64,000 nt of DNA, taken from NCBI RefSeq assembly GCF_002954355.1, contig NZ_MQVV01000010.1:372001-436000 (forward strand), read 5' to 3'. How positions within the stretch are numbered: position 1 is the stretch's first letter; every line of letters begins with the position of its first letter. Positions 1-64,000 of the stretch are shown here, one piece after another. Origin of the DNA: Nonlabens tegetincola (lineage in GTDB: Bacteria; Bacteroidota; Bacteroidia; Flavobacteriales; Flavobacteriaceae). The translations under genes and the position numbers were made by a program. Under the pieces are notes generated by a model. That model made no database searches and was not told where the DNA came from. It worked only from the letters and a program-made list of their open reading frames with translations.

Positions 1-1
1 A

Positions 2-823
2 ATTAAAGATGGTGAACAGCTTAGGGCTAATACGTATTCAACTGCCGCTGCCTGGCTTGCTTGTGGTTTAGATACTTCTAAAACTACATTTTATCGCCAG
101 AGCGATGTGCCTCAAGTAACAGAACTTAACTGGTACTTAAATTGTTTTTATCCATACCAAAGACTTACACTAGCTCATAGTTTTAAAGACAAAGCAGATC
201 GTCTAGGAGATGTTAACGCAGGTCTTTTTACTTACCCAATGCTTATGGCTGCAGATATACTATTATACGACGCGCAAGTCGTACCAGTTGGTAAGGATCA
301 GTTACAACATATAGAAATGACCAGAGATGTAGCGGGAAGATTTAACAATGCAATGGGTGAAACCTTGATTGAACCACAAGCAAAGCTTCAAGAGTCTACC
401 ATGTACGTTCCAGGTACTGATGGGGAGAAAATGAGTAAGTCTAGAGGAAATTACATAAATATTTTTCAAACTGATAAAAAATTGCGCAAGCAAATCATGT
501 CAATTGAAACTGATAGTACGCCTCTAGAAGATCCTAAAAATCCTGATACCTGTAATGTATTTGCTTTATATAAGATTATAGGTAAAGAAGATGAGGTTGC
601 TGCTCTCAAAGCTAAGTACCTAGCCGGTAATTACGGTTACGGTCACGCTAAACAAGCGTTGTACGAACTTATTTGTGAACGATTTGCGACAGCGCGTGAA
701 CGCTATAACTATTTCATGGAAAACAAGCACGAGATAGATGCTGCTCTTGAACAAGGCGCGCAAAAGGCTGGTGCTATTGCAAATGAGACTTTAAAACGCG
801 TGCGTAAAAAAGTAGGATATTAA
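2..823 (+). CDS. trpS: Tryptophan--tRNA ligase, 5' end cut by window edge
   Basis: Class I aminoacyl-tRNA synthetase that charges tRNA-Trp in the cytoplasm. The frame is open from base 2, and the codons before the first internal GTG (107) read as normal TrpS sequence (STAAAWLACGLD, FYRQSDVPQV), so the true start lies left of the window. The KMSKS catalytic loop is intact at 428-442 (GEKMSKSRGN). The N-terminal HIGH-type motif is missing because of the edge: 273 residues are visible against roughly 320 for the family. The stop codon shares the 4 bases TTAA (820-823) with the stop of the convergent kinase gene. Confidence 0.95.
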   Translation: MKDGEQLRANTYSTAAAWLACGLDTSKTTFYRQSDVPQVTELNWYLNCFYPYQRLTLAHSFKDKADRLGDVNAGLFTYPMLMAADILLYDAQVVPVGKDQLQHIEMTRDVAGRFNNAMGETLIEPQAKLQESTMYVPGTDGEKMSKSRGNYINIFQTDKKLRKQIMSIETDSTPLEDPKNPDTCNVFALYKIIGKEDEVAALKAKYLAGNYGYGHAKQALYELICERFATARERYNYFMENKHEIDAALEQGAQKAGAIANETLKRVRKKVGY

Positions 824-1437
824 GCAAACAGACCTGTAAGTTCTGCATCAATTTTATTGATGATATCACCTAGATCTTCAGGGTTATTTACAAAATCTAT
901 GTGATCCACGTCTATGATTAGGAGATTTCCCTTGTTGTAGCCGTGGATCCATGCTTCATAGCGCTCGTTAAGTCGACTTAGATAATCAATAGATATTGAG
1001 TTTTCATAATCGCGCCCACGCTTTTGAATTTGCCCAACAAGATTAGGGATGCTACTGCGCAGATAAATTAAAAGATCTGGTGCAGCAACTAGCTTTTCCA
1101 TTAGATCAAATAGTGATGCATAGTTATCAAAATCACGTTGAGATAACAAGCCCATCGCATGCAAGTTAGGGGCAAAAATATTAGCATCTTCATAAATGGT
1201 TCTATCCTGAATAATTTTTTTACCACTTTCTCTAATTTCCAGCACTTGACGGAAACGGCTGTTTAAAAAGTAAACTTGCAGGTTAAAGGACCATCGTTCC
1301 ATATCGGTATAGAAATCTTCCAAATATGGATTTTCAAGGACATCTTCAAATTGTGGAGTCCATTTGTAATGTTTTGCTAGTAATTTGGTAAGGGTTGTTT
1401 TACCAGCGCCTATATTTCCCGCAACAGCTATATGCAT
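820..1437 (-). CDS. Deoxynucleoside kinase (deoxyadenosine/deoxyguanosine kinase type)
   Basis: Predicted cytoplasmic dNK-family kinase of 205 aa that phosphorylates deoxynucleosides for the salvage pathway. The P-loop GNIGAGKT spans residues 7-14, and a DRT tripeptide at 78-80 sits where the family has its DRS/ERS motif. Length is normal for the family. It is the last gene of a minus-strand run: the upstream secreted-protein gene stops 3 bases before this ATG, so the two are probably co-transcribed. A second dNK domain occurs in this window, fused to FolK (48959-50095). Substrate preference cannot be read from the sequence. Confidence 0.9.
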   Translation of the reverse strand: MHIAVAGNIGAGKTTLTKLLAKHYKWTPQFEDVLENPYLEDFYTDMERWSFNLQVYFLNSRFRQVLEIRESGKKIIQDRTIYEDANIFAPNLHAMGLLSQRDFDNYASLFDLMEKLVAAPDLLIYLRSSIPNLVGQIQKRGRDYENSISIDYLSRLNERYEAWIHGYNKGNLLIIDVDHIDFVNNPEDLGDIINKIDAELTGLFA

Positions 1438-1440
1438 GAT

Positions 1441-2217
1441 CTATTTCTTGAAATTCAACTCTAGGCTGTGAATCTTGCCTGAGGTCCAAATATAAAGGTT
1501 TCCCGTCTTTAGATGAAAGCTTTTGTTGTTTTCAGTAATCAAAATTTCCTTTGGGATTTTGGTTGTTTCGCTTTCGCGAAAGCGAAAATCTTTACCAAAA
1601 TTATAGGATGTAACATCATTGCCTTGAATTATTACCAATTGTTCTAGATGATAGGCTAGCATTGCGCCATTCAAACTCAAAGTTGATGTCTTACTACCAT
1701 AAGTATTGAATGAAATTAGAGAGTTGTCTACTTGAACATGGCAGAAGTTATAATCGGTATATAAATGTCGTATGTTGCCTTTAATAACTGGTGTTGAAGA
1801 GATGATTCTATTATTGATATAATCGTATAATTCTATTTGATTAGTATCGGCATTGAGCATCCATAAACGTCTATCGCCTGCAAGCTGGACTTTACTAATG
1901 AATCTTAGTGGATTAAGTGTACTTAAGGTTACTCGCTGTATTTCATTAAGTCTGTTGTCAAGAATTACAACGGTTTGAGTATCCTCATAAAAAACAACGA
2001 TTTTAAGTGGATTAAGTAAATCTACACTGGTAATAGGCCCTAATTGTATGTCAAAGTAGTTTGTAGATTGTGTGGTGGTTTTTTTGACTAGAGCTTGATC
2101 TTTTCCATAATACAATGCACCAAAGTCATCAATGCCATAAAACTCCTGCATATCCACAGGTGTTTTAATTTCCTGGCACATACCGTACAAACAAAAAAGA
2201 AGAAGTAAGTATTTCAC
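1441..2217 (-). CDS. Secreted hypothetical protein, possibly beta-propeller-like
   Basis: 258 aa of unknown function. The N-terminus MKYLLLLFCLYGMCQ is a short hydrophobic signal peptide, so the protein is probably periplasmic or surface-exposed. The rest is rich in beta-strand-like segments with repeated V-x-L-L-D-N/I-x-L-Y-D patterns, which suggests a propeller, but no family is recognised. It lies between a two-component system (start 41 bases below the regulator stop) and a deoxynucleoside kinase (3-base gap). Near the C-terminus it carries one copy of the window's repeated palindrome (1569-1584), read as RFRES. Confidence 0.7.
   Translation of the reverse strand: MKYLLLLFCLYGMCQEIKTPVDMQEFYGIDDFGALYYGKDQALVKKTTTQSTNYFDIQLGPITSVDLLNPLKIVVFYEDTQTVVILDNRLNEIQRVTLSTLNPLRFISKVQLAGDRRLWMLNADTNQIELYDYINNRIISSTPVIKGNIRHLYTDYNFCHVQVDNSLISFNTYGSKTSTLSLNGAMLAYHLEQLVIIQGNDVTSYNFGKDFRFRESETTKIPKEILITENNKSFHLKTGNLYIWTSGKIHSLELNFKK
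1569..1584. repeat. Palindromic repeat CGCTTTCGCGAAAGCG, copy 1
   Basis: Exact copy inside the 1441-2217 gene (minus strand), read RFRES. Confidence 0.95.
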
Positions 2218-2257
2218 AGTATAAAGGTACTTCTTTTAAACGCAGTACTCTTTTACC

Positions 2258-2947
2258 TTATTCTCCAACTATTAGTTTATATCCAAAACCTCTAACATTA
2301 ACAATTTCGATGTTTTCATCTTTGGCTAGTTTTTTACGCAATTTCGTAATGAACACATCCATACTGCGCCCAGAAAAGAAATCATCATCACCCCAAAGTT
2401 TTTTAAGGATGTAAGTACGGTCTAGTACCTTGTTCATTTTAAGAACAAGATGGTAGAGTAGGTGAGATTCTCTATGTGTGAGTTTAATTATTTCATCATT
2501 GATTTTAAGTTCTTGTTTTGGGAAATTAAAATCGTAATTACCAATCTTATAATGGCTTGCTGTTTTTTGAATATTTTGTCTGGTAAGTAGGTTCTTAATT
2601 CGCACGATAAGCTCTTCCATGGAAAACGGTTTTTTTAAATAATCATTACCGCCTACATGAAATCCTTCTAGAACATCATCGGTTTGTGATTTTGCAGTAA
2701 GAAAAATAATAGGTACTTCGTCATTAAGTTGGCGTACATTTTTTGCTACTGTAAACCCATCCATTTCGGGCATCATAACGTCCAGTACTAAAATGTCATA
2801 ATCGTTTTTTTCAAATGCTTCTAATGCTAGTTTACCATTTTCAAAGTGATCCACGTCAAATCCTCTGGAATCTAAACTTTCACTTACAATCATTCCTAGT
2901 GCTGGTTCGTCTTCAGCTAATAAAACTTTAGTAGTTATTTGTTCCAT
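2258..2947 (-). CDS. Response regulator, OmpR/PhoB family
   Basis: 229 aa DNA-binding response regulator. The receiver domain (residues 1-120) has the acidic pair E12-D13, the phosphoacceptor D56 in LVLDVMMP, T84 and K106 before proline. The C-terminal half is a winged-helix trans_reg_C domain with the typical ending VRGFGYKL. It overlaps the 3' end of the sensor kinase gene by 20 bases, so the pair is translated together. The organisation resembles the RprX/RprY-type systems of Bacteroidota; target genes cannot be inferred. Confidence 0.95.
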   Translation of the reverse strand: MEQITTKVLLAEDEPALGMIVSESLDSRGFDVDHFENGKLALEAFEKNDYDILVLDVMMPEMDGFTVAKNVRQLNDEVPIIFLTAKSQTDDVLEGFHVGGNDYLKKPFSMEELIVRIKNLLTRQNIQKTASHYKIGNYDFNFPKQELKINDEIIKLTHRESHLLYHLVLKMNKVLDRTYILKKLWGDDDFFSGRSMDVFITKLRKKLAKDENIEIVNVRGFGYKLIVGE

Positions 2948-4442
2948 GAGGTATTTCTATTTTAAACTTAGTATTTGGTTTTATGGCAACAGAAATGGTG
3001 CCATCGTGCTTTTCAATAATTGTTTTTGTGTAAAATAATCCGATACCAAAGCCCTTTACATCGTGTCTATTCCCTTGACTTACCCTGTAAAATTTATCGA
3101 ATATGTTTTTAGAGTCTTTATAGCTTAGACCAGTTCCACTATCGCTCACTTCAATTACAGCGTTATCAACAGTTTCACTCAAGGTTACTTGGATTTCATC
3201 GCCACCATATTTAAAGGCATTATCTACAAGGTTATTGATAGCATTTTCTATATGAAAAGGATCTACACGGCTGTAAATTTCGTCATTTGTAATATTGATC
3301 GATAAGGACTTATCATTTCGATTTTGATACTTGTTGATTACGTTTTCTATAACCTCTGCTAGATTGGTAGCATTTTTCTCGAGCACTAATTCTTTACTGT
3401 CTAAAGTAGCAGTTTCAAGAATTTTCTCAACCATAACATTAAGTTTTGCTAATTGGTCACGTCCCATCGACAAGTATTTGTCTGTTTTTTGTGGATCACC
3501 AGATCCTGCAAAATTCTGAATCGCTTCTAGTGCTACACCAGCAGTCGCTATAGGTGTTTTAAATTCATGTGTAATATTTGAGATAAGATCATTCTTCATT
3601 TCGTGAAGCGCTTTTTGGTTGCGTATTACCACGACTAGATAGAACAAACATGATATGACACCTACAATTAAAAGGGCACTCAGTAGAATTCCTGTAAGAT
3701 TTTGTTTAAGCAGTTCACCACGATAATTTCCATAGTACAAAGTAACATTGTGACTAGCTGGCATAAGTTCTGTTTCTGGTTGAGTGCTGTATTGAAAATC
3801 AGGTTTTACAACGGTACTAGGGTCACTAGTATTCATCAAGTTGAAATCTAGATTAATCTTGCGCTTTCGTAAGTTTTCCTGAAAATTTTGTGCTAGTTGA
3901 GGTACATTAAGTTCATCTTCCTTAAAACTCAATATGATCTTGCTGGTAAGAGCGGTTACTTGCTCTTCAAAACCATCATCACCAGTTTCACCAGAACTAA
4001 ATGTAACAGATTGAGATTCCCTAGTAATCGTATTAGGATCAAAAGAAAATCTATTTTTACGCAATCGTTCTTCAAAGATTTCAAGAGAATCTAGATTGTC
4101 TCCAGATACTACGGTTATTCCTTTAAGATCATCAATTTTTACATCATCAACACTAAATTCCAGAGCGGTAGTTATATTACGTATACTGTCGACCCTTTTA
4201 AAGAATTTATCAAGACCAATTTCCCCAACACTACCTTTCATGAGTACTCCAAAGTTATTGCGTTGTGCTAGATCGGTGTAATAATCGTCTATACTTTGAT
4301 CCAGGCTGGTCTGTACATCTGCAATAAGTTTACGTTCAGCTTCTTTGTAATTCTTGAAATTCCAATAGACTTGTATGGCTAGGGTAAATAGAATTACAAC
4401 AGAAATAAATATGAGAAGGAAACGGTACTTTCTATCTTTCAT
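2928..4442 (-). CDS. Sensor histidine kinase, membrane-bound
   Basis: 504 aa from the chosen ATG at 4442 (MKDRKYRF). An upstream in-frame start at 4490 would add 16 residues ahead of the first membrane helix and is less likely. Two membrane segments (about residues 8-26 and 250-273) enclose a periplasmic sensor region of about 220 aa with no recognised domain. HisKA follows with phosphoacceptor H292 (NITHEFKTP), then HATPase_c with the N box (NAINNLVDNAFKYG), DSGTGL and GFGIGLFYTK. It autophosphorylates and transfers to the adjacent regulator. Confidence 0.95.
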   Translation of the reverse strand: MKDRKYRFLLIFISVVILFTLAIQVYWNFKNYKEAERKLIADVQTSLDQSIDDYYTDLAQRNNFGVLMKGSVGEIGLDKFFKRVDSIRNITTALEFSVDDVKIDDLKGITVVSGDNLDSLEIFEERLRKNRFSFDPNTITRESQSVTFSSGETGDDGFEEQVTALTSKIILSFKEDELNVPQLAQNFQENLRKRKINLDFNLMNTSDPSTVVKPDFQYSTQPETELMPASHNVTLYYGNYRGELLKQNLTGILLSALLIVGVISCLFYLVVVIRNQKALHEMKNDLISNITHEFKTPIATAGVALEAIQNFAGSGDPQKTDKYLSMGRDQLAKLNVMVEKILETATLDSKELVLEKNATNLAEVIENVINKYQNRNDKSLSINITNDEIYSRVDPFHIENAINNLVDNAFKYGGDEIQVTLSETVDNAVIEVSDSGTGLSYKDSKNIFDKFYRVSQGNRHDVKGFGIGLFYTKTIIEKHDGTISVAIKPNTKFKIEIPHGTNNY

Positions 4443-4510
4443 GTGGTAAAGGTGCATCAAACCAAACTTATAAACCAATACGATTAACACATATTAACCT
4501 TGCTTAAGAA

Positions 4511-4538
4511 TTGTATTTCTTTGATTTACCCATATTTG
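4511..4538 (+). promoter_or_regulatory. Possible flavobacterial promoter upstream of the first GLPGLI gene
   Basis: A TTG at 4511-4513 is followed after 17 bases by CATATTTG (4531-4538), one base off the Bacteroidota -7 consensus TAnnTTTG. The ATG at 4558 is 20 bases downstream. Inferred from sequence only. Confidence 0.4.
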
Positions 4539-4557
4539 TATATCAAAAACCTAAACT

Positions 4558-5433
4558 ATGATTACTATTACTCGCTATGTATTACTGGTATTGGCCTTGA
4601 TTTTTGCAAAAACAAGTCTATTACAAGCTCAAGAATTTAAAGGTATCGCAACTTATCAAAGTAAAATGATAATGGATACAGAAATGGACAGTACAGCTGT
4701 TAAAGAAATGGGCGCAGAAATGGCCAAAGCCATTCAAAACGCTCTCCAAACCGCAGGAGAAGCTGAATTTACTTTACAATTCACTCGTACTGAATCCGTA
4801 TATGAAGAGGTAAAGCAACTGGAAAAACCTCAACCTAAAATGGAAGGGTTATCTATAACGATTAGTGGAGATGGTAGCGCTTATGGAACTACCTATAAAG
4901 ACCTAGAGAAGGGAACTTATTTAAGGGAAGATAAGATCCAAGGAAAAGAATTTTTAATCAGTGATGATCTTGAAAAATGGGATTGGAAAATTACTGGGGA
5001 ACAAAAGAAAATAGGGAATTACACTGCTATAAAAGCTACTTATGTAATTCCAAAGCCAGAACTCACTGAAGAGGAAAAGAAAGAAAAAGAAGAAAAAGAG
5101 CAAAAAGAAGGAGTAAGTATATTAGACAGCATTCCACAAGAAGATACGGTAGTTACTGCTTGGTTTACACCCGAATTGCCAGTTCAAAATGGTCCAGGTT
5201 CCTACCACGGTTTACCAGGTTTGATTTTGGAAGTAAGTGACGGGTCTACCATTTTACTGTGTACCAAAGTGGAACTTAATCCAGAGAAATTCAAGCTTAA
5301 AAAACCAAAAAATGGTAAAAAAATATCATTAAGTGATTTTGAGGAATTACGTGAGAAAAAACAAAAAGAAATGATGGAACGTTTTAAAGGAAGACGTTCT
5401 GGCGACACTCAAGTAATCATGATTGGTGGATAA
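4558..5433 (+). CDS. GLPGLI family secreted protein 1
   Basis: 291 aa. The signal peptide ends around SLLQAQ (residues 20-26). The family-naming motif GLPGLI is at residues 218-223, followed by the characteristic LEVSDG and a TxxELNP segment. A charged E/K-rich linker lies around residues 172-187. GLPGLI proteins are exported Bacteroidota proteins of unknown biochemical role, often encoded beside outer-membrane receptors. A second copy follows at 5523 and a TonB-receptor-like gene at 6441, giving a three-gene unit. Function is not known beyond secretion and family membership. Confidence 0.9.
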   Translation: MITITRYVLLVLALIFAKTSLLQAQEFKGIATYQSKMIMDTEMDSTAVKEMGAEMAKAIQNALQTAGEAEFTLQFTRTESVYEEVKQLEKPQPKMEGLSITISGDGSAYGTTYKDLEKGTYLREDKIQGKEFLISDDLEKWDWKITGEQKKIGNYTAIKATYVIPKPELTEEEKKEKEEKEQKEGVSILDSIPQEDTVVTAWFTPELPVQNGPGSYHGLPGLILEVSDGSTILLCTKVELNPEKFKLKKPKNGKKISLSDFEELREKKQKEMMERFKGRRSGDTQVIMIGG

Positions 5434-5522
5434 AGGTTAAAAGTTTCTTAACGCTTGAAACTTTAATGGGCTTATGTAGTCCAACCCATTGTGGTAAAAC
5501 CATATTAATCTAAAACCCGATT

Positions 5523-6380
5523 ATGAAAAAGATATTTTTTGCTCTTATTGCACTGGCGGCAACGGTTGCGACTGCACAAGAGATTTCTGGCGAGGCTACC
5601 TACCTTTCTAAAACAAAAATGGACACCAGCTGGATGGATGAGAACCGTAATCTTACTCCAGAACAACGCAAGCGTATTGAACAAAACATGAAAAAGATGA
5701 GTGAAAAAACTTTTACACTCACTTTTAATCGTAACGAGTCCATGTACAAGGAAGAAAAAGAGCTGCAAACTCCAGGTCGTGGTGGTCGTGGCTGGGGAAA
5801 TTGGATGGGTACCAGTATGTCAGGCGACAAATACAAAAACTTAGAAGAAAAAGTATGGTTAGAAGAACGAGACATGTTCGGAAAACAATTTTTAGTAACT
5901 GATAGCCTGCATACTATTGAATGGGAGATCACGGGAGAACAGCGTCAAATAGGCCAATACCCAGCCATCAAAGCTATAGGAACTAAAAAGAACAATAGTT
6001 TGGATTGGAGTAGTTTCCGACGTCGTCAACCTAAAAATGCCGAAGAAAAGAAAAAGGATAGCATTGCCATGAAAGAAGGTCGTTTTGAAGACGTATACGA
6101 GCAAGCCGATGAAATTAAAGTCATTGCTTGGTTTACACCAGCTATTCCAGTACAACACGGTCCTGCAGAATATGGTGGTTTACCTGGTTTGATTCTTGAA
6201 TTAAATGCAGGAGAAACTACGTTATTATGTAGTAAAGTCGTTATGAATCCGGCAGAGCCTGAGGAAATTAAAAAACCTAAAAAAGGTGAGGTCATTAACG
6301 AGGAAGACTACAACGAATTGTTTACAAAAAAAATGCAAGAGATGCGCCAGCGTTTTAGAGGACGTGGTCGTCGTGGATAA
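5523..6380 (+). CDS. GLPGLI family secreted protein 2
   Basis: 285 aa, a divergent paralogue of the preceding gene. The signal peptide MKKIFFALIALAATVATAQ ends in an A-x-A site. GLPGLI is at residues 219-224 in the context YGGLPGLILELNAGETTLLC. The C-terminal tail is Arg/Gly-rich (RQRFRGRGRRG), and a W-G-rich stretch lies near residues 80-96. It starts about 90 bases after the first GLPGLI gene, in the same direction, and is followed by a strong hairpin terminator (6391-6428). The two copies share layout, for example xxKQFLxxD followed by a WxITGEQ motif, suggesting local duplication. Confidence 0.9.
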   Translation: MKKIFFALIALAATVATAQEISGEATYLSKTKMDTSWMDENRNLTPEQRKRIEQNMKKMSEKTFTLTFNRNESMYKEEKELQTPGRGGRGWGNWMGTSMSGDKYKNLEEKVWLEERDMFGKQFLVTDSLHTIEWEITGEQRQIGQYPAIKAIGTKKNNSLDWSSFRRRQPKNAEEKKKDSIAMKEGRFEDVYEQADEIKVIAWFTPAIPVQHGPAEYGGLPGLILELNAGETTLLCSKVVMNPAEPEEIKKPKKGEVINEEDYNELFTKKMQEMRQRFRGRGRRG

Positions 6381-6390
6381 CATCTTAAAA

Positions 6391-6428
6391 ACCCGAACAT
6401 TTTAATCTACCTGTTCGGGTAATTTTTT
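6391..6428 (+). terminator. Intrinsic terminator after GLPGLI gene 2
   Basis: A perfect 9-bp stem ACCCGAACA (6391-6399) / TGTTCGGGT (6412-6420) with a 12-base loop is followed by AATTTTTT. It lies just ahead of the receptor ATG at 6441, so it may attenuate rather than fully stop transcription into that gene. Confidence 0.75.
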
Positions 6429-6440
6429 ACAACTTTACTT

Positions 6441-9155
6441 ATGAAAAAGAATATTCTTATAGCCATTTTGTGCTTATTTGTTTTCGCTTTCGCGAAAGCG
6501 CAATCTGTTAAAATCACAGGAGTGGTGGCAGATAGTTTAGGAAATACGTTAGGTATGGCAAACGTAATCGCCTATCAACAAGATAAAAATTTAGGTGCCT
6601 TTGGTATCACAAATGATCAAGGTAAATACCAACTTTTGAATCTTAAAAAAGACAGTACATACATTCTCAAGGTGTCTTTTTTAGGATTGAAAACTATTGA
6701 GGATACTGTCAAAAACATCCAGACAGATCTAGTTAAAAATTATATCATGTTAAATGGCGCCGATGAACTTGACGCAATTAACATTGTCTATGAGATGCCG
6801 GTTTCTATAAAAGGTGATACCATCGTTTACAATGCCGATAGTTTTACCAATGGAACTGAGGATAAACTAGAAGATACCCTTAACAAATTACCAGGTGTTG
6901 AAGTAAATGAGGACGGAGACATTCTTGTAGAAGGTAAACAGGTTGAGAAAGTCATGGTAGAAGGTAAAGATTTCTTTGAAGGTGATAGTCGCTTAGCTAC
7001 AAAAAACATCCCAGCAGATGCAATTGATAAAGTACAGGTTCTTAGAAATTATAATAATCGCAGCCAATTAAAGGGTCTAGGGAACGATCAAGATAGAGTC
7101 GTGATTAATTTGAAGTTGAAAGAAGGGAAAAAGAAATTTTGGTTTGGAGAAGCTACTGTAGGAGCTGGTTATGGTGGTGACAAAGCTAGGTATATCATCC
7201 AGCCTAAAGCCTTTTATTACAGTGAAGATTTCTCAATGAATATTTTAACTGACTTTAATGATTTAGGAACACCTGCTTTCACTGGTCGAGATTACTTTAG
7301 ATTCATAGGTTTTAGTCGTCGCGATACAAGACAGAACAATTCTAGTATAAACGTTCAAGCTCAAAACCCTTTAAACGTATTTCAGGGTAATCGAGCCCTT
7401 AATATAGAGAGCCAGTTTGGTGCACTTAACACATCATGGTCGGTTAATAATAAGTTGGATATAAGTTCATTTGCCATAGTTTCTAAAAACACAATCGATA
7501 CTCGCAGTACGAGCAGAAGAACCTTTGTGGATAATTCTAATACTGAGGAAACGGATAATAGAGGTGTAGATGAAACAGTTGCCGCTTTATTTAAATTGGG
7601 AGCAGAGTATAACCCTACTGATGCGTTTACTCTAAGTTATGATGGAAGATTCAATTATGCAGACCAGCAAGGTGTAAGTGATTTAAGTTCTATTGATCGT
7701 GAAGCAGATCGTAGTATAGATACTCGTGATGAACAACAGCCTATTACGTTTAACCAGTCTTTAAATATGTACTACACCGCAAACGAGAAAAACATTTTTG
7801 CGTTTGAAAGTCAGTTTTTGAATCAGTACGAGGATCCTTTTTACAATGCAGTTTTAGATATAGATCCTTTTGACCCAACCACAAATACGGAACCTTTTAA
7901 CGGTAGACTAGGTATAGGTGAGCAGGATATTTATAATATCAATCAAGAACAATTTGTTAACACAAATAAGTTGGATGCAAAGCTGGATTATTACTATGTA
8001 TTAAACAAAAAAAGTAATTTAAACTTTACTGTAGGAACAAGTTATGTGTCTCAAAACTTTGATTCAGATATATTTGAGATTCAAGCAGATGGAACTCGTA
8101 ACGAATTACAAGATTCAAATTTACGCAATGATGATGTGAACTTTGATTTCTTAGACGTTTATGGAGCTGTTCATTATAAAGCTATTTTAGGTAAGTTCAC
8201 CATAACACCTGGATTAACTGCGCATTCATTTCAAACAAAGGACAGACAGAATGGAGTTACTAATACTATCGAAACGGAACGTGTTGTACCGGACGTAGAA
8301 GTACGTTACGATTTTAGAAGTTCAGAAACTTTGACACTTAACTACGATCAAAATGTAACTTTTAATGATGTAAATAGTTATGCCAATGGTATTTTATTTA
8401 GAGGTTATAGTTCCCTACAAAGCGGTAACAATCAGATAGAAGGAGCTTTGAATGATCGAGTAAGATTAAGCTATCGTAACTTCAACATGTTTAATTACAC
8501 TACCATATTTGGTAATGTTACCTACACCCGATTAACTGATGCTATTCAAAATGAAGTGGCTTTAGATGGTATCAATCAAGTTTCTCGTCCTATAAATGCA
8601 TTATTGCCTAATGAATCTTTAAGTGCAACTGGTTCTTTTGGTCGAGAAATAAAGAAGATTCAAGCTACTGTGACAGCAAATGTAAGTTGGTCAGAGAATA
8701 ACAATATTATCAATAATATTACTCAAACAGCTACAAACTTCAATCAAAACTATAGTTTCAGAGCTCGATCAAATTTCCAAAAGGGAATTAATTTCAGTTT
8801 ACAATACGCCCTTAATCTTAACAATAGTGAGAATGGTAACTTTGAAAATGATGCAACAACAAACAGTATAAACTTAGATTTAGATTATCAACTAGGTAAG
8901 AGCTGGTTGTTCAAGGCAGGATATGATTACAACATTTTCACTGCAACTGGTGATGTAGAAAATAACTTTGAATTTTTTGATGCTAGTATCCGTTATCAAA
9001 AACCAGACTCCAGATGGAGGTACGAGTTAATCGCAACAAACTTATTAGATACCGATGCTAATATTCGTAATTCATTTGGTCAAATTGCAACAAGTACCAA
9101 CGCAACTTTCGTTTTACCTAGATACGTATACTTTAGAATGAGATTTGATATATAA
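6441..9155 (+). CDS. Outer-membrane TonB-receptor-like beta-barrel protein
   Basis: 904 aa. The signal peptide MKKNILIAILCLFVFAFAKAQ ends in a copy of the window's palindrome (6485-6500), which supplies the AFAKA residues. A CarboxypepD_reg-like beta-sandwich follows (about 23-110: VADSLGNTLGMANV, TNDQGKYQL), then a plug domain with KLPGVEVNEDGDILVEGKQV, and a long barrel of alternating aromatic strands ending in a terminal aromatic-rich strand (RYVYFRMRFDI). It belongs to the Bacteroidota receptor/barrel families that lack a clear TonB box. Its place after two GLPGLI genes is a recurrent association; the substrate is unknown. Confidence 0.85.
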   Translation: MKKNILIAILCLFVFAFAKAQSVKITGVVADSLGNTLGMANVIAYQQDKNLGAFGITNDQGKYQLLNLKKDSTYILKVSFLGLKTIEDTVKNIQTDLVKNYIMLNGADELDAINIVYEMPVSIKGDTIVYNADSFTNGTEDKLEDTLNKLPGVEVNEDGDILVEGKQVEKVMVEGKDFFEGDSRLATKNIPADAIDKVQVLRNYNNRSQLKGLGNDQDRVVINLKLKEGKKKFWFGEATVGAGYGGDKARYIIQPKAFYYSEDFSMNILTDFNDLGTPAFTGRDYFRFIGFSRRDTRQNNSSINVQAQNPLNVFQGNRALNIESQFGALNTSWSVNNKLDISSFAIVSKNTIDTRSTSRRTFVDNSNTEETDNRGVDETVAALFKLGAEYNPTDAFTLSYDGRFNYADQQGVSDLSSIDREADRSIDTRDEQQPITFNQSLNMYYTANEKNIFAFESQFLNQYEDPFYNAVLDIDPFDPTTNTEPFNGRLGIGEQDIYNINQEQFVNTNKLDAKLDYYYVLNKKSNLNFTVGTSYVSQNFDSDIFEIQADGTRNELQDSNLRNDDVNFDFLDVYGAVHYKAILGKFTITPGLTAHSFQTKDRQNGVTNTIETERVVPDVEVRYDFRSSETLTLNYDQNVTFNDVNSYANGILFRGYSSLQSGNNQIEGALNDRVRLSYRNFNMFNYTTIFGNVTYTRLTDAIQNEVALDGINQVSRPINALLPNESLSATGSFGREIKKIQATVTANVSWSENNNIINNITQTATNFNQNYSFRARSNFQKGINFSLQYALNLNNSENGNFENDATTNSINLDLDYQLGKSWLFKAGYDYNIFTATGDVENNFEFFDASIRYQKPDSRWRYELIATNLLDTDANIRNSFGQIATSTNATFVLPRYVYFRMRFDI
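6485..6500. repeat. Palindromic repeat, copy 2
   Basis: Exact copy, in the signal peptide of the outer-membrane receptor, read AFAKA. Confidence 0.95.
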
Positions 9156-9233
9156 CCATTTTTGGTTTAAGTCAATTAAATAGAAATTAGTTACATGTAT
9201 TTTTGATTTATCATTACCAAATTAACTCATCAC

Positions 9234-9267
9234 AAAAACCTCAAAGAGATTAATCTTTGAGGTTTTT
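9234..9267 (+). terminator. Strong intrinsic terminator after the receptor gene
   Basis: A 14-bp perfect stem AAAAACCTCAAAGA (9234-9247) / TCTTTGAGGTTTTT (9254-9267) with a 6-base loop. It has T-tracts on both strands, so it can act in both directions. It separates the receptor unit from the dikinase island. The remaining 9156-9408 holds no gene. Confidence 0.85.
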
Positions 9268-9408
9268 GGATTTAATAAATTGAGGATATCCTTTATGAAT
9301 TCGTTATTGTTTATAGTTAAAGTAGAATTACAGGTGTCTTGTTAAACCTTTCTAACTTTAAATTTTTTTAACTCTTAAGCTGGCTATTTTCGTAGTAAAT
9401 ACCAACTT

Positions 9409-10131
9409 ATGCTTAGAAAGCTACTCTTTATAACACTTCTTGTTCCTATTTTGGGAACCGCCCAAAAATTCACCGATTCTCAAATAAAAGAAATGATTGA
9501 AACTTATAAAGGCCTTGATCGAGGTCCTTATAAATCAATAAATTGGTTTTGTGAAGATGGCACTATTAGAGACTCCAAAGATCCTTGTCCTGGAGATCTA
9601 GAAGGAATTCAACACGCTAGCTACAAACCACAGGTAATTGAGCTAGCACAACGTAATCATATCTATTTTGGGGAAATTCTGGCATCTAATGAGATCTGGA
9701 AATTTTGGGATGGCAACAATAACCACAGTAGATTAAAACAGTATCAACTTCAAAAGTTTCTGGAAAACTCAGATAATGGTTGGATACAAGAGAAATCACA
9801 ATTTTACCGTGGTGCAAAACAAATTGAAGATGAGGAAGAATGGGGAAGAAAATTCTATTATACAGTCCTGTCAAGCAATGAAATTGTAGATCGAGACTTT
9901 TTTCTAGTCAGAGAAAGTTTAAGAGACTTACCTCATGATGGTGATACCAATTTGTCACAAGAAATACGTAGTTTAAGCAAGATACTTGCCGAGCGTAATC
10001 CTGCGTTCATGGAATTACGAATAAAAATCCACGGTAATCCAGAAAAAGAAGATACCCAAGCAGTAGAAAATTGGTTAAAGGAGCACGAAAAAAAATCAAG
10101 AAAGAAGATCTTGAAAAATTTGAGTTATTAA
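9409..10131 (+). CDS. N-terminal part of a secreted GWD-like dikinase (frame-shifted ORF 1)
   Basis: 240 aa as read in this frame. The signal peptide MLRKLLFITLLVPILGTAQ is clear, so the product is exported. The mature part has no domain I can name; it carries WFCEDGT and a CPGDLEG motif and several WxxxxRL patterns. At 10088-10095 there is an A8 tract; beyond it this frame ends in 11 codons and TAA (10129-10131), while the -1 frame continues smoothly (EHEKK then IKKEDLEKFELL). I read it as the first 229 residues of one 969-residue protein whose remainder is the next entry. Either the tract has lost one A or translation slips -1 there. Confidence 0.75.
   Translation: MLRKLLFITLLVPILGTAQKFTDSQIKEMIETYKGLDRGPYKSINWFCEDGTIRDSKDPCPGDLEGIQHASYKPQVIELAQRNHIYFGEILASNEIWKFWDGNNNHSRLKQYQLQKFLENSDNGWIQEKSQFYRGAKQIEDEEEWGRKFYYTVLSSNEIVDRDFFLVRESLRDLPHDGDTNLSQEIRSLSKILAERNPAFMELRIKIHGNPEKEDTQAVENWLKEHEKKSRKKILKNLSY
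10089..10095 (+). other. A_AAA_AAA slippery heptamer / homopolymer frame junction
   Basis: In the frame of the 9409 gene the codons GAA AAA AAA place the heptamer A_AAA_AAA here, a classical -1 slip site. A -1 slip continues into the dikinase frame with the stop of frame 0 at 10129-10131, 34 bases downstream. The tract has 8 A's; a ninth A would also restore one continuous frame, so sequencing or assembly error is the simple alternative. Confidence 0.6.
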
Positions 10132-12317
10132 TTGATAAGATGCATGAATTCTTTAAGCCGGTAAGCATTAGTCAACTAGAAAAAATGGTTTCGGACTGGG
10201 ATAAAAACTCTTTTATATATAATCAGGTGTCATGGTTTAGTAGTACGTATAAAAATGAGACCGATCCGTCTATTATAATACCAGCCGCCTCGGGATTAAT
10301 GTGTGATATTCGTGTAAATCTTAAAGAAGATAGACGCGGTACTCGTAGAACTAGCGCATTGGAATTAAGTTTAAGGTTAGAAGAATTAATATTTCAACAA
10401 GCCTCACAATGGAGTCCTAACACAATCAGAGAGCACATTGATAAAATTTATGCATTAAGCGAGGCACTAGCATCAGCAGGTTACATTGAACAATGGGAAT
10501 GGGACTTAGTAGAAAATGATTTGCACATTCATACTGATGCCACTGTTAAAGCAAAAATTCTACTTCAATTTATTCAAAAAGCTAGACAACAACTAGCATG
10601 GGGTAGTGGAATGGTTAAAAGTATTTACGGTGATACCGTAGAGCAATATGCGAGTTTTGAACCGTTAGCCCTTGGACTCTACGATGATAAGATAAGGAGC
10701 AGCTTACTCTTGCCCTTGGGAGATGCAATTGGAGATTTCTCAGGATTAGTGTCTAGACAAATAGGAATGGAAAACAATGTTCCAGTAGTTGATAATACAA
10801 GTACCATAAAAGGATTGAACCCAGGTTATGCCATGGGAACTTTGCATGTGGTAAGTGGTGATGCACATGGATTATCCGTAAACTCTTCAGATATATATGT
10901 TTTTGAAACACCGCCTAGTGATTTAAAACCGGTAGCAGGAATAGCCACCGTATCAGAAGGTAATCTAGTATCACATGTACAATTGCTTGCTCGTAATTTG
11001 GGTATTCCTAATGCCGTCATAAGCACTGAAAATCTAAGTGACTTAAAAAAACTAGATGGTAAATCGGTTTTCTACGCTGTAAGTCCTAATGGAATAGTTC
11101 ATTTGTTTGACAAAGATCAATTAAGTAATGAGGATCAGGATTTATTTACAGCCTCAAAATCCAAGGATAAAAAAGAAATTCGAATTGATGAAAATCGTTT
11201 GAAACTAGAAATTACTTCACCAGTTGATATGGCTACAGTAACTAGTAAGGATAGTGGGATATTGTGCGGACCCAAAGCGGCAAACCTTGGTCAACTCAAA
11301 CAATTGTTTCCAGAAAAAGTGGTTAATGGAATAGTTCTTCCTTTTGGTGTTTTTAAAGATCACATGCTACAATCCATGCCAGATTATAAGGGTACTTATT
11401 GGGATTTTTTGAATAACGCTTTCGCGAAAGCGAAACAACTAAAACAAAATGGTTCAACACCTACCGAGGTGGAACAGTACCAACTGGATCAACTAGAGAT
11501 CCTGCGGTCATCCATTAAAACAATGCCTTTAAAACCAAGTTTAATTGAGGAGCTAGAAAAGCAGTTTAAAAGTACTCTAGGAAGTAAATTAGGAAATGTT
11601 CCCGTGTTTTTACGCAGTGATACTAACATGGAAGATCTCGAGGAGTTTACAGGAGCTGGCTTAAATCTTACAGTATTTAATGTAGTGGAAAGAGAAAAGA
11701 TTCTTCAAGGAATACGCGATGTTTGGGCAAGTCCGTACACAGAGCGCTCGTTTAAATGGAGACAAGCCTATTTATCCAACCCAGAAAGTGTGTATCCGTC
11801 CATATTAATTATTCCTACTGTAGATGTGGATTATAGCGGTGTACTAATCACCAAAGACTTTTTAAACAATCATGCCGAAAAGGTTACGGTAGCAATGAGT
11901 CGTGGAGCAGGCGGCGCCGTAGATGGACAAAGTGCAGAAACCTATTTGATTCATCAAAACGGAACTACCGAATTGATTGCGCCAGCAAGAGAAAATAAGC
12001 GCCGTCGATTGCCTGTTACCGGAGGATCTTATATGGAACATGTTGATTTTGATAATTCCATATTGAATGAAATGGATTTAAAGAAAATCCTACAATTTGC
12101 ACAAGATGCACATGCTACCATGCCAGAATCTAAAAATGGCACTTATAAAGGAGCTTGGGATATAGAGCTTGGCTTCAAAGAAGGTAAACTGTTCTTATTT
12201 CAAATAAGACCATTTGTTGAAAATCAAAATGCGCTTTCTCATCCATATCTACAGAAAATGGATGAAATGATTAATACGGAAATCGAGTTGTTAACTTCTA
12301 AAGAGATTCATGCGTAA
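10095..12317 (+). CDS. GWD-like PEP/pyruvate-dikinase-type protein, catalytic part (frame-shifted ORF 2)
   Basis: Catalytic half of the split dikinase. If translated alone it would start at ATG 10140 (725 aa); a TTG at 10071 is poor. The order is unknown helical region, then a phosphohistidine swivel domain (SHVQLLARNLGIPNAV; His codon at 10974, residue 523 of the joined protein), then a PPDK_N-type ATP-grasp domain at the C-terminus (GPKAANLGQL, RSDTNMEDL...GAGLNLTV, VWASPYTERS, WDIELGF...FQIRPF). Swivel before ATP-grasp is the order of alpha-glucan water dikinase, not of PEP synthase. The joined protein has a signal peptide, odd for an ATP-dependent enzyme. A palindrome copy at 11417-11432 is read as AFAKA. 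The TAA overlaps the next ATG (TAATG). Confidence 0.8.
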   Translation: MKKEDLEKFELLIDKMHEFFKPVSISQLEKMVSDWDKNSFIYNQVSWFSSTYKNETDPSIIIPAASGLMCDIRVNLKEDRRGTRRTSALELSLRLEELIFQQASQWSPNTIREHIDKIYALSEALASAGYIEQWEWDLVENDLHIHTDATVKAKILLQFIQKARQQLAWGSGMVKSIYGDTVEQYASFEPLALGLYDDKIRSSLLLPLGDAIGDFSGLVSRQIGMENNVPVVDNTSTIKGLNPGYAMGTLHVVSGDAHGLSVNSSDIYVFETPPSDLKPVAGIATVSEGNLVSHVQLLARNLGIPNAVISTENLSDLKKLDGKSVFYAVSPNGIVHLFDKDQLSNEDQDLFTASKSKDKKEIRIDENRLKLEITSPVDMATVTSKDSGILCGPKAANLGQLKQLFPEKVVNGIVLPFGVFKDHMLQSMPDYKGTYWDFLNNAFAKAKQLKQNGSTPTEVEQYQLDQLEILRSSIKTMPLKPSLIEELEKQFKSTLGSKLGNVPVFLRSDTNMEDLEEFTGAGLNLTVFNVVEREKILQGIRDVWASPYTERSFKWRQAYLSNPESVYPSILIIPTVDVDYSGVLITKDFLNNHAEKVTVAMSRGAGGAVDGQSAETYLIHQNGTTELIAPARENKRRRLPVTGGSYMEHVDFDNSILNEMDLKKILQFAQDAHATMPESKNGTYKGAWDIELGFKEGKLFLFQIRPFVENQNALSHPYLQKMDEMINTEIELLTSKEIHA
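11417..11432. repeat. Palindromic repeat, copy 3
   Basis: Exact copy in the dikinase catalytic ORF, read AFAKA. Confidence 0.95.
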
Positions 12318-13618
12318 TGAAAATTATCAAAACACTTTCAATACTATTAATAGCTCTATTTTGTATTGCTTTTTATCCAATTGATGGGTATAATATTACT
12401 GGAATCAAAAGACTTAAACGATTAGAAAAAACTTTAGATAGTACCATTACTGAGTATTATTTAAAGAAAGGTAGTTTTAAAAAGCATGATGAGGTCAATT
12501 TGTGGCTCTGTGAGGAAACAGTATCAACCGATAGTTTGATGGTTGTTGATAAGGAGTTTCAAAAAGAAATGATGAGTTTGTTCCCTAGTAAACAAGGTTA
12601 CGGGATTACAGTAATGGATATTACTAATCCAGAAAAAACTCGATATGCAGAGATGAATGAAAATCGAGGTTTTCAACCTGGAAGTGTTGGTAAAATAGCT
12701 GTAGCAACTGCTTTTTTCAATGAATTAAGACAATTGTGTCCTGAAGATTGGCATGTAAGACAACGATTATTAAGAAATAAAATAGTAAAGTCTGGTAATT
12801 GGGGTTTGTATGATCATCACACTATTCCAGTCGTTGATCTAGAAAAGGATAAATATGTTAAAAGAACAGTAGTATATGAGGATGAATTTTCCTTATATGA
12901 ATGGCTAGACCATATGTTAAGTGTTAGTAATAACGGTGCAGCTAGCATTGTTTGGCGAGAGGCCTTGCTTATGAACATTTTTGGCGACGAGTATTTCAAT
13001 TTAACCCAAGAGCAGGCAGATGAATATTTTGAGACTGCAGATCGTAGATCGTTAACAGATAGAGCCATTCAATTAGTAAATCAACCTTTAAGAGATTTAG
13101 GTATCGGTCATGACGAATGGAGATTGGGTAGTTTTTTTACTAATGGTCCAGACAGATACGTAAGTAGTAAAGGAGGAAGCATAGGAACACCTAAAGGTTT
13201 GATGAAGTATTTGTTGCAATTGGAACAAGGTTGTGTGATAGACGAAGAGTCTAGTTTAGAAATCAAACGGTTGTTATATATGACAGATAGAAGAATACGA
13301 TATGCTTACAGTCCACGCTTAAATAATGCTGCGGTCTATTTTAAATCAGGAAGTTTATACAGCTGCGATAAATCTAAGGACACACCTTGTGGTAAATATA
13401 GAGGGAATAGGTACAATTACATGAATAGTGTAATAATTGTTGAACATCCTGATGGTACCAATTATATTGTCTGTTTAATGAGTAATGTACTTAGTAAGAA
13501 TAGTGCAGGTGCACATATGTATTTGGCAAGTAAAATTGATCAAGCTATACATAAAAGGAATACTCAAAATAACGCGACCACCATACAAGAAGAAAATCCT
13601 GATGTAGGAGAAGGTTAA
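12317..13618 (+). CDS. Class A beta-lactamase-fold serine hydrolase 1
   Basis: 433 aa with an N-terminal hydrophobic export signal (residues 5-23). The three active-site motifs of the serine beta-lactamase/DD-peptidase fold are visible: S123-V-G-K126 (nucleophile and Lys), S204-N-N206 and K343-S-G345. Family members hydrolyse beta-lactams or D-Ala-D-Ala type amides or esters; the substrate here is unknown and resistance should not be assumed. Translation is coupled to the dikinase gene by a 1-base overlap (TAATG). A paralogue with the same three motifs lies at 16379-17329, on the far side of the transporter gene. The stop shares TTAA with the convergent transporter stop. Confidence 0.85.
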   Translation: MKIIKTLSILLIALFCIAFYPIDGYNITGIKRLKRLEKTLDSTITEYYLKKGSFKKHDEVNLWLCEETVSTDSLMVVDKEFQKEMMSLFPSKQGYGITVMDITNPEKTRYAEMNENRGFQPGSVGKIAVATAFFNELRQLCPEDWHVRQRLLRNKIVKSGNWGLYDHHTIPVVDLEKDKYVKRTVVYEDEFSLYEWLDHMLSVSNNGAASIVWREALLMNIFGDEYFNLTQEQADEYFETADRRSLTDRAIQLVNQPLRDLGIGHDEWRLGSFFTNGPDRYVSSKGGSIGTPKGLMKYLLQLEQGCVIDEESSLEIKRLLYMTDRRIRYAYSPRLNNAAVYFKSGSLYSCDKSKDTPCGKYRGNRYNYMNSVIIVEHPDGTNYIVCLMSNVLSKNSAGAHMYLASKIDQAIHKRNTQNNATTIQEENPDVGEG

Positions 13619-16416
13619 GCTGTCTTTTCCTTAGGGTCCATATTAAATCTATTTAAAAAACTTATTACTCCTTCTTTTTCGCTGTTTTCTAAGTAAAGTA
13701 CGATTCTCTTTCGTTGAGATAAAGGCATTACGTGGAGTAATTTAACTAGTTTGTTTTCAAGTAGTTTCTCATCTAGCAATATTGATTTTTTAATTAGCGT
13801 TTTTTCAGGATAGAGTTGTATTTCATTAGTATAGTCAAAATGCTTCTCTTGTAATTTTAAATAAGAGTTTGTGGCATTAAATACTTGTGTGCTCAACTTT
13901 CTATGTAAAACCTCATTTAAATATTCTTTAGCCTCTATTTGTGAGTTGGTTTGTTTGCTTAATAGTCCGTTGTAAGCTATCCATATATTGTCGGGAGAAT
14001 ATCGAAGTGCGAGTATATTAAATAATACTTTTAATTGTAGATCTATTAGTTGTTCGATTTCAATCGTCAATTCTTTAATTTGATTTACTACAGGTAGATG
14101 AGTAATATCATCATCCGAGTTTGACATTACTTTTAAAGAATAAAACATACGTATTAATTTATAATAGCGTTTACTCTCCTTCTTTATTAAGTTTTGAGCT
14201 GTTCTTCCGGTTAAACGCGGGAACTTTTTATTTTGTCTTAAATTAAAAAGCTTATCATAACACTTATAATTAGATGAAATAGTATAGTCTGATGCTATTT
14301 GAATTAAAAACTTGTATGATTTTTTGGTATTAATAGCTCCCAATAACATGGGTAATTCTTTAAGTAAAGATTTGGTCAATGTACCTCGGCTATGTTTTAC
14401 TTTTAGAAAATGAAGTAATGAATTCCCGTATTCAACTAATGCTTCCGAAGCAACTTTTCGGTATCTAGGTTGTTCCAGTAAAGAAAACAAATCTTGTAAA
14501 AAGTACCTGTCCTTAGTATGACCTGCAGACTTTATACAGGACGTTTTTATCACTTCGTTTCTGTTGTTCAAATTGGTCTTGATAATGGTTTGATAGTTAG
14601 TATATTTTGCATATCCAATGGCTTCAATCAATCTGCTTTTTTCTTTTAGGTCAACTTCTTTAATGTTTTCGTCTATTTCATCAAGGAACAATTTAATCCT
14701 CAAATGCAAATTATATTTTTCACCAAGGTGTGAATCTCGACTTGCGTATTGGGCAAGTGCTAGTAGTGCTGTACTTGCTATGTGATCATCATCATCATCC
14801 AGATAATTTTCAAAAAATTGAGGAGCTATATGATCTTGTGTAATTAGATACTGTAAAGCGGCAAAGACGAGTTCACTATTTTTAGAGTAAATAAAATTAT
14901 GAACACGGTAAACAGGCTCTTTAAAAACATGATTAAGCTGTGAAATGGCAGCTATTTTCACTTGATCGTTTTCGTGATCTAGTAGTTTTAATAAAGGATC
15001 TTTAAGAGAATGATGTGCAACTTGAGGCACTTTTTTTAATATCTCAATAATATCCAACTTATTTCCGTTGTCTATAATTACCTTAATATTTTCTCGAATC
15101 ACCTTTAGATTACTTCGTTTATCGAATAGTCCGGTTTTAATCGAAATGCTTGATTTGAATGTGCTTAGATAGGTACTGCGAACCTTAAGTATCATATACA
15201 TCCAGAATAGGGTGGCGATAATAATTATAAAATTAATGGTATAAGTAGGTAGTTCAAGTCCTTTAATTATCAGTATAATTAATAATCCAGCTATACCTGT
15301 TGCGGTACTATCTACAACAACATCGATAAATGTTTTCGTTTTGTTTTTAATTTCACTGGGTACGGGAAGTGCAAGCAACTCAACACTACTCTTGTATAAC
15401 GATTGCTTCAGGCTGCCATCAAATCCTTTGAGCAAAACTACTACCCATAATTCTGGGAAAATGAAAAGTAAACTGGTACAAATGACAATCATGGTAGGTA
15501 GTACCAATAGATTGGAACTTATATTGAGGTTTTCAAGAAATTTTTTGGTTAAGAAAAGTTGTATAAGCAATGAAATTATATTGAATGTACTGAACCAAAA
15601 TCCAAAAAATGAAGCAAGATCATCAGGCTCTGGTATACTAACACTAGATAAGTAACTAAATTGATAGTCCACTAATTTTGCTACCACAACACCTAGTCCA
15701 ATTACTCCAGCCAAATAACTTAGATGAGAGTTTTTTATGATTAACGAAAGCGATTTCTTTTTTGAAACTCGTTCTTGTTTTTGAAGCTTTATGTTTTTCA
15801 AGTTTACAATGCGCAGCGATCTAACTTTTTTATAAATGAAGACACAGGCTAGTATCATTAATCCAGCTGTAGCAATTAAAAAACCATTGTTAATATAGGG
15901 TGCGGTAATTGAAGTAAGATAACCACCTGCAATTCCACCTGCAATTCCACCAGCTCCTACAAAACCGAATAGACGTTTTGCTTGGGAAACATTGAACACA
16001 ATATTGGCGGTTACCCAAAATTGAGAAGTAGCTAGAATAGCATAAATGCCTATAAATATGTAGAAAACATAGGATAAAAAGATGTTTTCAAAGTCAAAAA
16101 CTACTACTCCGCCAATTAAGACAAAAACAGCCCCAAAGAACCATAAAGAATTCTTAGTGATTTCATGTAAGGGTAACGTGACAAGAAGTCTATTGTACGT
16201 GTAAGAAACAATTACTGCTACAAGCGCTGTAATAACAAAGGCTATTGACAAATTATCTCTACCTGCAACAGATAAAAAAAGTGCATTAACAGTAGGTTTA
16301 ACTACTAGTAATGCACATATAAGTAAAAACAAATAGAGCTGCATCCATATCGCTATGGATAACTCGTTTTTTTTAATATCAAATGCTCTGGTTAAGAGCT
16401 GGCTCAATGGTAGCAC
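13615..16416 (-). CDS. Nucleotide-transporter-like (Tlc/Npt-type) membrane protein with HEAT-like C-terminal domain
   Basis: 933 aa. The first about 420 residues form about 12 membrane helices. The first helix pair carries VVKPTVNALFLSVAG, resembling the lxKPxxdalFLs region of the ATP:ADP antiporter/Npt family, and a glycine-rich GAGGIAGGIAGGYLT follows near residue 150. Residues about 430-933 are soluble, helical and HEAT-like (LLKLLDHENDQVKIAAISQL, HIASTALLALAQYA). The start is GTG at 16416, overlapping the upstream hydrolase gene by 38 bases, so translation is coupled. The natural substrate (nucleotide or other) is not proven; a general MFS assignment is the alternative. Confidence 0.75.
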   Translation of the reverse strand: MLPLSQLLTRAFDIKKNELSIAIWMQLYLFLLICALLVVKPTVNALFLSVAGRDNLSIAFVITALVAVIVSYTYNRLLVTLPLHEITKNSLWFFGAVFVLIGGVVVFDFENIFLSYVFYIFIGIYAILATSQFWVTANIVFNVSQAKRLFGFVGAGGIAGGIAGGYLTSITAPYINNGFLIATAGLMILACVFIYKKVRSLRIVNLKNIKLQKQERVSKKKSLSLIIKNSHLSYLAGVIGLGVVVAKLVDYQFSYLSSVSIPEPDDLASFFGFWFSTFNIISLLIQLFLTKKFLENLNISSNLLVLPTMIVICTSLLFIFPELWVVVLLKGFDGSLKQSLYKSSVELLALPVPSEIKNKTKTFIDVVVDSTATGIAGLLIILIIKGLELPTYTINFIIIIATLFWMYMILKVRSTYLSTFKSSISIKTGLFDKRSNLKVIRENIKVIIDNGNKLDIIEILKKVPQVAHHSLKDPLLKLLDHENDQVKIAAISQLNHVFKEPVYRVHNFIYSKNSELVFAALQYLITQDHIAPQFFENYLDDDDDHIASTALLALAQYASRDSHLGEKYNLHLRIKLFLDEIDENIKEVDLKEKSRLIEAIGYAKYTNYQTIIKTNLNNRNEVIKTSCIKSAGHTKDRYFLQDLFSLLEQPRYRKVASEALVEYGNSLLHFLKVKHSRGTLTKSLLKELPMLLGAINTKKSYKFLIQIASDYTISSNYKCYDKLFNLRQNKKFPRLTGRTAQNLIKKESKRYYKLIRMFYSLKVMSNSDDDITHLPVVNQIKELTIEIEQLIDLQLKVLFNILALRYSPDNIWIAYNGLLSKQTNSQIEAKEYLNEVLHRKLSTQVFNATNSYLKLQEKHFDYTNEIQLYPEKTLIKKSILLDEKLLENKLVKLLHVMPLSQRKRIVLYLENSEKEGVISFLNRFNMDPKEKTA

Positions 16417-17329
16417 CTTTGCTTGGGTTTATAGGCAAATTAGGTGATTTTTCTAGAGCATTCTCTAAAGGTCGTACTAAATTTCTTATAATCTTTTCTC
16501 CATTAGGAGATTGAACCATGGCTACCATAATATAATATTTACCTCTGGTTTCGTCCCAAACTAACGCGCTGTCGCAGTGCCAGTTGCGCCATGATCCGCT
16601 TTTACGATAAACATCGGCAGTTGGAGCAATCTGATCAAGTGTATTTACAAATTTGTGATGTAAGCTAGGATCTTTTAAAAATCCAAGCATTTGATTACTA
16701 CGATCTGTATTTATCAATTGCCCAGTAGCTAATTGGAAATACATTTTGGCCACTGAAGAAGTGGTTGCGGCATGACTTAAACCCTTAATCGGATCTGGAT
16801 TACGTTTACCTTGAGCAGCGTATCGTTTACCTACCCACAAACCACCATCATGAAATTTGTCATAAAATGGATTTTCAGGGTTACACATTACATCTTCAAT
16901 TTTTTGAAAACCAACACGATCAATCATTCTAGTAGATGCAGCATTATTGGATTTAGAAATCATAAGCCACATGTCTTGCTTTACAAGTTCTGTATAAGCT
17001 AATTCACCGTTCTCGATAGCATCCATTGCCGCATACAGTACGGCAATTTTAGGCATGCTCGCAGCATACATCATGTGGTCGTCATTAATTCCAGCGTATC
17101 TTATTTCATCATCACTTAAATCAACAAGACTTATGGTGAGCAATTTTTTATCAATTAAGTTTTTCCAATTGGGATTAGCGTTTAATTGTTCTTGTAACTT
17201 TAACTGTAATTCTGCGTTTTGATAGAATTCAACATCTTGGTGAATATCTTCTACATTTACTAATGGTGGCTTTGCATGTGCGGTAAGTGAGCCTAGTAAA
17301 AACAGTAAAAAGAAAAGTGGTTTTATCAT
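16379..17329 (-). CDS. Class A beta-lactamase-fold serine hydrolase 2
   Basis: 316 aa from ATG 17329 (an in-frame ATG at 17341 adds 4 residues). The signal peptide MIKPLFFLLFLLGSLTAHA ends in A-H-A. Active-site motifs are S91-M-P-K94, S127-N-N129 and K243-S-G245, plus the WRNWHCDSALVW segment after KSG. It is shorter and better preserved than its paralogue at 12317-13618. It is the first gene of the minus-strand pair with the transporter-like protein. It could be a beta-lactamase, but its pairing with a dikinase/transporter island suggests a cell-envelope or glycopeptide substrate. Confidence 0.85.
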   Translation of the reverse strand: MIKPLFFLLFLLGSLTAHAKPPLVNVEDIHQDVEFYQNAELQLKLQEQLNANPNWKNLIDKKLLTISLVDLSDDEIRYAGINDDHMMYAASMPKIAVLYAAMDAIENGELAYTELVKQDMWLMISKSNNAASTRMIDRVGFQKIEDVMCNPENPFYDKFHDGGLWVGKRYAAQGKRNPDPIKGLSHAATTSSVAKMYFQLATGQLINTDRSNQMLGFLKDPSLHHKFVNTLDQIAPTADVYRKSGSWRNWHCDSALVWDETRGKYYIMVAMVQSPNGEKIIRNLVRPLENALEKSPNLPINPSKGATIEPALNQSI

Positions 17330-17494
17330 ATAAATATTCATGTTAATATAGGGAACAATAACAATGCCTAAACTACTGGTTTTATTGTGTTTAACATGTT
17401 AAAATTTAGACTTTAACATAAAACACAAGAATAGGGTACAATTTTACAGCTTTTTGAGGAATTCCCTTTACCTTTTGGACTTACCTTTACCTCT

Positions 17495-18697
17495 GTGAGT
17501 GGGATATATATACACATACCGTTTTGTAAACAAGCCTGTCACTACTGTGATTTTCATTTTGTAACTAGTACTAAATACAAGACTAGAATGATTCAGGCAT
17601 TATGTGATGAATTACGTTTTCGCGCTAAGCGGCCTAATATCGAATCTAATATTTTAAATACTGATATTTATAATTCCTCAGTTTATCTTGATGATGATGC
17701 CGTTGTAGAAACTATTTATTTTGGTGGTGGCACACCTAGTGTTTTACAAACTGAAGAAATCAACAAGATTATTGATACCGTCTTTCAAAATTTTAATGTG
17801 AGTTCAAATCCTGAAATCACACTCGAGGCAAATCCTGATGACCTTGATGATTTGACCATTAAACAATTAGAGAAATCACTTGTAAATAGGTTAAGTATAG
17901 GTGTTCAAAGTTTTCATGAAAAAGATCTCAAGCTCATGAATCGGGCACACAATGCACAACAGGCAGAAGAGTGTATTTTAAAAGCGCAGCAATATTTTGA
18001 AAATTTGTCCATCGATTTAATATATGGTATTCCAGGTTTAACTAATGAAGAATGGCGCGATAATATCTATAGAGCGATCGAACTCAAAATACCTCATATT
18101 TCCAGTTATGCACTTACGGTAGAGAACAATACAGCCCTAAAATCATTTATCGAGAAAGGCTTAATCCCGCAAGTCGATGATGAAAAGGCCCATGAGCATT
18201 TTAATATTCTGATTGATGCCATGCAGCTACATGGTTATAAAAATTACGAGTTTTCTAATTTTGGAAAACCAGGCTTTTTTTCAAGAAATAATACTGCTTA
18301 TTGGACAGGTAAACCTTATCTGGGAATAGGTCCTAGTGCTCATAGTTTTGATGGTGAAAAACGTGGATGGAATATCAACAATAACCTAAAATTTATGAAG
18401 GCTATTGAAAACGGTAATTCACCAATGGAAATTGAAAAGCTTACTAAAGTAGATAGATACAATGAGTACATAATGACAGGTTTGAGAACCATTTATGGTG
18501 TGTCTTTAGAGAAAATTGAATTTGAATATGGTCTTGAGTTTAAGACATACCTTCTTAAACAAGCTCAAGAATACCTTAAGGATCATTTACTCTATTTAGA
18601 TGGTGATACCTTGCTGGTAACTCGCAAAGGAAAGTTTTTAAGCGATGGAATTGCTAGCGAATTGTTTATGCTTAATTTAGGAGATTATAAAGAATAA
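17495..18697 (+). CDS. hemW: Radical SAM heme chaperone HemW (coproporphyrinogen III oxidase-like)
   Basis: 400 aa cytoplasmic radical SAM protein. The start is GTG at 17495 (product begins SGIYIHIPF). The cluster ligands are C11-x3-C15-x2-C18 (CKQACHYC), with the family-typical extra Cys-free Phe after them as in HemW rather than the HemN CxxxCxxCxC. It also has YFGGGTPS, the E-A-N-P-D motif, and the C-terminal HemW domain. HemW binds heme and delivers it to respiratory proteins; older annotations call it an oxygen-independent coproporphyrinogen oxidase. It is followed 2 bases later by a lipoprotein gene. Confidence 0.92.
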   Translation: MSGIYIHIPFCKQACHYCDFHFVTSTKYKTRMIQALCDELRFRAKRPNIESNILNTDIYNSSVYLDDDAVVETIYFGGGTPSVLQTEEINKIIDTVFQNFNVSSNPEITLEANPDDLDDLTIKQLEKSLVNRLSIGVQSFHEKDLKLMNRAHNAQQAEECILKAQQYFENLSIDLIYGIPGLTNEEWRDNIYRAIELKIPHISSYALTVENNTALKSFIEKGLIPQVDDEKAHEHFNILIDAMQLHGYKNYEFSNFGKPGFFSRNNTAYWTGKPYLGIGPSAHSFDGEKRGWNINNNLKFMKAIENGNSPMEIEKLTKVDRYNEYIMTGLRTIYGVSLEKIEFEYGLEFKTYLLKQAQEYLKDHLLYLDGDTLLVTRKGKFLSDGIASELFMLNLGDYKE

Positions 18698-18699
18698 CT

Positions 18700-19521
18700 A
18701 TGAAGGTCAGGTTGTTAATAGTAATCTTATTGATCGTAAGTTGTAAAAAGTCACCATCAATTGCAGATATCTCTACACTCGATGAAATTTCATATGAAGA
18801 AATGTTACAACAAGCAAGTAGTAATACTCTTATCGTTAGGGATGATGTTGTTTACATAGATGAAAATAACAATGTGCTTTCCAATGAAGAAAAGGAAAGT
18901 CGCAATGAAGATTTAATGTATGCAAAATGGCTAGTCAATGAACAAAATGAGCTGGTCATGGTACAGTTACAATCCAGAGAAAATGCTCTTAAGTGGTTGA
19001 GTGACCGACCAGTTATTAAAGATAATTCTCAGATTGATTGTAACAAATTAGATATGTTATTAGAACGTATTTATCGACGAGACCAAGAAAATAGAAGTTC
19101 GCAAGCGATTTTACCAAAAGTTGATTCGCTCAATCTTGTAGCCATAGAAGCGGTGATAGATAAATGCGGTATGCCTACCATAGAAAATTCGGGAGAAATG
19201 GGGCCTAGCGCTGTTTGGTTAGTAATACAACACGCTAGCGCCGATAAGCGCAAAAAATACTTTCCCATGTTGTTAGAAGCTTCAAAAAAAGGTGATTTAG
19301 ATAGGCAAGACATCGCTCTTATGCAGGACCGCATGCTTATGGATGCTGGCAAACCACAACTTTATGGATCCCAAGTTACCGTTGATGAAAGTGGTGAATA
19401 CGTGCTTTACGATTTAAGAGACCCTGAAACTGTGGACCAACGCCGTGCAGTCATGAATTTAATGCCTTTAAAGGAATATCTTAATTTCTTTGAAATAGAA
19501 TTCAATGTGCCTCAAAAATGA
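18700..19521 (+). CDS. DUF6624-like lipoprotein
   Basis: 273 aa. The N-terminus MKVRLLIVILLIVSCKK is a lipoprotein signal with Cys15, so it is probably anchored in a membrane facing the periplasm. The C-terminal 120 residues match the DUF6624 pattern: GPSAVWLVIQHA, KKYFPMLLEASKKGDL, DRMLMDAGKPQLYGSQV. Function unknown. It is in an operon with hemW (2-base gap) and the cyclase-family gene (4-base ATGA overlap). Confidence 0.75.
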   Translation: MKVRLLIVILLIVSCKKSPSIADISTLDEISYEEMLQQASSNTLIVRDDVVYIDENNNVLSNEEKESRNEDLMYAKWLVNEQNELVMVQLQSRENALKWLSDRPVIKDNSQIDCNKLDMLLERIYRRDQENRSSQAILPKVDSLNLVAIEAVIDKCGMPTIENSGEMGPSAVWLVIQHASADKRKKYFPMLLEASKKGDLDRQDIALMQDRMLMDAGKPQLYGSQVTVDESGEYVLYDLRDPETVDQRRAVMNLMPLKEYLNFFEIEFNVPQK

Positions 19522-20324
19522 GAATAGCTCTGTTATTACTTTTAATTTTATCATTGATTGCATGCAATCAAAACAATACAACTATGACCGCTACCATTCA
19601 TATAGAATCCAAAAATTATAAGATAGACCTAGACAAACCCATTGATATAAGTATTCCTGTACAACATCAATCTGGTGTAGGTGCCTGGTATATCGATCAA
19701 CCTACTATTAAGCATGTTGAGGTTGATGGTTACGTAGGAAAAGTAGAATTGGGCGGCAGTACAAATTTTAATGATGTTTCGTTTAATCCTCACTCTCATG
19801 TAACTCATACTGAATGTGTAGGACATATCACAAAGCAAGTTTACAGCGTGAATCAAGCATTAAATAGAACCTTTTTTAAAGCACAGGTTATTAGTGTTCA
19901 ACCAGAAGAGTTTGAGGATGATTTGATAATTACCTTAGAAAAGTTTACCCATATTGCTGACGATGTAGAGGCAATTGTGATAAGAACTCTTCCTAATTCA
20001 GGTGATAAAAAGACCAGGAACTATTCTCATACTAATCCACCTTATTTACTGGAAGAAGTAGCAGTACGCTTTCGCGAAAGCGGAATAAAACACCTGCTTA
20101 TTGATTTGCCTAGCGTAGATAAAGAAAAGGACGAAGGAGCATTACTAGCCCACAAGGCTTTCTTTAATTATCAAGGCGACTACCGAATGGATGCTACGAT
20201 TACAGAATTTATTTATGTACCCGATGAGGTGAGTGATGGAAATTATTTATTGGATTTGCAAATAGCACCTATAGAGAATGACGCAGCTCCTTCTAGACCT
20301 ATTTTGTATAAGATAAAATCTTAA
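19518..20324 (+). CDS. Cyclase-family (kynurenine formamidase-like) lipoprotein
   Basis: 268 aa of the PF04199 cyclase/hydrolase type. FNPHSHVTHTECVGHI matches the metal-binding HxxTHxD/E core, although the last ligand is E-C here. The N-terminus MRIALLLLLILSLIACNQ is a lipoprotein signal with Cys16; a start at the internal ATG 19584 (MTATIHIES) would remove it and give a cytoplasmic enzyme, as most family members are. The 4-base overlap with the preceding stop supports the longer start. A palindrome copy (20067-20082) is read as RFRES inside the C-terminal half. Confidence 0.75.
   Translation: MRIALLLLLILSLIACNQNNTTMTATIHIESKNYKIDLDKPIDISIPVQHQSGVGAWYIDQPTIKHVEVDGYVGKVELGGSTNFNDVSFNPHSHVTHTECVGHITKQVYSVNQALNRTFFKAQVISVQPEEFEDDLIITLEKFTHIADDVEAIVIRTLPNSGDKKTRNYSHTNPPYLLEEVAVRFRESGIKHLLIDLPSVDKEKDEGALLAHKAFFNYQGDYRMDATITEFIYVPDEVSDGNYLLDLQIAPIENDAAPSRPILYKIKS
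20067..20082. repeat. Palindromic repeat, copy 4
   Basis: Exact copy in the cyclase-family gene, read RFRES. Confidence 0.95.
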
Positions 20325-20333
20325 GTTTGTGGT

Positions 20334-20957
20334 ATGGAGTACTTATTTATAGGGCTGGCAGCAGGAGCAGTAATATCTTTTTTTATTTTCAAATTCTTAG
20401 TTAAGGGCAACCATTCAAAAAATAATACTAAGGAACAAAGCGTGGTGCTCATGGAAAAAATACGCACGGTATGTAAATTCATTACTGTTGAAGGAGATTT
20501 TGCCGAGATATATCACTACGAAAATGTAAAGGAAAAACTCATGACCCTATTACTAGGTAAAAAGAAGGCTATTGTACTTGTAAATGCCAAAGCACATATA
20601 GGCTATGATTTAACTAAAATCAAAATGCATAGTGATCCTGAACGTAAAACGATTACTCTTACTAATTTTCCACAGCCACAAGTAATGAGTATCGAAACGG
20701 ATCTTAATTACTACGACAAAAAAGAAGGTTGGGCAAACTATTTTTCTAGTTCTGATCTTACTGAAATTTCAAGAAACGCAAAGCAACATATCATTGACAA
20801 AATACCAGAAAGTGGCCTTCTAGAGCAAGCTCAACAAGAAGCCTTACAAGCGATTCAAATGATGGAAACCCTTGCACAAACTATCGGTTGGACCTTAGAT
20901 TACAATGCACTTTTACTCGAGGAACCTGAAAAACAGGTTAAGATTTTAAATAAATAA
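20334..20957 (+). CDS. DUF4230 domain membrane-anchored protein
   Basis: 207 aa with one N-terminal membrane helix (residues 3-22) and a soluble DUF4230 domain: an early VCKFITVEGDFAEIYHYE segment, a KAIVLVNAKAHIGYDL strand pair and a helical C-terminus (AQQEALQAIQMMETLAQ). Function unknown. It begins 9 bases after the cyclase gene, so it is the probable end of the hemW operon. It converges on the zinc-ribbon gene with a 2-base gap. Confidence 0.8.
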   Translation: MEYLFIGLAAGAVISFFIFKFLVKGNHSKNNTKEQSVVLMEKIRTVCKFITVEGDFAEIYHYENVKEKLMTLLLGKKKAIVLVNAKAHIGYDLTKIKMHSDPERKTITLTNFPQPQVMSIETDLNYYDKKEGWANYFSSSDLTEISRNAKQHIIDKIPESGLLEQAQQEALQAIQMMETLAQTIGWTLDYNALLLEEPEKQVKILNK

Positions 20958-20959
20958 GG

Positions 20960-22057
20960 TTATTGAACCTGGCTCGACACTACAATAATGACTGTAAGAA
21001 CGATAAGTGTACAAACTACCGCAAAAAATATTTTCCAAAAAGAGTAGGGTCTGGAGCCGTGTATTTTACCAGTTTGCCCATTTACATAGAAGTGATATTG
21101 TTTACTGTTGTAATAATAACTACTTATGTATACAGGTAGTAATATATGCTTAAAGGTTTCATCATCTAAAGACATGTTAACACTACTTATTTTTTGAGTA
21201 TCTCCACCTATATCACGACGTATCCAATTTCTACAAATCTCCTCAGCACGCTTGTTAGATACAATGTGTCCTTCCTTTAATGAAATGGTGTATTTCTCTG
21301 TCACATAACCAGCTAGAAAGCGAGAGTCAAAATTAGTAAGCTGTTTTAAATCCCACCTAGCAACTTGCTCGGGAATTTGGGACTGCTGTTTTTTAGTAGC
21401 CTTAACTAAAGTGTCATCGATAAACCCAGAGACATTACCAGCAGCAGGACTCCAGTCTGTTCTTCTTTCTCTAACCTGTCTTTTGTTTTCACCACTACCT
21501 ACTGTTTTTGTTACATAATAGTAATCACCTCGCATTCCAGTATAACCTGCTTGTAATTGCGCATCAAATGTCCAATAAGGTAAGTAAAGACCTTTGGTGT
21601 TTTCAGGACTTAATGAAGCCTTTTTTAAGTTATTAGGAGCCCACCAAAGTTTATTAACCCAGTTTTTAAATATTAAATGAGCTTTACCTTGATTAATTTG
21701 AAACGGAATAAGAGCGCCTGGTTGTATCCATTCCTCACGATATAGCTCATCAATTTGCAACGGCGATGCACAGTAAACACATTGCAAAGTTTTGTAGGAT
21801 TCTTCAACATGCTGGGTAGCACCACAACTTTTACAATCCAACAAACTCAATTCTGTGGAATGCGATTGTGATCCTAACTGTTCTAGATAAGGAAGTAATT
21901 CTATTTCTTGAAAAGGTTGCTCCTTATGTTCAATTTGTTCTTTATGACCACAATAATCACAAGTTATTAGGTCTGTACCTGGTTCATAAGTAAGTTCTGC
22001 GCCACAATTGACGCAGGACTTTTTACGTTTGGAAACGCTTTTTATCGACTCGCTCAC
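20960..22057 (-). CDS. Double zinc-ribbon membrane protein
   Basis: 365 aa. There are two N-terminal zinc ribbons: C15-x2-C18 ... CDYC (CVNCGAEL, ITCDYCGH) and CKSC ... CVYC. A central region has W/Y-rich strands (YLPYWTFDAQLQAGYTGMRGDYYY, TDWSPAAGNVSGFIDD), and a single membrane helix lies at the C-terminus (FAVVCTLIVLTVIIVV). It resembles proteins misnamed primosomal/helicase-like in genomes; no helicase motif is present. It is 10 bases downstream of the SPFH gene, so the two are probably one operon and partners at the membrane. Confidence 0.75.
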   Translation of the reverse strand: MSESIKSVSKRKKSCVNCGAELTYEPGTDLITCDYCGHKEQIEHKEQPFQEIELLPYLEQLGSQSHSTELSLLDCKSCGATQHVEESYKTLQCVYCASPLQIDELYREEWIQPGALIPFQINQGKAHLIFKNWVNKLWWAPNNLKKASLSPENTKGLYLPYWTFDAQLQAGYTGMRGDYYYVTKTVGSGENKRQVRERRTDWSPAAGNVSGFIDDTLVKATKKQQSQIPEQVARWDLKQLTNFDSRFLAGYVTEKYTISLKEGHIVSNKRAEEICRNWIRRDIGGDTQKISSVNMSLDDETFKHILLPVYISSYYYNSKQYHFYVNGQTGKIHGSRPYSFWKIFFAVVCTLIVLTVIIVVSSQVQ

Positions 22058-22067
22058 GAGCTATTTA

Positions 22068-23204
22068 TTAAGAATTAGGTAATGGCGGTGGTGTAGTTCC
22101 TCCTAAAAAGACTTTTAATTCATCAATATCCTTAAGAGCTTTCCAACCGTCTAATCCTGCGCGCCATATTAAGGTTTCTTTGTTCACGGTTCTTCCTGCA
22201 AATAAAGCTCTTAATTGTTTAAAAGGCACAGGTCCGGCTTGTGCGCCGTTGAGTGCATAAAAATATTGAACAGCCTGCGGTAATGGTGGTGGCGCCACAG
22301 GCGCTGATTGAGTTTGAGGTGCGGCTGCTGTTCCAGCTGTTGGATTCATCATGCCGCCCATTTGTTGGGCTAGAACAAATCCCATTCCCATTCCCATTCC
22401 GGCACCAGCAGTTCCTCCTTCATTTGCTGCTGCCGCTTCGATTGCCTTGGCCGTTTTAAATTTTGTAAGCTTGTCTAGGTCTAACTTATCAATACGACTG
22501 TACTCAAAAATCTCTTTTTTAAGATCTTCTGGCATCGATACATTTTCAATGTAAAAACGCTCTAGTGAAATACCTACACCCAAAAATTCTGGTTGCATTA
22601 CTTCCTTGCAGGTTTCAGAAAGTTCTGATGTGTTTGCAGCGTATAGTTCAATAGGTAAATTAGCTTCTCCTACAGTGTCAGTAAAACGTGTGGCGATCAG
22701 ACTTTTTAAGTGTTCATTAATCTCAAAGTTGGTAAAGTTGTTATCAGTCCCTACAATGTCAATGATAAACTTACCTGGATCATTAATTTTAAATGCATAA
22801 GTACCAAAGGCTCTTATTTCAACTAATCCAAATCTATCGTCGCTTAAGGTAATTGGGTTTTTAGTTCCCCATTTTTCATCAGTGAATAAGTGCGTGTTTA
22901 CAAAGTAAACCTCTGCTTTAAAGGGCGAATTAAAACCATACTTCCATCCTTTTAAAGTTGAAAGGATAGGTAGGTTTTGAGTAGTCAGATCGTACGTTCC
23001 TGATGTAAATACATCTGCAAGCTGCCCTTCATTCACAAAAACCGCAGCTTGTCCTTCACGTACGATGAGTTTGGCGCCGTTTTTTATTTCGTTTTGATAG
23101 CGTTCAAAACGGTGTGCAATGGTATCGTCGGTATAATCCAGCCACTCAACAATATCAATAAATTCGTGGCTTAATTTCTCTTTTATTTTATCAAAAATAC
23201 TCAT
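22068..23204 (-). CDS. SPFH-domain protein with C-terminal GYF_2 domain
   Basis: 378 aa from ATG 23204 (MSIFDKIKEKL); an upstream in-frame ATG at 23234 adds 10 residues. The SPFH-type region (about 1-240) includes ERYQNEIKNGAKLIVREGQAAVFVNEG and IVGTDNNFTNFEINEHLKSLI. It is followed by a Gly/Met/Ala/Pro-rich linker and a C-terminal DUF4339/GYF_2 domain (YFYALNGAQAGPVPFKQL ... TLIWRAGLDGW). Related proteins are called virion core protein or YdjI-like. It has no membrane helix and probably acts with the downstream zinc-ribbon membrane protein. A palindrome copy sits upstream (23249-23264). Confidence 0.8.
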   Translation of the reverse strand: MSIFDKIKEKLSHEFIDIVEWLDYTDDTIAHRFERYQNEIKNGAKLIVREGQAAVFVNEGQLADVFTSGTYDLTTQNLPILSTLKGWKYGFNSPFKAEVYFVNTHLFTDEKWGTKNPITLSDDRFGLVEIRAFGTYAFKINDPGKFIIDIVGTDNNFTNFEINEHLKSLIATRFTDTVGEANLPIELYAANTSELSETCKEVMQPEFLGVGISLERFYIENVSMPEDLKKEIFEYSRIDKLDLDKLTKFKTAKAIEAAAANEGGTAGAGMGMGMGFVLAQQMGGMMNPTAGTAAAPQTQSAPVAPPPLPQAVQYFYALNGAQAGPVPFKQLRALFAGRTVNKETLIWRAGLDGWKALKDIDELKVFLGGTTPPPLPNS

Positions 23205-23248
23205 GGTGGTAGCTTTTAAATTTTGGGTATTCAATGTAGTGATTTTTA

Positions 23249-23264
23249 CGCTTTCGCGAAAGCG
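23249..23264. repeat. Palindromic repeat, copy 5
   Basis: Exact copy, intergenic, upstream of the SPFH gene (minus strand). Confidence 0.95.
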
Positions 23265-23280
23265 TATTTATCAACCTTAA

Positions 23281-23643
23281 TTATTTAATAAGATTGAGAT
23301 CATTCAATTGAACAAGCAAGGAATCAATAAACTCGCGTTGTTCGAGCTGTGATTTGTTGGCAATTTTAATCGTATATACCTCGTTGAAGCTTGTTTGATC
23401 AGTAAGGGAGCTGTCTATAATAACATTAAGGTTATCTACTAATCTAGACATAGGCCAGTCCTTCATCACTAATGAATCACCGGTCAGTTTTAAAGAGGCT
23501 TTACCATATAAACCTAGACCATTTCCACCTTCAATATATCCTTCTAAACTTAGAGTTTTAACCTCTACACGTTTAAAGTCAGTGGAGCAGGAAGTTAAGC
23601 CAATAAAAAAGAGAAATAAGAGTAAGAAGTTTTTTAAGTTCAT
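23281..23643 (-). CDS. Small lipoprotein, unknown function
   Basis: 120 aa. The lipoprotein signal MNLKNFLLLFLFFIGLTSCS has Cys19 in the lipobox LTSC. The mature part has a strand-rich centre (YGKASLKLTGDSLVMK) and a helical C-terminus. No family is recognised. It is upstream of the SPFH gene on the same strand, but separated from it by about 75 bases containing a palindrome copy. Confidence 0.7.
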   Translation of the reverse strand: MNLKNFLLLFLFFIGLTSCSTDFKRVEVKTLSLEGYIEGGNGLGLYGKASLKLTGDSLVMKDWPMSRLVDNLNVIIDSSLTDQTSFNEVYTIKIANKSQLEQREFIDSLLVQLNDLNLIK

Positions 23644-23722
23644 GAGGCAATAGCTTTGGGTAAATATAGTTATTAAACGTTATTTAATTAGGTGCTAGTA
23701 TAGGGAGCTTTTTTGATTATCC

Positions 23723-23730
23723 TATATTTG
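23723..23730 (+). promoter_or_regulatory. -7 promoter element upstream of the M23 peptidase gene
   Basis: TATATTTG fits the Bacteroidota -7 consensus TAnnTTTG and lies 15 bases before the ATG at 23746. No well-spaced -33 TTG is seen. Its position supports 23746 rather than 23817 as the true start. Confidence 0.4.
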
Positions 23731-23745
23731 TACTAGAAGAACAAA

Positions 23746-23816
23746 ATGGCAAAAAGAAAAAGAAAAAAGGGAACGAATTCTCTAGAAAAAAGAGTAGATG
23801 GACCAGTCACTATCGT
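23746..23816 (+). other. N-terminal leader of the M23 peptidase in the other frame, with A_AAA_AAG slip site
   Basis: From ATG 23746 the frame reads MAKRKRKK and then would run to a stop at 23821. In the frame of the peptidase body the codons before 23817 are open and read SRKKSRWTSHYR, which looks like genuine N-terminal sequence of this family. The two frames meet at 23763-23769, A_AAA_AAG, the same heptamer as the E. coli dnaX -1 frameshift site. Either one A is missing from the A6 run or translation slips -1. The joined protein would be 293 aa. Confidence 0.6.
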
Positions 23817-24626
23817 ATGGTAGTGCTCAATGATGACACCTTTGAAGAACGTTTTTCTTTAAAGCTGAATAGGTTAAACGTTTTCTTTATCACTGCCATA
23901 AGTGCATTATTGCTTATTGTTTTAACCACCTTACTCATCGCTTTTACTCCTTTAAGAGAGTATATTCCAGGTTATTCTAATGCCAAAACTAAAAGTACGG
24001 CAGTTCAATTGACAAAGGAAACCGATTCATTAAGACAAGTGCTGGCGACGAAAGACGAGCAGTATAACCGAATAAAAAAAATTCTTCTAGGTGACTTAAC
24101 TTTTGAAGAATATGAAAGTACTACTGCAGAAGATTCTACCACAACAATACAAGCTGTACCAGATTTGTCACCTAGTGAGCAAGAAAACGAATTGCGCAAT
24201 GAGGTTGCAAAAGTTGACCGATACAATATATTGAACGATGCGAGTGTGCGTACTGAATTTGTTCTGTTTACACCTGTGTCAGGATCATTAACAGGATCAT
24301 TTAATCCAGAAGAAGATCATTATGCTGTCGATATCGCAGCGTCTGTAGGAACTCCTATAAAAGCTGCCGCAGATGGAACTGTAATTTTTTCTGGGTGGAC
24401 AGTGGAAACTGGTTATACAGTGATTATAGAACACGCATTTGGTTTAATAACGGTATATAAACATGCTGGTGAACTTCTCAAACAACAAAATGATCGAGTA
24501 GAATCAGGTGAAGTTATCGCTAGCATAGGTAACACAGGTGAACTTACTACCGGACCTCATTTACACTTTGAAATATGGAGCGATGGTTACCCATTAGATC
24601 CAAGTAACTTTATTAGCTTTAAATAA
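23817..24626 (+). CDS. M23 family metallopeptidase, membrane-anchored
   Basis: 269 aa from the in-frame ATG 23817; probably 293 aa when the leader at 23746 is joined. A membrane helix spans residues about 21-43. Then come a coiled-coil-like segment (SLRQVLATKDEQYNRIKKIL) and a C-terminal LytM domain. Zinc-site motifs are F-N-x-E-x-D-H-Y-A-V-D-I (HxxxD type) and the final GPHLHFEIW (HxH). Family members cut peptidoglycan cross-links, or act as activators when degenerate; the HLH and the upstream H..D are present, so catalysis is plausible. Its TAA overlaps the GH3 gene's ATG. Confidence 0.9.
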   Translation: MVVLNDDTFEERFSLKLNRLNVFFITAISALLLIVLTTLLIAFTPLREYIPGYSNAKTKSTAVQLTKETDSLRQVLATKDEQYNRIKKILLGDLTFEEYESTTAEDSTTTIQAVPDLSPSEQENELRNEVAKVDRYNILNDASVRTEFVLFTPVSGSLTGSFNPEEDHYAVDIAASVGTPIKAAADGTVIFSGWTVETGYTVIIEHAFGLITVYKHAGELLKQQNDRVESGEVIASIGNTGELTTGPHLHFEIWSDGYPLDPSNFISFK

Positions 24627-26122
24627 TGTCGTTAAAGTCCTTTGCAGCACGCATATTTGCTAAGTTTATCGATCGTAAAACTCACAAGTGGAGTGAAAAT
24701 CCAATTGAAACTCAAAACAAAGTTTTCAAGCATTTATTGGAAACTGCTTCTTCGACTGATTTTGGAAACGATCATAATTTTAAAACCATAAAAACACATC
24801 AAGAATTTACAAAACAAGTGCCTGTACGTGATTACGAGGATTTAAGGCCTTATGTAGATAGAGTGGTTGATGGAGAAAGCGATGTTTTATGGCCAGGTAA
24901 ACCTCTTTATTATGCCAAAACATCTGGAACAACCAGTGGAGCCAAATATATTCCTATCACCAAAGAGAGCATGCCTGAACATATAAAAGCAGCACGCAAT
25001 GCTATTTTGAGCTACATAAATGAGACCGGTAATAGTCATTTTGTGGATGGAAAAATGATATTCCTACAAGGAAGTCCAGAAATGGAGGATAAAAATGGTG
25101 TTCAACTAGGTCGATTGAGCGGTATTGTAGCGCACTATGTACCTGGATATCTTCAACGCAATAGAATGCCTTCTTGGGAAACGAATTGTATCGAGGATTG
25201 GGAAACCAAAGTCGAGGCTATTATCGATGAAACTTTACCTGAAGACATGAGTGTAATTTCAGGTATTCCCAGCTGGGTACAAATGTATTTTGAACGAATC
25301 GTACAGCGCACAGGAAAGCCTGTAGGTGAAGTATTTCCTAACTTCAATTTGTTTATTTACGGTGGTGTAAATTTTGAACCTTATAAGGCTAGATTTGAAC
25401 AACTTATAGGTAGGCAGGTGGATAGTATTGAGCTTTTTCCTGCAAGTGAAGGCTTTTTTGCATATCAAGATACTAGAAATGAAAAGGGTATGCTATTGCT
25501 GCTAGATGCTGGTATCTTTTATGAGTTTATTCCTGCAGATCAGTTTTATGATGAAAATCCTCCTAGACTTACCATTGCAGATGTGGAAGTAGGTGTGAAT
25601 TATGTGATGATTATTTCTACTACTGCTGGATTATGGGCTTATAACATTGGTGATACAATTGCGTTTACTTCAGTTCAACCTTACAGAGTAGTTGTTACAG
25701 GTAGAATAAAACATTACATAAGTGCCAGTGGTGAGCACGTAATAGGAAAAGAGGTTGAACAGGCAATGAAAGAAGCTTGTGATGTTCAACAGGTTATAAT
25801 CAACGAATTTACTGTCGCACCTCAGTTAAACCCAAATGATGGTGAATTACCATACCACGAATGGTTCATAGAATTCGATCAAAACATGTCTTTTGACAAG
25901 AAAAAATTTAGTGCTGATTTAGATCAAGCGTTACGTAATCAAAATAGTTATTACGACGATCTCATAGTAGGTAAGGTTTTACAACCATTAAAAATAACAA
26001 CCGTTCCTAAGGATGGTTTTAAATCCTACATGAAAACTATTGGTAAATTAGGCGGGCAAAACAAATTACCGCGATTGTCTAATGATAGAAAAATTGCAAG
26101 CTTTTTGGAAAGTTTAAGTTAA
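24626..26122 (+). CDS. GH3-type acyl-adenylating enzyme family protein
   Basis: 498 aa of the GH3 (auxin-responsive promoter) family, which in plants conjugates amino acids to hormones via an acyl-adenylate. The AMP-binding motif YYAKTSGTTSGAKYIPIT is intact near residue 93, with YGGVNFEPY and the conserved LFPASEGFFAYQ later. In Bacteroidota this gene is common but its substrate is unknown. It has a 1-base overlap (TAATG) with the M23 peptidase gene, so the two are translationally coupled. Confidence 0.88.
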   Translation: MSLKSFAARIFAKFIDRKTHKWSENPIETQNKVFKHLLETASSTDFGNDHNFKTIKTHQEFTKQVPVRDYEDLRPYVDRVVDGESDVLWPGKPLYYAKTSGTTSGAKYIPITKESMPEHIKAARNAILSYINETGNSHFVDGKMIFLQGSPEMEDKNGVQLGRLSGIVAHYVPGYLQRNRMPSWETNCIEDWETKVEAIIDETLPEDMSVISGIPSWVQMYFERIVQRTGKPVGEVFPNFNLFIYGGVNFEPYKARFEQLIGRQVDSIELFPASEGFFAYQDTRNEKGMLLLLDAGIFYEFIPADQFYDENPPRLTIADVEVGVNYVMIISTTAGLWAYNIGDTIAFTSVQPYRVVVTGRIKHYISASGEHVIGKEVEQAMKEACDVQQVIINEFTVAPQLNPNDGELPYHEWFIEFDQNMSFDKKKFSADLDQALRNQNSYYDDLIVGKVLQPLKITTVPKDGFKSYMKTIGKLGGQNKLPRLSNDRKIASFLESLS

Positions 26123-26123
26123 C

Positions 26124-26792
26124 CTACATCATTCCTTCTAAAATTAAAACGAACTCTCCTTTGGTTTTTTTAGATTGAAAATGTGAAATTGCTTCTTGTA
26201 CTGTTCCTCTAAAATGCTCCTCAAACATTTTAGAAATTTCTCTTGAAACACTTATTCTACGATCAGGTCCCATGTGTTCCATAAAGTCATTTAATGTTTT
26301 CCCTAGCTTGTGTGGTGATTCATAGAATATAATGCTGCGCGTTTCTTCTTTTAAAAACAACAACCTTTTTTGTCTCCCTTTTTTAACGGGAAGAAAACCT
26401 TCAAATACGAATTTGTCACTAGGTAGTCCAGATACAGTTAGGGCTGGCACAAAAGCTGTTGCTCCTGGTAAAGCTTGAACTTCTATATTTGATTCAATAG
26501 CCTTGCGAGTAAGCAGGTATCCTGGGTCGCTTATTCCTGGAGAACCAGCATCGGTTATTAAGGCCATACTAGTCCCTGCAGCAATTCGTTCTATTATAGA
26601 ATCACTTATTTTATGTTCATTATGCATGTGGTAAGACTGCATAGGGGTATTTATGCTGTAATGCTGTAGTAATTTTCCACTAGTACGAGTATCCTCTGCT
26701 AGAATCAAGTCAACTTCATTTAGCACATTAATAGCTCTAAATGTGATGTCTTCTAGGTTCCCTATAGGTGTAGGTACAAGATACAATTTCAT
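26124..26792 (-). CDS. rsmI: 16S rRNA 2'-O-ribose C1402 methyltransferase
   Basis: 222 aa TP_methylase-fold protein. LYLVPTPIGNLEDITFRA at the N-terminus, LILAEDTRTS, and ALITDAGSPGISDPGY are diagnostic of RsmI, which 2'-O-methylates C1402 in the decoding centre of 16S rRNA. At 222 aa it is shorter than E. coli RsmI (about 286) because it lacks the C-terminal extra domain, as is usual in Bacteroidota. Convergent with the GH3 gene, 1 base apart. Confidence 0.93.
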   Translation of the reverse strand: MKLYLVPTPIGNLEDITFRAINVLNEVDLILAEDTRTSGKLLQHYSINTPMQSYHMHNEHKISDSIIERIAAGTSMALITDAGSPGISDPGYLLTRKAIESNIEVQALPGATAFVPALTVSGLPSDKFVFEGFLPVKKGRQKRLLFLKEETRSIIFYESPHKLGKTLNDFMEHMGPDRRISVSREISKMFEEHFRGTVQEAISHFQSKKTKGEFVLILEGMM

Positions 26793-26861
26793 AATGTGTT
26801 ACTTAGGAAATTCAAAGATAGTTATATACTTCTCATACTAATAAATACGATGAGCTTCTTC

Positions 26862-26869
26862 TATCTTTG
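26862..26869 (+). promoter_or_regulatory. -7 promoter element close to the start of the next gene
   Basis: TATCTTTG is an exact TAnnTTTG element, with the ATG at 26874 only 4 bases beyond. This implies a very short or leaderless mRNA. No convincing -33 TTG is seen. Confidence 0.45.
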
Positions 26870-26873
26870 CATC

Positions 26874-27230
26874 ATGACAAAAGATGAGCTACTAAAAAAG
26901 AGATGGAAAACAACGGAGAGTTTTTTTCAGGAGCGTTTCGGTGATGGAGAAGAGCTAGATCTAGATGCTATTCTATTTGTTATTGGCGTTCAAGAGTTAG
27001 GTCAATTACATCGAAAATTTAAAAAAGATGAGAAATTACAGCTCATGCATATAGCTATATGTAGATTGCTTGAACCATATGGGTATTATGAATTTTCTCA
27101 TTTTGATGAGGATAAATGGCCGCATTACCTTCTTAAAGAAAAATTACCACCTTTAAAGGCTGGTGAGCAATCTCTACTTATGAAGGAAGCAATTGTGAAT
27201 TATATGCTAGAAACTGGGGTAATAGACTAA
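26874..27230 (+). CDS. Small conserved cytosolic protein, unknown function
   Basis: 118 aa from ATG 26874 (MTKDELLKKRW), chosen because the open frame upstream to 26796 overlaps the promoter element and encodes an unrelated hydrophobic stretch. The protein is acidic and helical, with no signal peptide or membrane segment. It has a FVIGVQELGQ motif and WPHYLLKEKLP. I do not recognise a named family. It is divergent from rsmI. Confidence 0.75.
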   Translation: MTKDELLKKRWKTTESFFQERFGDGEELDLDAILFVIGVQELGQLHRKFKKDEKLQLMHIAICRLLEPYGYYEFSHFDEDKWPHYLLKEKLPPLKAGEQSLLMKEAIVNYMLETGVID

Positions 27231-27446
27231 TACAGTAACGTTATTAAATTTTTATTTAAAAGGATAAATTGTTTAGGTATCTAATTGTTTTTCGCACTTA
27301 TCTATATCCATTTCAAAAACAAAATCTTAACGAACTTTTTGCAAGGAAAAGACCAGTATTTCTACTTAATTCAACGTAAAGTCTAATTTACTTAATTAAG
27401 ATTCAATCCAAATAAGAGTTTTTAACTCGGCTTGCAATTATAACGA

Positions 27447-27477
27447 TTGAATTCTATCAATTGAGAGGTTATCTTTG
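27447..27477 (+). promoter_or_regulatory. Promoter of the sdhCAB operon
   Basis: TTG (27447-27449), a 20-base spacer, then TATCTTTG (27470-27477): an exact fit to the flavobacterial -33/-7 consensus. The sdhC ATG is at 27499. The rest of the 27231-27446 gap shows no gene or hairpin. Confidence 0.7.
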
Positions 27478-27498
27478 CGTGAAATTAAAAATTTATAC

Positions 27499-28167
27499 AT
27501 GAGCGCATTAGTAAAATCATCACTAGCAAGAAAATGGGTGATGGCATTATCAGGGCTATTTTTAGTAGTGTTTTTAACGCAGCATTTTGTTATTAATATC
27601 ACGTCGGTAATTGCACCAGATACTTTTAACGAATGGTCACATTTTATGGGTTACAATCCATTAGTGCAATATGCTTTGCAACCAGTTTTAATTGCTGGTA
27701 TTATCATTCACTTTGTTATGGGTATTGTGTTAGAAATTCAAAATAATAAAGCAAGACCAATAAAATATAAAAGCAGCCCAGGAAATGCTAATGCAAGCTG
27801 GGTTTCTCGTAATATGATCATCACAGGACTTGTTGTTCTAGCATTTATGGGATTACATATGTATGACTTTTGGGTTCATGAAATGGCTTATAAATATGTT
27901 GAGGTGAATCCTGAAGACCCAACAAGATATTATGAAGAAACTGTAGAAAAATTTGCTCCTATCTGGAGAGTAGTTCTATATGTTATTGCTTTTGTACTCC
28001 TAGCAATGCATTTATGGCACGGTTTCAATAGCTCTTTCCAATCTATGGGAGCAAAGAGTGTAAATAAAGGAGAAGGCTTAAAGAAATTTACTAAGGTTTG
28101 GAGTATTCTAATACCAGCAGGATTTATCTTTATAGCATTGTTTCACCATCTAAATCATACAAACTAA
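27499..28167 (+). CDS. sdhC: Succinate dehydrogenase cytochrome b subunit (Bacteroidota type)
   Basis: 222 aa from ATG 27499; the open frame further upstream overlaps the promoter. It has five hydrophobic segments in the di-heme SdhC/FrdC arrangement, with heme-ligand candidates in [24 protein letters not shown] and [13 protein letters not shown]. It anchors the SdhAB catalytic dimer in the inner membrane and passes electrons to menaquinone. First gene of sdhCAB; sdhA starts 2 bases after its stop. Confidence 0.93.
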
Positions 28168-28169
28168 TT

Positions 28170-30173
28170 ATGTCTGTATTAGATTCAAAAGTACCATCAG
28201 GACCACTTGCAGATAAGTGGACGAAACACAAGAATACTATCAATCTGGTAAACCCAGCAAACAAGCGTTTAATTGACGTAATTGTTGTAGGGACAGGTCT
28301 AGCAGGTGGTAGCGCAGCGGCTACTCTTGCAGAGCTAGGTTATAATGTAAAAACATTTTGTTATAACGACTCGCCACGTCGTGCTCATTCTATTGCTGCA
28401 CAAGGTGGTATCAATGCTGCCAAGAACTATCAAGGAGATGGAGATTCAAATTTCCGACTATTCTACGATACCATTAAAGGTGGAGATTACAGATCTCGTG
28501 AGGCAAATGTTCACCGATTAGCAGAAGTTTCTGGAAATATTATTGACCAGTGCGTTGCTCAAGGTGTTCCTTTTGCTCGTGAATATGGAGGATTGTTGGA
28601 CAATAGATCTTTTGGTGGTGTTTTAGTTTCTAGAACATTCTATGCTGCAGGACAAACAGGACAACAATTACTATTAGGAGCTTACTCTGCTCTTAATAGA
28701 CAAATTAATAGAGGTAAAGTACAACCGTTCAACCGTCACGAGATGTTAGATCTTGTGGTAGTAGATGGAAAAGCAAGAGGAATTATTGCTCGTAACTTAG
28801 TTACAGGTGAGATTGAAAGACACGGAGCTCATGCAGTGGTAATAGCCTCTGGAGGATATGGTAATGTATTCTTCCTTTCTACAAATGCGATGGGTAGTAA
28901 TGTTATGGCTGCTTGGAGAACGCACCGTCGTGGAGCTTTCTTTGCAAATCCATGTTTTACACAAATTCACCCTACTTGTATACCTGTGAGTGGTGAACAC
29001 CAGTCTAAATTAACTCTAATGTCCGAATCGCTACGTAACGATGGGCGTATTTGGGTTCCTAAAGATCTAGAAGATGCAAAAGCTATTAGAGAAGGTAGGT
29101 TAAGAGGTGTTGATTTACCAGAGGAGAAAAGAGATTACTACTTAGAAAGAAGATATCCAGCATTCGGTAACCTTGTACCGCGTGATGTTGCATCTCGTGC
29201 AGCAAAAGAACGATGCGATGCAGGTTATGGTGTAAATAAAACAGGTAATGCTGTTTATCTAGATTTTGCAGCTTCATTCTTACGTTATGGTAAGATAGAA
29301 GCCTTAACTAGTGGTAAGAAAAACGCAACCGAAGAGGAAATGATTGCTTTAGGTAAAAAAGTAATCGAGAAAAAGTACGGTAACTTATTTGATATGTATC
29401 GTAATATTACCGATGACAACCCTTATGAGGTTCCTATGAAAATATTCCCAGCGGTACACTATACAATGGGTGGATTGTGGGTAGATTATAATTTACAAAC
29501 AACAGTGCCAGGTTGTTTTGCAGCAGGTGAGGCAAATTTCTCTGACCATGGTGCAAACAGATTAGGAGCAAGTGCCTTGATGCAAGGACTGGCCGATGGT
29601 TACTTTGTGTTACCATACACAATAGGTGATTACCTGTCAAATGAAATTCGTACAGGTGAAATTTCTACGGATACGCCAGAATTTGACGAGGCAGAAAAGG
29701 ATGTGCGCAATCGTATTTCTAAACTTATGAATGGTTCAGGTAAACATTCAGTAGATTATTACCACAAGAAGCTAGGTCTTATTATGTGGAATAAATGCGG
29801 TATGTCTAGAAATGAGAAAGAACTTAAGGAAGCGATGGATGAAATCGCTGAGTTAAGAGCAGATTTCTGGCAAAACGTACGTGTTCCTGGTAGTGCCGAC
29901 ACTAAAAACCAAGAGCTTGAAAAAGCTGGTCGTGTAGCTGATTTCCTAGAATTAGGAGAGCTGTTTGCTAAAGATGCTCTAGACCGTAATGAAAGTTGTG
30001 GTGGTCACTTCCGTGAGGAGTATCAAACAGAAGAAGGTGAGGCATTACGTGACGATGAAAATTACACTTATGTAAGTGCTTGGGAATACAATGAAAACCC
30101 ACGTGAGGCAAAACTTCACAAGGAGAATCTTGTTTTTGAAAATGTAGAATTGAAAACGAGATCTTATAAATAA
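28170..30173 (+). CDS. sdhA: Succinate dehydrogenase / fumarate reductase flavoprotein subunit
   Basis: 667 aa from ATG 28170 (MSVLDSKVP). An FAD-binding Rossmann motif ([19 protein letters not shown]) is followed by [15 protein letters not shown] with the His that links FAD covalently. The active-site segments HPTCIP and [11 protein letters not shown] and the capping-domain arginines are present. It oxidises succinate to fumarate (TCA cycle, complex II) or the reverse. Co-transcribed with sdhC and sdhB; a palindrome copy sits in the 55-base gap before sdhB. Confidence 0.96.
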
Positions 30174-30190
30174 TTGAATTTTAAATGTTG

Positions 30191-30206
30191 CGCTTTCGCG
30201 AAAGCG
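30191..30206. repeat. Palindromic repeat, copy 6
   Basis: Exact copy, intergenic, between sdhA and sdhB, where it would form a hairpin in the operon mRNA. Confidence 0.95.
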
Positions 30207-30228
30207 TAATCTATAAAATATAGAAAGT

Positions 30229-30975
30229 ATGAAACTTACTTTAAAAATCTGGAGACAAGAAAACACAAATGCCAAGGGTAAAATGGTTACCTACCAGTTA
30301 GATGGTGTAGATGGTGATATGTCGTTTCTTGAAATGATGGATATCCTTAACGAGGATCTTAATAACAAAGGTGAAGAGCCAGTAGAATTTGATCATGACT
30401 GCCGTGAAGGTATTTGTGGTGCATGTTCAATGGTGATAAACGGTCAACCGCACGGTCCTCAAAAATTGACAACAACGTGTCAATTACACATGAGAAAGTT
30501 CAAAGATGGTGATACCATTACTATTGAGCCGTGGAGAGCAGCAGCCTTCCCGGTAATTAAGGATTTAATGGTAGATCGTTCAGCTTTTGATAGAATACAG
30601 CAAGCTGGTGGATACATATCGGTTAACACCTCTGGTAACACGCAAGATGCAAACGCTATTCCAGTTGAGAAAGAAAATGCCGATGAGGCGTTCTATAGTG
30701 CAACTTGTATAGGTTGTGGAGCTTGTGTAGCAGCTTGTAAAAATGCAAGTGCGATGTTATTTACAAGTGCTAAGATTTCTCAATATGCATTATTACCACA
30801 AGGTCAGGTAGAAGCAACTACCCGTGTTGAAAATATGGTGCGTCAAATGGATCTTGAAGGATTTGGTAACTGTACAAATACAGGTGCATGTATGGTAGAA
30901 TGTCCAAAGGGTATTAAATTAGAAAATATCGCACGTATGAATCGTGAGTATCTTAAGGCTGAAACTATAGGATAA
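30229..30975 (+). CDS. sdhB: Succinate dehydrogenase iron-sulfur subunit
   Basis: 248 aa. The N-terminal 2Fe-2S ferredoxin domain has ligands in [11 protein letters not shown] and the later C in TTTCQ. The C-terminal [4Fe-4S]/[3Fe-4S] domain has [11 protein letters not shown] and [12 protein letters not shown]. It carries electrons from FAD to the membrane quinone site. Followed by a strong terminator at 30997-31035. Confidence 0.96.
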
Positions 30976-30996
30976 CACACAATTTAAATAGAACTT

Positions 30997-31035
30997 AAAC
31001 CTCTCTTGCTTATTTTTAACAAGAGAGGTTTTTTT
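30997..31035 (+). terminator. Terminator of the sdhCAB operon
   Basis: A 12-bp perfect stem AAACCTCTCTTG (30997-31008) / CAAGAGAGGTTT (31020-31031), with an 11-base loop and a long T run. Confidence 0.9.
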
Positions 31036-31047
31036 ATTTACTTATTT

Positions 31048-32184
31048 ATGATCAATTCCAAATTACCACATGTTTCTACGACCATATTTACTGTGATGAG
31101 TGATCTGGCACGAGAGCATGGTGCAATTAATCTATCACAAGGATTTCCTAGCTTTTCAACAGATGATCACTTAAAATCATTAATTAAAAACGCGATTACT
31201 AATGACCACAATCAATATGCACCCATGCAGGGTTTGTTGTCAATTAGAGTTTCCTTAAGCAATTTGATTCACAATTGCTATGGAGCTATCTATCGACCAG
31301 ATGATGAAATTTGTATTACTGCAGGAGCTACCCAAGCTATATTTACAGCGATCCAGGCGATAGTTCATCCTGGAGATGAAGTTATCTACTTTACACCAGC
31401 TTATGATTGCTATGAACCAGCTATTCAATTAGCTGGTGGTATACCTGTACCTATAAGCTTGGATGTGCAAAACTTTACCATAGATTGGGATCTAGTGAAG
31501 CAAAAAATCTCGAATAAAACGGTGGCTATTATAATAAATACACCACATAATCCTAGTGGAACCGTTATGAGTAAGGAAGATATGCTTTGCTTGCAAAAAC
31601 TGGTAGTAGACCATGGATTAATTTGTATAAGTGATGAGGTTTACGAGCATATAGTTTTTGACGATAATAAACACATGAGTGCCGCAAGTTTTGAAGGTCT
31701 AAAAGAGCGTAGTTTTATAATTGGTAGTTTTGGAAAAACCTATCACATAACTGGTTGGAAAACCGGTTATTGTGTCGCGAGTAAAGTTCTAATGAAAGAA
31801 TTTTTAAAGGTTCATCAATACTTAGTGTTTTGTGTAAATCACCCCATTCAAGTTGCTCTTGCTGAGTATTTGAAAACACCAAAACATTATTTAGAGTTAG
31901 GGGCTTTTTATCAACGTAAAAGAGATTTATTTTTAAGTTTACTTAAAGATAGTATGTTTAAATTCTCGCCTGCTCAAGGATCGTATTTTCAGTTATTGGA
32001 TTATTCATCATTAACTAATGAGCATGACGTAAGTTTTGCAAAAAGATTAACGATTGAAAATAAAATTGCCTCAATTCCTATTTCGGTATTCATGAGTAAT
32101 GATAATACAACGAAACTTAGATTTTGTTTTGCAAAAAAGAATGATGAGCTTATTCAAGCAGCAAATATCTTAAAAGCACTTTAG
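31048..32184 (+). CDS. PLP-dependent class I/II aminotransferase (methionine aminotransferase-like)
   Basis: 378 aa from ATG 31048; the open frame further upstream runs through the sdh terminator and is not used. Fold type I motifs: INLSQGFPSF, NTPHNPSGTVM, SDEVYEHIVFD, and the Schiff-base Lys230 in SFGKTYHITGWKTGY. The pattern is closest to YbdL/kynurenine aminotransferase-type enzymes that act on methionine and aromatic amino acids. Specificity is inferred, not shown. Monocistronic by position. Confidence 0.88.
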   Translation: MINSKLPHVSTTIFTVMSDLAREHGAINLSQGFPSFSTDDHLKSLIKNAITNDHNQYAPMQGLLSIRVSLSNLIHNCYGAIYRPDDEICITAGATQAIFTAIQAIVHPGDEVIYFTPAYDCYEPAIQLAGGIPVPISLDVQNFTIDWDLVKQKISNKTVAIIINTPHNPSGTVMSKEDMLCLQKLVVDHGLICISDEVYEHIVFDDNKHMSAASFEGLKERSFIIGSFGKTYHITGWKTGYCVASKVLMKEFLKVHQYLVFCVNHPIQVALAEYLKTPKHYLELGAFYQRKRDLFLSLLKDSMFKFSPAQGSYFQLLDYSSLTNEHDVSFAKRLTIENKIASIPISVFMSNDNTTKLRFCFAKKNDELIQAANILKAL

Positions 32185-32229
32185 TATAATTTGGCTAGAT
32201 TTATGTAGTCGTTTGTAAAAAGATTAAAA

Positions 32230-32697
32230 ATGAAATGGATGGTTTTAATGATTGCATTAACACTTGTTAATTGTAAATCAAAAGAAGGAGTAGCAACTAT
32301 GAATGCAAAAAACAATGAAAATACAATATCTGTACAGCAATGGAGCGGTGGCGCGCCAGGTTCTGGATCAGGATATTTAATTGATTTTGAAAAAGCATTC
32401 TTTGATGCAAAACCTAGTAAAGTATATTTCAAGGGTTCTTGGACCGATAAGGTATCCATCCATCCAGATAAACCTAACTGGTATAGGGTGAGACTCAATA
32501 ATCAAAAAGGAGACGTGGTAATGCATTCAGATTCTTCAAAAGAGGTTGTAAATGAAATACCTTTCCCTGAAAACGCCGTGCGTAAAGTAGATGACGGTGA
32601 TATGGCTGTTCTAATTGGTGATCTATGGATTATTGTAAACAATGTTCCTGTCAAAGAGCCGCTTTTTTATCCCAGCGCACCACCTAGGCAGCAGTAA
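32230..32697 (+). CDS. Small lipoprotein, unknown function
   Basis: 155 aa. The N-terminal lipoprotein signal MKWMVLMIALTLVNCK has Cys15. The mature region contains a conserved-looking SGGAPGSGSGYLIDF and a strand-rich core (YFKGSWTDKVSIHPDKPNWYRVRL). No named family is recognised. A palindrome copy lies 17 bases after its stop. Confidence 0.7.
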   Translation: MKWMVLMIALTLVNCKSKEGVATMNAKNNENTISVQQWSGGAPGSGSGYLIDFEKAFFDAKPSKVYFKGSWTDKVSIHPDKPNWYRVRLNNQKGDVVMHSDSSKEVVNEIPFPENAVRKVDDGDMAVLIGDLWIIVNNVPVKEPLFYPSAPPRQQ

Positions 32698-32714
32698 AAG
32701 TTGATAATTAAGTA

Positions 32715-32730
32715 CGCTTTCGCGAAAGCG
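32715..32730. repeat. Palindromic repeat, copy 7
   Basis: Exact copy, intergenic, 17 bases after the lipoprotein gene and upstream of the ctaB promoter. Confidence 0.95.
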
Positions 32731-32806
32731 TATTCACACTCACTTTAGAAGAATATTTTTATCGCATTATTCTTGGAAAATATTGTGCGACAATCTGTTA
32801 ATTCCT

Positions 32807-32837
32807 TTGCTCAAGGACGACTTCATAAGTATCTTTG
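32807..32837 (+). promoter_or_regulatory. Promoter of the heme O synthase / oxidase cluster
   Basis: TTG (32807-32809), a 20-base spacer, then TATCTTTG (32830-32837), matching the flavobacterial consensus exactly. The TTG start codon at 32859 lies 21 bases downstream. Confidence 0.7.
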
Positions 32838-32858
32838 CAAACCTTTTAAATTGAGGAT

Positions 32859-33752
32859 TTGAGTCAAACAGAAACGGTTATAAAATCTCCAAGCGCTATT
32901 CAAAACTTTGTTGAAATAACAAAGCCTAGGCTATCTGTGGTTGTTGTTTTTTCTTCTATTGCAGGTTATTTTCTTGCTGTTGAAAACGCAGATTTTCTAG
33001 AGCTTTTTTATTTATGTGCAGGCGGATATTTTCTTGTAGGTAGTTCAAATGTTTTTAATCAGATTATTGAGCGCGATCGTGATGCTCTCATGAAGCGTAC
33101 TCAAAACAGACCGCTTCCTACGGGTAGAATAAGCGTGCCTGTTGCCTGGACTTATGGAATAGCCATGGCCCTTACAGGTGTGTTTTTACTTTATCTTATT
33201 AATATACCGACGGCATTTTTTGGTGCTCTAAGTATTGTGTTATACGCGGCTATTTATACTCCTTTAAAAACAATTACACCCTTGTGTGTTTTTGTAGGAG
33301 CATTTCCAGGAGCTATTCCTTATATGCTAGGTTGGGTAGCTGCTAGTGGTGATTTTGGTATAGAGCCAGGAACTCTTTTTATGCTGCAGTTTTTCTGGCA
33401 ATTTCCTCATTTTTGGGCGATAGGTTGGATGTTAGAAGACGACTATAAAGCTGGTGGTTTTAAAATGTTACCTACAGGTGCTGCCGATAAAGGAACGGCA
33501 TTACAAGTTGTATTATACACCATATGGACAGTTTTGATTTCTATAATTCCAGTGTTTAACATCACGGGAGAATTGTACATCACTTGGTACAGTGCAATAT
33601 TGGTAGGAATATTAGGATTGTGGTTTTTATATTATGCCATCAAATTATTTAAAGAACAAAGTAAAACAGTAGCACGTAAATTAATGTTGGTTAGTGTGAG
33701 TTACATTACCCTAATCCAGATAATTTATGTTGCCGATAAATTTTTACGTTAA
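32859..33752 (+). CDS. ctaB: Protoheme IX farnesyltransferase (heme O synthase)
   Basis: 297 aa UbiA-superfamily membrane enzyme that adds a farnesyl group to heme b for heme-copper oxidases. The polyprenyl-binding motif NVFNQIIERDRDALMKRTQNRP is intact and there are about nine hydrophobic segments. The start is TTG at 32859: an upstream TTG is closed by a stop and no ATG lies near. Its stop overlaps the next ATG (TAATG), beginning a tight oxidase-assembly operon. The catalytic subunits I and II are not in this window. Confidence 0.93.
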   Translation: MSQTETVIKSPSAIQNFVEITKPRLSVVVVFSSIAGYFLAVENADFLELFYLCAGGYFLVGSSNVFNQIIERDRDALMKRTQNRPLPTGRISVPVAWTYGIAMALTGVFLLYLINIPTAFFGALSIVLYAAIYTPLKTITPLCVFVGAFPGAIPYMLGWVAASGDFGIEPGTLFMLQFFWQFPHFWAIGWMLEDDYKAGGFKMLPTGAADKGTALQVVLYTIWTVLISIIPVFNITGELYITWYSAILVGILGLWFLYYAIKLFKEQSKTVARKLMLVSVSYITLIQIIYVADKFLR

Positions 33753-34330
33753 TGACTGATTATACAGAAGTACCTCATGAGGTGAAGTTAGCAAGAAGCA
33801 AAAAGCAAATGATGTATTTTGCAATTGCCAGTATGGTGATGATGTTTGCAGGTCTTACCTCAGGTTATCTAGTAAGTAGGCCCAGAAAAGATTGGGTTGA
33901 AATAGAATTGCCACAAGAATTTTACTACAGTACAGGAATTATAATTTTAAGTTCAATAGCATTGTGGCTTGCAAAGCGCAGTATTAAAGCTGGAAATAAT
34001 AAGGGTGCTGTTATTTTAACGGTTACTACTTTTGTCTTGGGATCTGTTTTTGTCTACATGCAATTCGCAGGTTTTGAAACTTTATATAACCTAAAACATT
34101 ACTTTACCGGTCGTGGTAGTAGTGTATCAGCTAGCTTTATTTATATCATTGTTTTTGCGCACTTGGTCCATATTGTCGCGGGATTAATAAGCTTAATGGT
34201 GATAACATTTAATGCAATTAAAGGTAAGTATAACTCTCAAAATTATTTAGGATTTGAGCTAGGTGCTATATTCTGGCACTTTGTAGATATTTTGTGGGTG
34301 TTATTACTTGTGTTTTTCTTACTAGCATAA
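33752..34330 (+). CDS. Cytochrome c oxidase subunit III family protein (first copy)
   Basis: 192 aa with five membrane helices, a short subunit III of the caa3/cbb3-like Bacteroidota oxidase. It has LTSGYLVSRP after the first helix, HLVHIVAGLISL and the final FWHFVDILWVLLLVFFLL that is diagnostic for COX3. Translationally coupled to ctaB by a 1-base overlap. Confidence 0.9.
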   Translation: MTDYTEVPHEVKLARSKKQMMYFAIASMVMMFAGLTSGYLVSRPRKDWVEIELPQEFYYSTGIIILSSIALWLAKRSIKAGNNKGAVILTVTTFVLGSVFVYMQFAGFETLYNLKHYFTGRGSSVSASFIYIIVFAHLVHIVAGLISLMVITFNAIKGKYNSQNYLGFELGAIFWHFVDILWVLLLVFFLLA

Positions 34331-34381
34331 AAGAATTTTTAGACTTATTTTTGCGACTTATTGAATATCTAATAACTAACT

Positions 34382-35386
34382 ATGGAAACAGCAGTAGCTA
34401 CTACTGGAACTGAAGGACAAAAATGGGGCGGCGGTGATGCAAAACCGTTAAACGCTAGCTATGGTAAGATGATGATGTGGTTTTTCATCTTGTCCGATGC
34501 ATTAACCTTCTCAGGATTTCTTGCCGCATACGGTTTTTCAAGATTTAAATTTATTGAAGAATGGCCTATCGCCGATGAAGTGTTTAACCACTTCCCATTT
34601 TTACATGGTGTTGATGCACCTATGTTTTATGTGGCGTTGATGACCTTTATCCTTATTGGTTCTTCTGTTACAATGGTACTAGCCGTTGATGCTGGTCACC
34701 ACATGGACAAAAAGAAGGTTTCTCTTTACATGTTGCTTACTATAATTGGAGGTTTCATTTTCGTTGGTTCACAAGCTTGGGAATGGGCAAACTTCATCAA
34801 TGGAGAGTACGGAGCTGTTCAAACAAACGGTGGTAAAATTTTACAATTTGTTAAGGTTGATGATCATAAAAAACGTGTAGGTCTTGATGAATTTGTTACT
34901 GTTGGACCTAGAGATGCAGAGTTTTTAGGTAATAGTGAAGGAATATGGTATGAGTCATCTGGATATCAAGGAACTTATACTATTGAAGAAGTGAAAAATG
35001 CTTTTAAAGCTAATCCAGATATTACAATAAGAACACAACAACTTATTGAAAACCCAGAAACTGGTGCTTCAGAGAAGTTAGTTCTTTCTAGAGAAGAAGC
35101 GTTAATTAAATTAGAAAAGGATGGTAAGGCTGTAGTTGAAGGTGCAAACCTTACGGTAAACGAGTACGGAGCTCCTCTATTTGCAGACTTCTTTTTCTTT
35201 ATCACTGGATTCCACGGTTTTCACGTATTTAGTGGTGTGATGATCAATCTAGTGATTTTCTTCAATGTTCTTTTAGGAACATATGAAAGAAGAAAAAGTT
35301 ATGAAATGGTTGAAAAAGTTGGTCTTTACTGGCACTTTGTAGACCTTGTTTGGGTTTTCGTATTTACATTCTTCTACTTAGTTTAA
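34382..35386 (+). CDS. Cytochrome c oxidase subunit III (second copy, with large insertion)
   Basis: 334 aa. It shares the COX3 pattern with its neighbour (SDALTFSGFLAAYGFSRF, FHGFHVFSGVMINL, YWHFVDLVWVFVFTFFYL), but has a soluble insertion of about 120 residues between membrane segments (about 138-260: FINGEYGAVQTNGGKI ... LTVNEYGAPLFADF), which accounts for its extra length. A -7-like element (TATTTTTG, 34346-34353) precedes it, without a spaced -33. Confidence 0.9.
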   Translation: METAVATTGTEGQKWGGGDAKPLNASYGKMMMWFFILSDALTFSGFLAAYGFSRFKFIEEWPIADEVFNHFPFLHGVDAPMFYVALMTFILIGSSVTMVLAVDAGHHMDKKKVSLYMLLTIIGGFIFVGSQAWEWANFINGEYGAVQTNGGKILQFVKVDDHKKRVGLDEFVTVGPRDAEFLGNSEGIWYESSGYQGTYTIEEVKNAFKANPDITIRTQQLIENPETGASEKLVLSREEALIKLEKDGKAVVEGANLTVNEYGAPLFADFFFFITGFHGFHVFSGVMINLVIFFNVLLGTYERRKSYEMVEKVGLYWHFVDLVWVFVFTFFYLV

Positions 35387-35407
35387 TAATAGATAAAGAT
35401 TTTTAAA

Positions 35408-35791
35408 ATGGCAGAACACGCACATAAATTAGAGATATTTAGAGGTTTAGTTAAGTTTAAATCAAACACTCAAAAGATTTGGGGTGTACTTATCTTCTTA
35501 TCTATCGTAACTATTATTGAAGTTGCTCTAGGTTATATAAAGCCAGATATTTTAAACGGTAAATTCCTTGCCCTTAAATGGCTTAACTGGATATTTATCA
35601 TACTTACTCTTGTAAAAGCTTATTATATTACTTGGGATTTCATGCACATGCGTGACGAGGTAAGTGGTTTGAGAAGAGCAGTAGTTTGGACAGGAGTTTT
35701 CTTAATAATCTACTTAATAGCTATACTTCTTGTAGAAGGTGATTATATATATGAGGTTTATAAGAATGCAGCCGTAAGTTTTGACTTCTAA
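35408..35791 (+). CDS. Cytochrome c oxidase subunit IV (CyoD/CtaF-like)
   Basis: 127 aa with three hydrophobic segments. It matches the prokaryotic COX4 type: WGVLIFLSIVTIIEVALGYI, LKAYYITWDFMHMRDEVSGLRRAV. It is an accessory inner-membrane subunit of the heme-copper oxidase, 21 bases after the second subunit III. It is followed by a compact terminator. Confidence 0.88.
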   Translation: MAEHAHKLEIFRGLVKFKSNTQKIWGVLIFLSIVTIIEVALGYIKPDILNGKFLALKWLNWIFIILTLVKAYYITWDFMHMRDEVSGLRRAVVWTGVFLIIYLIAILLVEGDYIYEVYKNAAVSFDF

Positions 35792-35814
35792 TGCTTACTA
35801 ATAACAAACGAACT

Positions 35815-35840
35815 AGGACGGTATTTACCGTCCTTTTTTA
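35815..35840 (+). terminator. Terminator between oxidase subunits and SCO-type genes
   Basis: The stem AGGACGGT / ACCGTCCT (35815-35834) with a 4-base loop is followed by a T6 run. The next ATG is at 35850, so some read-through or attenuation is likely. Confidence 0.8.
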
Positions 35841-35849
35841 TACCTGATT

Positions 35850-36551
35850 ATGGAAAAGTTACCACCGGCAAAAGGAATTAATCAAACAAATAAGGCAAAA
35901 AGTAATTTTGTACTCATAGTACTTTTTGCATTGCCTTTAATTGCATATTTGTTTTTTTTGAATGGAGAGCACAAGTTTAAAACTTTGCCAGTGGTTAAGG
36001 AATCTATCGGATCTATTGAAAATTTCAAAAGATTGGAGGACAATGCCACATTACAATTAAAGGATAGTCTTACAATAATTACATTTCTCGGTAAAAATCC
36101 TTATCAACGTATTGGTTATATTTCAAACATCAATGAAAAGGTGTACCGCAAATTTCATGAATTTGAAAATTTTCAAATGATAAGTATCATTGATACCAGT
36201 GGAACAGGTGATATGAAAGATGTTTACTATCAATTAAAAACAAATACTGATTTAACCGATTGGCATTTTTTAACTGGTAATGGCCAAAGCATCAAAGATT
36301 TTTTTAATTCTTTAGGAACAGATTTGGAATTAAACTCTGATCTATCGTCTGACTACGCTTTTATGGTTGATAAAAAGGCACGCTTACGTGGCAGACCTGG
36401 CAATGATGAAGAGGATGAAGTTATTGGTTATGATACTAGCTCACTTGCAGCCATAAATAAAACAATGGTTGATGATATTCGTGTATTTATGGCCGAATAT
36501 CGTATGGCTTTTAAGAAGAATCGCTCAGAAAAGATAAAGAAAGATGAGTAA
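35850..36551 (+). CDS. SCO-like membrane protein lacking the copper-binding cysteines
   Basis: 233 aa. One N-terminal membrane helix (about 20-38) is followed by a thioredoxin-fold-like domain (LTIITFLGKNPYQRIGYI, FQMISIIDTS, DWHFLTGNGQSIKDFF, DYAFMVDKKARLRGR). The layout parallels the SCO protein encoded next, but the CxxxC pair is absent (GKNPYQ in its place). It ends with an 8-base overlap into the SCO gene. Probably a structural partner or chaperone in oxidase copper assembly; function is inferred from context. Confidence 0.75.
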   Translation: MEKLPPAKGINQTNKAKSNFVLIVLFALPLIAYLFFLNGEHKFKTLPVVKESIGSIENFKRLEDNATLQLKDSLTIITFLGKNPYQRIGYISNINEKVYRKFHEFENFQMISIIDTSGTGDMKDVYYQLKTNTDLTDWHFLTGNGQSIKDFFNSLGTDLELNSDLSSDYAFMVDKKARLRGRPGNDEEDEVIGYDTSSLAAINKTMVDDIRVFMAEYRMAFKKNRSEKIKKDE

Positions 36552-37245
36552 GAAAAAGGACACGCCCTATTACATTGGCTTGGCAATAATAATTGTCATT
36601 TTCGGCTATTTTGCGGTTAAGAATGTCGTGCATTATATCAATAAGGATAAAGTCGTAGATAGCAATCGTACAGAAGATCGCGCTCCCGTGGCCGATAAAT
36701 TTCTGTATAAGCATGGAAAGATTCCAGACTTTAAATTTGTCAATCAACGTGGTGATACGATAACTAATGAAACCTTATTGGGTCAGGTATATATCGTTGA
36801 TTTTTTCTTTACAAGTTGTGGTCTTATTTGTCCACCCATGAGTAAGAATATGGCAACCGTTCATGATGAATTAAAGGAATACAAAAATTTCAAAGCAATC
36901 TCTATAACCATTGACCCAATTACAGATACTCCAGAAGTGATGAAGGAGTATGCCGCAAGGTATACCGATGATACGCGTAACTGGTGGTTCTTACATGGAG
37001 AGATTGACGATGTTTTTGAACTAGCCGAAAAAGGTTTTAGTTCATACATTAAAAAAAGTGATGATCCAGCAATTCGATTTGAACACAGTGGAAACTTTGC
37101 TTTAGTAGATAAAGAAGGTTTCTTAAGGTCTCGCAAGGATGAATACGGTAATTGGATTATGGTATATCGCGGTGTTGAGGAATTTGATGCGCCGCCACAA
37201 ATAGATGAAATAGTTGAGGATGCAGTTACACTTTTAAACGATTAA
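36544..37245 (+). CDS. SCO family copper chaperone
   Basis: 233 aa with an N-terminal membrane anchor (about 10-26) and a periplasmic thioredoxin fold. The copper-binding pair is in FFFTSCGLICPPMSKN (C-x3-C), and the later His is in the EHSGNFALVD segment. SCO proteins deliver copper to the CuA site of cytochrome oxidase subunit II. It overlaps the upstream Cys-less homologue by 8 bases and precedes the DUF420 gene by 2 bases. Confidence 0.92.
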   Translation: MSKKKDTPYYIGLAIIIVIFGYFAVKNVVHYINKDKVVDSNRTEDRAPVADKFLYKHGKIPDFKFVNQRGDTITNETLLGQVYIVDFFFTSCGLICPPMSKNMATVHDELKEYKNFKAISITIDPITDTPEVMKEYAARYTDDTRNWWFLHGEIDDVFELAEKGFSSYIKKSDDPAIRFEHSGNFALVDKEGFLRSRKDEYGNWIMVYRGVEEFDAPPQIDEIVEDAVTLLND

Positions 37246-37247
37246 TT

Positions 37248-37769
37248 ATGTTAGAAAAAAGAGGTCCAGCCATTATTATAGCCATTTCAATATTAGTTCC
37301 ATTGGTAGTGGTAGTTCTTATGTTCTTACCAGAGCGTTTCAACTTTTTAGGAGTTGAAGCAGGCATGTTTCCTTTACTTCATGCATGTATAAACGGTATG
37401 ACTGCTTTATTGTTAGTAACGGGTTTACTCTTAATAAAAAATGGTGATCGACAAAAGCACCGCAAGGTTATGACTACCGCTTTTGTATTGAGTGCCATTT
37501 TTCTTGTGAGCTATGTAATATCAAAAATTAGCAACGATCCAACTCCATATCCCGAGGATGCCCCTTTTAGAGCAATTTATTTATTCATTTTGATATCGCA
37601 CATTGTTTTATCTGGTATTATACTGCCGTTAGTACTATACACTATGTATTTTGCTTGGAATAAAAAATACGAGAAACACCGTCGTATAGCAAGATGGACG
37701 TTCCCTATTTGGTTATACGTTGCAATAACAGGTGTTTTAGTGTATGTTTTCATGGCTCCTTACTACTAA
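37248..37769 (+). CDS. DUF420 membrane protein
   Basis: 173 aa with five hydrophobic segments. Histidine-bearing motifs LHACINGMTALLL, KHRKVMTTAF, ILISHIVLSGIILPLVLYT and KHRRIARWTFPIWLYVAITGVLVY are typical of DUF420, a family regularly found in oxidase/SCO operons and presumed to help heme or copper insertion. Operon with the SCO gene. Confidence 0.88.
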   Translation: MLEKRGPAIIIAISILVPLVVVVLMFLPERFNFLGVEAGMFPLLHACINGMTALLLVTGLLLIKNGDRQKHRKVMTTAFVLSAIFLVSYVISKISNDPTPYPEDAPFRAIYLFILISHIVLSGIILPLVLYTMYFAWNKKYEKHRRIARWTFPIWLYVAITGVLVYVFMAPYY

Positions 37770-37778
37770 TCGACTAGA

Positions 37779-37991
37779 ATGAAAAGGTTTTTAGTATTAC
37801 TCACTGTTTTTCTTTATTCCGCTTTCGCGAAAGCGCAATGTGCAATGTGCCGTGCCGTAATTGAAAGTTCTGGCAACAAAGCAGAGGCAGAAGGTTTAAA
37901 CGATGGAATTACCTACCTAATGGCATTTCCATACATTTTAATTGGCGGTATTATATATATGATCTATCGCAGCACTACCAAAAAAACTTGA
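37779..37991 (+). CDS. Small membrane protein with CxxC after the signal peptide
   Basis: 70 aa. The signal-peptide-like N-terminus MKRFLVLLTVFLYSAFAKAQ carries a palindrome copy (37820-37835) as AFAKA, immediately followed by CAMCRAVIES and one C-terminal membrane helix (LMAFPYILIGGIIYMIY). The CxxC suggests metal binding or redox, in keeping with the oxidase-assembly operon. It starts 9 bases after the DUF420 stop. No formal family name is known to me. Confidence 0.75.
   Translation: MKRFLVLLTVFLYSAFAKAQCAMCRAVIESSGNKAEAEGLNDGITYLMAFPYILIGGIIYMIYRSTTKKT
37820..37835. repeat. Palindromic repeat, copy 8
   Basis: Exact copy in the signal peptide of the 70-aa CxxC protein, read AFAKA. Confidence 0.95.
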
Positions 37992-38087
37992 TTTAACGTT
38001 TTTTTAGGTTCTGTCACTGTAACATCTGCGGAAATTTGAGGTCTAGTTAATATGTTTCTTTAAAGAAACAGAGTAACAACCATTATA

Positions 38088-38789
38088 ATGATTGAAATTA
38101 AAGGCCTACACAAAAGTTACCGTACAGGTAACAATTCTCTTCATGTACTTAAGGGTATAGACTTTAGTGTTAAAGAAGGAGAACTAGTTTCAATCATGGG
38201 TTCCTCAGGTTCTGGTAAAAGTACATTGCTTAACATTCTAGGAATGTTAGACGAGGCAGATGAAGGTAGCTACGTTCTTGATGGTGTTCCTATTAAAAAT
38301 CTCAATGAAAAAATTGCTGCCCAGTATCGAAATAAGTTTTTGGGGTTCATTTTTCAGTCTTTTAACCTGATCAATTACAAAACAGCAATTGATAACGTAG
38401 CCTTGCCACTTTATTACCAAGGAGTAAATAGAAAAGAACGTGAAGAAAAGGCGCTTCATTATCTAGATAAAGTAGGTCTGGCAAATTGGGCAACACACTT
38501 ACCTAATCAACTTTCTGGAGGTCAAAAGCAGCGTGTCGCAATCGCTAGAGCGCTAGCCAGTGATCCAAAGGTACTACTTGCCGATGAGCCAACAGGAGCT
38601 CTAGATACCAAGACTTCATACGAAGTGATGGATCTTATTCAAGGAATTAATGATGAAGGTCGTACCATTCTTATTGTAACACACGAACCCGACATTGCCG
38701 AAATGACAAAGCGTGTGGTGAATTTAAAAGATGGTTTAATCATTGACGATCGTAAAGTAGAACAAGTAAAAGCTATCCAACATGTTTAA
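38088..38789 (+). CDS. ABC transporter ATP-binding protein, MacB/LolD type
   Basis: 233 aa ATPase. Walker A GSSGSGKST (about 38-46), Q-loop FQSFNL, signature LSGGQKQRVAIARAL, Walker B LLADEPTGALD, switch His in VTHEPD. The type pairs with MacB-like permeases in non-canonical ABC systems that drive efflux or lipoprotein work by mechanotransmission. It overlaps the permease gene by 8 bases and opens a six-gene operon to 45288. Confidence 0.93.
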   Translation: MIEIKGLHKSYRTGNNSLHVLKGIDFSVKEGELVSIMGSSGSGKSTLLNILGMLDEADEGSYVLDGVPIKNLNEKIAAQYRNKFLGFIFQSFNLINYKTAIDNVALPLYYQGVNRKEREEKALHYLDKVGLANWATHLPNQLSGGQKQRVAIARALASDPKVLLADEPTGALDTKTSYEVMDLIQGINDEGRTILIVTHEPDIAEMTKRVVNLKDGLIIDDRKVEQVKAIQHV

Positions 38790-40029
38790 TGTAGAAAGAT
38801 GGCAGGAAATATTTGAAGCAATAAGCAAAAATAAATTACGTACTATTTTAACCAGTATGTCGGTCGCATCAGGAATCTTCATATTGGTAATTCTTCTTGG
38901 ATTTTCCTCTGGAATACAAAATGGAGTTCGCAAACAATTTGAACAAGACGCTACTAATCGTATTCAGGTTTCCACAAGGGTAACTTCAAAAGGATATAAA
39001 GGATTAAATCCTGGAAGGCGATTACAATTGCGCAATGGTGATTACAATAACCTTACTGAAAAGTATGAAGATTATATTGAGTATAAAACGCCTTTATACT
39101 CAAATTGGGGCGGACAAATAAACTACAAGCAGCAGCAAGGTAATTACCGTATTGAAGGAGCCGAGGCAGACCAACAATACATAGAAAATCAAACATTAGT
39201 TTCAGGTCGATTCATCAGTCAGCAAGATGTTGATGAAAACCGAAAGGTAGCTGTTATCGGTTATCAAATTAAAGAAGATCTATTTAAGCAGGAAGATCCT
39301 ATTGGTAAAACAATCCTCCTTAATAACAACATTAACTATAAAGTTATAGGAGTTTATACGGATCCTGGAGGAACTCGTGAAGAATCTAGAGCATTTATTC
39401 CTATATCTAGTGCACAACAAGTATTTAACGCAGGAGATAATGTAAATCGAATTGCAATAACGGTTGAGCCAGCTGCAACTTTTGATGAAACTGTGGAACG
39501 CAGTGCAATGCTAGCTCAAGCAATAGACAATGATTTAAGAACTAAATTTATTGTAGCTCCAGATGATCGTATAGCGGTTAGAGTTGACGACACATTAGAA
39601 GAAGCAAAGAAAATATTCGGATTGATCGATACAATAAGATTTGTTTTCTGGTTTATTGGTATAGGTACAATAATAGCAGGTGTAGTAGGTGTAGGGAATA
39701 TTATGATCATTATCGTGCGTGAACGTACCAAAGAAATAGGAATACGTAAAGCTTTAGGAGCTCTACCTTCAGAAATTATATTTATGGTGCTCCAAGAGGC
39801 TATTTTTATAACATTAATTGCAGGACTATTAGGTTTGTTTGCAGGTGTAGGATTACTACAAATTTTTGCTCCTTATGTAGAAATGGATTTCATACACAAT
39901 CCAACAGTAGACTTTACTACTGTTATGACTACGGTTTTCATTCTTGTTGTGGCAGGAGCACTAGCCGGCTTTATACCTGCTAGGAGAGCAGCTAATATTA
40001 AGCCAATTGAGGCATTAAGAGACGAATAG
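38782..40029 (+). CDS. MacB-like ABC permease 1
   Basis: 415 aa. One N-terminal helix, a large periplasmic MacB_PCD domain (about 50-270) and three C-terminal helices, with the FtsX coupling segment VRERTKEIGIRKALGALPSEI. It ends with the family-typical AGALAGFIPARRAANIKPIEALR. The ABC ATPase gene overlaps upstream and a paralogue follows after 1 base, so the pair probably forms a heterodimer. Confidence 0.92.
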   Translation: MFNVERWQEIFEAISKNKLRTILTSMSVASGIFILVILLGFSSGIQNGVRKQFEQDATNRIQVSTRVTSKGYKGLNPGRRLQLRNGDYNNLTEKYEDYIEYKTPLYSNWGGQINYKQQQGNYRIEGAEADQQYIENQTLVSGRFISQQDVDENRKVAVIGYQIKEDLFKQEDPIGKTILLNNNINYKVIGVYTDPGGTREESRAFIPISSAQQVFNAGDNVNRIAITVEPAATFDETVERSAMLAQAIDNDLRTKFIVAPDDRIAVRVDDTLEEAKKIFGLIDTIRFVFWFIGIGTIIAGVVGVGNIMIIIVRERTKEIGIRKALGALPSEIIFMVLQEAIFITLIAGLLGLFAGVGLLQIFAPYVEMDFIHNPTVDFTTVMTTVFILVVAGALAGFIPARRAANIKPIEALRDE

Positions 40030-40030
40030 T

Positions 40031-41290
40031 ATGTTTAATAGAGATCGTTGGAACGAAATATTAGAAGCGCTTAACGCAAATAGATTTAGAACCTTTCTAA
40101 CCGCATTTGGGGTTTTTTGGGGAATAACAATACTAGTGTTGTTATTAGCTTTAACTAACGGTTTGCGTACAGGTGTAGCCGTTGATTTTGCAAATCAAGC
40201 TACAAACACCATGTTCATGTGGGGTCAAAGTACGTCAATGGCCTACAAAGGAATGAATAAAGGTCGTCGTGTTCAGTTCAAAACAGATGATATCGACGCT
40301 TTAAAAAATAACATTCCTGGATTAAAGTATGTCTCACCTAGATTACAACTAGGTGGTTATCGTGGAGCAAATAATGTTACTCGTAAAGAAAAAACAGGAG
40401 CCTTTCAGGTAAATGGAGATTACCCAGAATTTATTAATCAACAATACATGGATATTATCAAGGGTCGCTGGATCAGTTACTCAGATATTGATAATAAAAT
40501 GAAAAGTGCGGTAATCGGTGTAGATGTAGAAAAAACTTTATTTGACTTGGGAGAAGAGCCTATCGGCTCGTACATAAAAATTAATGGTGTTAATTTTAAA
40601 GTGATAGGAGTGTTTAATAACCCAAACACAAAAGGAGATAGTGAGGAACAGGCGAATACCATTTTTATTCCTTTTACATCCTTTGCCAAGGCTTTCAACA
40701 CAGCAGACAACGTTGGGTGGTTTACATTGACCGCTCATGATGATATCAGTATTACCGAATTAAAGCCAGACATACTTGCATTAATGAGATCCCAGCACAA
40801 AGTGCATCCAGATGATATGCGAGCTGTAGGTAATTTTGATTTAGCAGAAAGGTTTGCACAATTCTCAGGCCTTTTTAATATTCTAAAAATTGTTGGTTAT
40901 TTCGTAGGAATACTTGTCCTTTTCTCAGGAGGAATCGGTATCAGTAATATCATGCTCATTGTAGTAAAAGAACGAACTAATGAAATAGGAGTGCGCCGTG
41001 CATTGGGAGCTACTCCTTGGATGATTAAAAAACAAATTCTTCAAGAATCACTTGTCCTTACCTTAATTTCTGGATTAGCAGGTATTGCATTTTCTGCATT
41101 AGTTATGTGGTTAATGAATTATGCACTGGATATGAATGGACCGGTAGATAATTTTAAAAATCCAACAGTAAATATAACAGTAATAATTATCGCTTTGATA
41201 TTTCTTACTGTTGCAGGACTCTTTGCAGGATTAATTCCTGCTAGTCGTGCAACCACTATGAAACCAGTAGACGCTTTAAGAACAGAATAA
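40031..41290 (+). CDS. MacB-like ABC permease 2
   Basis: 419 aa, a paralogue of the preceding permease with the same layout (helix, MacB_PCD, three helices; KERTNEIGVRRALGATPWMI; AGLFAGLIPASRATTMKPVDALR). A tandem pair of different permeases with one ATPase suggests an asymmetric transporter. It is followed 12 bases later by the adaptor gene. Confidence 0.92.
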   Translation: MFNRDRWNEILEALNANRFRTFLTAFGVFWGITILVLLLALTNGLRTGVAVDFANQATNTMFMWGQSTSMAYKGMNKGRRVQFKTDDIDALKNNIPGLKYVSPRLQLGGYRGANNVTRKEKTGAFQVNGDYPEFINQQYMDIIKGRWISYSDIDNKMKSAVIGVDVEKTLFDLGEEPIGSYIKINGVNFKVIGVFNNPNTKGDSEEQANTIFIPFTSFAKAFNTADNVGWFTLTAHDDISITELKPDILALMRSQHKVHPDDMRAVGNFDLAERFAQFSGLFNILKIVGYFVGILVLFSGGIGISNIMLIVVKERTNEIGVRRALGATPWMIKKQILQESLVLTLISGLAGIAFSALVMWLMNYALDMNGPVDNFKNPTVNITVIIIALIFLTVAGLFAGLIPASRATTMKPVDALRTE

Positions 41291-41302
41291 ACACTAACCT
41301 AG

Positions 41303-42484
41303 ATGAAAAGAACAGGGACTATAATTGTTTTATTAGTAATCGTAATTTCCTCATTAATCGGAATTTATTGGATATGGCAAAAGGATCAAGAAGATCCGAT
41401 TGAGTATGCCGCAGAACAACCAGAAACAAAAACGATCGTTAAAGAAACTGTCGCAACAGGTAGCATTGTACCTAAAGAAGAAGTTAATATTAAGCCTAAT
41501 ATTTCAGGTGTTATTGATAAAATTCATGTTGAAGCAGGTGAGTTTGTTAAAGCAGGTGATCTTATAGCAGAAATCAAAGTGGTTCCTAACGTGAGCTCAC
41601 TTACAAATGCAAAGAATAGTATTGACCAAGCTCGTAACGCGGTACAAACCGCAAAACTTGCACTAGATAATCAGGAGTCGATTTATAAAAGGCAAAAACA
41701 GCTTTTTGATAAAGGAGTTGTAGCCGCAAATGATTTTGATCTAGCACAAAACGCATACAACAATGCGTTACAACGTTATAAACAAGAACAAGTCAATTTA
41801 AGAGGAGCACAACAAAATTATGACATCCTGCGCACAGGAACGACCTCAGGATCTTTGGGTAAATACGCACAAACAGCAATACGATCTACCGTTGATGGAA
41901 TGGTACTTGACGTTCCAGTTAAAGAAGGAAACCAAGTAATTGAGGCAAATAATTTTAACGAGGGAACTAGCATTGCGGTTATTGCAGATATTAATAAGAT
42001 GATATTTGAAGGTAAGGTAGATGAAAGTGAAGTAGGTAAAATCAAAGAAGGATTACCGCTTAAGATTACTGTAGGTGCCTATGATAACCAAAAATACGAC
42101 GCAGTACTTGACTATATAGCTCCTAAAGGTGTAGAAGAAAATGGTGCTATTCAATTTGCGATTAAAGGAACCCTTAAAGCTCCAGAGGAAAACAAAACAA
42201 ATTCATTTATACGAGCAGGACTCAGTGCAAACGCAAGTATTATCCTTGATCAACGTACCGATGTGCTTGCAATCAAGGAAGCCCTTGTACAATACGATAA
42301 TGAGACAAAAAAACCTTTCGTTGAAATCCAAACAGGAGATCAACAATTCCAGCGCAAGGAAGTTGAATTAGGACTTAGTGATGGGATTTTTGTTGAAATT
42401 AAATCAGGTATCAGCAAGGACGACGCAATAAAAGTTTGGAATCCATTAAAAGCTCCACAAGGCCGTGGAGGATATAATGGATAA
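41303..42484 (+). CDS. Periplasmic adaptor (membrane fusion) protein, MacA/HlyD type, first copy
   Basis: 393 aa. N-terminal membrane anchor (about 5-24), lipoyl/biotinyl-like half-motifs (IKPNISGVIDKIHVEAGEFVKAGDLIAEIK), an alpha-hairpin coiled coil (about 95-170) and beta-barrel domains. It links the MacB-like permeases to the TolC channel across the periplasm. A second adaptor is encoded after TolC. The C-terminus is Gly-rich. Confidence 0.9.
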   Translation: MKRTGTIIVLLVIVISSLIGIYWIWQKDQEDPIEYAAEQPETKTIVKETVATGSIVPKEEVNIKPNISGVIDKIHVEAGEFVKAGDLIAEIKVVPNVSSLTNAKNSIDQARNAVQTAKLALDNQESIYKRQKQLFDKGVVAANDFDLAQNAYNNALQRYKQEQVNLRGAQQNYDILRTGTTSGSLGKYAQTAIRSTVDGMVLDVPVKEGNQVIEANNFNEGTSIAVIADINKMIFEGKVDESEVGKIKEGLPLKITVGAYDNQKYDAVLDYIAPKGVEENGAIQFAIKGTLKAPEENKTNSFIRAGLSANASIILDQRTDVLAIKEALVQYDNETKKPFVEIQTGDQQFQRKEVELGLSDGIFVEIKSGISKDDAIKVWNPLKAPQGRGGYNG

Positions 42485-42532
42485 AATTCTTGTAACAAAT
42501 CATCTTCGAGATCTACATATAGATATCCAATT

Positions 42533-43996
42533 ATGAAAAAAGTACTCTTAATTATTATGTGTTTCGCTTTCGCGAAAGCGATTCAAGCACAATCAACAAC
42601 ATCTACCGATAAGAAATGGACTTTACAAGAGTGTGTACAATACGCACTGGATAACAACATTTCAATCAAACAAAGTGAGTTAGATTTAAAAGCAGCAGAT
42701 GCCGATAAATTGAGCGCACTGGGTAATCTTTTACCGTCGTTAAATGCAGGTGCAGGAGTTTCAGAAAATACCGGATTAAGTTTTAACCCAGTTACCAATA
42801 ACGCTCAAACAACAACATTCCTTTCTGCAACAGGAAGAGTTAATGTAGGTTATAACGTATTTGACGGGTTTAGAAACTTTAGACAATTACAAAGAGCAAA
42901 AATTTCAAAAATTGCTAGTGAATATCGTCTAGATAAAATGAAAGATGACATAGCGCTTGCAGTTGCAAATAACTACCTTCAAATACTTACAAATAAAGCA
43001 AATTTGAAAACCTTCAAAGCTCAAAACGAGATTACAAAGGATCAAATTAAGCAAACTCAAGAATTGGTAGATGCTGGTCAACTACCACGAGGAGATTTAT
43101 TAGAAATCAAAGCTCAAGATGCTACAGAGCAACAACAAATTATCAACGCACAAAATGCTGTAATTATAAGTAGAGTAAGTCTTGCTCAATTGCTGTTGAT
43201 TGAGGACTATGAGAACTTTGATATTGCCGATGAGGATTTTGAGGTAATTGATGAAGATGTTTCTGAAAAACCAGTTACAGAAATCATCAGTTCTGCTGAA
43301 GAAAATCGTTCAGAGGTTAGAATCGCAGAACAGAATTTAGAATTAGCCAAGAAAGACTTACAAATAGCCAAAGGAGCTTACTTGCCTACAGTAAGTGCGT
43401 TTTTTAGCTATGATACCAGATATACTAACAATGCCTCGTTTGACCAACGTATAGCCGACCCTAATAATCCTACCGAAACACAAATCATAGGAACTGTTGA
43501 AGGTACAGGACAAAATGTGGTAACTGAAGTGCCAGTATTAGAAACCGTACTAGTAGGAGCAGAGCCTTTTATAGATCAATTGTATCAAAACGATGGTATA
43601 GCTTATGGTTTCCAACTTAATGTTCCAATTTTCAATGGTTTTAGTGTTCGTAGTAATGTAGAGCGCAGTCAAATTAATATTGAACGTTCTAAATACCAAT
43701 TAGAACAAGCAAAATTGGATCTAGAAAGTAGTGTGTACCAAGCTTACGTTGATGTACAAGGATCACGTCAGGCTTTTGACGCTGCAAAAACCGCATTAGA
43801 ATCTCAAGAATTAGCTTATGAGTATGCAAAAGAAAGATATGATGTGGGACTTACAAATGCATTTGATTTTGGTCAAAGTAAGTTGAGATACGACAATGCT
43901 ATCATTACATTAAATCAAGCTAAATACGACTATATCTTTAGACTTAAGGTGCTTGAATTGTTTTTTGGGATAGAACCTCTAGAATTAAAATTATAA
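42533..43996 (+). CDS. TolC family outer-membrane channel protein
   Basis: 487 aa with two OEP repeats of long helices (ALDNNISIKQSELDLKAADADKLSALGNLLPSL; YQLEQAKLDLESSVYQAYVDVQGSRQAFD). The signal peptide MKKVLLIIMCFAFAKAIQAQ contains a palindrome copy (42565-42580), read FAFAKA just before the cleavage site. It forms the exit duct of the tripartite efflux complex. Six bases separate its stop from the second adaptor. Confidence 0.92.
   Translation: MKKVLLIIMCFAFAKAIQAQSTTSTDKKWTLQECVQYALDNNISIKQSELDLKAADADKLSALGNLLPSLNAGAGVSENTGLSFNPVTNNAQTTTFLSATGRVNVGYNVFDGFRNFRQLQRAKISKIASEYRLDKMKDDIALAVANNYLQILTNKANLKTFKAQNEITKDQIKQTQELVDAGQLPRGDLLEIKAQDATEQQQIINAQNAVIISRVSLAQLLLIEDYENFDIADEDFEVIDEDVSEKPVTEIISSAEENRSEVRIAEQNLELAKKDLQIAKGAYLPTVSAFFSYDTRYTNNASFDQRIADPNNPTETQIIGTVEGTGQNVVTEVPVLETVLVGAEPFIDQLYQNDGIAYGFQLNVPIFNGFSVRSNVERSQINIERSKYQLEQAKLDLESSVYQAYVDVQGSRQAFDAAKTALESQELAYEYAKERYDVGLTNAFDFGQSKLRYDNAIITLNQAKYDYIFRLKVLELFFGIEPLELKL
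42565..42580. repeat. Palindromic repeat, copy 9
   Basis: Exact copy in the TolC-family signal peptide, read AFAKA. Confidence 0.95.
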
Positions 43997-44001
43997 GATA
44001 A

Positions 44002-45288
44002 ATGAAAAAAACTTTAATCATCATAGGTATTATTATCGTTGTAGCGGTTTTAGGTTTAATCGGTCTTAAATCGACTGGAGCCATAGGCGGCGGTGATAAA
44101 GGTTTACTGGTAGAGACCAAGGAAGTGACAAAAATGAATGTCACAGAAACAGTAAGTGCTACCGGAAAAATCAGACCAGAGGTTGAAGTTAGTATCTCTC
44201 CAGAAGTTCCTGGTGAAATCATTGAATTACCTATTAAAGAAGGTCAGGCTGTTAAAAAAGGAGACTTACTTGTGCGCATTAATCCAGATTTATTAGAATC
44301 AAGTGTTAGTCGTACAAGAGCTGGTGTGGCAAATGCAAGAGCCGGATATGAACAAGCAAAAGCAACCCTTGCTGAGGCAACTGCAAATTATAACAGAAGT
44401 AAGCAACTTTTTAATAAAGGAGTAATTTCTCAGGCAGATTTTGATACCAGTACAGCTGCCTATGAAAGAGCCAAAGCATCAGAACGTAGTGCGTTTTATA
44501 ATGTTCAAAGTGCAGGTGCTACTCTTAATGAAGCATCTGACAACTTACAGCGTACTAGTATTTATGCTCCTATGTCTGGTACAATTTCACTTCTTGCAGT
44601 TGAATTAGGTGAACGTGTAGTTGGTACACAACAAATGGCAGGAACAGAATTATTAAGAGTAGCCGACTTATCTTCCATGGAGGTAGAAGTAGATGTAAAT
44701 GAAAATGATATCGTTAAGATTGAAGTAGGAGATAAGGCAATCGTCGAGGTTGACGCTTATTTAAAGAAGGAATTTGAAGGTGTTGTTACTGAAATTGCAA
44801 ATACGGCAAGCGGTCAATTAACGGCAGATCAAGTAACAAATTTTAAAGTTAAGGTTAGAATTTTACCAGAAAGTTACACTGACTTGTTAGAAGGTAAAAG
44901 TGAAAATTACAGTCCGTTTAAACCAGGTATGACCGCAACAGTAGATATTATTACTAGAGAAAGTAAAGATATTGTTGCAGTGCCAATAAGTTCGATAGTA
45001 GTTAAAACTGATACTACAGAAAAAAAGAAAAGGTCAGAAATTTCTTTGGATGCTAAAAAGTTTGAGTGTGTCTATGTATTAAATGGTAACAAAGCCAAGC
45101 TTAGAGTAGTAGAGACAGGAATTCAAGACAACAGTAACATCGTTGTCACAGATGGTCTGGATATAGGAGAAACAATCATTACCGGTCCTTATCGAGCAGT
45201 TACTGATAAATTAAAAACGGGAAAACTAGTTCGTGTTAAAAAGGATCGCTCAAATGATACTTCAGAATCGGAATCTGAAGAAAATTAA
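44002..45288 (+). CDS. Periplasmic adaptor protein, MacA/HlyD type, second copy
   Basis: 428 aa. N-terminal membrane helix (about 5-24), lipoyl half-motifs (SISPEVPGEIIELPIKEGQAVKKGDLLVRI; YAPMSGTISLLAVELGERV), a coiled-coil hairpin (about 103-180), beta-barrel domains and an acidic C-terminal tail (DTSESESEEN). It is longer than the first adaptor and clearly distinct. Two adaptors flanking one TolC imply alternative or mixed adaptor assemblies. Confidence 0.9.
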   Translation: MKKTLIIIGIIIVVAVLGLIGLKSTGAIGGGDKGLLVETKEVTKMNVTETVSATGKIRPEVEVSISPEVPGEIIELPIKEGQAVKKGDLLVRINPDLLESSVSRTRAGVANARAGYEQAKATLAEATANYNRSKQLFNKGVISQADFDTSTAAYERAKASERSAFYNVQSAGATLNEASDNLQRTSIYAPMSGTISLLAVELGERVVGTQQMAGTELLRVADLSSMEVEVDVNENDIVKIEVGDKAIVEVDAYLKKEFEGVVTEIANTASGQLTADQVTNFKVKVRILPESYTDLLEGKSENYSPFKPGMTATVDIITRESKDIVAVPISSIVVKTDTTEKKKRSEISLDAKKFECVYVLNGNKAKLRVVETGIQDNSNIVVTDGLDIGETIITGPYRAVTDKLKTGKLVRVKKDRSNDTSESESEEN

Positions 45289-45297
45289 ATTTCAGCT

Positions 45298-45987
45298 ATG
45301 CCATTGATTCTTTGTATTGAAACAAGTAGTACTAATTGTTCAGTTGCAATAGCTAACGACAGCGCTACTGCTAGTAATATATATGGTGCTGCTATGGTGC
45401 TGGATATTCTTGAAGACAATAGTGATTCATACAATCATGGTGAAAAGCTTCATGTTTTCATAGATGAAATCACCACTAGGAATGGATATGTAATGGGTGA
45501 TTATGATGCTATTGCTGTAAGCTCTGGACCAGGATCATATACTGGGTTAAGAATTGGTGTGAGTGCAGCTAAAGGTTTGAGTTTTGCCCTAGACGTACCT
45601 TTAATTGCTATTGATACACTACAAGCATTATCTACAATTAATAAAATTGATTCCGAATTTACAGCCGCTTTTCTTGATGCACGTCGCATGGAAGTATATG
45701 CTTCAATATTTGACCGATCAGGTAAACGAGTACTTGAATCACAACCAGTAGTTGTTGAAGATGATTCTTTTATTCGCTTTCGCGAAAGCGGAACAATATC
45801 CTACATAGGAACTGGTATAGAAAAAACGAGAGAACTTCTAAATATCGAACAGCAATATATCACGGAAGTAAACCCAACAGCAGCAGCACTGTGTGCTCTC
45901 GCTATTGATGGGTATAAAAAAAGCGACACCGTTGATGTCGCTTATTTTGAGCCAAATTATCTCAAAGAATTTAAGATAGGTGGTTAA
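45298..45987 (+). CDS. tsaB: tRNA threonylcarbamoyladenosine biosynthesis protein TsaB
   Basis: 229 aa ASKHA-fold protein: ILCIETSSTNCSVAI, HGEKLHVFIDEI, SSGPGSYTGLRIGVSAAKGL, DARRMEVYAS. TsaB partners TsaD and TsaE to make the universal t6A modification at position 37 of ANN-decoding tRNAs. A palindrome copy (45775-45790) is read RFRES in the C-terminal part, an otherwise variable region. It converges on the dodecin gene with a shared TTAA. Confidence 0.93.
   Translation: MPLILCIETSSTNCSVAIANDSATASNIYGAAMVLDILEDNSDSYNHGEKLHVFIDEITTRNGYVMGDYDAIAVSSGPGSYTGLRIGVSAAKGLSFALDVPLIAIDTLQALSTINKIDSEFTAAFLDARRMEVYASIFDRSGKRVLESQPVVVEDDSFIRFRESGTISYIGTGIEKTRELLNIEQQYITEVNPTAAALCALAIDGYKKSDTVDVAYFEPNYLKEFKIGG
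45775..45790. repeat. Palindromic repeat, copy 10
   Basis: Exact copy in tsaB, read RFRES. Confidence 0.95.
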
Positions 45988-46184
45988 ATTACTTCAAATG
46001 TAATTTTTACATTAACTCTATACTCGGTTACTTTTCCATCTTTAACTTGAGCACTTTGCTCGTTGATGTAAACCGATCTGATGTTGTTGACGCTTTTTGC
46101 AGCTTGTTCCACTGCATTATTAGTTGCGTCTTCCCAGCTCTTATCGCTGTTTGCTAATACTTCTATAACTTTTAAAATTGCCAT
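45984..46184 (-). CDS. Dodecin family flavin-binding protein
   Basis: 66 aa, the exact size of dodecins, which form hollow dodecamers storing flavin. The pattern KVIEVLANSDKSWEDATNNAVEQAAKSVNNIRSVYI followed by a Q-rich turn and VTEYRVNVKITFEV fits the beta-alpha-beta-beta fold. The aromatic Trp17 in KSWEDA is the flavin-stacking position. It shares its stop bases with tsaB. Confidence 0.92.
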   Translation of the reverse strand: MAILKVIEVLANSDKSWEDATNNAVEQAAKSVNNIRSVYINEQSAQVKDGKVTEYRVNVKITFEVI

Positions 46185-46222
46185 AACTTTATTGAATTGA
46201 TTTCTATAAAGTTATAATAAAA

Positions 46223-47128
46223 TTATCCATTAAGAGCAACTACACGATCAATTTTACCAGGAATCATCTCTTTAAGCATCGTTTCAATTCCATTTTTTAA
46301 GGTAATAGTAGATGATGGACAACCGCTACAAGCACCTTGTAGAATAACGCTTACCTCTTTGGTATTTTCATTGTAGTTTTCAAAAGCAATATTACCACCA
46401 TCACCAGCAACAGCAGGTTTAATGTACTCGTCTAGTATCTCCACAATTTTTTGAGAGATGTCATCTAAATTTTCAAAAACTTTTTGATTTTCTTCGGGCT
46501 CCTTACTTTTCTCAATAGCTTTTGATTCATGATTGCTAGTACCTATTTCTAGACCATTTTCCATGGATTCTTTTATCATGGAACGCAACTCATTACTTAC
46601 TTCATTCCAATCTATAATATCGTGTTTAAGAATGGAGATGTAATTTTCAGAAACATATAATTCCTTTACAAAGGAAAACTCGAATAATTTTCTAGCTAGG
46701 CTTCCGGTTTGAGTATCGCCTATTGATTTAAATTCAATAGGTTTTACTACAAGCTTTTTATTTGCCACAAATTTCATGGCATTAGGATTAGGTGTTGACT
46801 CCGCGTAAACCGTTACTGGAATCTTCTTTGTTTTTGATTCTTCAGTTAGTAAAGGTTTGTCGCTATTGAGGTAGGTTTCAATTTGAGTAGCAACCTCTTG
46901 CTGTACATCAGTCCATTGTACTATATCATATCGTTCAATGGCTATGAAATTTTGTGCTATATATACTGTTTTTACAAAAGGTAAGTAGAACAATTGTTGT
47001 GCAAGTGGCGATGGTTTTGCCTCGTCTATATTTTTAAATTCGTAGCTGTTGTTTTTTACTAAAAACTGACTGCTTTCAAACTTTACAATAGCCTCATTTG
47101 CAGTAGGTACGATTTCAATTTTATGCAT
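46223..47128 (-). CDS. NifU-type Fe-S scaffold protein with two Nfu N-terminal domains
   Basis: 301 aa from ATG 47128 (MHKIEIVPT); the open frame further upstream to 47179 is not needed. It contains two tandem Nfu_N domains (about 1-90 and 100-195; TANEAIVKFESSQ and TPNPNAMKFVANKKL, each followed by LARKLF/LAQQLF and a final V..W) and a C-terminal NifU domain with the cluster ligands in GACSGCPSST. It assembles or carries Fe-S clusters. The duplicated N-domain is common in Bacteroidota. Confidence 0.9.
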   Translation of the reverse strand: MHKIEIVPTANEAIVKFESSQFLVKNNSYEFKNIDEAKPSPLAQQLFYLPFVKTVYIAQNFIAIERYDIVQWTDVQQEVATQIETYLNSDKPLLTEESKTKKIPVTVYAESTPNPNAMKFVANKKLVVKPIEFKSIGDTQTGSLARKLFEFSFVKELYVSENYISILKHDIIDWNEVSNELRSMIKESMENGLEIGTSNHESKAIEKSKEPEENQKVFENLDDISQKIVEILDEYIKPAVAGDGGNIAFENYNENTKEVSVILQGACSGCPSSTITLKNGIETMLKEMIPGKIDRVVALNG

Positions 47129-47369
47129 TGTGAAATTTTTGAACAAAGATAGTTGGTTTCTTAGTTTAAAGCAGTTCAAACAATCAGAACATTTTATAGA
47201 GGACTATAGGAATTTGATACTCGATGAAATACTCGAACTAGCTGTTGAATAAAACCTATCTCTAGAGAATTTATTATATATTTACGCCTGTTTGAAAAAA
47301 ACCAACAAGTTTTGTTTTAAAACAAATCTAATTTTCAAACGTTTAGGAAAATAGACTATTATCTACCGC

Positions 47370-48371
47370 ATGAAAAAGATACTTTTAACACTAGCAGTTG
47401 TTCTAGGAATACAATGTGTGACAGCTCAAGAAGGTGTACCTGTTTACTTAGATTATTTAACCGATAATTATTATTTATTACACCCATCAATGGCTGGTGC
47501 AGCGGCTTGTGGAAAGGTACGTGGTACCGTTAGACAGCAATGGTTTGATCAATCAGACGCACCTAACTTACAAACCCTTTCATTTAACACTGGAGTAGGA
47601 GAAAACAGTGGTGTAGGAGCGATTTTATTTAATGACCGTAATGGTTACCATTCACAAACTGGAGCTTACTTATCTTATGCATACCACTTACAAGTAGGTG
47701 GTGGATATGAAGATTTAAATAGATTATCTTTTGGTATAAACGCTGGTATGGTTCAAAGTCGTCTAGATGAATCTGAATTTGATTTAACTGATTTTGATCC
47801 TATTATAACAGGCGTTTTGCGTAGTGACAGTTACTGGAATATCGATATAGGAGCTTCCTATTTTTTCAAAGAATTTTATGCTCACTTTACAGTAAAGAAT
47901 GCTCTTTTCCAAAATCGTGATCTTTTTAGTCGTGAATTTGAAAGTACAAATCAAAGACGTTACATAGCTACATTGGGTTATTTATTTGCACCTAGAAATA
48001 GTAAGTGGCAATGGGAACCATCTGTATTATATCAAAGAACTGATAGAACAGCTGAGCAGTTCATGGATTTCAACGCAAAGGCATATTATGATTTAAATGA
48101 TACTAGTGTCTTATATCTAGGTTTATCTTACCGTCAAAGTTTTGATGGTGCAGAATATTTAGACGGTAATAGTGTACAAGAACAAAACTTGAGTTTACTT
48201 TCTCCAATATTAGGGGCGAAAATAGATAACTTCACTATTGCTTATACCTACAGCTACCAATTTGGAGATATACGATTTGATAGTGGTGGTTTTCACCAAA
48301 TTACATTAGGAATTGATTTCTTATGTCGTAAAGACAGATGGAGTTGTAACTGTCCTGCTGTAAACCTATAA
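47370..48371 (+). CDS. PorP/SprF family type IX secretion membrane protein
   Basis: 333 aa outer-membrane beta-barrel with signal peptide MKKILLTLAVVLGIQCVTAQ. Characteristic segments are LTDNYYLLHPSMAGAAACGKVRGTVRQQW (the PorP/SprF N-terminal block), GAILFNDRNGYHSQTGAYLSYAYHL and a C-terminal TIAYTYSYQFGDI. The family works with the type IX secretion system, often attaching gliding adhesins. It stands alone here, with its own terminator at 48392-48417. Confidence 0.88.
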   Translation: MKKILLTLAVVLGIQCVTAQEGVPVYLDYLTDNYYLLHPSMAGAAACGKVRGTVRQQWFDQSDAPNLQTLSFNTGVGENSGVGAILFNDRNGYHSQTGAYLSYAYHLQVGGGYEDLNRLSFGINAGMVQSRLDESEFDLTDFDPIITGVLRSDSYWNIDIGASYFFKEFYAHFTVKNALFQNRDLFSREFESTNQRRYIATLGYLFAPRNSKWQWEPSVLYQRTDRTAEQFMDFNAKAYYDLNDTSVLYLGLSYRQSFDGAEYLDGNSVQEQNLSLLSPILGAKIDNFTIAYTYSYQFGDIRFDSGGFHQITLGIDFLCRKDRWSCNCPAVNL

Positions 48372-48391
48372 ACCAACTTTATTTTATTATT

Positions 48392-48417
48392 AAGGCAGCT
48401 GCAAAGCTGCCTTTTTT
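48392..48417 (+). terminator. Terminator after the PorP/SprF gene
   Basis: A 9-bp perfect stem AAGGCAGCT (48392-48400) / AGCTGCCTT (48405-48413) with loop GCAA and a T6 tract. Confidence 0.9.
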
Positions 48418-48429
48418 AATTAAATCAAG

Positions 48430-48969
48430 ATGAGAAAATTACTTAATGAAGAGCTAGATAGGTTAGATGTTGATGCCTATAAAAACAGCGACAAAACACC
48501 CATTACGATTGTTTTAGATAACATACGTAGTCTTAATAATATAGGAAGCGTTTTTAGAACAGCCGATTGTTATCGTGTCGAGAAAATAATATTATGTGGT
48601 ATAACAGCCCAACCACCGCATAGGGATATTAGAAAGACAGCTCTAGGCGCAACAGAATCTATTGAATGGCAATATGTAGAGGATACCTTAAAAGCACTAG
48701 AAAATCTAAAAAATAATCAATACCACTTGTGTGCTATAGAACAAGCCGAAAACAGTACCAGCTTGTATCATTTTAAACCTGAGAAAGGACAAAAACTAGC
48801 CGTTGTATTTGGGAACGAGGTTAAAGGAGTACAGCAGCAAGTTGTAGACTATTGCGATACGATTATTGAGTTACAGCAATTCGGGACAAAACACAGTCTA
48901 AACATTTCAGTTTGTGCAGGAATTGTGATTTATGACCTTTTCAATAAAGTAAGTTCACTTAGGAGTTGA
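48430..48969 (+). CDS. SpoU/TrmH-family RNA 2'-O-methyltransferase
   Basis: 179 aa SPOUT enzyme with the three motifs: NIRSLNNIGSVFRTAD (motif 1), AVVFGNEVKGV (motif 2) and SLNISVCAGIVIYDL (motif 3). It uses SAM to methylate a ribose in tRNA or rRNA; the target base cannot be told from sequence. The 3' end overlaps the convergent folK-dNK gene by 11 bases. Confidence 0.9.
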   Translation: MRKLLNEELDRLDVDAYKNSDKTPITIVLDNIRSLNNIGSVFRTADCYRVEKIILCGITAQPPHRDIRKTALGATESIEWQYVEDTLKALENLKNNQYHLCAIEQAENSTSLYHFKPEKGQKLAVVFGNEVKGVQQQVVDYCDTIIELQQFGTKHSLNISVCAGIVIYDLFNKVSSLRS

Positions 48970-50095
48970 TTTGATCCAGTATTGTGATGTAATCCTCATG
49001 CTTATTGACAAAATCAAGTTCAGTTACATCAATAACTTTGATTTTTAAACTGTCTTGCGTTTTGATAAAATCTGCATATCCTTTCTGGATTTCCATTAGA
49101 TATTCAGTTTGAATATCTTGTTCATATTCACGACCTCTTTTCTTAATGTTATCCAGTAAACGCTCCTCAGTTTGGTACAAATAGATGTACAATTCTGGTT
49201 TGACGAGCTCTTTATACATCATGTAAAACAGTCGTTTGTATAAAGTATATTCCTCTTCTGATAATGTTATTTTACTAAAGATAAGTGACTTTACCACGTA
49301 GTAATCAGCTACCGTGAATTCTTTAAAAAGATCCTGTTGACCTATTTCATCATGTAGTTGCTGGTAGCGATCAGCTAGGAATGACATTTCTAGTGAAAAA
49401 GCATAACGTTCTTGTTCTTTATAAAACAAGGGCAAAAAAGGATTATCGGCAAATCGTTCAAGAACTTCCTTTCCCGTAAAATCTTCACCTATTTTATGTG
49501 TTAAACTAGTTTTTCCTGACCCAATATTTCCTTCAATGGCAATGAAATTATGGCGTTGAATGGGATATCGTTTTCGCGAAAGCGTAATTTCAACATCATC
49601 CACAGGTTCTAATGGCTCCATTTTAGATGCAATATTACCTATGTGAATGGTTTCGTTTTCTATTTCCCATTCTTTGCAGAAATCCAATAAGGGTAATACA
49701 ACAAAATTCCGTTCTTGCCAATGTTTATGGGGAATATCAAGCCTTTCTGACTGGAATTGGATGTTATCATAAAAAATGATATCCAGATCGATAGGGCGAC
49801 TCTCATAATGATCTGTGACCTTAACCGATCGACCCATTTCACTTTCAATATTTTTAAGCTTATCAAGTACATCTTGCGGTGTGTAAATAGTGTGAATTAG
49901 AAGAACCGTATTATAAAAATCAGGTCCATCAAATCCAAAACTTTGGCTTGCATACACTTTTCCAGCCTTAATGATTAAACCAATTTTGGTTTCAATAAGT
50001 CGTGTAGCGCGTTCTATTTGGTTTTTTTTATCACCTAGGTTTGTGCCTAACGCTATGATTACCTTATGATTGCCTATTTTTGAGATGCCTATAAT
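48959..50095 (-). CDS. folK: Fusion: HPPK (FolK) with a deoxynucleoside kinase domain; no ATG start
   Basis: Two-domain protein. The N-terminal HPPK transfers pyrophosphate to 6-hydroxymethyl-dihydropterin in folate synthesis (ALGTNLGD, SFGFDGPDFYN, RPIDLDIIFYD). The C-terminal dNK has the P-loop GNIGSGKTS and GREYEQDI. The only ordinary start is GTG 49957, but the frame continues upstream through KVIIALGTNLGD, the essential first strand and Gly motif of FolK, so the protein begins near ATT 50095 or ATC 50086. No ATG, GTG or TTG is in frame there. A one-mismatch palindrome copy (49569-49584) lies in the linker, read TLSRKR. Confidence 0.88.
   Translation of the reverse strand: MIGISKIGNHKVIIALGTNLGDKKNQIERATRLIETKIGLIIKAGKVYASQSFGFDGPDFYNTVLLIHTIYTPQDVLDKLKNIESEMGRSVKVTDHYESRPIDLDIIFYDNIQFQSERLDIPHKHWQERNFVVLPLLDFCKEWEIENETIHIGNIASKMEPLEPVDDVEITLSRKRYPIQRHNFIAIEGNIGSGKTSLTHKIGEDFTGKEVLERFADNPFLPLFYKEQERYAFSLEMSFLADRYQQLHDEIGQQDLFKEFTVADYYVVKSLIFSKITLSEEEYTLYKRLFYMMYKELVKPELYIYLYQTEERLLDNIKKRGREYEQDIQTEYLMEIQKGYADFIKTQDSLKIKVIDVTELDFVNKHEDYITILDQINS
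49569..49584. repeat. Palindromic repeat, copy 11, one substitution
   Basis: CGTTTTCGCGAAAGCG: C3 to T on the plus strand. In folK-dNK (minus strand) it reads TLSRKR, and the change is a synonymous Lys codon change (AAG to AAA). Confidence 0.9.
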
Positions 50096-50149
50096 TTTAT
50101 CGCCAAATTAAGGAATATTTACTCGACCATAAACTACTTTTACACCTAT

Positions 50150-50848
50150 ATGAAAACACTTACTGGTAGGGATTTACGTCGAGCAAATCGTATCTATCTG
50201 GTTCTAGCAGCTTTATTTATTTGCTCCCTAGTCGTTTCAAATTTAATTTTTCAGAAGTTTTTTTATTGGAATCCATTTGGATGGTTCAATTTTGAGCTAT
50301 CTGTTGGGTTAATGCCGTATCCTGTTACTTTTTTGGTTACTGATTTAGTAAGTGAAATTTATGGTAAACGCAAGGCTAACGAATTGGTGCTAGCAGGAAT
50401 TTTTGCAAGTATTTTTAGTCTTATTATCATCTTTATTGCCGATGCTGCTCCTGCCGTAAAAGACAGCCCTATTCAAGATGTTGTCTTTACAAAAGTTTTT
50501 GGAGCTACTACAATCGCAGTTATTGCTAGTATGACGGCTTATTTGTGTGCTCAATTTGTAGATATTCAATTATATCATTTTTGGAAACGTCTTACTAAAG
50601 GGCGCATGTTATGGCTGCGTAACAATTTAAGTACGGTTTTTTCACAATTTGTTGACACACTGGCAGTTTTATTATTGCTATGTTCAACAGAGATAATTTC
50701 CTGGGACAATTTTATACCCTTTTTAATCTCAGGAGTATTATTTAAAATGTTAGTGGCCTTATTTGATACACCGTTGTTGTATTTAGGCGTAGGCATTTTT
50801 CAGCGTATGTTCAAACTTAAAATGGGAGAAGAAATTAAAGTCGATTGA
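50150..50848 (+). CDS. Queuosine precursor transporter (YhhQ/VUT family)
   Basis: 232 aa integral membrane protein with about six helices. Family motifs are PVTFLVTDLVSEIYGKRKANELVLAG and LWLRNNLSTVFSQFVDTLAV. It is predicted to import 7-cyano- or 7-aminomethyl-7-deazaguanine for queuosine in tRNA. The start ATG 50150 is divergent from folK-dNK. Its stop overlaps the start of the AsmA gene by 4 bases (ATGA). Confidence 0.9.
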   Translation: MKTLTGRDLRRANRIYLVLAALFICSLVVSNLIFQKFFYWNPFGWFNFELSVGLMPYPVTFLVTDLVSEIYGKRKANELVLAGIFASIFSLIIIFIADAAPAVKDSPIQDVVFTKVFGATTIAVIASMTAYLCAQFVDIQLYHFWKRLTKGRMLWLRNNLSTVFSQFVDTLAVLLLLCSTEIISWDNFIPFLISGVLFKMLVALFDTPLLYLGVGIFQRMFKLKMGEEIKVD

Positions 50849-53580
50849 TGAAAAAAATATTGAAAATAGTAGGAGTATTTGTGCTCGCGGTTGTGGTGTT
50901 GTTAATAGCAGCTCCATTTCTATTGAAGGATCAAATTGCACAAGTGATCAAGGATAAACTCAACAACAGCCTTAATGCTCAGGTGGACTTTGCCGAGGTT
51001 GATTTAAGCTTATTCAGTGCATTTCCAGATGCCTCACTTAACTTAAAAAAACTTCAGGTAATCAATAAAGAGCCTTTTGTAGGTGATACATTGTTTTACA
51101 GTGACGCTATTAAATTGTCGTTACCCGTTATGGATTTATTCAATGAAGTCGGTGAGCCTATTGAAGTATATGAATTAACAATTGACGATGCTATAGCTAG
51201 ATTGAAGGTTAATGCAACAGGTGCCGCAAACTGGGATATTGCTGTTAGGGATTCCGCTTTCGCGAAAGCGGAAACGACACAAACACCTCAAGAAAACACA
51301 GGATTTGTATTTGACCTTAACCATTATGAAATTAATAATTCAAGTTTTTCTTATATCGATGAGGAGAGTAAGAATGTGTTGCTCCTTAATGACTTAAATC
51401 ATGAAGGTACGGGTGATTTTAGTTTAAATGAATCTACCTTACAAACCATCACAAATGCCAAGGTTACTTACGAGTTGGACGGTATAAAGTATGTTAATGA
51501 TCAAGATGTCTCACTAGTAGCTGATGTTCTCATGAACCTAGATGATCAACGTTATACTTTTAAAGAAAATGAAGCAAAGGTGAATGACTTATCACTGGAA
51601 TTAGACGGTTTTGTTGATTTAGAAGAAAATAGCACGCTCGTTGATCTTACATTTAAAACTCCAAGTTCTGATTTTAAAAACTTTTTTGCTCTTATTCCAC
51701 AAGAGTACCGTAGCAATTTAGAAGGCATAACAACAACAGGAGACTTTATTGTCAACGGGACTATAAACGGTGAGGTTACCGACGAATTAATTCCTAAAAT
51801 GGATATAAAAGTATCGTCGCAAAATGCATCATTCAAATATCCAGATTTACCACAAACAGTTCGTAATATTAATTTTAACGCAGCCTTACTTAATACTACT
51901 GGTAAGGTTGAGGATACTTATTTAAGTGTGCCTAGCGCAACTTTTAATCTTGCTGGTGAAACAGTAAGTGCCAAAGCACTGGTTACAAGACTTACGGAAA
52001 ATATGAAAGTGGACCTAGAGGCTCGTGGTATTATTGACCTTCTGAAATTACAACAAGCCATACCTTTTCCTGATAACACCTCATTGAATGGAATTTTAGA
52101 TTTAGACATTGCAACGGTGTTTGATATGGAAAGTGTAGAGAATGAACGCTATGCGAATATCCAAACCAAAGGACTGGCAAAACTTAGAGATTTCACCTAT
52201 CAAGGTGATGCGTTTAACCAATCCTTTGATGTAAGCACTGCTGTAATTAATATGAATAATAGTCGTGTAAAATTAGAAAGTTTTAATGCTAGAACAGGTA
52301 ATACAGATCTTAACGCATCGGGAACAATTAATAATTTAATTGGGTTTTTATTTGAAGATCAAAAGCTTAAAGGAAACTTCAAAGTATCGTCTGATCAATT
52401 TGATACTTCTGATTTCATGAGTACTACAACTGGTTCCAAAGAAGAAACTATTACAACAGAAAATAAAAGTGTCGCTACTACCAATAATGAGGCAATCAAA
52501 ATACCAGATTTTCTAGATGCTCAGTTGGATTTTAATGCTAATCGCGTGATTTATGATAATATCACGTTGAATGATGTGTCTGGAATCGCTATGGTAAGAG
52601 ATGAAACTTTGTTTTTAAACGATCTAAAAACAAAAGTTTTTAATGGTACCATCGGTCTAGACGGAACTGTTTCTACAAAAGGTACTACTCCTAAATTTAA
52701 GATGGCCTTAAATATGAATGAACTCGATATCGCACAATCGTTTCAGGGATTTGAAATGTTTCAAAAATTAGTACCGTTAATTAATGCATTTAAAGGGAAA
52801 CTAAATACCGATCTTGAAATACAAGGAGATTTGTCTAATGATCTTACTCCTGTTTTGACTACAATAGCTGGTGATGCATTTGCACAACTTTTAACCGATG
52901 ACGTTGATACTAGTCAAAATAAATTACTTAATCTACTGGATAATAAATTAGGTTTTATTGATGTAAACAATTTAAATCTAAGAGACATAACTACTAAACT
53001 TAAACTAAATAACGGAGCGGTAGAAATAGCACCTTTTGATTTTAATATTAAGGATATAAAAGTAGTTGCTAGTGGTAAGCACAGCTTGTCCAATTCAATG
53101 GATTATACCTTGAACTTAGAGGTTCCTGCAAAATATTTTGGTAAAGAAGGAGCTAGTTTACTATCAAAGTTAGAAAGTAAAGAAATAGATCAAATCACCG
53201 TACCTGTTCCAGTAAAATTAGGTGGTAGTATAAGCTCGCCTTCAGTAGATTTAAATCTTGATCTAGCGGTCAAAAATTTAACAAACCAAATTATTGAGAT
53301 TCAAAAGCAAAAGTTGAAGGATAAAGGCGAGGAAGCTGCCAATAACGCAATCAACGATATCTTACAAGGCAATAATCCACTGGATAACATTAAGGATGTT
53401 ATCAAAGGAGATAAAGGTCAAGTTAAAGACAGCACACAGACTACAAGTCCCGTTTCTTCAACCGCCGATTCTTTAAAGCAAAATACTAAAGACAAGGTTA
53501 AAGAGACTGCAGGTAATTTAATTAAAGATCTATTTGGTCGTAACAAGAAAAAGCCAGTTGATACTACCAAGGCTAAATAA
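50845..53580 (+). CDS. AsmA family protein
   Basis: 911 aa. N-terminal membrane helix (about 8-26), then an AsmA-like beta-rich region (DFAEVDLSLFSAFPDASLNLKKLQV; VDLTFKTPSSDFKNFFALIP) and the C-terminal AsmA_2 domain (GFIDVNNLNLRDITTKLKLNNGAVEIAPFDFNI). The charged K/D/T-rich tail ends in KKKPVDTTKAK. AsmA-like proteins act in envelope lipid transport. A palindrome copy (51255-51270) is read AFAKAE at the end of the first domain. Coupled to the transporter gene by 4 bases; ends at a long hairpin terminator. Confidence 0.88.
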   Translation: MMKKILKIVGVFVLAVVVLLIAAPFLLKDQIAQVIKDKLNNSLNAQVDFAEVDLSLFSAFPDASLNLKKLQVINKEPFVGDTLFYSDAIKLSLPVMDLFNEVGEPIEVYELTIDDAIARLKVNATGAANWDIAVRDSAFAKAETTQTPQENTGFVFDLNHYEINNSSFSYIDEESKNVLLLNDLNHEGTGDFSLNESTLQTITNAKVTYELDGIKYVNDQDVSLVADVLMNLDDQRYTFKENEAKVNDLSLELDGFVDLEENSTLVDLTFKTPSSDFKNFFALIPQEYRSNLEGITTTGDFIVNGTINGEVTDELIPKMDIKVSSQNASFKYPDLPQTVRNINFNAALLNTTGKVEDTYLSVPSATFNLAGETVSAKALVTRLTENMKVDLEARGIIDLLKLQQAIPFPDNTSLNGILDLDIATVFDMESVENERYANIQTKGLAKLRDFTYQGDAFNQSFDVSTAVINMNNSRVKLESFNARTGNTDLNASGTINNLIGFLFEDQKLKGNFKVSSDQFDTSDFMSTTTGSKEETITTENKSVATTNNEAIKIPDFLDAQLDFNANRVIYDNITLNDVSGIAMVRDETLFLNDLKTKVFNGTIGLDGTVSTKGTTPKFKMALNMNELDIAQSFQGFEMFQKLVPLINAFKGKLNTDLEIQGDLSNDLTPVLTTIAGDAFAQLLTDDVDTSQNKLLNLLDNKLGFIDVNNLNLRDITTKLKLNNGAVEIAPFDFNIKDIKVVASGKHSLSNSMDYTLNLEVPAKYFGKEGASLLSKLESKEIDQITVPVPVKLGGSISSPSVDLNLDLAVKNLTNQIIEIQKQKLKDKGEEAANNAINDILQGNNPLDNIKDVIKGDKGQVKDSTQTTSPVSSTADSLKQNTKDKVKETAGNLIKDLFGRNKKKPVDTTKAK
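51255..51270. repeat. Palindromic repeat, copy 12
   Basis: Exact copy in the AsmA-family gene, read AFAKA. Confidence 0.95.
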
Positions 53581-53581
53581 A

Positions 53582-53622
53582 AAAACCTCCTTTTAGAAAG
53601 ATGTTCTAAAAGGAGGTTTTTA
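53582..53622. terminator. Bidirectional terminator between convergent AsmA and DUF3078 genes
   Basis: A 17-bp perfect stem AAAACCTCCTTTTAGAA (53582-53598) pairs with 53604-53620 across a 5-base loop. It is flanked by A and T tracts, so it works on both strands. Confidence 0.92.
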
Positions 53623-53638
53623 ATAGTGGTTGTTATTA

Positions 53639-54529
53639 TTATAGCTTGTAGTTTAATCCTAAACCAAATACTTCACGTACTTGAAAAGCTCCTACTGCAT
53701 TATCATCGTAGATCGCTTGGAAAATTAAGTTTGCACTTAACCACTCGTTTACCTTCATGTTAACGTTTGCACTGTAATTGATATCAATGTTACCAGGATT
53801 TTCTAGGTAATTAGAATATAGGGCAAGAACGTTAGACATAGTTATGTTTTCTGCTATAGTAAAGTTATAGATACCATTAAGAGAAGCGCCAAACTCAAAT
53901 CTAGAGGAATCGCCAGCATCCACACCAAAATAATCGCCATCTACATAACCAGGAACACTTGTAAATGCATCGTCAACAAAAATAAATCTAGCTGTAGCAG
54001 GAGCGATGTTTACTTGTAAGTCATCGCTTTTTCTGTATAAGATACCAGGACCAAATGATAAATAACCTGGTGATAGAAATTTAGTAAATTCAGTACGAGT
54101 TTCATTTCCATCAACGTCCTCACCAAATCGGTATCCAGTTGTCCATTGAGATAAAAAGTTTAAAAAAGCAGAATAAGACCAGTTGCTTTCCTCTTTAATT
54201 TTATAACCGTAAACAGAGTTTAATTCAATACGGTCGTTGGTTTTTCTTGTAAATTCCTGATTATCCAGTTTTGTTATACCGTATTCTGCAATAATTTTAT
54301 TATCCCAGGTTGTACGTCCTTTCAAATAATTAAGGTCATAATTTACACCTAGGTTTAAAGAAATGTTTGAGGTACCACCACCAGTCCATTCTGCATTAAA
54401 GGCACTCTGGTTGAATAAAGCTTGGAAGTTACCACCTTTAGACCATCCTTCTTTAGGTGCGTCGTCATCTTGTGCGATTGCTGTAAATGAGGTTCCTAGA
54501 ACCGCAAGTAAAAGTAAAATTTTTTTCAT
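53639..54529 (-). CDS. DUF3078 outer-membrane-type protein
   Basis: 296 aa. Signal peptide MKKILLLLAVLGTSFTAIAQ. The sequence is a beta-barrel-like series of amphipathic strands with the DUF3078 signature WSKGGNFQALFNQSAFNAEWTGGG and the ending VFGLGLNYKL. Predicted outer-membrane protein of unknown function. It stands between a terminator and the SCO gene, on the minus strand. Confidence 0.87.
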   Translation of the reverse strand: MKKILLLLAVLGTSFTAIAQDDDAPKEGWSKGGNFQALFNQSAFNAEWTGGGTSNISLNLGVNYDLNYLKGRTTWDNKIIAEYGITKLDNQEFTRKTNDRIELNSVYGYKIKEESNWSYSAFLNFLSQWTTGYRFGEDVDGNETRTEFTKFLSPGYLSFGPGILYRKSDDLQVNIAPATARFIFVDDAFTSVPGYVDGDYFGVDAGDSSRFEFGASLNGIYNFTIAENITMSNVLALYSNYLENPGNIDINYSANVNMKVNEWLSANLIFQAIYDDNAVGAFQVREVFGLGLNYKL

Positions 54530-54587
54530 TAAACTTAATTTTTATGCGGCAAAGGTACATTTATCTGCTAGTGAGAGAAAAAAATAC

Positions 54588-55280
54588 TTAGTCTACTTCA
54601 TTTTTTCGTTCATATTCGTTTAAAAGTATATGAATGTCTTCGATCAGCAGTTTTACATCCTCAATACTTGTTCCGTCATAAGAGCGACCTCGCAATCTAC
54701 CTTGTTTGTCAATAAGTAAAAAGTTCTCTGTGTGCACCATGGCATATTCATCACCATATTTAGGTTGTTTAACTGCCATATAGGATTTTCTTGCTAGGTC
54801 ATAAATCTGTTTGCGATCTCCTGTAACTAAATTCCATTTTTCATCAATAACTCCTTTTTTGAGAGCATATTCTTTTAATACAGGAATGCTATCTCGTTCT
54901 GGTGTTACAGAATGGGATAAGATCATCACATCTTTATTGTTTTTAAATTCATCTTGTACCAACTTCATGTTTTTGGTCATCACTGGACAAATGGTAGGGC
55001 AAGTGGTAAAAAAGAAGTCTGCTACATAGATTTTTCCTTCGTAATCCTTTTCTGTAATAGTATCACCGTTTTGATTAACTAGCTCAAAAGGTGCGATAGT
55101 ATGATATTTTTTAACGAAAAGCTTGCTGTCATCCACCAGTGTTGGGTCAAAATCGTCGGGTTGTAGTACCGGTAGAGTTTTTACTGGAGTGAGTGCATAT
55201 TGAAAAGCAGCAAGAATTAGTGAGCACAACACAAATAAAAAGACAATGCGCCATTTGTTTTTAACGAGAAAATCTTTCAT
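54588..55280 (-). CDS. SCO family protein (second SCO locus)
   Basis: 230 aa from ATG 55280 (MKDFLVKNKWR). The open frame to 55310 would add 10 unlikely residues. N-terminal membrane anchor (about 10-27). The thioredoxin-like copper site is VADFFFTTCPTICPVMTKNM (C-x3-C), with His in MVHTENFLLIDKQG. Similar in role to the SCO at 36544-37245 but unlinked to the oxidase genes. It may serve CuA assembly or redox sensing. Confidence 0.9.
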   Translation of the reverse strand: MKDFLVKNKWRIVFLFVLCSLILAAFQYALTPVKTLPVLQPDDFDPTLVDDSKLFVKKYHTIAPFELVNQNGDTITEKDYEGKIYVADFFFTTCPTICPVMTKNMKLVQDEFKNNKDVMILSHSVTPERDSIPVLKEYALKKGVIDEKWNLVTGDRKQIYDLARKSYMAVKQPKYGDEYAMVHTENFLLIDKQGRLRGRSYDGTSIEDVKLLIEDIHILLNEYERKNEVD

Positions 55281-55377
55281 AATAGTTGTTTTTGCAAAGT
55301 TACTTACCAATCTTCACATTTAGTCCTTAGGAATACTAATACATTACTATTTAAGTGCTATTTGTGGTTGGTAATTA

Positions 55378-55393
55378 CGCTTTCGCGAAAGCG
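55378..55393. repeat. Palindromic repeat, copy 13
   Basis: Exact copy, intergenic, between the divergent SCO and rseP genes. Confidence 0.95.
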
Positions 55394-55490
55394 TGCTAAA
55401 TCGCAATTCTAAAATCATCCTAATTATCACATTGTATGACAGCTACTGTGGTTGATATGTCCTATTTTTGCGCCTTAACAAATTCAAAAT

Positions 55491-56867
55491 ATGCATCCGA
55501 TTTTAGTTACTGTGATCAATTTTTTGATGAGTTTATCTATTCTCATCGTTTTACATGAATTAGGGCACTTTATTCCTGCAAGATTATTCAAAACTCGTGT
55601 CGAAAAGTTTTACCTTTTTTTTGATATAAAATTTTCATTATTCAAGAAAAAAATAGGAGAAACTGTTTATGGGATAGGCTGGTTGCCATTAGGTGGTTAT
55701 GTAAAAATCGCTGGTATGATTGATGAGAGCATGGATAAAGAACAAATGGCAAAACCGCCACAACCATGGGAATTTAGATCAAAACCAGCCTGGCAACGAT
55801 TAATAATAATGCTAGGTGGTGTGATTGTAAATGTGATCGTTGGGTTTGTGATTTATATATGCTTGATGTACGCTAATGGTAAAATATTAGAACCTGCGTC
55901 TGGTGCTACTTATGGTTTTGGTTATCCTAAGGTCTTAGAAGAAGTTGGATTTCAACAAGGTGATTTACCTATACTAGTAGACAATCAAGAATTAGAAAGA
56001 GCGCCTAGCTTGTATCACAATATTATGTTCAGGGATGTTGAAACCGTTACAGTTTTGCGTGATGGTAAGGAACAGGTGATTTCAATTCCAGAGGATACGG
56101 GAAGCAAGATGTTTCAAGCTGGTGTAAGACCCATCTTACTACCTAGAAGAACTTTTATAGTAGATACCGTTGCTGATAATACTCCTGCTGCAAAAATGGG
56201 GATGAAATCAGGTGCTGTGATAAAAAGCATAGCGGGATACCCGATTAATTACGATTCAGATTATGAATATGCGCTTTTGAATAAAACAAAGGTGAATGAA
56301 GAGTTCGAGGTGGTTTGGGAGATTGATGGTGAAACCAAATCGGGTACAACTAGTTTTGGTACAGTAACTGAAACTAATTTTTGGGGTGTAGAGTCTGAGG
56401 TGCCAGCACCTAAAGTTCTTGGAATTCGTAAAGGATTTCCAGATACTGATATTTTTGATTCAAGAGTTCAGGAACTTTCATTTGGCGAGGCAGTTAGTGA
56501 AGGAATAAGCAAGGGCTGGTGGACAATGAGAGATTATGTTTCTCAATTCAAATACATATTCACTAGTAAAGGAGCAAGTCAACTGGGTGGATTTGGTACA
56601 ATTGCAAAGATGTATCCAGACACCTTTAATTGGACTCAATTTTGGGGAACAACGGCATTGATATCATTTATATTAGCAATCATGAATATTCTTCCTATTC
56701 CTGCATTAGATGGTGGTCACGTTGCCTTTTTACTTTATGAAATTGTAACAGGAAGAAAGCCTGGAGATAAATTCCTAGAACGCGCTCAAATTATCGGGAT
56801 ATTGTTACTGCTAGGTTTGTTATTATATGCTAATGGTAATGATGTGGTGCGTGCGATAACGGGATAA
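55491..56867 (+). CDS. rseP: RIP metalloprotease RseP (site-2 protease, M50)
   Basis: 458 aa intramembrane zinc protease. The active-site HELGH is at about residues 22-26, the second metal-ligand motif is in NILPIPALDGGHVAF near the C-terminus, and PDZ-like segments lie between (VADNTPAAKMGMKSGAVIKSI). It cleaves anti-sigma factors and signal peptide remnants in the inner membrane. A TATTTTTG element (55463-55470) lies upstream and a palindrome copy is at 55378-55393, 98 bases before the start. Confidence 0.93.
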   Translation: MHPILVTVINFLMSLSILIVLHELGHFIPARLFKTRVEKFYLFFDIKFSLFKKKIGETVYGIGWLPLGGYVKIAGMIDESMDKEQMAKPPQPWEFRSKPAWQRLIIMLGGVIVNVIVGFVIYICLMYANGKILEPASGATYGFGYPKVLEEVGFQQGDLPILVDNQELERAPSLYHNIMFRDVETVTVLRDGKEQVISIPEDTGSKMFQAGVRPILLPRRTFIVDTVADNTPAAKMGMKSGAVIKSIAGYPINYDSDYEYALLNKTKVNEEFEVVWEIDGETKSGTTSFGTVTETNFWGVESEVPAPKVLGIRKGFPDTDIFDSRVQELSFGEAVSEGISKGWWTMRDYVSQFKYIFTSKGASQLGGFGTIAKMYPDTFNWTQFWGTTALISFILAIMNILPIPALDGGHVAFLLYEIVTGRKPGDKFLERAQIIGILLLLGLLLYANGNDVVRAITG

Positions 56868-56984
56868 TCCCTAGACGTAAAATGGCGGTAAATTTTTTAG
56901 TGATGCAATCATTTGATATTCATATAATTTCATGTTGTTTCATTAAATAGAGCTTAAAATTTACTTGATTTTTTAGAAATTATT

Positions 56985-57015
56985 TTGGCAACAATTAAAA
57001 AAGGTTTTATATTTG
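56985..57015 (+). promoter_or_regulatory. Promoter of tRNA-Asn
   Basis: TTG (56985-56987), a 20-base spacer and TATATTTG (57008-57015) fit the flavobacterial consensus. The tRNA begins 38 bases later. Confidence 0.7.
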
Positions 57016-57053
57016 CCATCGCTTAAGAAAACTTAAGTTTGTGTATATCACAT

Positions 57054-57127
57054 TCCTCTTTAGCTCAGTTGGTTAGAGCATCTGACTGTTAATCAGAGGG
57101 TCCTTGGTTCGAGCCCAAGAAGAGGAG
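57054..57127 (+). tRNA. tRNA-Asn (GTT)
   Basis: 74-base cloverleaf. The acceptor stem TCCTCTT (57054-57060) pairs with AAGAGGA (57120-57126), discriminator G57127. The D-arm is AGCTCAGTTGGTTAGAGC. The anticodon arm CTGACTGTTAATCAG has loop CTGTTAA, so the anticodon is GTT. T-arm GGTTCGAGCC. CCA is not encoded. It is followed by a hairpin terminator. Confidence 0.97.
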
Positions 57128-57130
57128 CCT

Positions 57131-57161
57131 AAATCCCGATCAGTAATGGTCGGGATTTTTT
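57131..57161 (+). terminator. Terminator after tRNA-Asn
   Basis: The stem AAATCCCGATCA (57131-57142) / TGGTCGGGATTT (57147-57158), including one T-G wobble, has a GTAA loop and a T run. Confidence 0.88.
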
Positions 57162-57280
57162 GTTCTATTCCCTTTTTCATTTGATTTCAGTTCTCACAAC
57201 TTTCCCTATCTTTACCTTAAACAATAATGATTCCGCTTAGGGTAATAAACCGCTAGGCGTCAATATATAAGGATAAGTGA

Positions 57281-58666
57281 ATGAGCTGTAGTAGTTGTGG
57301 ATCTGGCGGTAGCGTGCCAGGTGGATGTAAAAATCACGGAACCTGTGGAACAGGTGGATGTAATAAGTTAACCGTTTTTGATTGGCTTTCTAACATGGAG
57401 CTTCCTGATGGACAGGAAAGTTTTCCTTATGTAGAGGTTCGATTTAAAAACAGTCGTAAAGAGTATTTTAAATTCAATAACGACCTAAGTCTTAAGATAG
57501 GTGATCTAGTTGCCACACAAGCACAAAATGGTCACGATATTGGAATGGTAACTCTAGCCGGAGAGCTAGTTAGGGTTCAAATGAAAAGGAAGCGAGTAAA
57601 GTTTCAAGATGAAGCTTTTCCTCAAATTTATCGCATTGCCAATGAAAGAGATGTTGAGAAATGGCAAAATGCTCGCGATAGAGAAGAGCCTATGAAAGTA
57701 AGAGCTCGCCAAATCGCCATCGAGCTCAAACTTAAAATGAAAATTTCTGATATTGAGTTTCAAGGAGATGGTTCCAAGGCTACTTTCTATTATACGGCCG
57801 ATGACCGTGTAGATTTTAGGGAGCTTATTAAGCAATATGCATCTGAGTTTAAAACACGTATAGAAATGCGCCAGATTGGACTTAGGCAAGAAGCCGCCAG
57901 ATTAGGTGGTATAGGTTCTTGCGGTCGTGAATTATGTTGTAGCACGTGGCTTACCGATTTTAGATCGGTTACAACTGGTGCTGCGCGTTATCAAAACCTC
58001 TCTCTCAATCCGCAAAAACTCGCTGGTCAATGTGGAAAATTAAAATGCTGTTTAAATTACGAGTTAGATTCTTATCTAGATGCATTAAGTTCATTTCCTA
58101 AACAAAATCAAAAGCTATATACTCATAAAGGAACTGCCGTTTGTCAAAAGGTAGATATTTTTAAAGGTATAATGTGGTATTGTTATGAAGGCGAATGGAT
58201 GAACTGGCATGTATTGACTACTGATCAGGTTCACCAAATAGTTGCTGTAAATAAATCAGGAGATAAAGTTTCTAGCATAGAGGAGTACGCAAGTGAATTG
58301 ATTATAGAAGAAGAAGCTTCATTTGAAAATGTAGTTGGACAGGACAGCCTTACTAGGTTTGACAAGCCAAAATCAAAACGTAACAAGCGTAAAAATAGAA
58401 GAAAACCGGGCTCTAATAAAAAGGAAACAGTAGCTACTGTTAAAGAAACACCAGCAAAAAAAGGGACTCAAAATAACAGAAACAAGAATAAACAACGTTC
58501 TAACACTAACAGAAACGCAAAAAGCAGCAATAACAAAAGCCCAAATCAGAACAATAACGCTAGTAACCAGAAAAAAACGGGAACTAAAGGGAAGCCTCAA
58601 AATAAACGACGTAACAATCGTCCAAAAGGTAACAGTAACAACAAGCCTAAAGACTCTTCAAATTAG
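57281..58666 (+). CDS. PSP1-domain protein, RicT/YaaT-like Fe-S regulatory subunit
   Basis: 461 aa. It opens with a Cys/Gly-rich segment (MSCSSCGSGGSVPGGCKNHGTCGTGGCN) and then a PSP1 domain containing the conserved GRELCCSTWL, MRQIGLRQEAARLGGIGSCG and AGQCGKLKCCLNYEL cysteines. In Bacillus, RicT is part of a Fe-S complex (with RicA/RicF) that affects RNA maturation; the Bacteroidota role is unestablished. The last about 100 residues form a basic Asn/Lys/Arg-rich, low-complexity tail, probably disordered and nucleic-acid binding. Its stop overlaps the gldH GTG. Confidence 0.87.
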   Translation: MSCSSCGSGGSVPGGCKNHGTCGTGGCNKLTVFDWLSNMELPDGQESFPYVEVRFKNSRKEYFKFNNDLSLKIGDLVATQAQNGHDIGMVTLAGELVRVQMKRKRVKFQDEAFPQIYRIANERDVEKWQNARDREEPMKVRARQIAIELKLKMKISDIEFQGDGSKATFYYTADDRVDFRELIKQYASEFKTRIEMRQIGLRQEAARLGGIGSCGRELCCSTWLTDFRSVTTGAARYQNLSLNPQKLAGQCGKLKCCLNYELDSYLDALSSFPKQNQKLYTHKGTAVCQKVDIFKGIMWYCYEGEWMNWHVLTTDQVHQIVAVNKSGDKVSSIEEYASELIIEEEASFENVVGQDSLTRFDKPKSKRNKRKNRRKPGSNKKETVATVKETPAKKGTQNNRNKNKQRSNTNRNAKSSNNKSPNQNNNASNQKKTGTKGKPQNKRRNNRPKGNSNNKPKDSSN

Positions 58667-59163
58667 TGAAAAAGATAATTTATATATGCACACTCCTTGT
58701 GGTTCTTATAAGCTGTGATGATTATTTAGTTTCTTCGCAAACTGTTTCATTGGAAAACGCAAAATGGAATATTAATCAGGCACCAGTTTTTAAAGTGTCT
58801 CCACCAGACACAACAAATACTTATGACCTCTTTATAAACCTGCGAAATAACCACGAGTACGCTTTTAGTAACCTCTTTTTAATCTCAGAAATTAAATTTC
58901 CTCAAGGTAGGACTTTTGTTGATACCCTAGAGTTTGATATGACCGATAATTACGGTCGTTATTTGGGTAGAGAACGAGGTGATTTATATGAAAACAAATT
59001 ATGGTTAAGAGAAGGAATACGCTTTCGCGAAAGCGGAACCTACCATCTAACCTTAAGACACGTAATGCGTAAGACAGGTGAAATAACACCAGTACAAAAT
59101 TTAAACGGTATTGTAGACCTAGGTTACAGTATTGAAAAACCTAAAAATTATGGCAAAGACTAA
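58666..59163 (+). CDS. gldH: Gliding motility lipoprotein GldH
   Basis: 165 aa lipoprotein; signal VKKIIYICTLLVVLISCDD with Cys17 after LISC. The start is GTG 58666, overlapping the previous stop by one base. The GldH-typical mature part includes WNINQAPVFKV, YDLFINLRNNHEYAFSNLFL and DTLEFDMTDNYGRYLGRERGD. GldH is an envelope lipoprotein needed for gliding and type IX secretion in Flavobacterium johnsoniae. A palindrome copy (59020-59035) is read RFRES. It overlaps the PBP1A start by 14 bases. Confidence 0.9.
   Translation: MKKIIYICTLLVVLISCDDYLVSSQTVSLENAKWNINQAPVFKVSPPDTTNTYDLFINLRNNHEYAFSNLFLISEIKFPQGRTFVDTLEFDMTDNYGRYLGRERGDLYENKLWLREGIRFRESGTYHLTLRHVMRKTGEITPVQNLNGIVDLGYSIEKPKNYGKD
59020..59035. 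repeat. Palindromic repeat, copy 14
   Basis: Exact copy in gldH, read RFRES. Confidence 0.95.
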
Positions 59164-61483
59164 AGCACAAAAAGTACAAGATAAAGAAGCCGTAAGTAAA
59201 AACGTAAAATTATTTTGGAAACTAGTTTTCACGGGTATAGGGCTGGTAGTACTGTTATTCCTCCTAGCGGCATGGGGAATTTTTGGTGCCTTGCCTGATC
59301 ACACGGTATTAGAAAATCCTCAAACAGACCTGGCTACAGAGATCATTACTGCCGATGGTAAAACACTGGGAAAGTTTTACAATCCAGGGAATAATAGGAC
59401 ACCTGTAACTTATGATGAATTACCACAAAACCTCGTTGATGCGTTAGTGTCAACTGAAGACGAACGATTTTGGGATCACAGCGGTATTGATGGCTATGGA
59501 ACAGCTAGAGCATTTGCTTATTTAGGAAGTAAAGGTGGTGCAAGTACCATTACCCAGCAGTTGGCAAAACTTTATTTTACTGTCGAGCCTAGAGCAAACA
59601 AATTTGAAAGAGGAATTCAAAAAATTAGAGAGTGGATTATTGCTACTCGATTGGAAAAACAGTACACCAAAGAAGAAATTATAGTTCAATATCTTAATCA
59701 GTTTGATTTTCTTAAAGGAGCCATAGGTATACGATCGGCAGCTCGTATTTACTTTGGAAAAGAGCCAAAAGACCTCAAGGTTGAGGAAAGCGCTGTGCTA
59801 GTTGCAATGCTTAAAAACCCAAGACAATATAATCCACAAAGAGAAATATCAAAAAAGAAGTCTTTTAATAGACGTAACCAGGTATTTTTTCAGATGGTAC
59901 GCAATGATAAAATGACTGAAGAATTGAAGGATAGTTTGCGTGAACAACCTATTGTCCTAGATTTTAAACCAGAAGGCCATGATGATGGTCTTGCTACCTA
60001 CTTTAGAGAATACCTAAGAGATTGGTTGAAAGAATGGGCAAAGGATCACGTGAATCCAGATACAGGAAAGAATTACAATATTTACAATGATGGGCTACGC
60101 GTAAATGTTACCATCGATTACAGAATGCAAGAAATTGCAGAACAAGCCTTACAAGATCACATGAAAAACTTGCAGGCCGAATTTGATAAACAAAATATCA
60201 AAAACAAAACTGCACCTTTTAGAGATTTAACCAAAAAGGAAACCGAAAACATAATCAAAGCTGCTATGCGCAGATCTGATAGATGGCGTATCATGAAAGC
60301 TGCAGGTAAATCTGAAAAGGAAATTTACGCCAGCTTTGAGAAAAAGACAGACATGACTGTTTTTACTTGGAAAGGTGAAGTAGATACATTAATGACGCCT
60401 AGAGACAGTATTGTTCACTATAAAAAATATCTAAGAGCAGGATTAATGTCTATGAATCCACAAAGTGGACACGTGAAAGCCTGGGTAGGAGGAATAAACC
60501 ATAAACATTTCAAATATGATCATGTAGAACAGGGAAAAAGACAAGCTGGATCTACCTTTAAACCTTTCTTATATTCTACTGCTGTAGACTTGTTGCACTA
60601 CTCACCATGTAAAGAATTACCAGATGGTGAGTATACGATACCAGCAGGCAAATGGGGTAACTTGAAAGACTGGACTCCTAAAGATTCTGGTGGTGATTAC
60701 GGTAATATTCTTACCTTAAAAGAAGCTTTGGCAAAATCAAAGAATACAATATCGGCTAGATTAATTGACGAGGTAGGTCCTCAACCTGTTATCGATAGAG
60801 CTTCTCAATTAGGAATTAATACCGATAAAATGGATGCTGTTCCATCTCTTGCTTTGGGTACACCTGATGTTAATTTGTTTGAAATGACAGGAGCTTATAG
60901 TGTTTTTGCTAATGGAGGAATTTACAATAAGCCAGTTCTCGTTACTAGTGTTGAAGATAAAAATGGTACAATCCTTTACCAATATGTGCCTGATTCTAAA
61001 GATGTGATGAATGAGGAAACGGCCTATGTTACCGTTGACCTCATGCGAGGTGTAGTAAACTACGGTAGTGGTAGTAGATTAAAGGACAGCTGGAGAAAAT
61101 CTCAATATATTTATAAGAACGTCATCACAGGATATCCTTATGAATTAAAGAATGACATCGCAGGTAAAACAGGAACAACACAAAACAATTCCGACGGTTG
61201 GTTTATGGGAATGGTTCCTGATTTAGTTACTGGAGTATGGGTAGGAGGCGAGGATAGATCGGTCCATTTTAACTCTACAAAATACGGTCAAGGTGCTACA
61301 ATGGCGTTACCTATTTGGGGTCTTTACATGAAAAATCTTTATAACGAAGAATCTCTGGACATATCAAAAGAGAAATTCAAAAAACCAGATAACCTATCCA
61401 TTGAAACCGACTGTGAAGAATATAAAGCTCAACAATCTGGAGGATTAGATGAAGAAGATGACAGCGATGAATTAGAAATTTAA
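59150..61483 (+). CDS. Bifunctional penicillin-binding protein 1A
   Basis: 777 aa from ATG 59150 (MAKTKAQK). An N-terminal membrane helix (about 28-50) precedes a glycosyltransferase 51 domain with STEDERFWDHSGIDGYG and GGASTITQQLAK, then a transpeptidase domain with the nucleophile in KRQAGSTFKPF (SxxK), KSKNTISARL (SxN) and AGKTGTT (KTG). It polymerises and cross-links peptidoglycan. The C-terminal tail is acidic (EEDDSDELEI). It overlaps gldH by 14 bases, so expression is coupled to the envelope gene. Confidence 0.94.
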   Translation: MAKTKAQKVQDKEAVSKNVKLFWKLVFTGIGLVVLLFLLAAWGIFGALPDHTVLENPQTDLATEIITADGKTLGKFYNPGNNRTPVTYDELPQNLVDALVSTEDERFWDHSGIDGYGTARAFAYLGSKGGASTITQQLAKLYFTVEPRANKFERGIQKIREWIIATRLEKQYTKEEIIVQYLNQFDFLKGAIGIRSAARIYFGKEPKDLKVEESAVLVAMLKNPRQYNPQREISKKKSFNRRNQVFFQMVRNDKMTEELKDSLREQPIVLDFKPEGHDDGLATYFREYLRDWLKEWAKDHVNPDTGKNYNIYNDGLRVNVTIDYRMQEIAEQALQDHMKNLQAEFDKQNIKNKTAPFRDLTKKETENIIKAAMRRSDRWRIMKAAGKSEKEIYASFEKKTDMTVFTWKGEVDTLMTPRDSIVHYKKYLRAGLMSMNPQSGHVKAWVGGINHKHFKYDHVEQGKRQAGSTFKPFLYSTAVDLLHYSPCKELPDGEYTIPAGKWGNLKDWTPKDSGGDYGNILTLKEALAKSKNTISARLIDEVGPQPVIDRASQLGINTDKMDAVPSLALGTPDVNLFEMTGAYSVFANGGIYNKPVLVTSVEDKNGTILYQYVPDSKDVMNEETAYVTVDLMRGVVNYGSGSRLKDSWRKSQYIYKNVITGYPYELKNDIAGKTGTTQNNSDGWFMGMVPDLVTGVWVGGEDRSVHFNSTKYGQGATMALPIWGLYMKNLYNEESLDISKEKFKKPDNLSIETDCEEYKAQQSGGLDEEDDSDELEI

Positions 61484-61486
61484 AGT

Positions 61487-62197
61487 ATGATTCATAAAAT
61501 TGACATGCACCATATTTTGTTTCTGGATATTGAAACTGTTCCTCAATATGCCAGTTTTGAAGAATTAGACGAAGCAGATCAAGAGCTATATTCTGATAAA
61601 ACAAAATACCAGCGTAAAGAAGATTTTACGCCACAAGAATTTTATGAGCGTGCTGGCATATGGGCAGAGTTTGGTAAAATTGTATGTATATCAGTAGGGT
61701 ATTTTGCTTATACAAGCGACACACAATTTAGAACCAAAAGTTTTGTGGGTGATGAGCGCGACATTTTAATAGAGTTTTCTCAATTATTAAAAGAACATTT
61801 TTCGTCTAGACGACACCTATTATGTGCCCATAACGGTAAGGAATTTGACTTTCCTTATATTGCTAGGAGAATGATCATCCTAGGGATAGATTTACCAGAA
61901 AAACTAAACTTATTTGGTAAGAAGCCATGGGAAGTACCTCATCTTGACACCATGGAGTTGTGGAAATTTGGGGATTATAAACATTTTACTAGCCTTAAGT
62001 TGTTAACTAGGGTTTTGGGTATTCCATCACCTAAAGATGATATCAGTGGTGACCAGGTACGAGATGTATATTATAAGGAAAATAACATCAAACGTATTTC
62101 AGATTATTGTGAAAAGGATGTAGTCGCAATAGCTCAGATATTTCTAAAATTACGTAACCAACCTATCTTATCGAATGACCAAATTATCTCAAAATAA
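61487..62197 (+). CDS. 3'-5' exonuclease (PolB-like/DEDD superfamily)
   Basis: 236 aa (or 230 from the internal ATG at MHHILFLDIETVP). DEDD motifs: ILFLDIETVP (D-x-E), LLCAHNGKEFDFPYIARRM (N-G-x-x-F-D) and ISDYCEKDVVAI (YxxxD type). It is a stand-alone DnaQ/RNase H-like nuclease domain of the type annotated predicted 3'-5' exonuclease related to the exonuclease domain of PolB. It probably trims DNA or RNA ends. Its 3' end overlaps the ABC gene by 23 bases. Confidence 0.88.
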   Translation: MIHKIDMHHILFLDIETVPQYASFEELDEADQELYSDKTKYQRKEDFTPQEFYERAGIWAEFGKIVCISVGYFAYTSDTQFRTKSFVGDERDILIEFSQLLKEHFSSRRHLLCAHNGKEFDFPYIARRMIILGIDLPEKLNLFGKKPWEVPHLDTMELWKFGDYKHFTSLKLLTRVLGIPSPKDDISGDQVRDVYYKENNIKRISDYCEKDVVAIAQIFLKLRNQPILSNDQIISK

Positions 62198-63872
62198 TAC
62201 ACTGGTCACTTGTGAAAATTTAAATGTAAGCTTCAGCACAGGTAAAAACTCTACACAGGTTCTTCATGATGTTTCTTTTGAAATATTATCTAATGAATTT
62301 GTCGCAGTTGTTGGAGAATCGGGTAGTGGTAAGTCGGTAATGAGTAAAGCTTTAATGGGCTTGTTGCCTGTTGAGAACTCTATAATTAACGCTAGTCAGT
62401 TGGTTATTAATAATGAGGAAGTTTTGCATTTCTCTTCTGGTGATTGGTCACGCTTTCGCGGAAGCGTAATAAGCATGATTTTTCAAGAACCTATGAGCGC
62501 ACTTAATCCTACTATTACATGTGGGAAACAAGTAGCTGAAATTTTAAAGCAACACACTGATCTTACTAAAGCCCAAATAAAGGATAAAGTAATTTCCTTA
62601 TTCCAAAAAGTCCACTTGCTACAACCAGAGTCTTTGTATCATAAATATCCTCATGAAATAAGTGGTGGACAAATGCAACGCGTTATGATTGCAATGGCAG
62701 TTGCTTGCAATCCCATTTTATTAATAGCCGATGAACCTACAACAGCTCTTGATGTTACTGTTCAAAAGGAAATTATCAAATTACTAAAGGATATACAGCA
62801 AGAGTTTAACATGAGTGTTTTATTTATTTCACATGATCTATCTCTTGTAAGATCTATTGCAGATAAGGTAATGGTGATGTATCAAGGTCACATTGTTGAG
62901 AAAGGTACAGTTCAATCGATCTTTAATGAGCCAAAGGAGCGATACACAAAGGCATTATTAGCCGCGAGACCTGATCTTAATGAACGTGTTGAGGTTTTAC
63001 CTACAATATCTGATTTTTTAGATAATAATTATTCAAAGAAACTTGTTGATGCTGTACAAAGAGAGCACTCACTTAAAACCATGTATACACAAGAACCTTT
63101 AATTCAAATCAAGGATTTGAAAAAAGTATATGAGGTAAAAAACGGCTGGTTTAATAAATCTAATGCTTTCACTGCTGTCAATGGAGTGAGCTTTAATATT
63201 TTTCCTGGTGAAAGTTTGGGATTGGTAGGAGAGAGTGGTTGTGGTAAAAGCACCCTAGGCAATATCATCCTAGGATTAAAAGAAGCTACCTCGGGTAGTG
63301 TTTTGTATAAAGGAACGCAGGTTGTAGGACAATCTCAAAAATCTTTGAGAAAGATGCGTCGTCAAATGCAAATTATTTTTCAAGATCCTTTTGCTAGTTT
63401 AAATCCTAGATTGACTGTAGGTTCTGCCATTTTAGAACCTATGAGTTGGTACAAGATAGGTAGTTCTAATAAGGAGAGAGAATTAATGGTTAAAGAACTG
63501 CTGGTTAAAGTAGGACTTAAAGAAGAGCATTATTATCGATATCCACACGAATTTAGCGGTGGACAACGTCAACGTATAGGTGTGGCTAGGACGATAGCCT
63601 TACGACCAGAATTTATAGTGTGTGATGAGAGTGTGAGCGCCTTAGATATTTCAGTACAGGCACAGGTTTTAAATCTATTGAACACACTTAAGCAAGAATT
63701 TGGTTTTAGTTACCTATTTATTTCTCATGATCTGGCAGTAGTGAAGCACTTTTGTGACCGTATTGTTGTTATGAATAAGGGAGAAATTGAAGAAATTCAA
63801 GAATCAGAACAGCTGTATAAAAATCCTCAAAAAATGTACACTAAAAAGTTGATTCAAGCTATTCCAAATTAA
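62175..63872 (+). CDS. Fused double ATP-binding protein of an oligopeptide-type ABC transporter (DppD-DppF-like)
   Basis: 565 aa with two complete NBDs. Domain 1: GESGSGKS, ISGGQMQRVMIAMAV, LLIADEPTTALD, ISHDLSL. Domain 2: GESGCGKST, FSGGQRQRIGVARTI, FIVCDESVSALD, ISHDLAVV. The fused DppD/DppF type energises peptide or nickel uptake; no permease or binding protein gene is nearby. One imperfect palindrome copy (62451-62466) is read RFRGS in domain 1. Ends at a weak hairpin. Confidence 0.9.
   Translation: MTKLSQNNTLVTCENLNVSFSTGKNSTQVLHDVSFEILSNEFVAVVGESGSGKSVMSKALMGLLPVENSIINASQLVINNEEVLHFSSGDWSRFRGSVISMIFQEPMSALNPTITCGKQVAEILKQHTDLTKAQIKDKVISLFQKVHLLQPESLYHKYPHEISGGQMQRVMIAMAVACNPILLIADEPTTALDVTVQKEIIKLLKDIQQEFNMSVLFISHDLSLVRSIADKVMVMYQGHIVEKGTVQSIFNEPKERYTKALLAARPDLNERVEVLPTISDFLDNNYSKKLVDAVQREHSLKTMYTQEPLIQIKDLKKVYEVKNGWFNKSNAFTAVNGVSFNIFPGESLGLVGESGCGKSTLGNIILGLKEATSGSVLYKGTQVVGQSQKSLRKMRRQMQIIFQDPFASLNPRLTVGSAILEPMSWYKIGSSNKERELMVKELLVKVGLKEEHYYRYPHEFSGGQRQRIGVARTIALRPEFIVCDESVSALDISVQAQVLNLLNTLKQEFGFSYLFISHDLAVVKHFCDRIVVMNKGEIEEIQESEQLYKNPQKMYTKKLIQAIPN
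62451..62466. repeat. Palindromic repeat, copy 15, one substitution
   Basis: CGCTTTCGCGGAAGCG: A11 to G. In the double ABC ATPase gene it is read RFRGS, so the change is Glu to Gly. Confidence 0.9.
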
Positions 63873-63873
63873 A

Positions 63874-63901
63874 AAGCCCAGCTTTAGGGAAAGCTAGGCT
63901 T
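63874..63901 (+). terminator. Possible terminator after the ABC gene
   Basis: A hairpin AAGCCCAGCTTT (63874-63885) / AAAGCTAGGCTT (63890-63901) has a 4-base loop and one C-A mismatch. The T tract after it is short. The remaining 63902-64000 shows no gene. Confidence 0.55.
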
Positions 63902-64000
63902 ATTACGTTTGTTAGTTAAGATTATCAAAATGTAAAAAATGTCTTCGTAATTAGTTTAAAAACGCCTTTTGCTAATAAATACTTGCGTATCAATGCGTTA

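Follow-up and report, generated by a model that had tools for sequence, protein, structure and literature searches.

The 16-bp palindrome CGCTTTCGCGAAAGCG is iterated across the Nonlabens genome; its copies are symmetric in sequence, evenly spaced, conserved at orthologous places, gained by substitution, limited to the genus, and present also in viral contigs. We tentatively interpret the copies as evenly spaced docking sites of a symmetric protein that organizes resident DNA, a reading to which we assign somewhat less than an even chance. The palindrome had been recorded in a first-pass annotation of a 64-kb stretch of DNA, referred to here as the window, and that observation proved both genuine and larger than first noted.

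Palindrome copies in the window and the genome

Within the window, 13 exact copies and 2 copies with one mismatch lie between positions 1569 and 62466 (Table 1), and no further match at up to 3 mismatches was found beyond these. By comparison, 100 dinucleotide shuffles of the window gave a mean of 0.06 and a maximum of 1 match at ≤3 mismatches, confirming that the dispersion is real; the annotated gaps of 1.7 to 8.7 kb were likewise borne out by the site positions. Markov models trained on the window predicted ≤7e-6 exact copies at orders 1 to 4, an expectation that climbs to 0.004 at order 5 and 1.9 at order 6, which we attribute to the model by then containing the motif itself. The whole genome (3.03 Mb) holds 464 exact copies and 600 copies at ≤1 mismatch, making the window typical rather than an outlier. 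A control motif, reversed but not complemented, gave 0 exact copies and 0 at ≤1 mismatch in the same genome.

Table 1. Copies of the palindrome in the window (coordinates are whole-stretch positions; strand is "." for all 15 sites)
Site	Position	Strand	Context
Exact	1569..1584	.	within ORF 1441-2217 (-)
Exact	6485..6500	.	close to 5' end of ORF 6441-9155 (+); reads AFAKA
Exact	11417..11432	.	within ORF 10071-12317 (+)
Exact	20067..20082	.	within ORF 19518-20324 (+)
Exact	23249..23264	.	intergenic (between ORFs)
Exact	30191..30206	.	directly past sdhA-like ORF 28098-30173
Exact	32715..32730	.	intergenic (between ORFs)
Exact	37820..37835	.	intergenic (between ORFs)
Exact	42565..42580	.	close to 5' end of ORF 42533-43996 (+); reads AFAKA
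Exact	45775..45790	.	within ORF 45298-45987 (+)
One mismatch (C3T)	49569..49584	.	within ORF 48959-49957 (-)
Exact	51255..51270	.	within ORF 50845-53580 (+)
Exact	55378..55393	.	intergenic, ORFs divergent
Exact	59020..59035	.	within ORF 58666-59163 (+)
One mismatch (A11G)	62451..62466	.	within ORF 62175-63872 (+)

Distribution in Nonlabens, other genera, and viral contigs

The core GCTTNCGCGNAAGC was present in 23 of 23 Nonlabens genomes at 337 to 879 copies per genome, corresponding to a density of about 0.14 to 0.26 per kb and a roughly 2-fold range between species. Among 36 genomes from other genera of the same order, one held 4 copies and the rest none. Nothing comparable was seen among palindromes of 10 to 16 bp in 77 sdhA loci from other genera (1.57 Mb), where the commonest was one Aquimarina 10-mer with 12 copies in 342 kb. 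No palindromic 12-mer reached three copies in 17 of 20 further stretches from other genera (338 kb), the other 3 (1.0 to 2.5 kb long) having been dropped. TTTCGCGAAA appears in PMC8034619, a paper whose topic, in the part available, is words absent from human DNA.

Several sites each were found in some viral contigs, among them contigs with integrase or Mu-like genes, and the host of these contigs is probably Nonlabens. The contigs were picked for holding an exact copy, are partial sequences, and include several apparent near-duplicates; because of these properties and the inferred host, their site densities do not serve as estimates. No site occurs in the two Nonlabens phages examined, and a search for phage relatives by DNA similarity found little.

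Spacing and chromosomal placement

Copies had initially been described as fairly evenly spread; the evenness held, but it was understated, as spacing is strongly under-dispersed. The spacing CV was 0.44; 5000 random draws that kept the same split of coding and intergenic positions averaged 1.00 and never fell below 0.72. In six further species, CV ranged from 0.36 to 0.68; four of them reached P ≤0.001, G002 gave 0.03, and G005 gave 0.05. Neighboring sites avoid each other at less than about 2 kb; short gaps were not depleted in G002 (4 versus 5.2 by chance, P 0.34), and the CV evidence from G005 is marginal. The pattern is an exclusion zone rather than a lattice, and a self-DNA tag would give the same.

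Along the one-contig genome G019, divided into 20 stretches, density was flat at 4 to 9 sites each, except for one stretch, half of it N, that has 2. Sites were neither concentrated in nor excluded from the terminus of this genome, which argues against regional placing of the MatP, SlmA, or Noc type. The initial view of the signal as nonpolar is supported. With respect to genes, 76 of 101 sites lie within ORFs, in all frames, and the 25 outside, where 7.3% of bases are found, represent a 3.4-fold excess; convergent ORFs flank one of these 25. Spacing of the sites is more even than gene layout accounts for.

Gain and conservation of sites

Orthologous places were compared in both directions between related species, so that the comparisons are not independent; zero length difference was seen in 47 of 64 comparisons in which the site was absent and in 214 of 318 in which it was present, the remainder of the latter being shifts or alignment jumps. 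New sites come by substitution in place, and in that respect the proposed resemblance to HIP1 was well founded. At 75 to 80% flank identity, the 16 bp were identical in 58% of 57 comparisons versus 0.4% of neighboring 16-mers; at 60 to 70% flank identity, the site was kept in 0 of 5 comparisons. Behind the sdhA-like ORF, the same place was occupied in 19 of 20 Nonlabens loci compared. Judging from these alignments, sites remain intact as the DNA around them diverges, apparently held in place by selection.

Symmetry, tolerance, and flanks

Across 381 sites from seven species, mismatches at half-site positions 1 to 8, counted from the outside to the center, numbered 93, 9, 2, 1, 0, 26, 5, and 3, and tolerance was symmetric between half-sites. 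Sites were all or none, with 75, 21, 5, 1, and 3 sites in 436 kb carrying 0, 1, 2, 3, and 4 mismatches, respectively. Outside sites, half-sites and inner words occurred at expected frequency, as did TCGCGA. The flank is symmetric and C-poor for about 17 bp per side, with T preferred at -2, -3, -9, and -12 and C scarce out to -17 (three species); 3' flanks are A/C-rich, not T-rich, and composition bias is the sole feature common to the flanks of separate copies. No pairing between the two flanks was detected past -1 in the two species tested, and a longer hairpin was therefore ruled out for them. The dimer site proposed at the outset is supported to the extent that the symmetry fits one.

Candidate readers

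ParB_N gave a single match in 20 of 23 genomes and 2 to 3 in G015, G018, and G019, and the outgroups searched also had a single match. As no ParB beyond the chromosomal one was common to all carriers among the 23 genomes, a Noc-like ParB reader was rejected. parS-like sequence matched once in a 436-kb sample and not at all in a 20-kb stretch around parB, a result that says little. A reader was also sought through close site pairs, as a mark of autoregulation; this approach was discarded, as the pairs sit in unrelated genes, including a his operon (named by eye).

A proposed model of docking sites

Under the docking model, each palindrome would be the candidate docking site of a genus-specific, probably homodimeric, DNA-binding protein. 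This protein would read GCTT(N)CG followed by CG(N)AAGC, tolerate variation at bases 1/16 as well as 6/11, and prefer T or G for about 17 bp 5' of the site on either strand, a preference that would fit some 50 bp of DNA bent or wrapped. Selection would maintain approximately one site per 4 to 7 kb in DNA resident in the cell, close neighbors would be redundant, and the outcome would be a chromosome-wide series of even anchor points. We infer a dimeric reader, DNA bending at sites, and a role in compacting, constraining, segregating, or repairing the chromosome. Symmetric tolerance, all-or-none sites, the C-poor flank, even spacing, flat density, conservation, and the sites in viral contigs support docking. 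Counting against it are the search for a reader gene, which yielded none, the genus limit, which is unusual for chromosome organization, the 2-fold density difference, the spacing in G002 and G005, the loss of sites at 60 to 70% flank identity, and the exclusion-zone pattern, which a self-DNA tag would share. There may be close to an even chance that the sites constitute a chromosome-wide positional code, in which some 500 to 900 even, ~50-bp palindromic pegs are selected site by site across the genus, have been adopted by some chromosome-living phages, and are served by a new symmetric reader with no methylation mark.

Alternative explanations

The main rival is a self-DNA uptake tag, as for USS and DUS, in which an envelope receptor would prefer site-bearing DNA and biased transformation would spread and keep the sites; we consider this unlikely but deserving of serious weight. 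Genus specificity across 23 of 23 genomes, sites within coding DNA in all frames, gain by substitution, and kilobase-scale exclusion would all be in keeping with a tag, and the ComEC family is present in 23 of 23 genomes. Own-DNA preference in uptake is described for Riemerella columbina, a member of the same family, in the available part of PMC7965970, which also favors a tag. However, the Nonlabens site is a perfect dyad, while DUES, according to passages of PMC1939737, are not palindromes. Sites in phage-like contigs are not obviously expected of a tag, and the pilus/T2S ATPase PF00437, one marker of an uptake machine, scored above cut-off in just 3 of 23 genomes, 19 of the 20 others having weak sub-cut-off matches.

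Improbable, in our estimation, is a two-way Chi-like signal at which a nuclease-helicase would cease degradation and begin loading RecA. Site density is similar to that of Chi in E. coli, the G/T-rich 5' flank matches a RecA preference, and some phage-like contigs carry sites. Chi, however, is asymmetric and acts on one strand, whereas here half-sites are not enriched and tolerance is symmetric; furthermore, 16 bp far exceeds known Chi, and the two examined phages lack sites.

We hold it quite improbable that the palindrome, with its CGCG or TCGCGA core, is a HIP-like site that a DNA methyltransferase creates or marks. The palindrome is iterated and GC-rich and varies most at its outermost base, as passages of PMC4390886 describe for HIP1, and gain by substitution is in line with this, but TCGCGA is not in excess outside sites and the three methyltransferase families searched are patchy. 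PF00145, PF01555, and PF02086 had no match in 9, 11, and 19 of 23 Nonlabens genomes, respectively, and none of the three was common to all site-bearing genomes. Because G007, G008, and G010 (99% completeness) have no match to any of these families yet carry 690, 795, and 584 core sites, the methylation mark suggested in the first-pass annotation is not supported.

Very doubtful is a role as a transcription terminator or as an operator for a global transcription factor; the excess of sites outside ORFs would speak for it, but most sites lie within ORFs, convergent ORFs almost never flank the intergenic ones, 3' flanks are not T-rich, and evenness exceeds the expectation from gene layout. A tiny mobile element or relic inserting its own copies, for which the many identical copies would speak, has a negligible chance, in agreement with the original annotation, as the flanks of separate copies share composition bias alone and site-less orthologous places are mostly without a gap.

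Comparison with known systems

Chi, which is short and strand-biased, resembles the Nonlabens site in occurring about once per few kb genome-wide; the latter differs in being a palindrome whose half-sites are not enriched. parS and Noc sites share with the Nonlabens site a length of 16 bp, a palindromic form, and arms of TTTC and GAAA, but have 4 bp rather than 2 between the arms, and the Nonlabens sites number in the hundreds and are not regionally confined; together with the single ParB_N in most genomes, this leaves the likeness drawn in the initial annotation weak. matS (MatP) and SBS (SlmA) are palindromic sites of dimeric chromosome proteins, present in tens of copies that either lie only in the terminus or avoid it, whereas Nonlabens sites are flat along the chromosome.

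We know of no earlier case of a palindromic uptake tag, and if the sites are such tags, they would point to a receptor unlike pilins. USS of Haemophilus and DUS of Neisseria are also genome-wide, lineage-specific, and partly in ORFs according to passages of PMC1939737, where one cited study is said to report even spacing; the Nonlabens site differs in being a perfect palindrome and in occurring in some phage-like contigs. HIP1 (GCGATCGC) of cyanobacteria is, in passages of PMC4390886, likewise a short genome-iterated palindrome spread by substitution and most variable at its outermost base, and the Nonlabens site belongs with it as an over-represented, genome-wide, substitution-gained palindrome. 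HIP1, however, is 8 bp long at 1 to 2 per kb, while the Nonlabens site comprises 16 bp plus flanks at about 0.14 to 0.26 per kb, is strongly even, and has no universal methyltransferase among the three families. Should the sites prove architectural, one could read where an organizing protein binds a bacterial chromosome from its sequence alone, at a few-kb scale and with natural variants in 23 species; on either reading, site-bearing phage-like contigs and the two site-free isolated phages provide a directly testable contrast.

Copy number and taxonomic range of the palindrome

The first-pass annotation had counted 13 exact copies and two one-mismatch copies of the 16-bp perfect palindrome CGCTTTCGCGAAAGCG in the window, and the same count was recovered here. 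In 100 shuffles of the window, a mean of 0.06 matches was obtained allowing up to three mismatches, and Markov models of order 1 to 4 predicted at most 7e-6 exact copies. The whole N. tegetincola assembly (3.03 Mb, 21 contigs) held 464 exact copies, or 600 allowing up to one mismatch, and no copy of a control motif, the palindrome reversed without complementation.

Among 59 genomes scanned, exact copies were present in all 23 of the genus (180 to 737 each), in 1 of 13 from other genera of the family (G033, four copies), and in none of 23 from the order outside the family. An even sample of the phylum (n = 395) yielded 11 genomes with a match, N. tegetincola included; the other 10 carried one or two copies each, and at least six of these belong to the same family. 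The core form GCTTNCGCGNAAGC, in which two tolerant positions are freed, occurred 337 to 879 times in every genus genome (509 to 879 in the 20 with a completeness of 90% or more), and its control was found nowhere except once in the genus genome G020. Another member of the genus, G022, has 255 exact copies but 666 by the core; among 48 of its sites, the outermost position is less strict, with C, A, and T found there 59, 23, and 14 times at the two ends together, which is a dialect of the site.

Anatomy of the site and its flanks

Within 436 kb of the window's contig, 75 exact, 21 one-, 5 two-, 1 three-, and 3 four-mismatch copies were found; a simulated order-4 megabase gave 10 matches at four mismatches and none at fewer. 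When the mismatches of 381 sites from seven species were tallied along the half-site, the counts at the eight positions, read inward from the outer end, were 93, 9, 2, 1, 0, 26, 5, and 3, the first value including the contribution of the G022 dialect. Outside the sites, half-sites and the inner words CGCTTTCG, GCTTTCGC, TTTCGC, and TCGCGA were about as frequent as expected. Flank bias was symmetric: on each strand, C was depleted over some 17 bp on the 5' side, T was preferred at −2, −3, −9, and −12, and a purine at −4; no covariation between opposite flank bases was seen beyond −1. From these patterns we infer that a symmetric protein would contact about 50 bp of double-stranded DNA, and that it probably bends the DNA at the site.

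In the window and the 372 kb beside it, CTAG, which is rare in most bacteria, was in excess (observed/expected, 1.36), and CGCG, CCGG, GGCC, and GTAC were depleted.

Position relative to genes and spacing

By simple ORF calls rather than a gene finder, 76 of 101 sites lay inside ORFs, distributed over all three frames (37, 23, and 16 sites), and the other 25 lay between ORFs, a 3.4-fold excess outside ORFs; just one of these 25 fell between convergent ORFs. Several sites near ORF starts read as AFAKA, in what appear by eye to be signal peptides.

Spacing of the 101 sites (up to two mismatches) was compared with 5,000 random draws that kept the balance between coding and intergenic positions. 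The coefficient of variation (CV) of the gaps was 0.44, against a mean of 1.00 and a minimum of 0.72 in the draws, and 5 gaps were shorter than 1.7 kb versus 33 expected. Site pairs were scarce below 2 kb (8 versus about 47 expected) and close to expectation beyond, so the pattern is one of exclusion and not a lattice. Six further species gave gap CVs of 0.36 to 0.68, and the test was strong in four; it was weaker in G002 (P = 0.03), where short gaps were not depleted (P = 0.34), and in G005 (P = 0.05), where they were (P = 0.008). In 20 stretches distributed around G019, a genus genome in one contig of 2.92 Mb, there were four to nine sites each, except for two sites in one stretch of which half is N; no depleted region appeared among them, the origin and terminus being located only approximately.

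Features with coordinates
Feature	Location	Observation
Site adjoining SdhA-like ORF	window:30191	Protein shares 91–93% identity with three Nonlabens records and no more than 86% with the other 77 loci
OlsH (lyso-ornithine lipid synthetase) relative	window:24626-26122	394.7 bits; family cut-off of 620 not reached
Two close site pairs (G019)	L214:11495-14753	270 and 655 bp apart, in a his-operon-like region
Core site pair (G004)	C4:88660/88930	Likewise 270 bp apart
Second SdhA-like protein (G005)	C1:1248630-1250534	61% identical to query
Second SdhA-like protein (G010)	C1:1096804-1098708	61% identical to query

Conservation of individual sites

When 20-kb sdhA loci of 20 species were compared in both directions, the orthologous position also carried the site in 318 of 382 cases. 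No length difference was seen in 47 of the 64 comparisons without a site; thus, gain and loss proceed mostly by substitution rather than insertion. Directly behind sdhA, 18 to 60 bp past the protein's matched end, 19 of the 20 species have a site in which 15 of 16 bases are invariant and the surrounding DNA has diverged; in G015, its near flanks are unrelated to those of other species. In 261 colinear comparisons binned by flank identity (70–75%, 75–80%, and 80–85%), the 16 bp were identical in 37% of 52, 58% of 57, and 88% of 57, respectively, versus 0.8%, 0.4%, and 5% for control 16-mers; at 60–70% they were identical in none of five. A comparable palindrome was absent from 77 sdhA loci and 17 further stretches of other genera.

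In the G015 sdhA locus (L184), a position occupied by a site in other species has an inverted repeat that contains TTCGACTCCGCTCAG and looks REP-like by eye; TTCGACTCCGCTCAG was not found in stretches of seven other species. A 20-kb stretch from another genus (L249, G027) contains dispersed 12-mer copies around ATTAGATTGAAG.

Sites in viral contigs and in probably transferred DNA

Exact copies were present in 30 viral contigs (41 stretches), 19 of which had at least two sites within the parts scanned. A phage integrase matched in 6 of 22 viral contigs chosen for low GC. On the most site-rich viral contig (seven sites in 27.9 kb scanned of 37.4 kb), a transposition protein is encoded along with portal and head genes of Mu-like type. 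Judged from the sites alone, Nonlabens would be the host of these contigs. Two Nonlabens phages, P12024S and P12024L (35,000 of 35,652 bases scanned for the latter) had neither a site nor an integrase match; as zero is the chance expectation, selection for the site is not indicated there, and avoidance is not implied.

In two other genera, exact sites lay inside islands alike in gene content (L233 of G033 and L236 of G186), with metal-efflux and multicopper-oxidase-like genes as read by eye from translations. One-mismatch copies numbered three in stretch L232 and two in L236. The island sites are probably transferred DNA that is no longer maintained.

Proposed role

The full-text literature searched, which leaves most subscription papers outside it, held no description of CGCTTTCGCGAAAGCG. 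Queries for TTTCGCGAAA with palindromes returned no account of the site, one match concerning words absent from human DNA; for Nonlabens palindromes, neither titles nor topical searching gave one.

We tentatively suggest that the palindromes may be regularly spaced docking sites that organize resident DNA. A dimeric reader is suggested by the symmetry of the sites and by their all-or-none character. The exclusion zone suggests that neighboring sites are redundant, the conservation of single sites that each is under selection, and the occurrence of sites in integrase-bearing or Mu-like contigs that the DNA carrying them resides in the cell; in combination, these favor docking. A dimeric reader would dock on each symmetric site, and selection would maintain single sites in resident DNA, with neighbors being redundant.

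A tag for uptake of self DNA, which we consider less likely, would match the range, the spacing, and the mode of gain of sites, and the ComEC family is present in all 23 genus genomes; however, a pilus/type II secretion ATPase exceeded the cut-off in just 3 of the 23, and the site is palindromic. A preference for its own DNA has been reported for Riemerella columbina (PMC7965970), which would fit such a tag. A paper on uptake sequences (PMC1939737) cites the view that a regular distribution points to replication, repair, or compaction; its own authors judged the sequences too unevenly spaced for compaction.

The docking sites proposed here can be compared with HIP1, the iterated cyanobacterial palindrome to which the first-pass annotation likened the motif: the resemblance holds for behavior but does not extend to the methyltransferase of HIP1.
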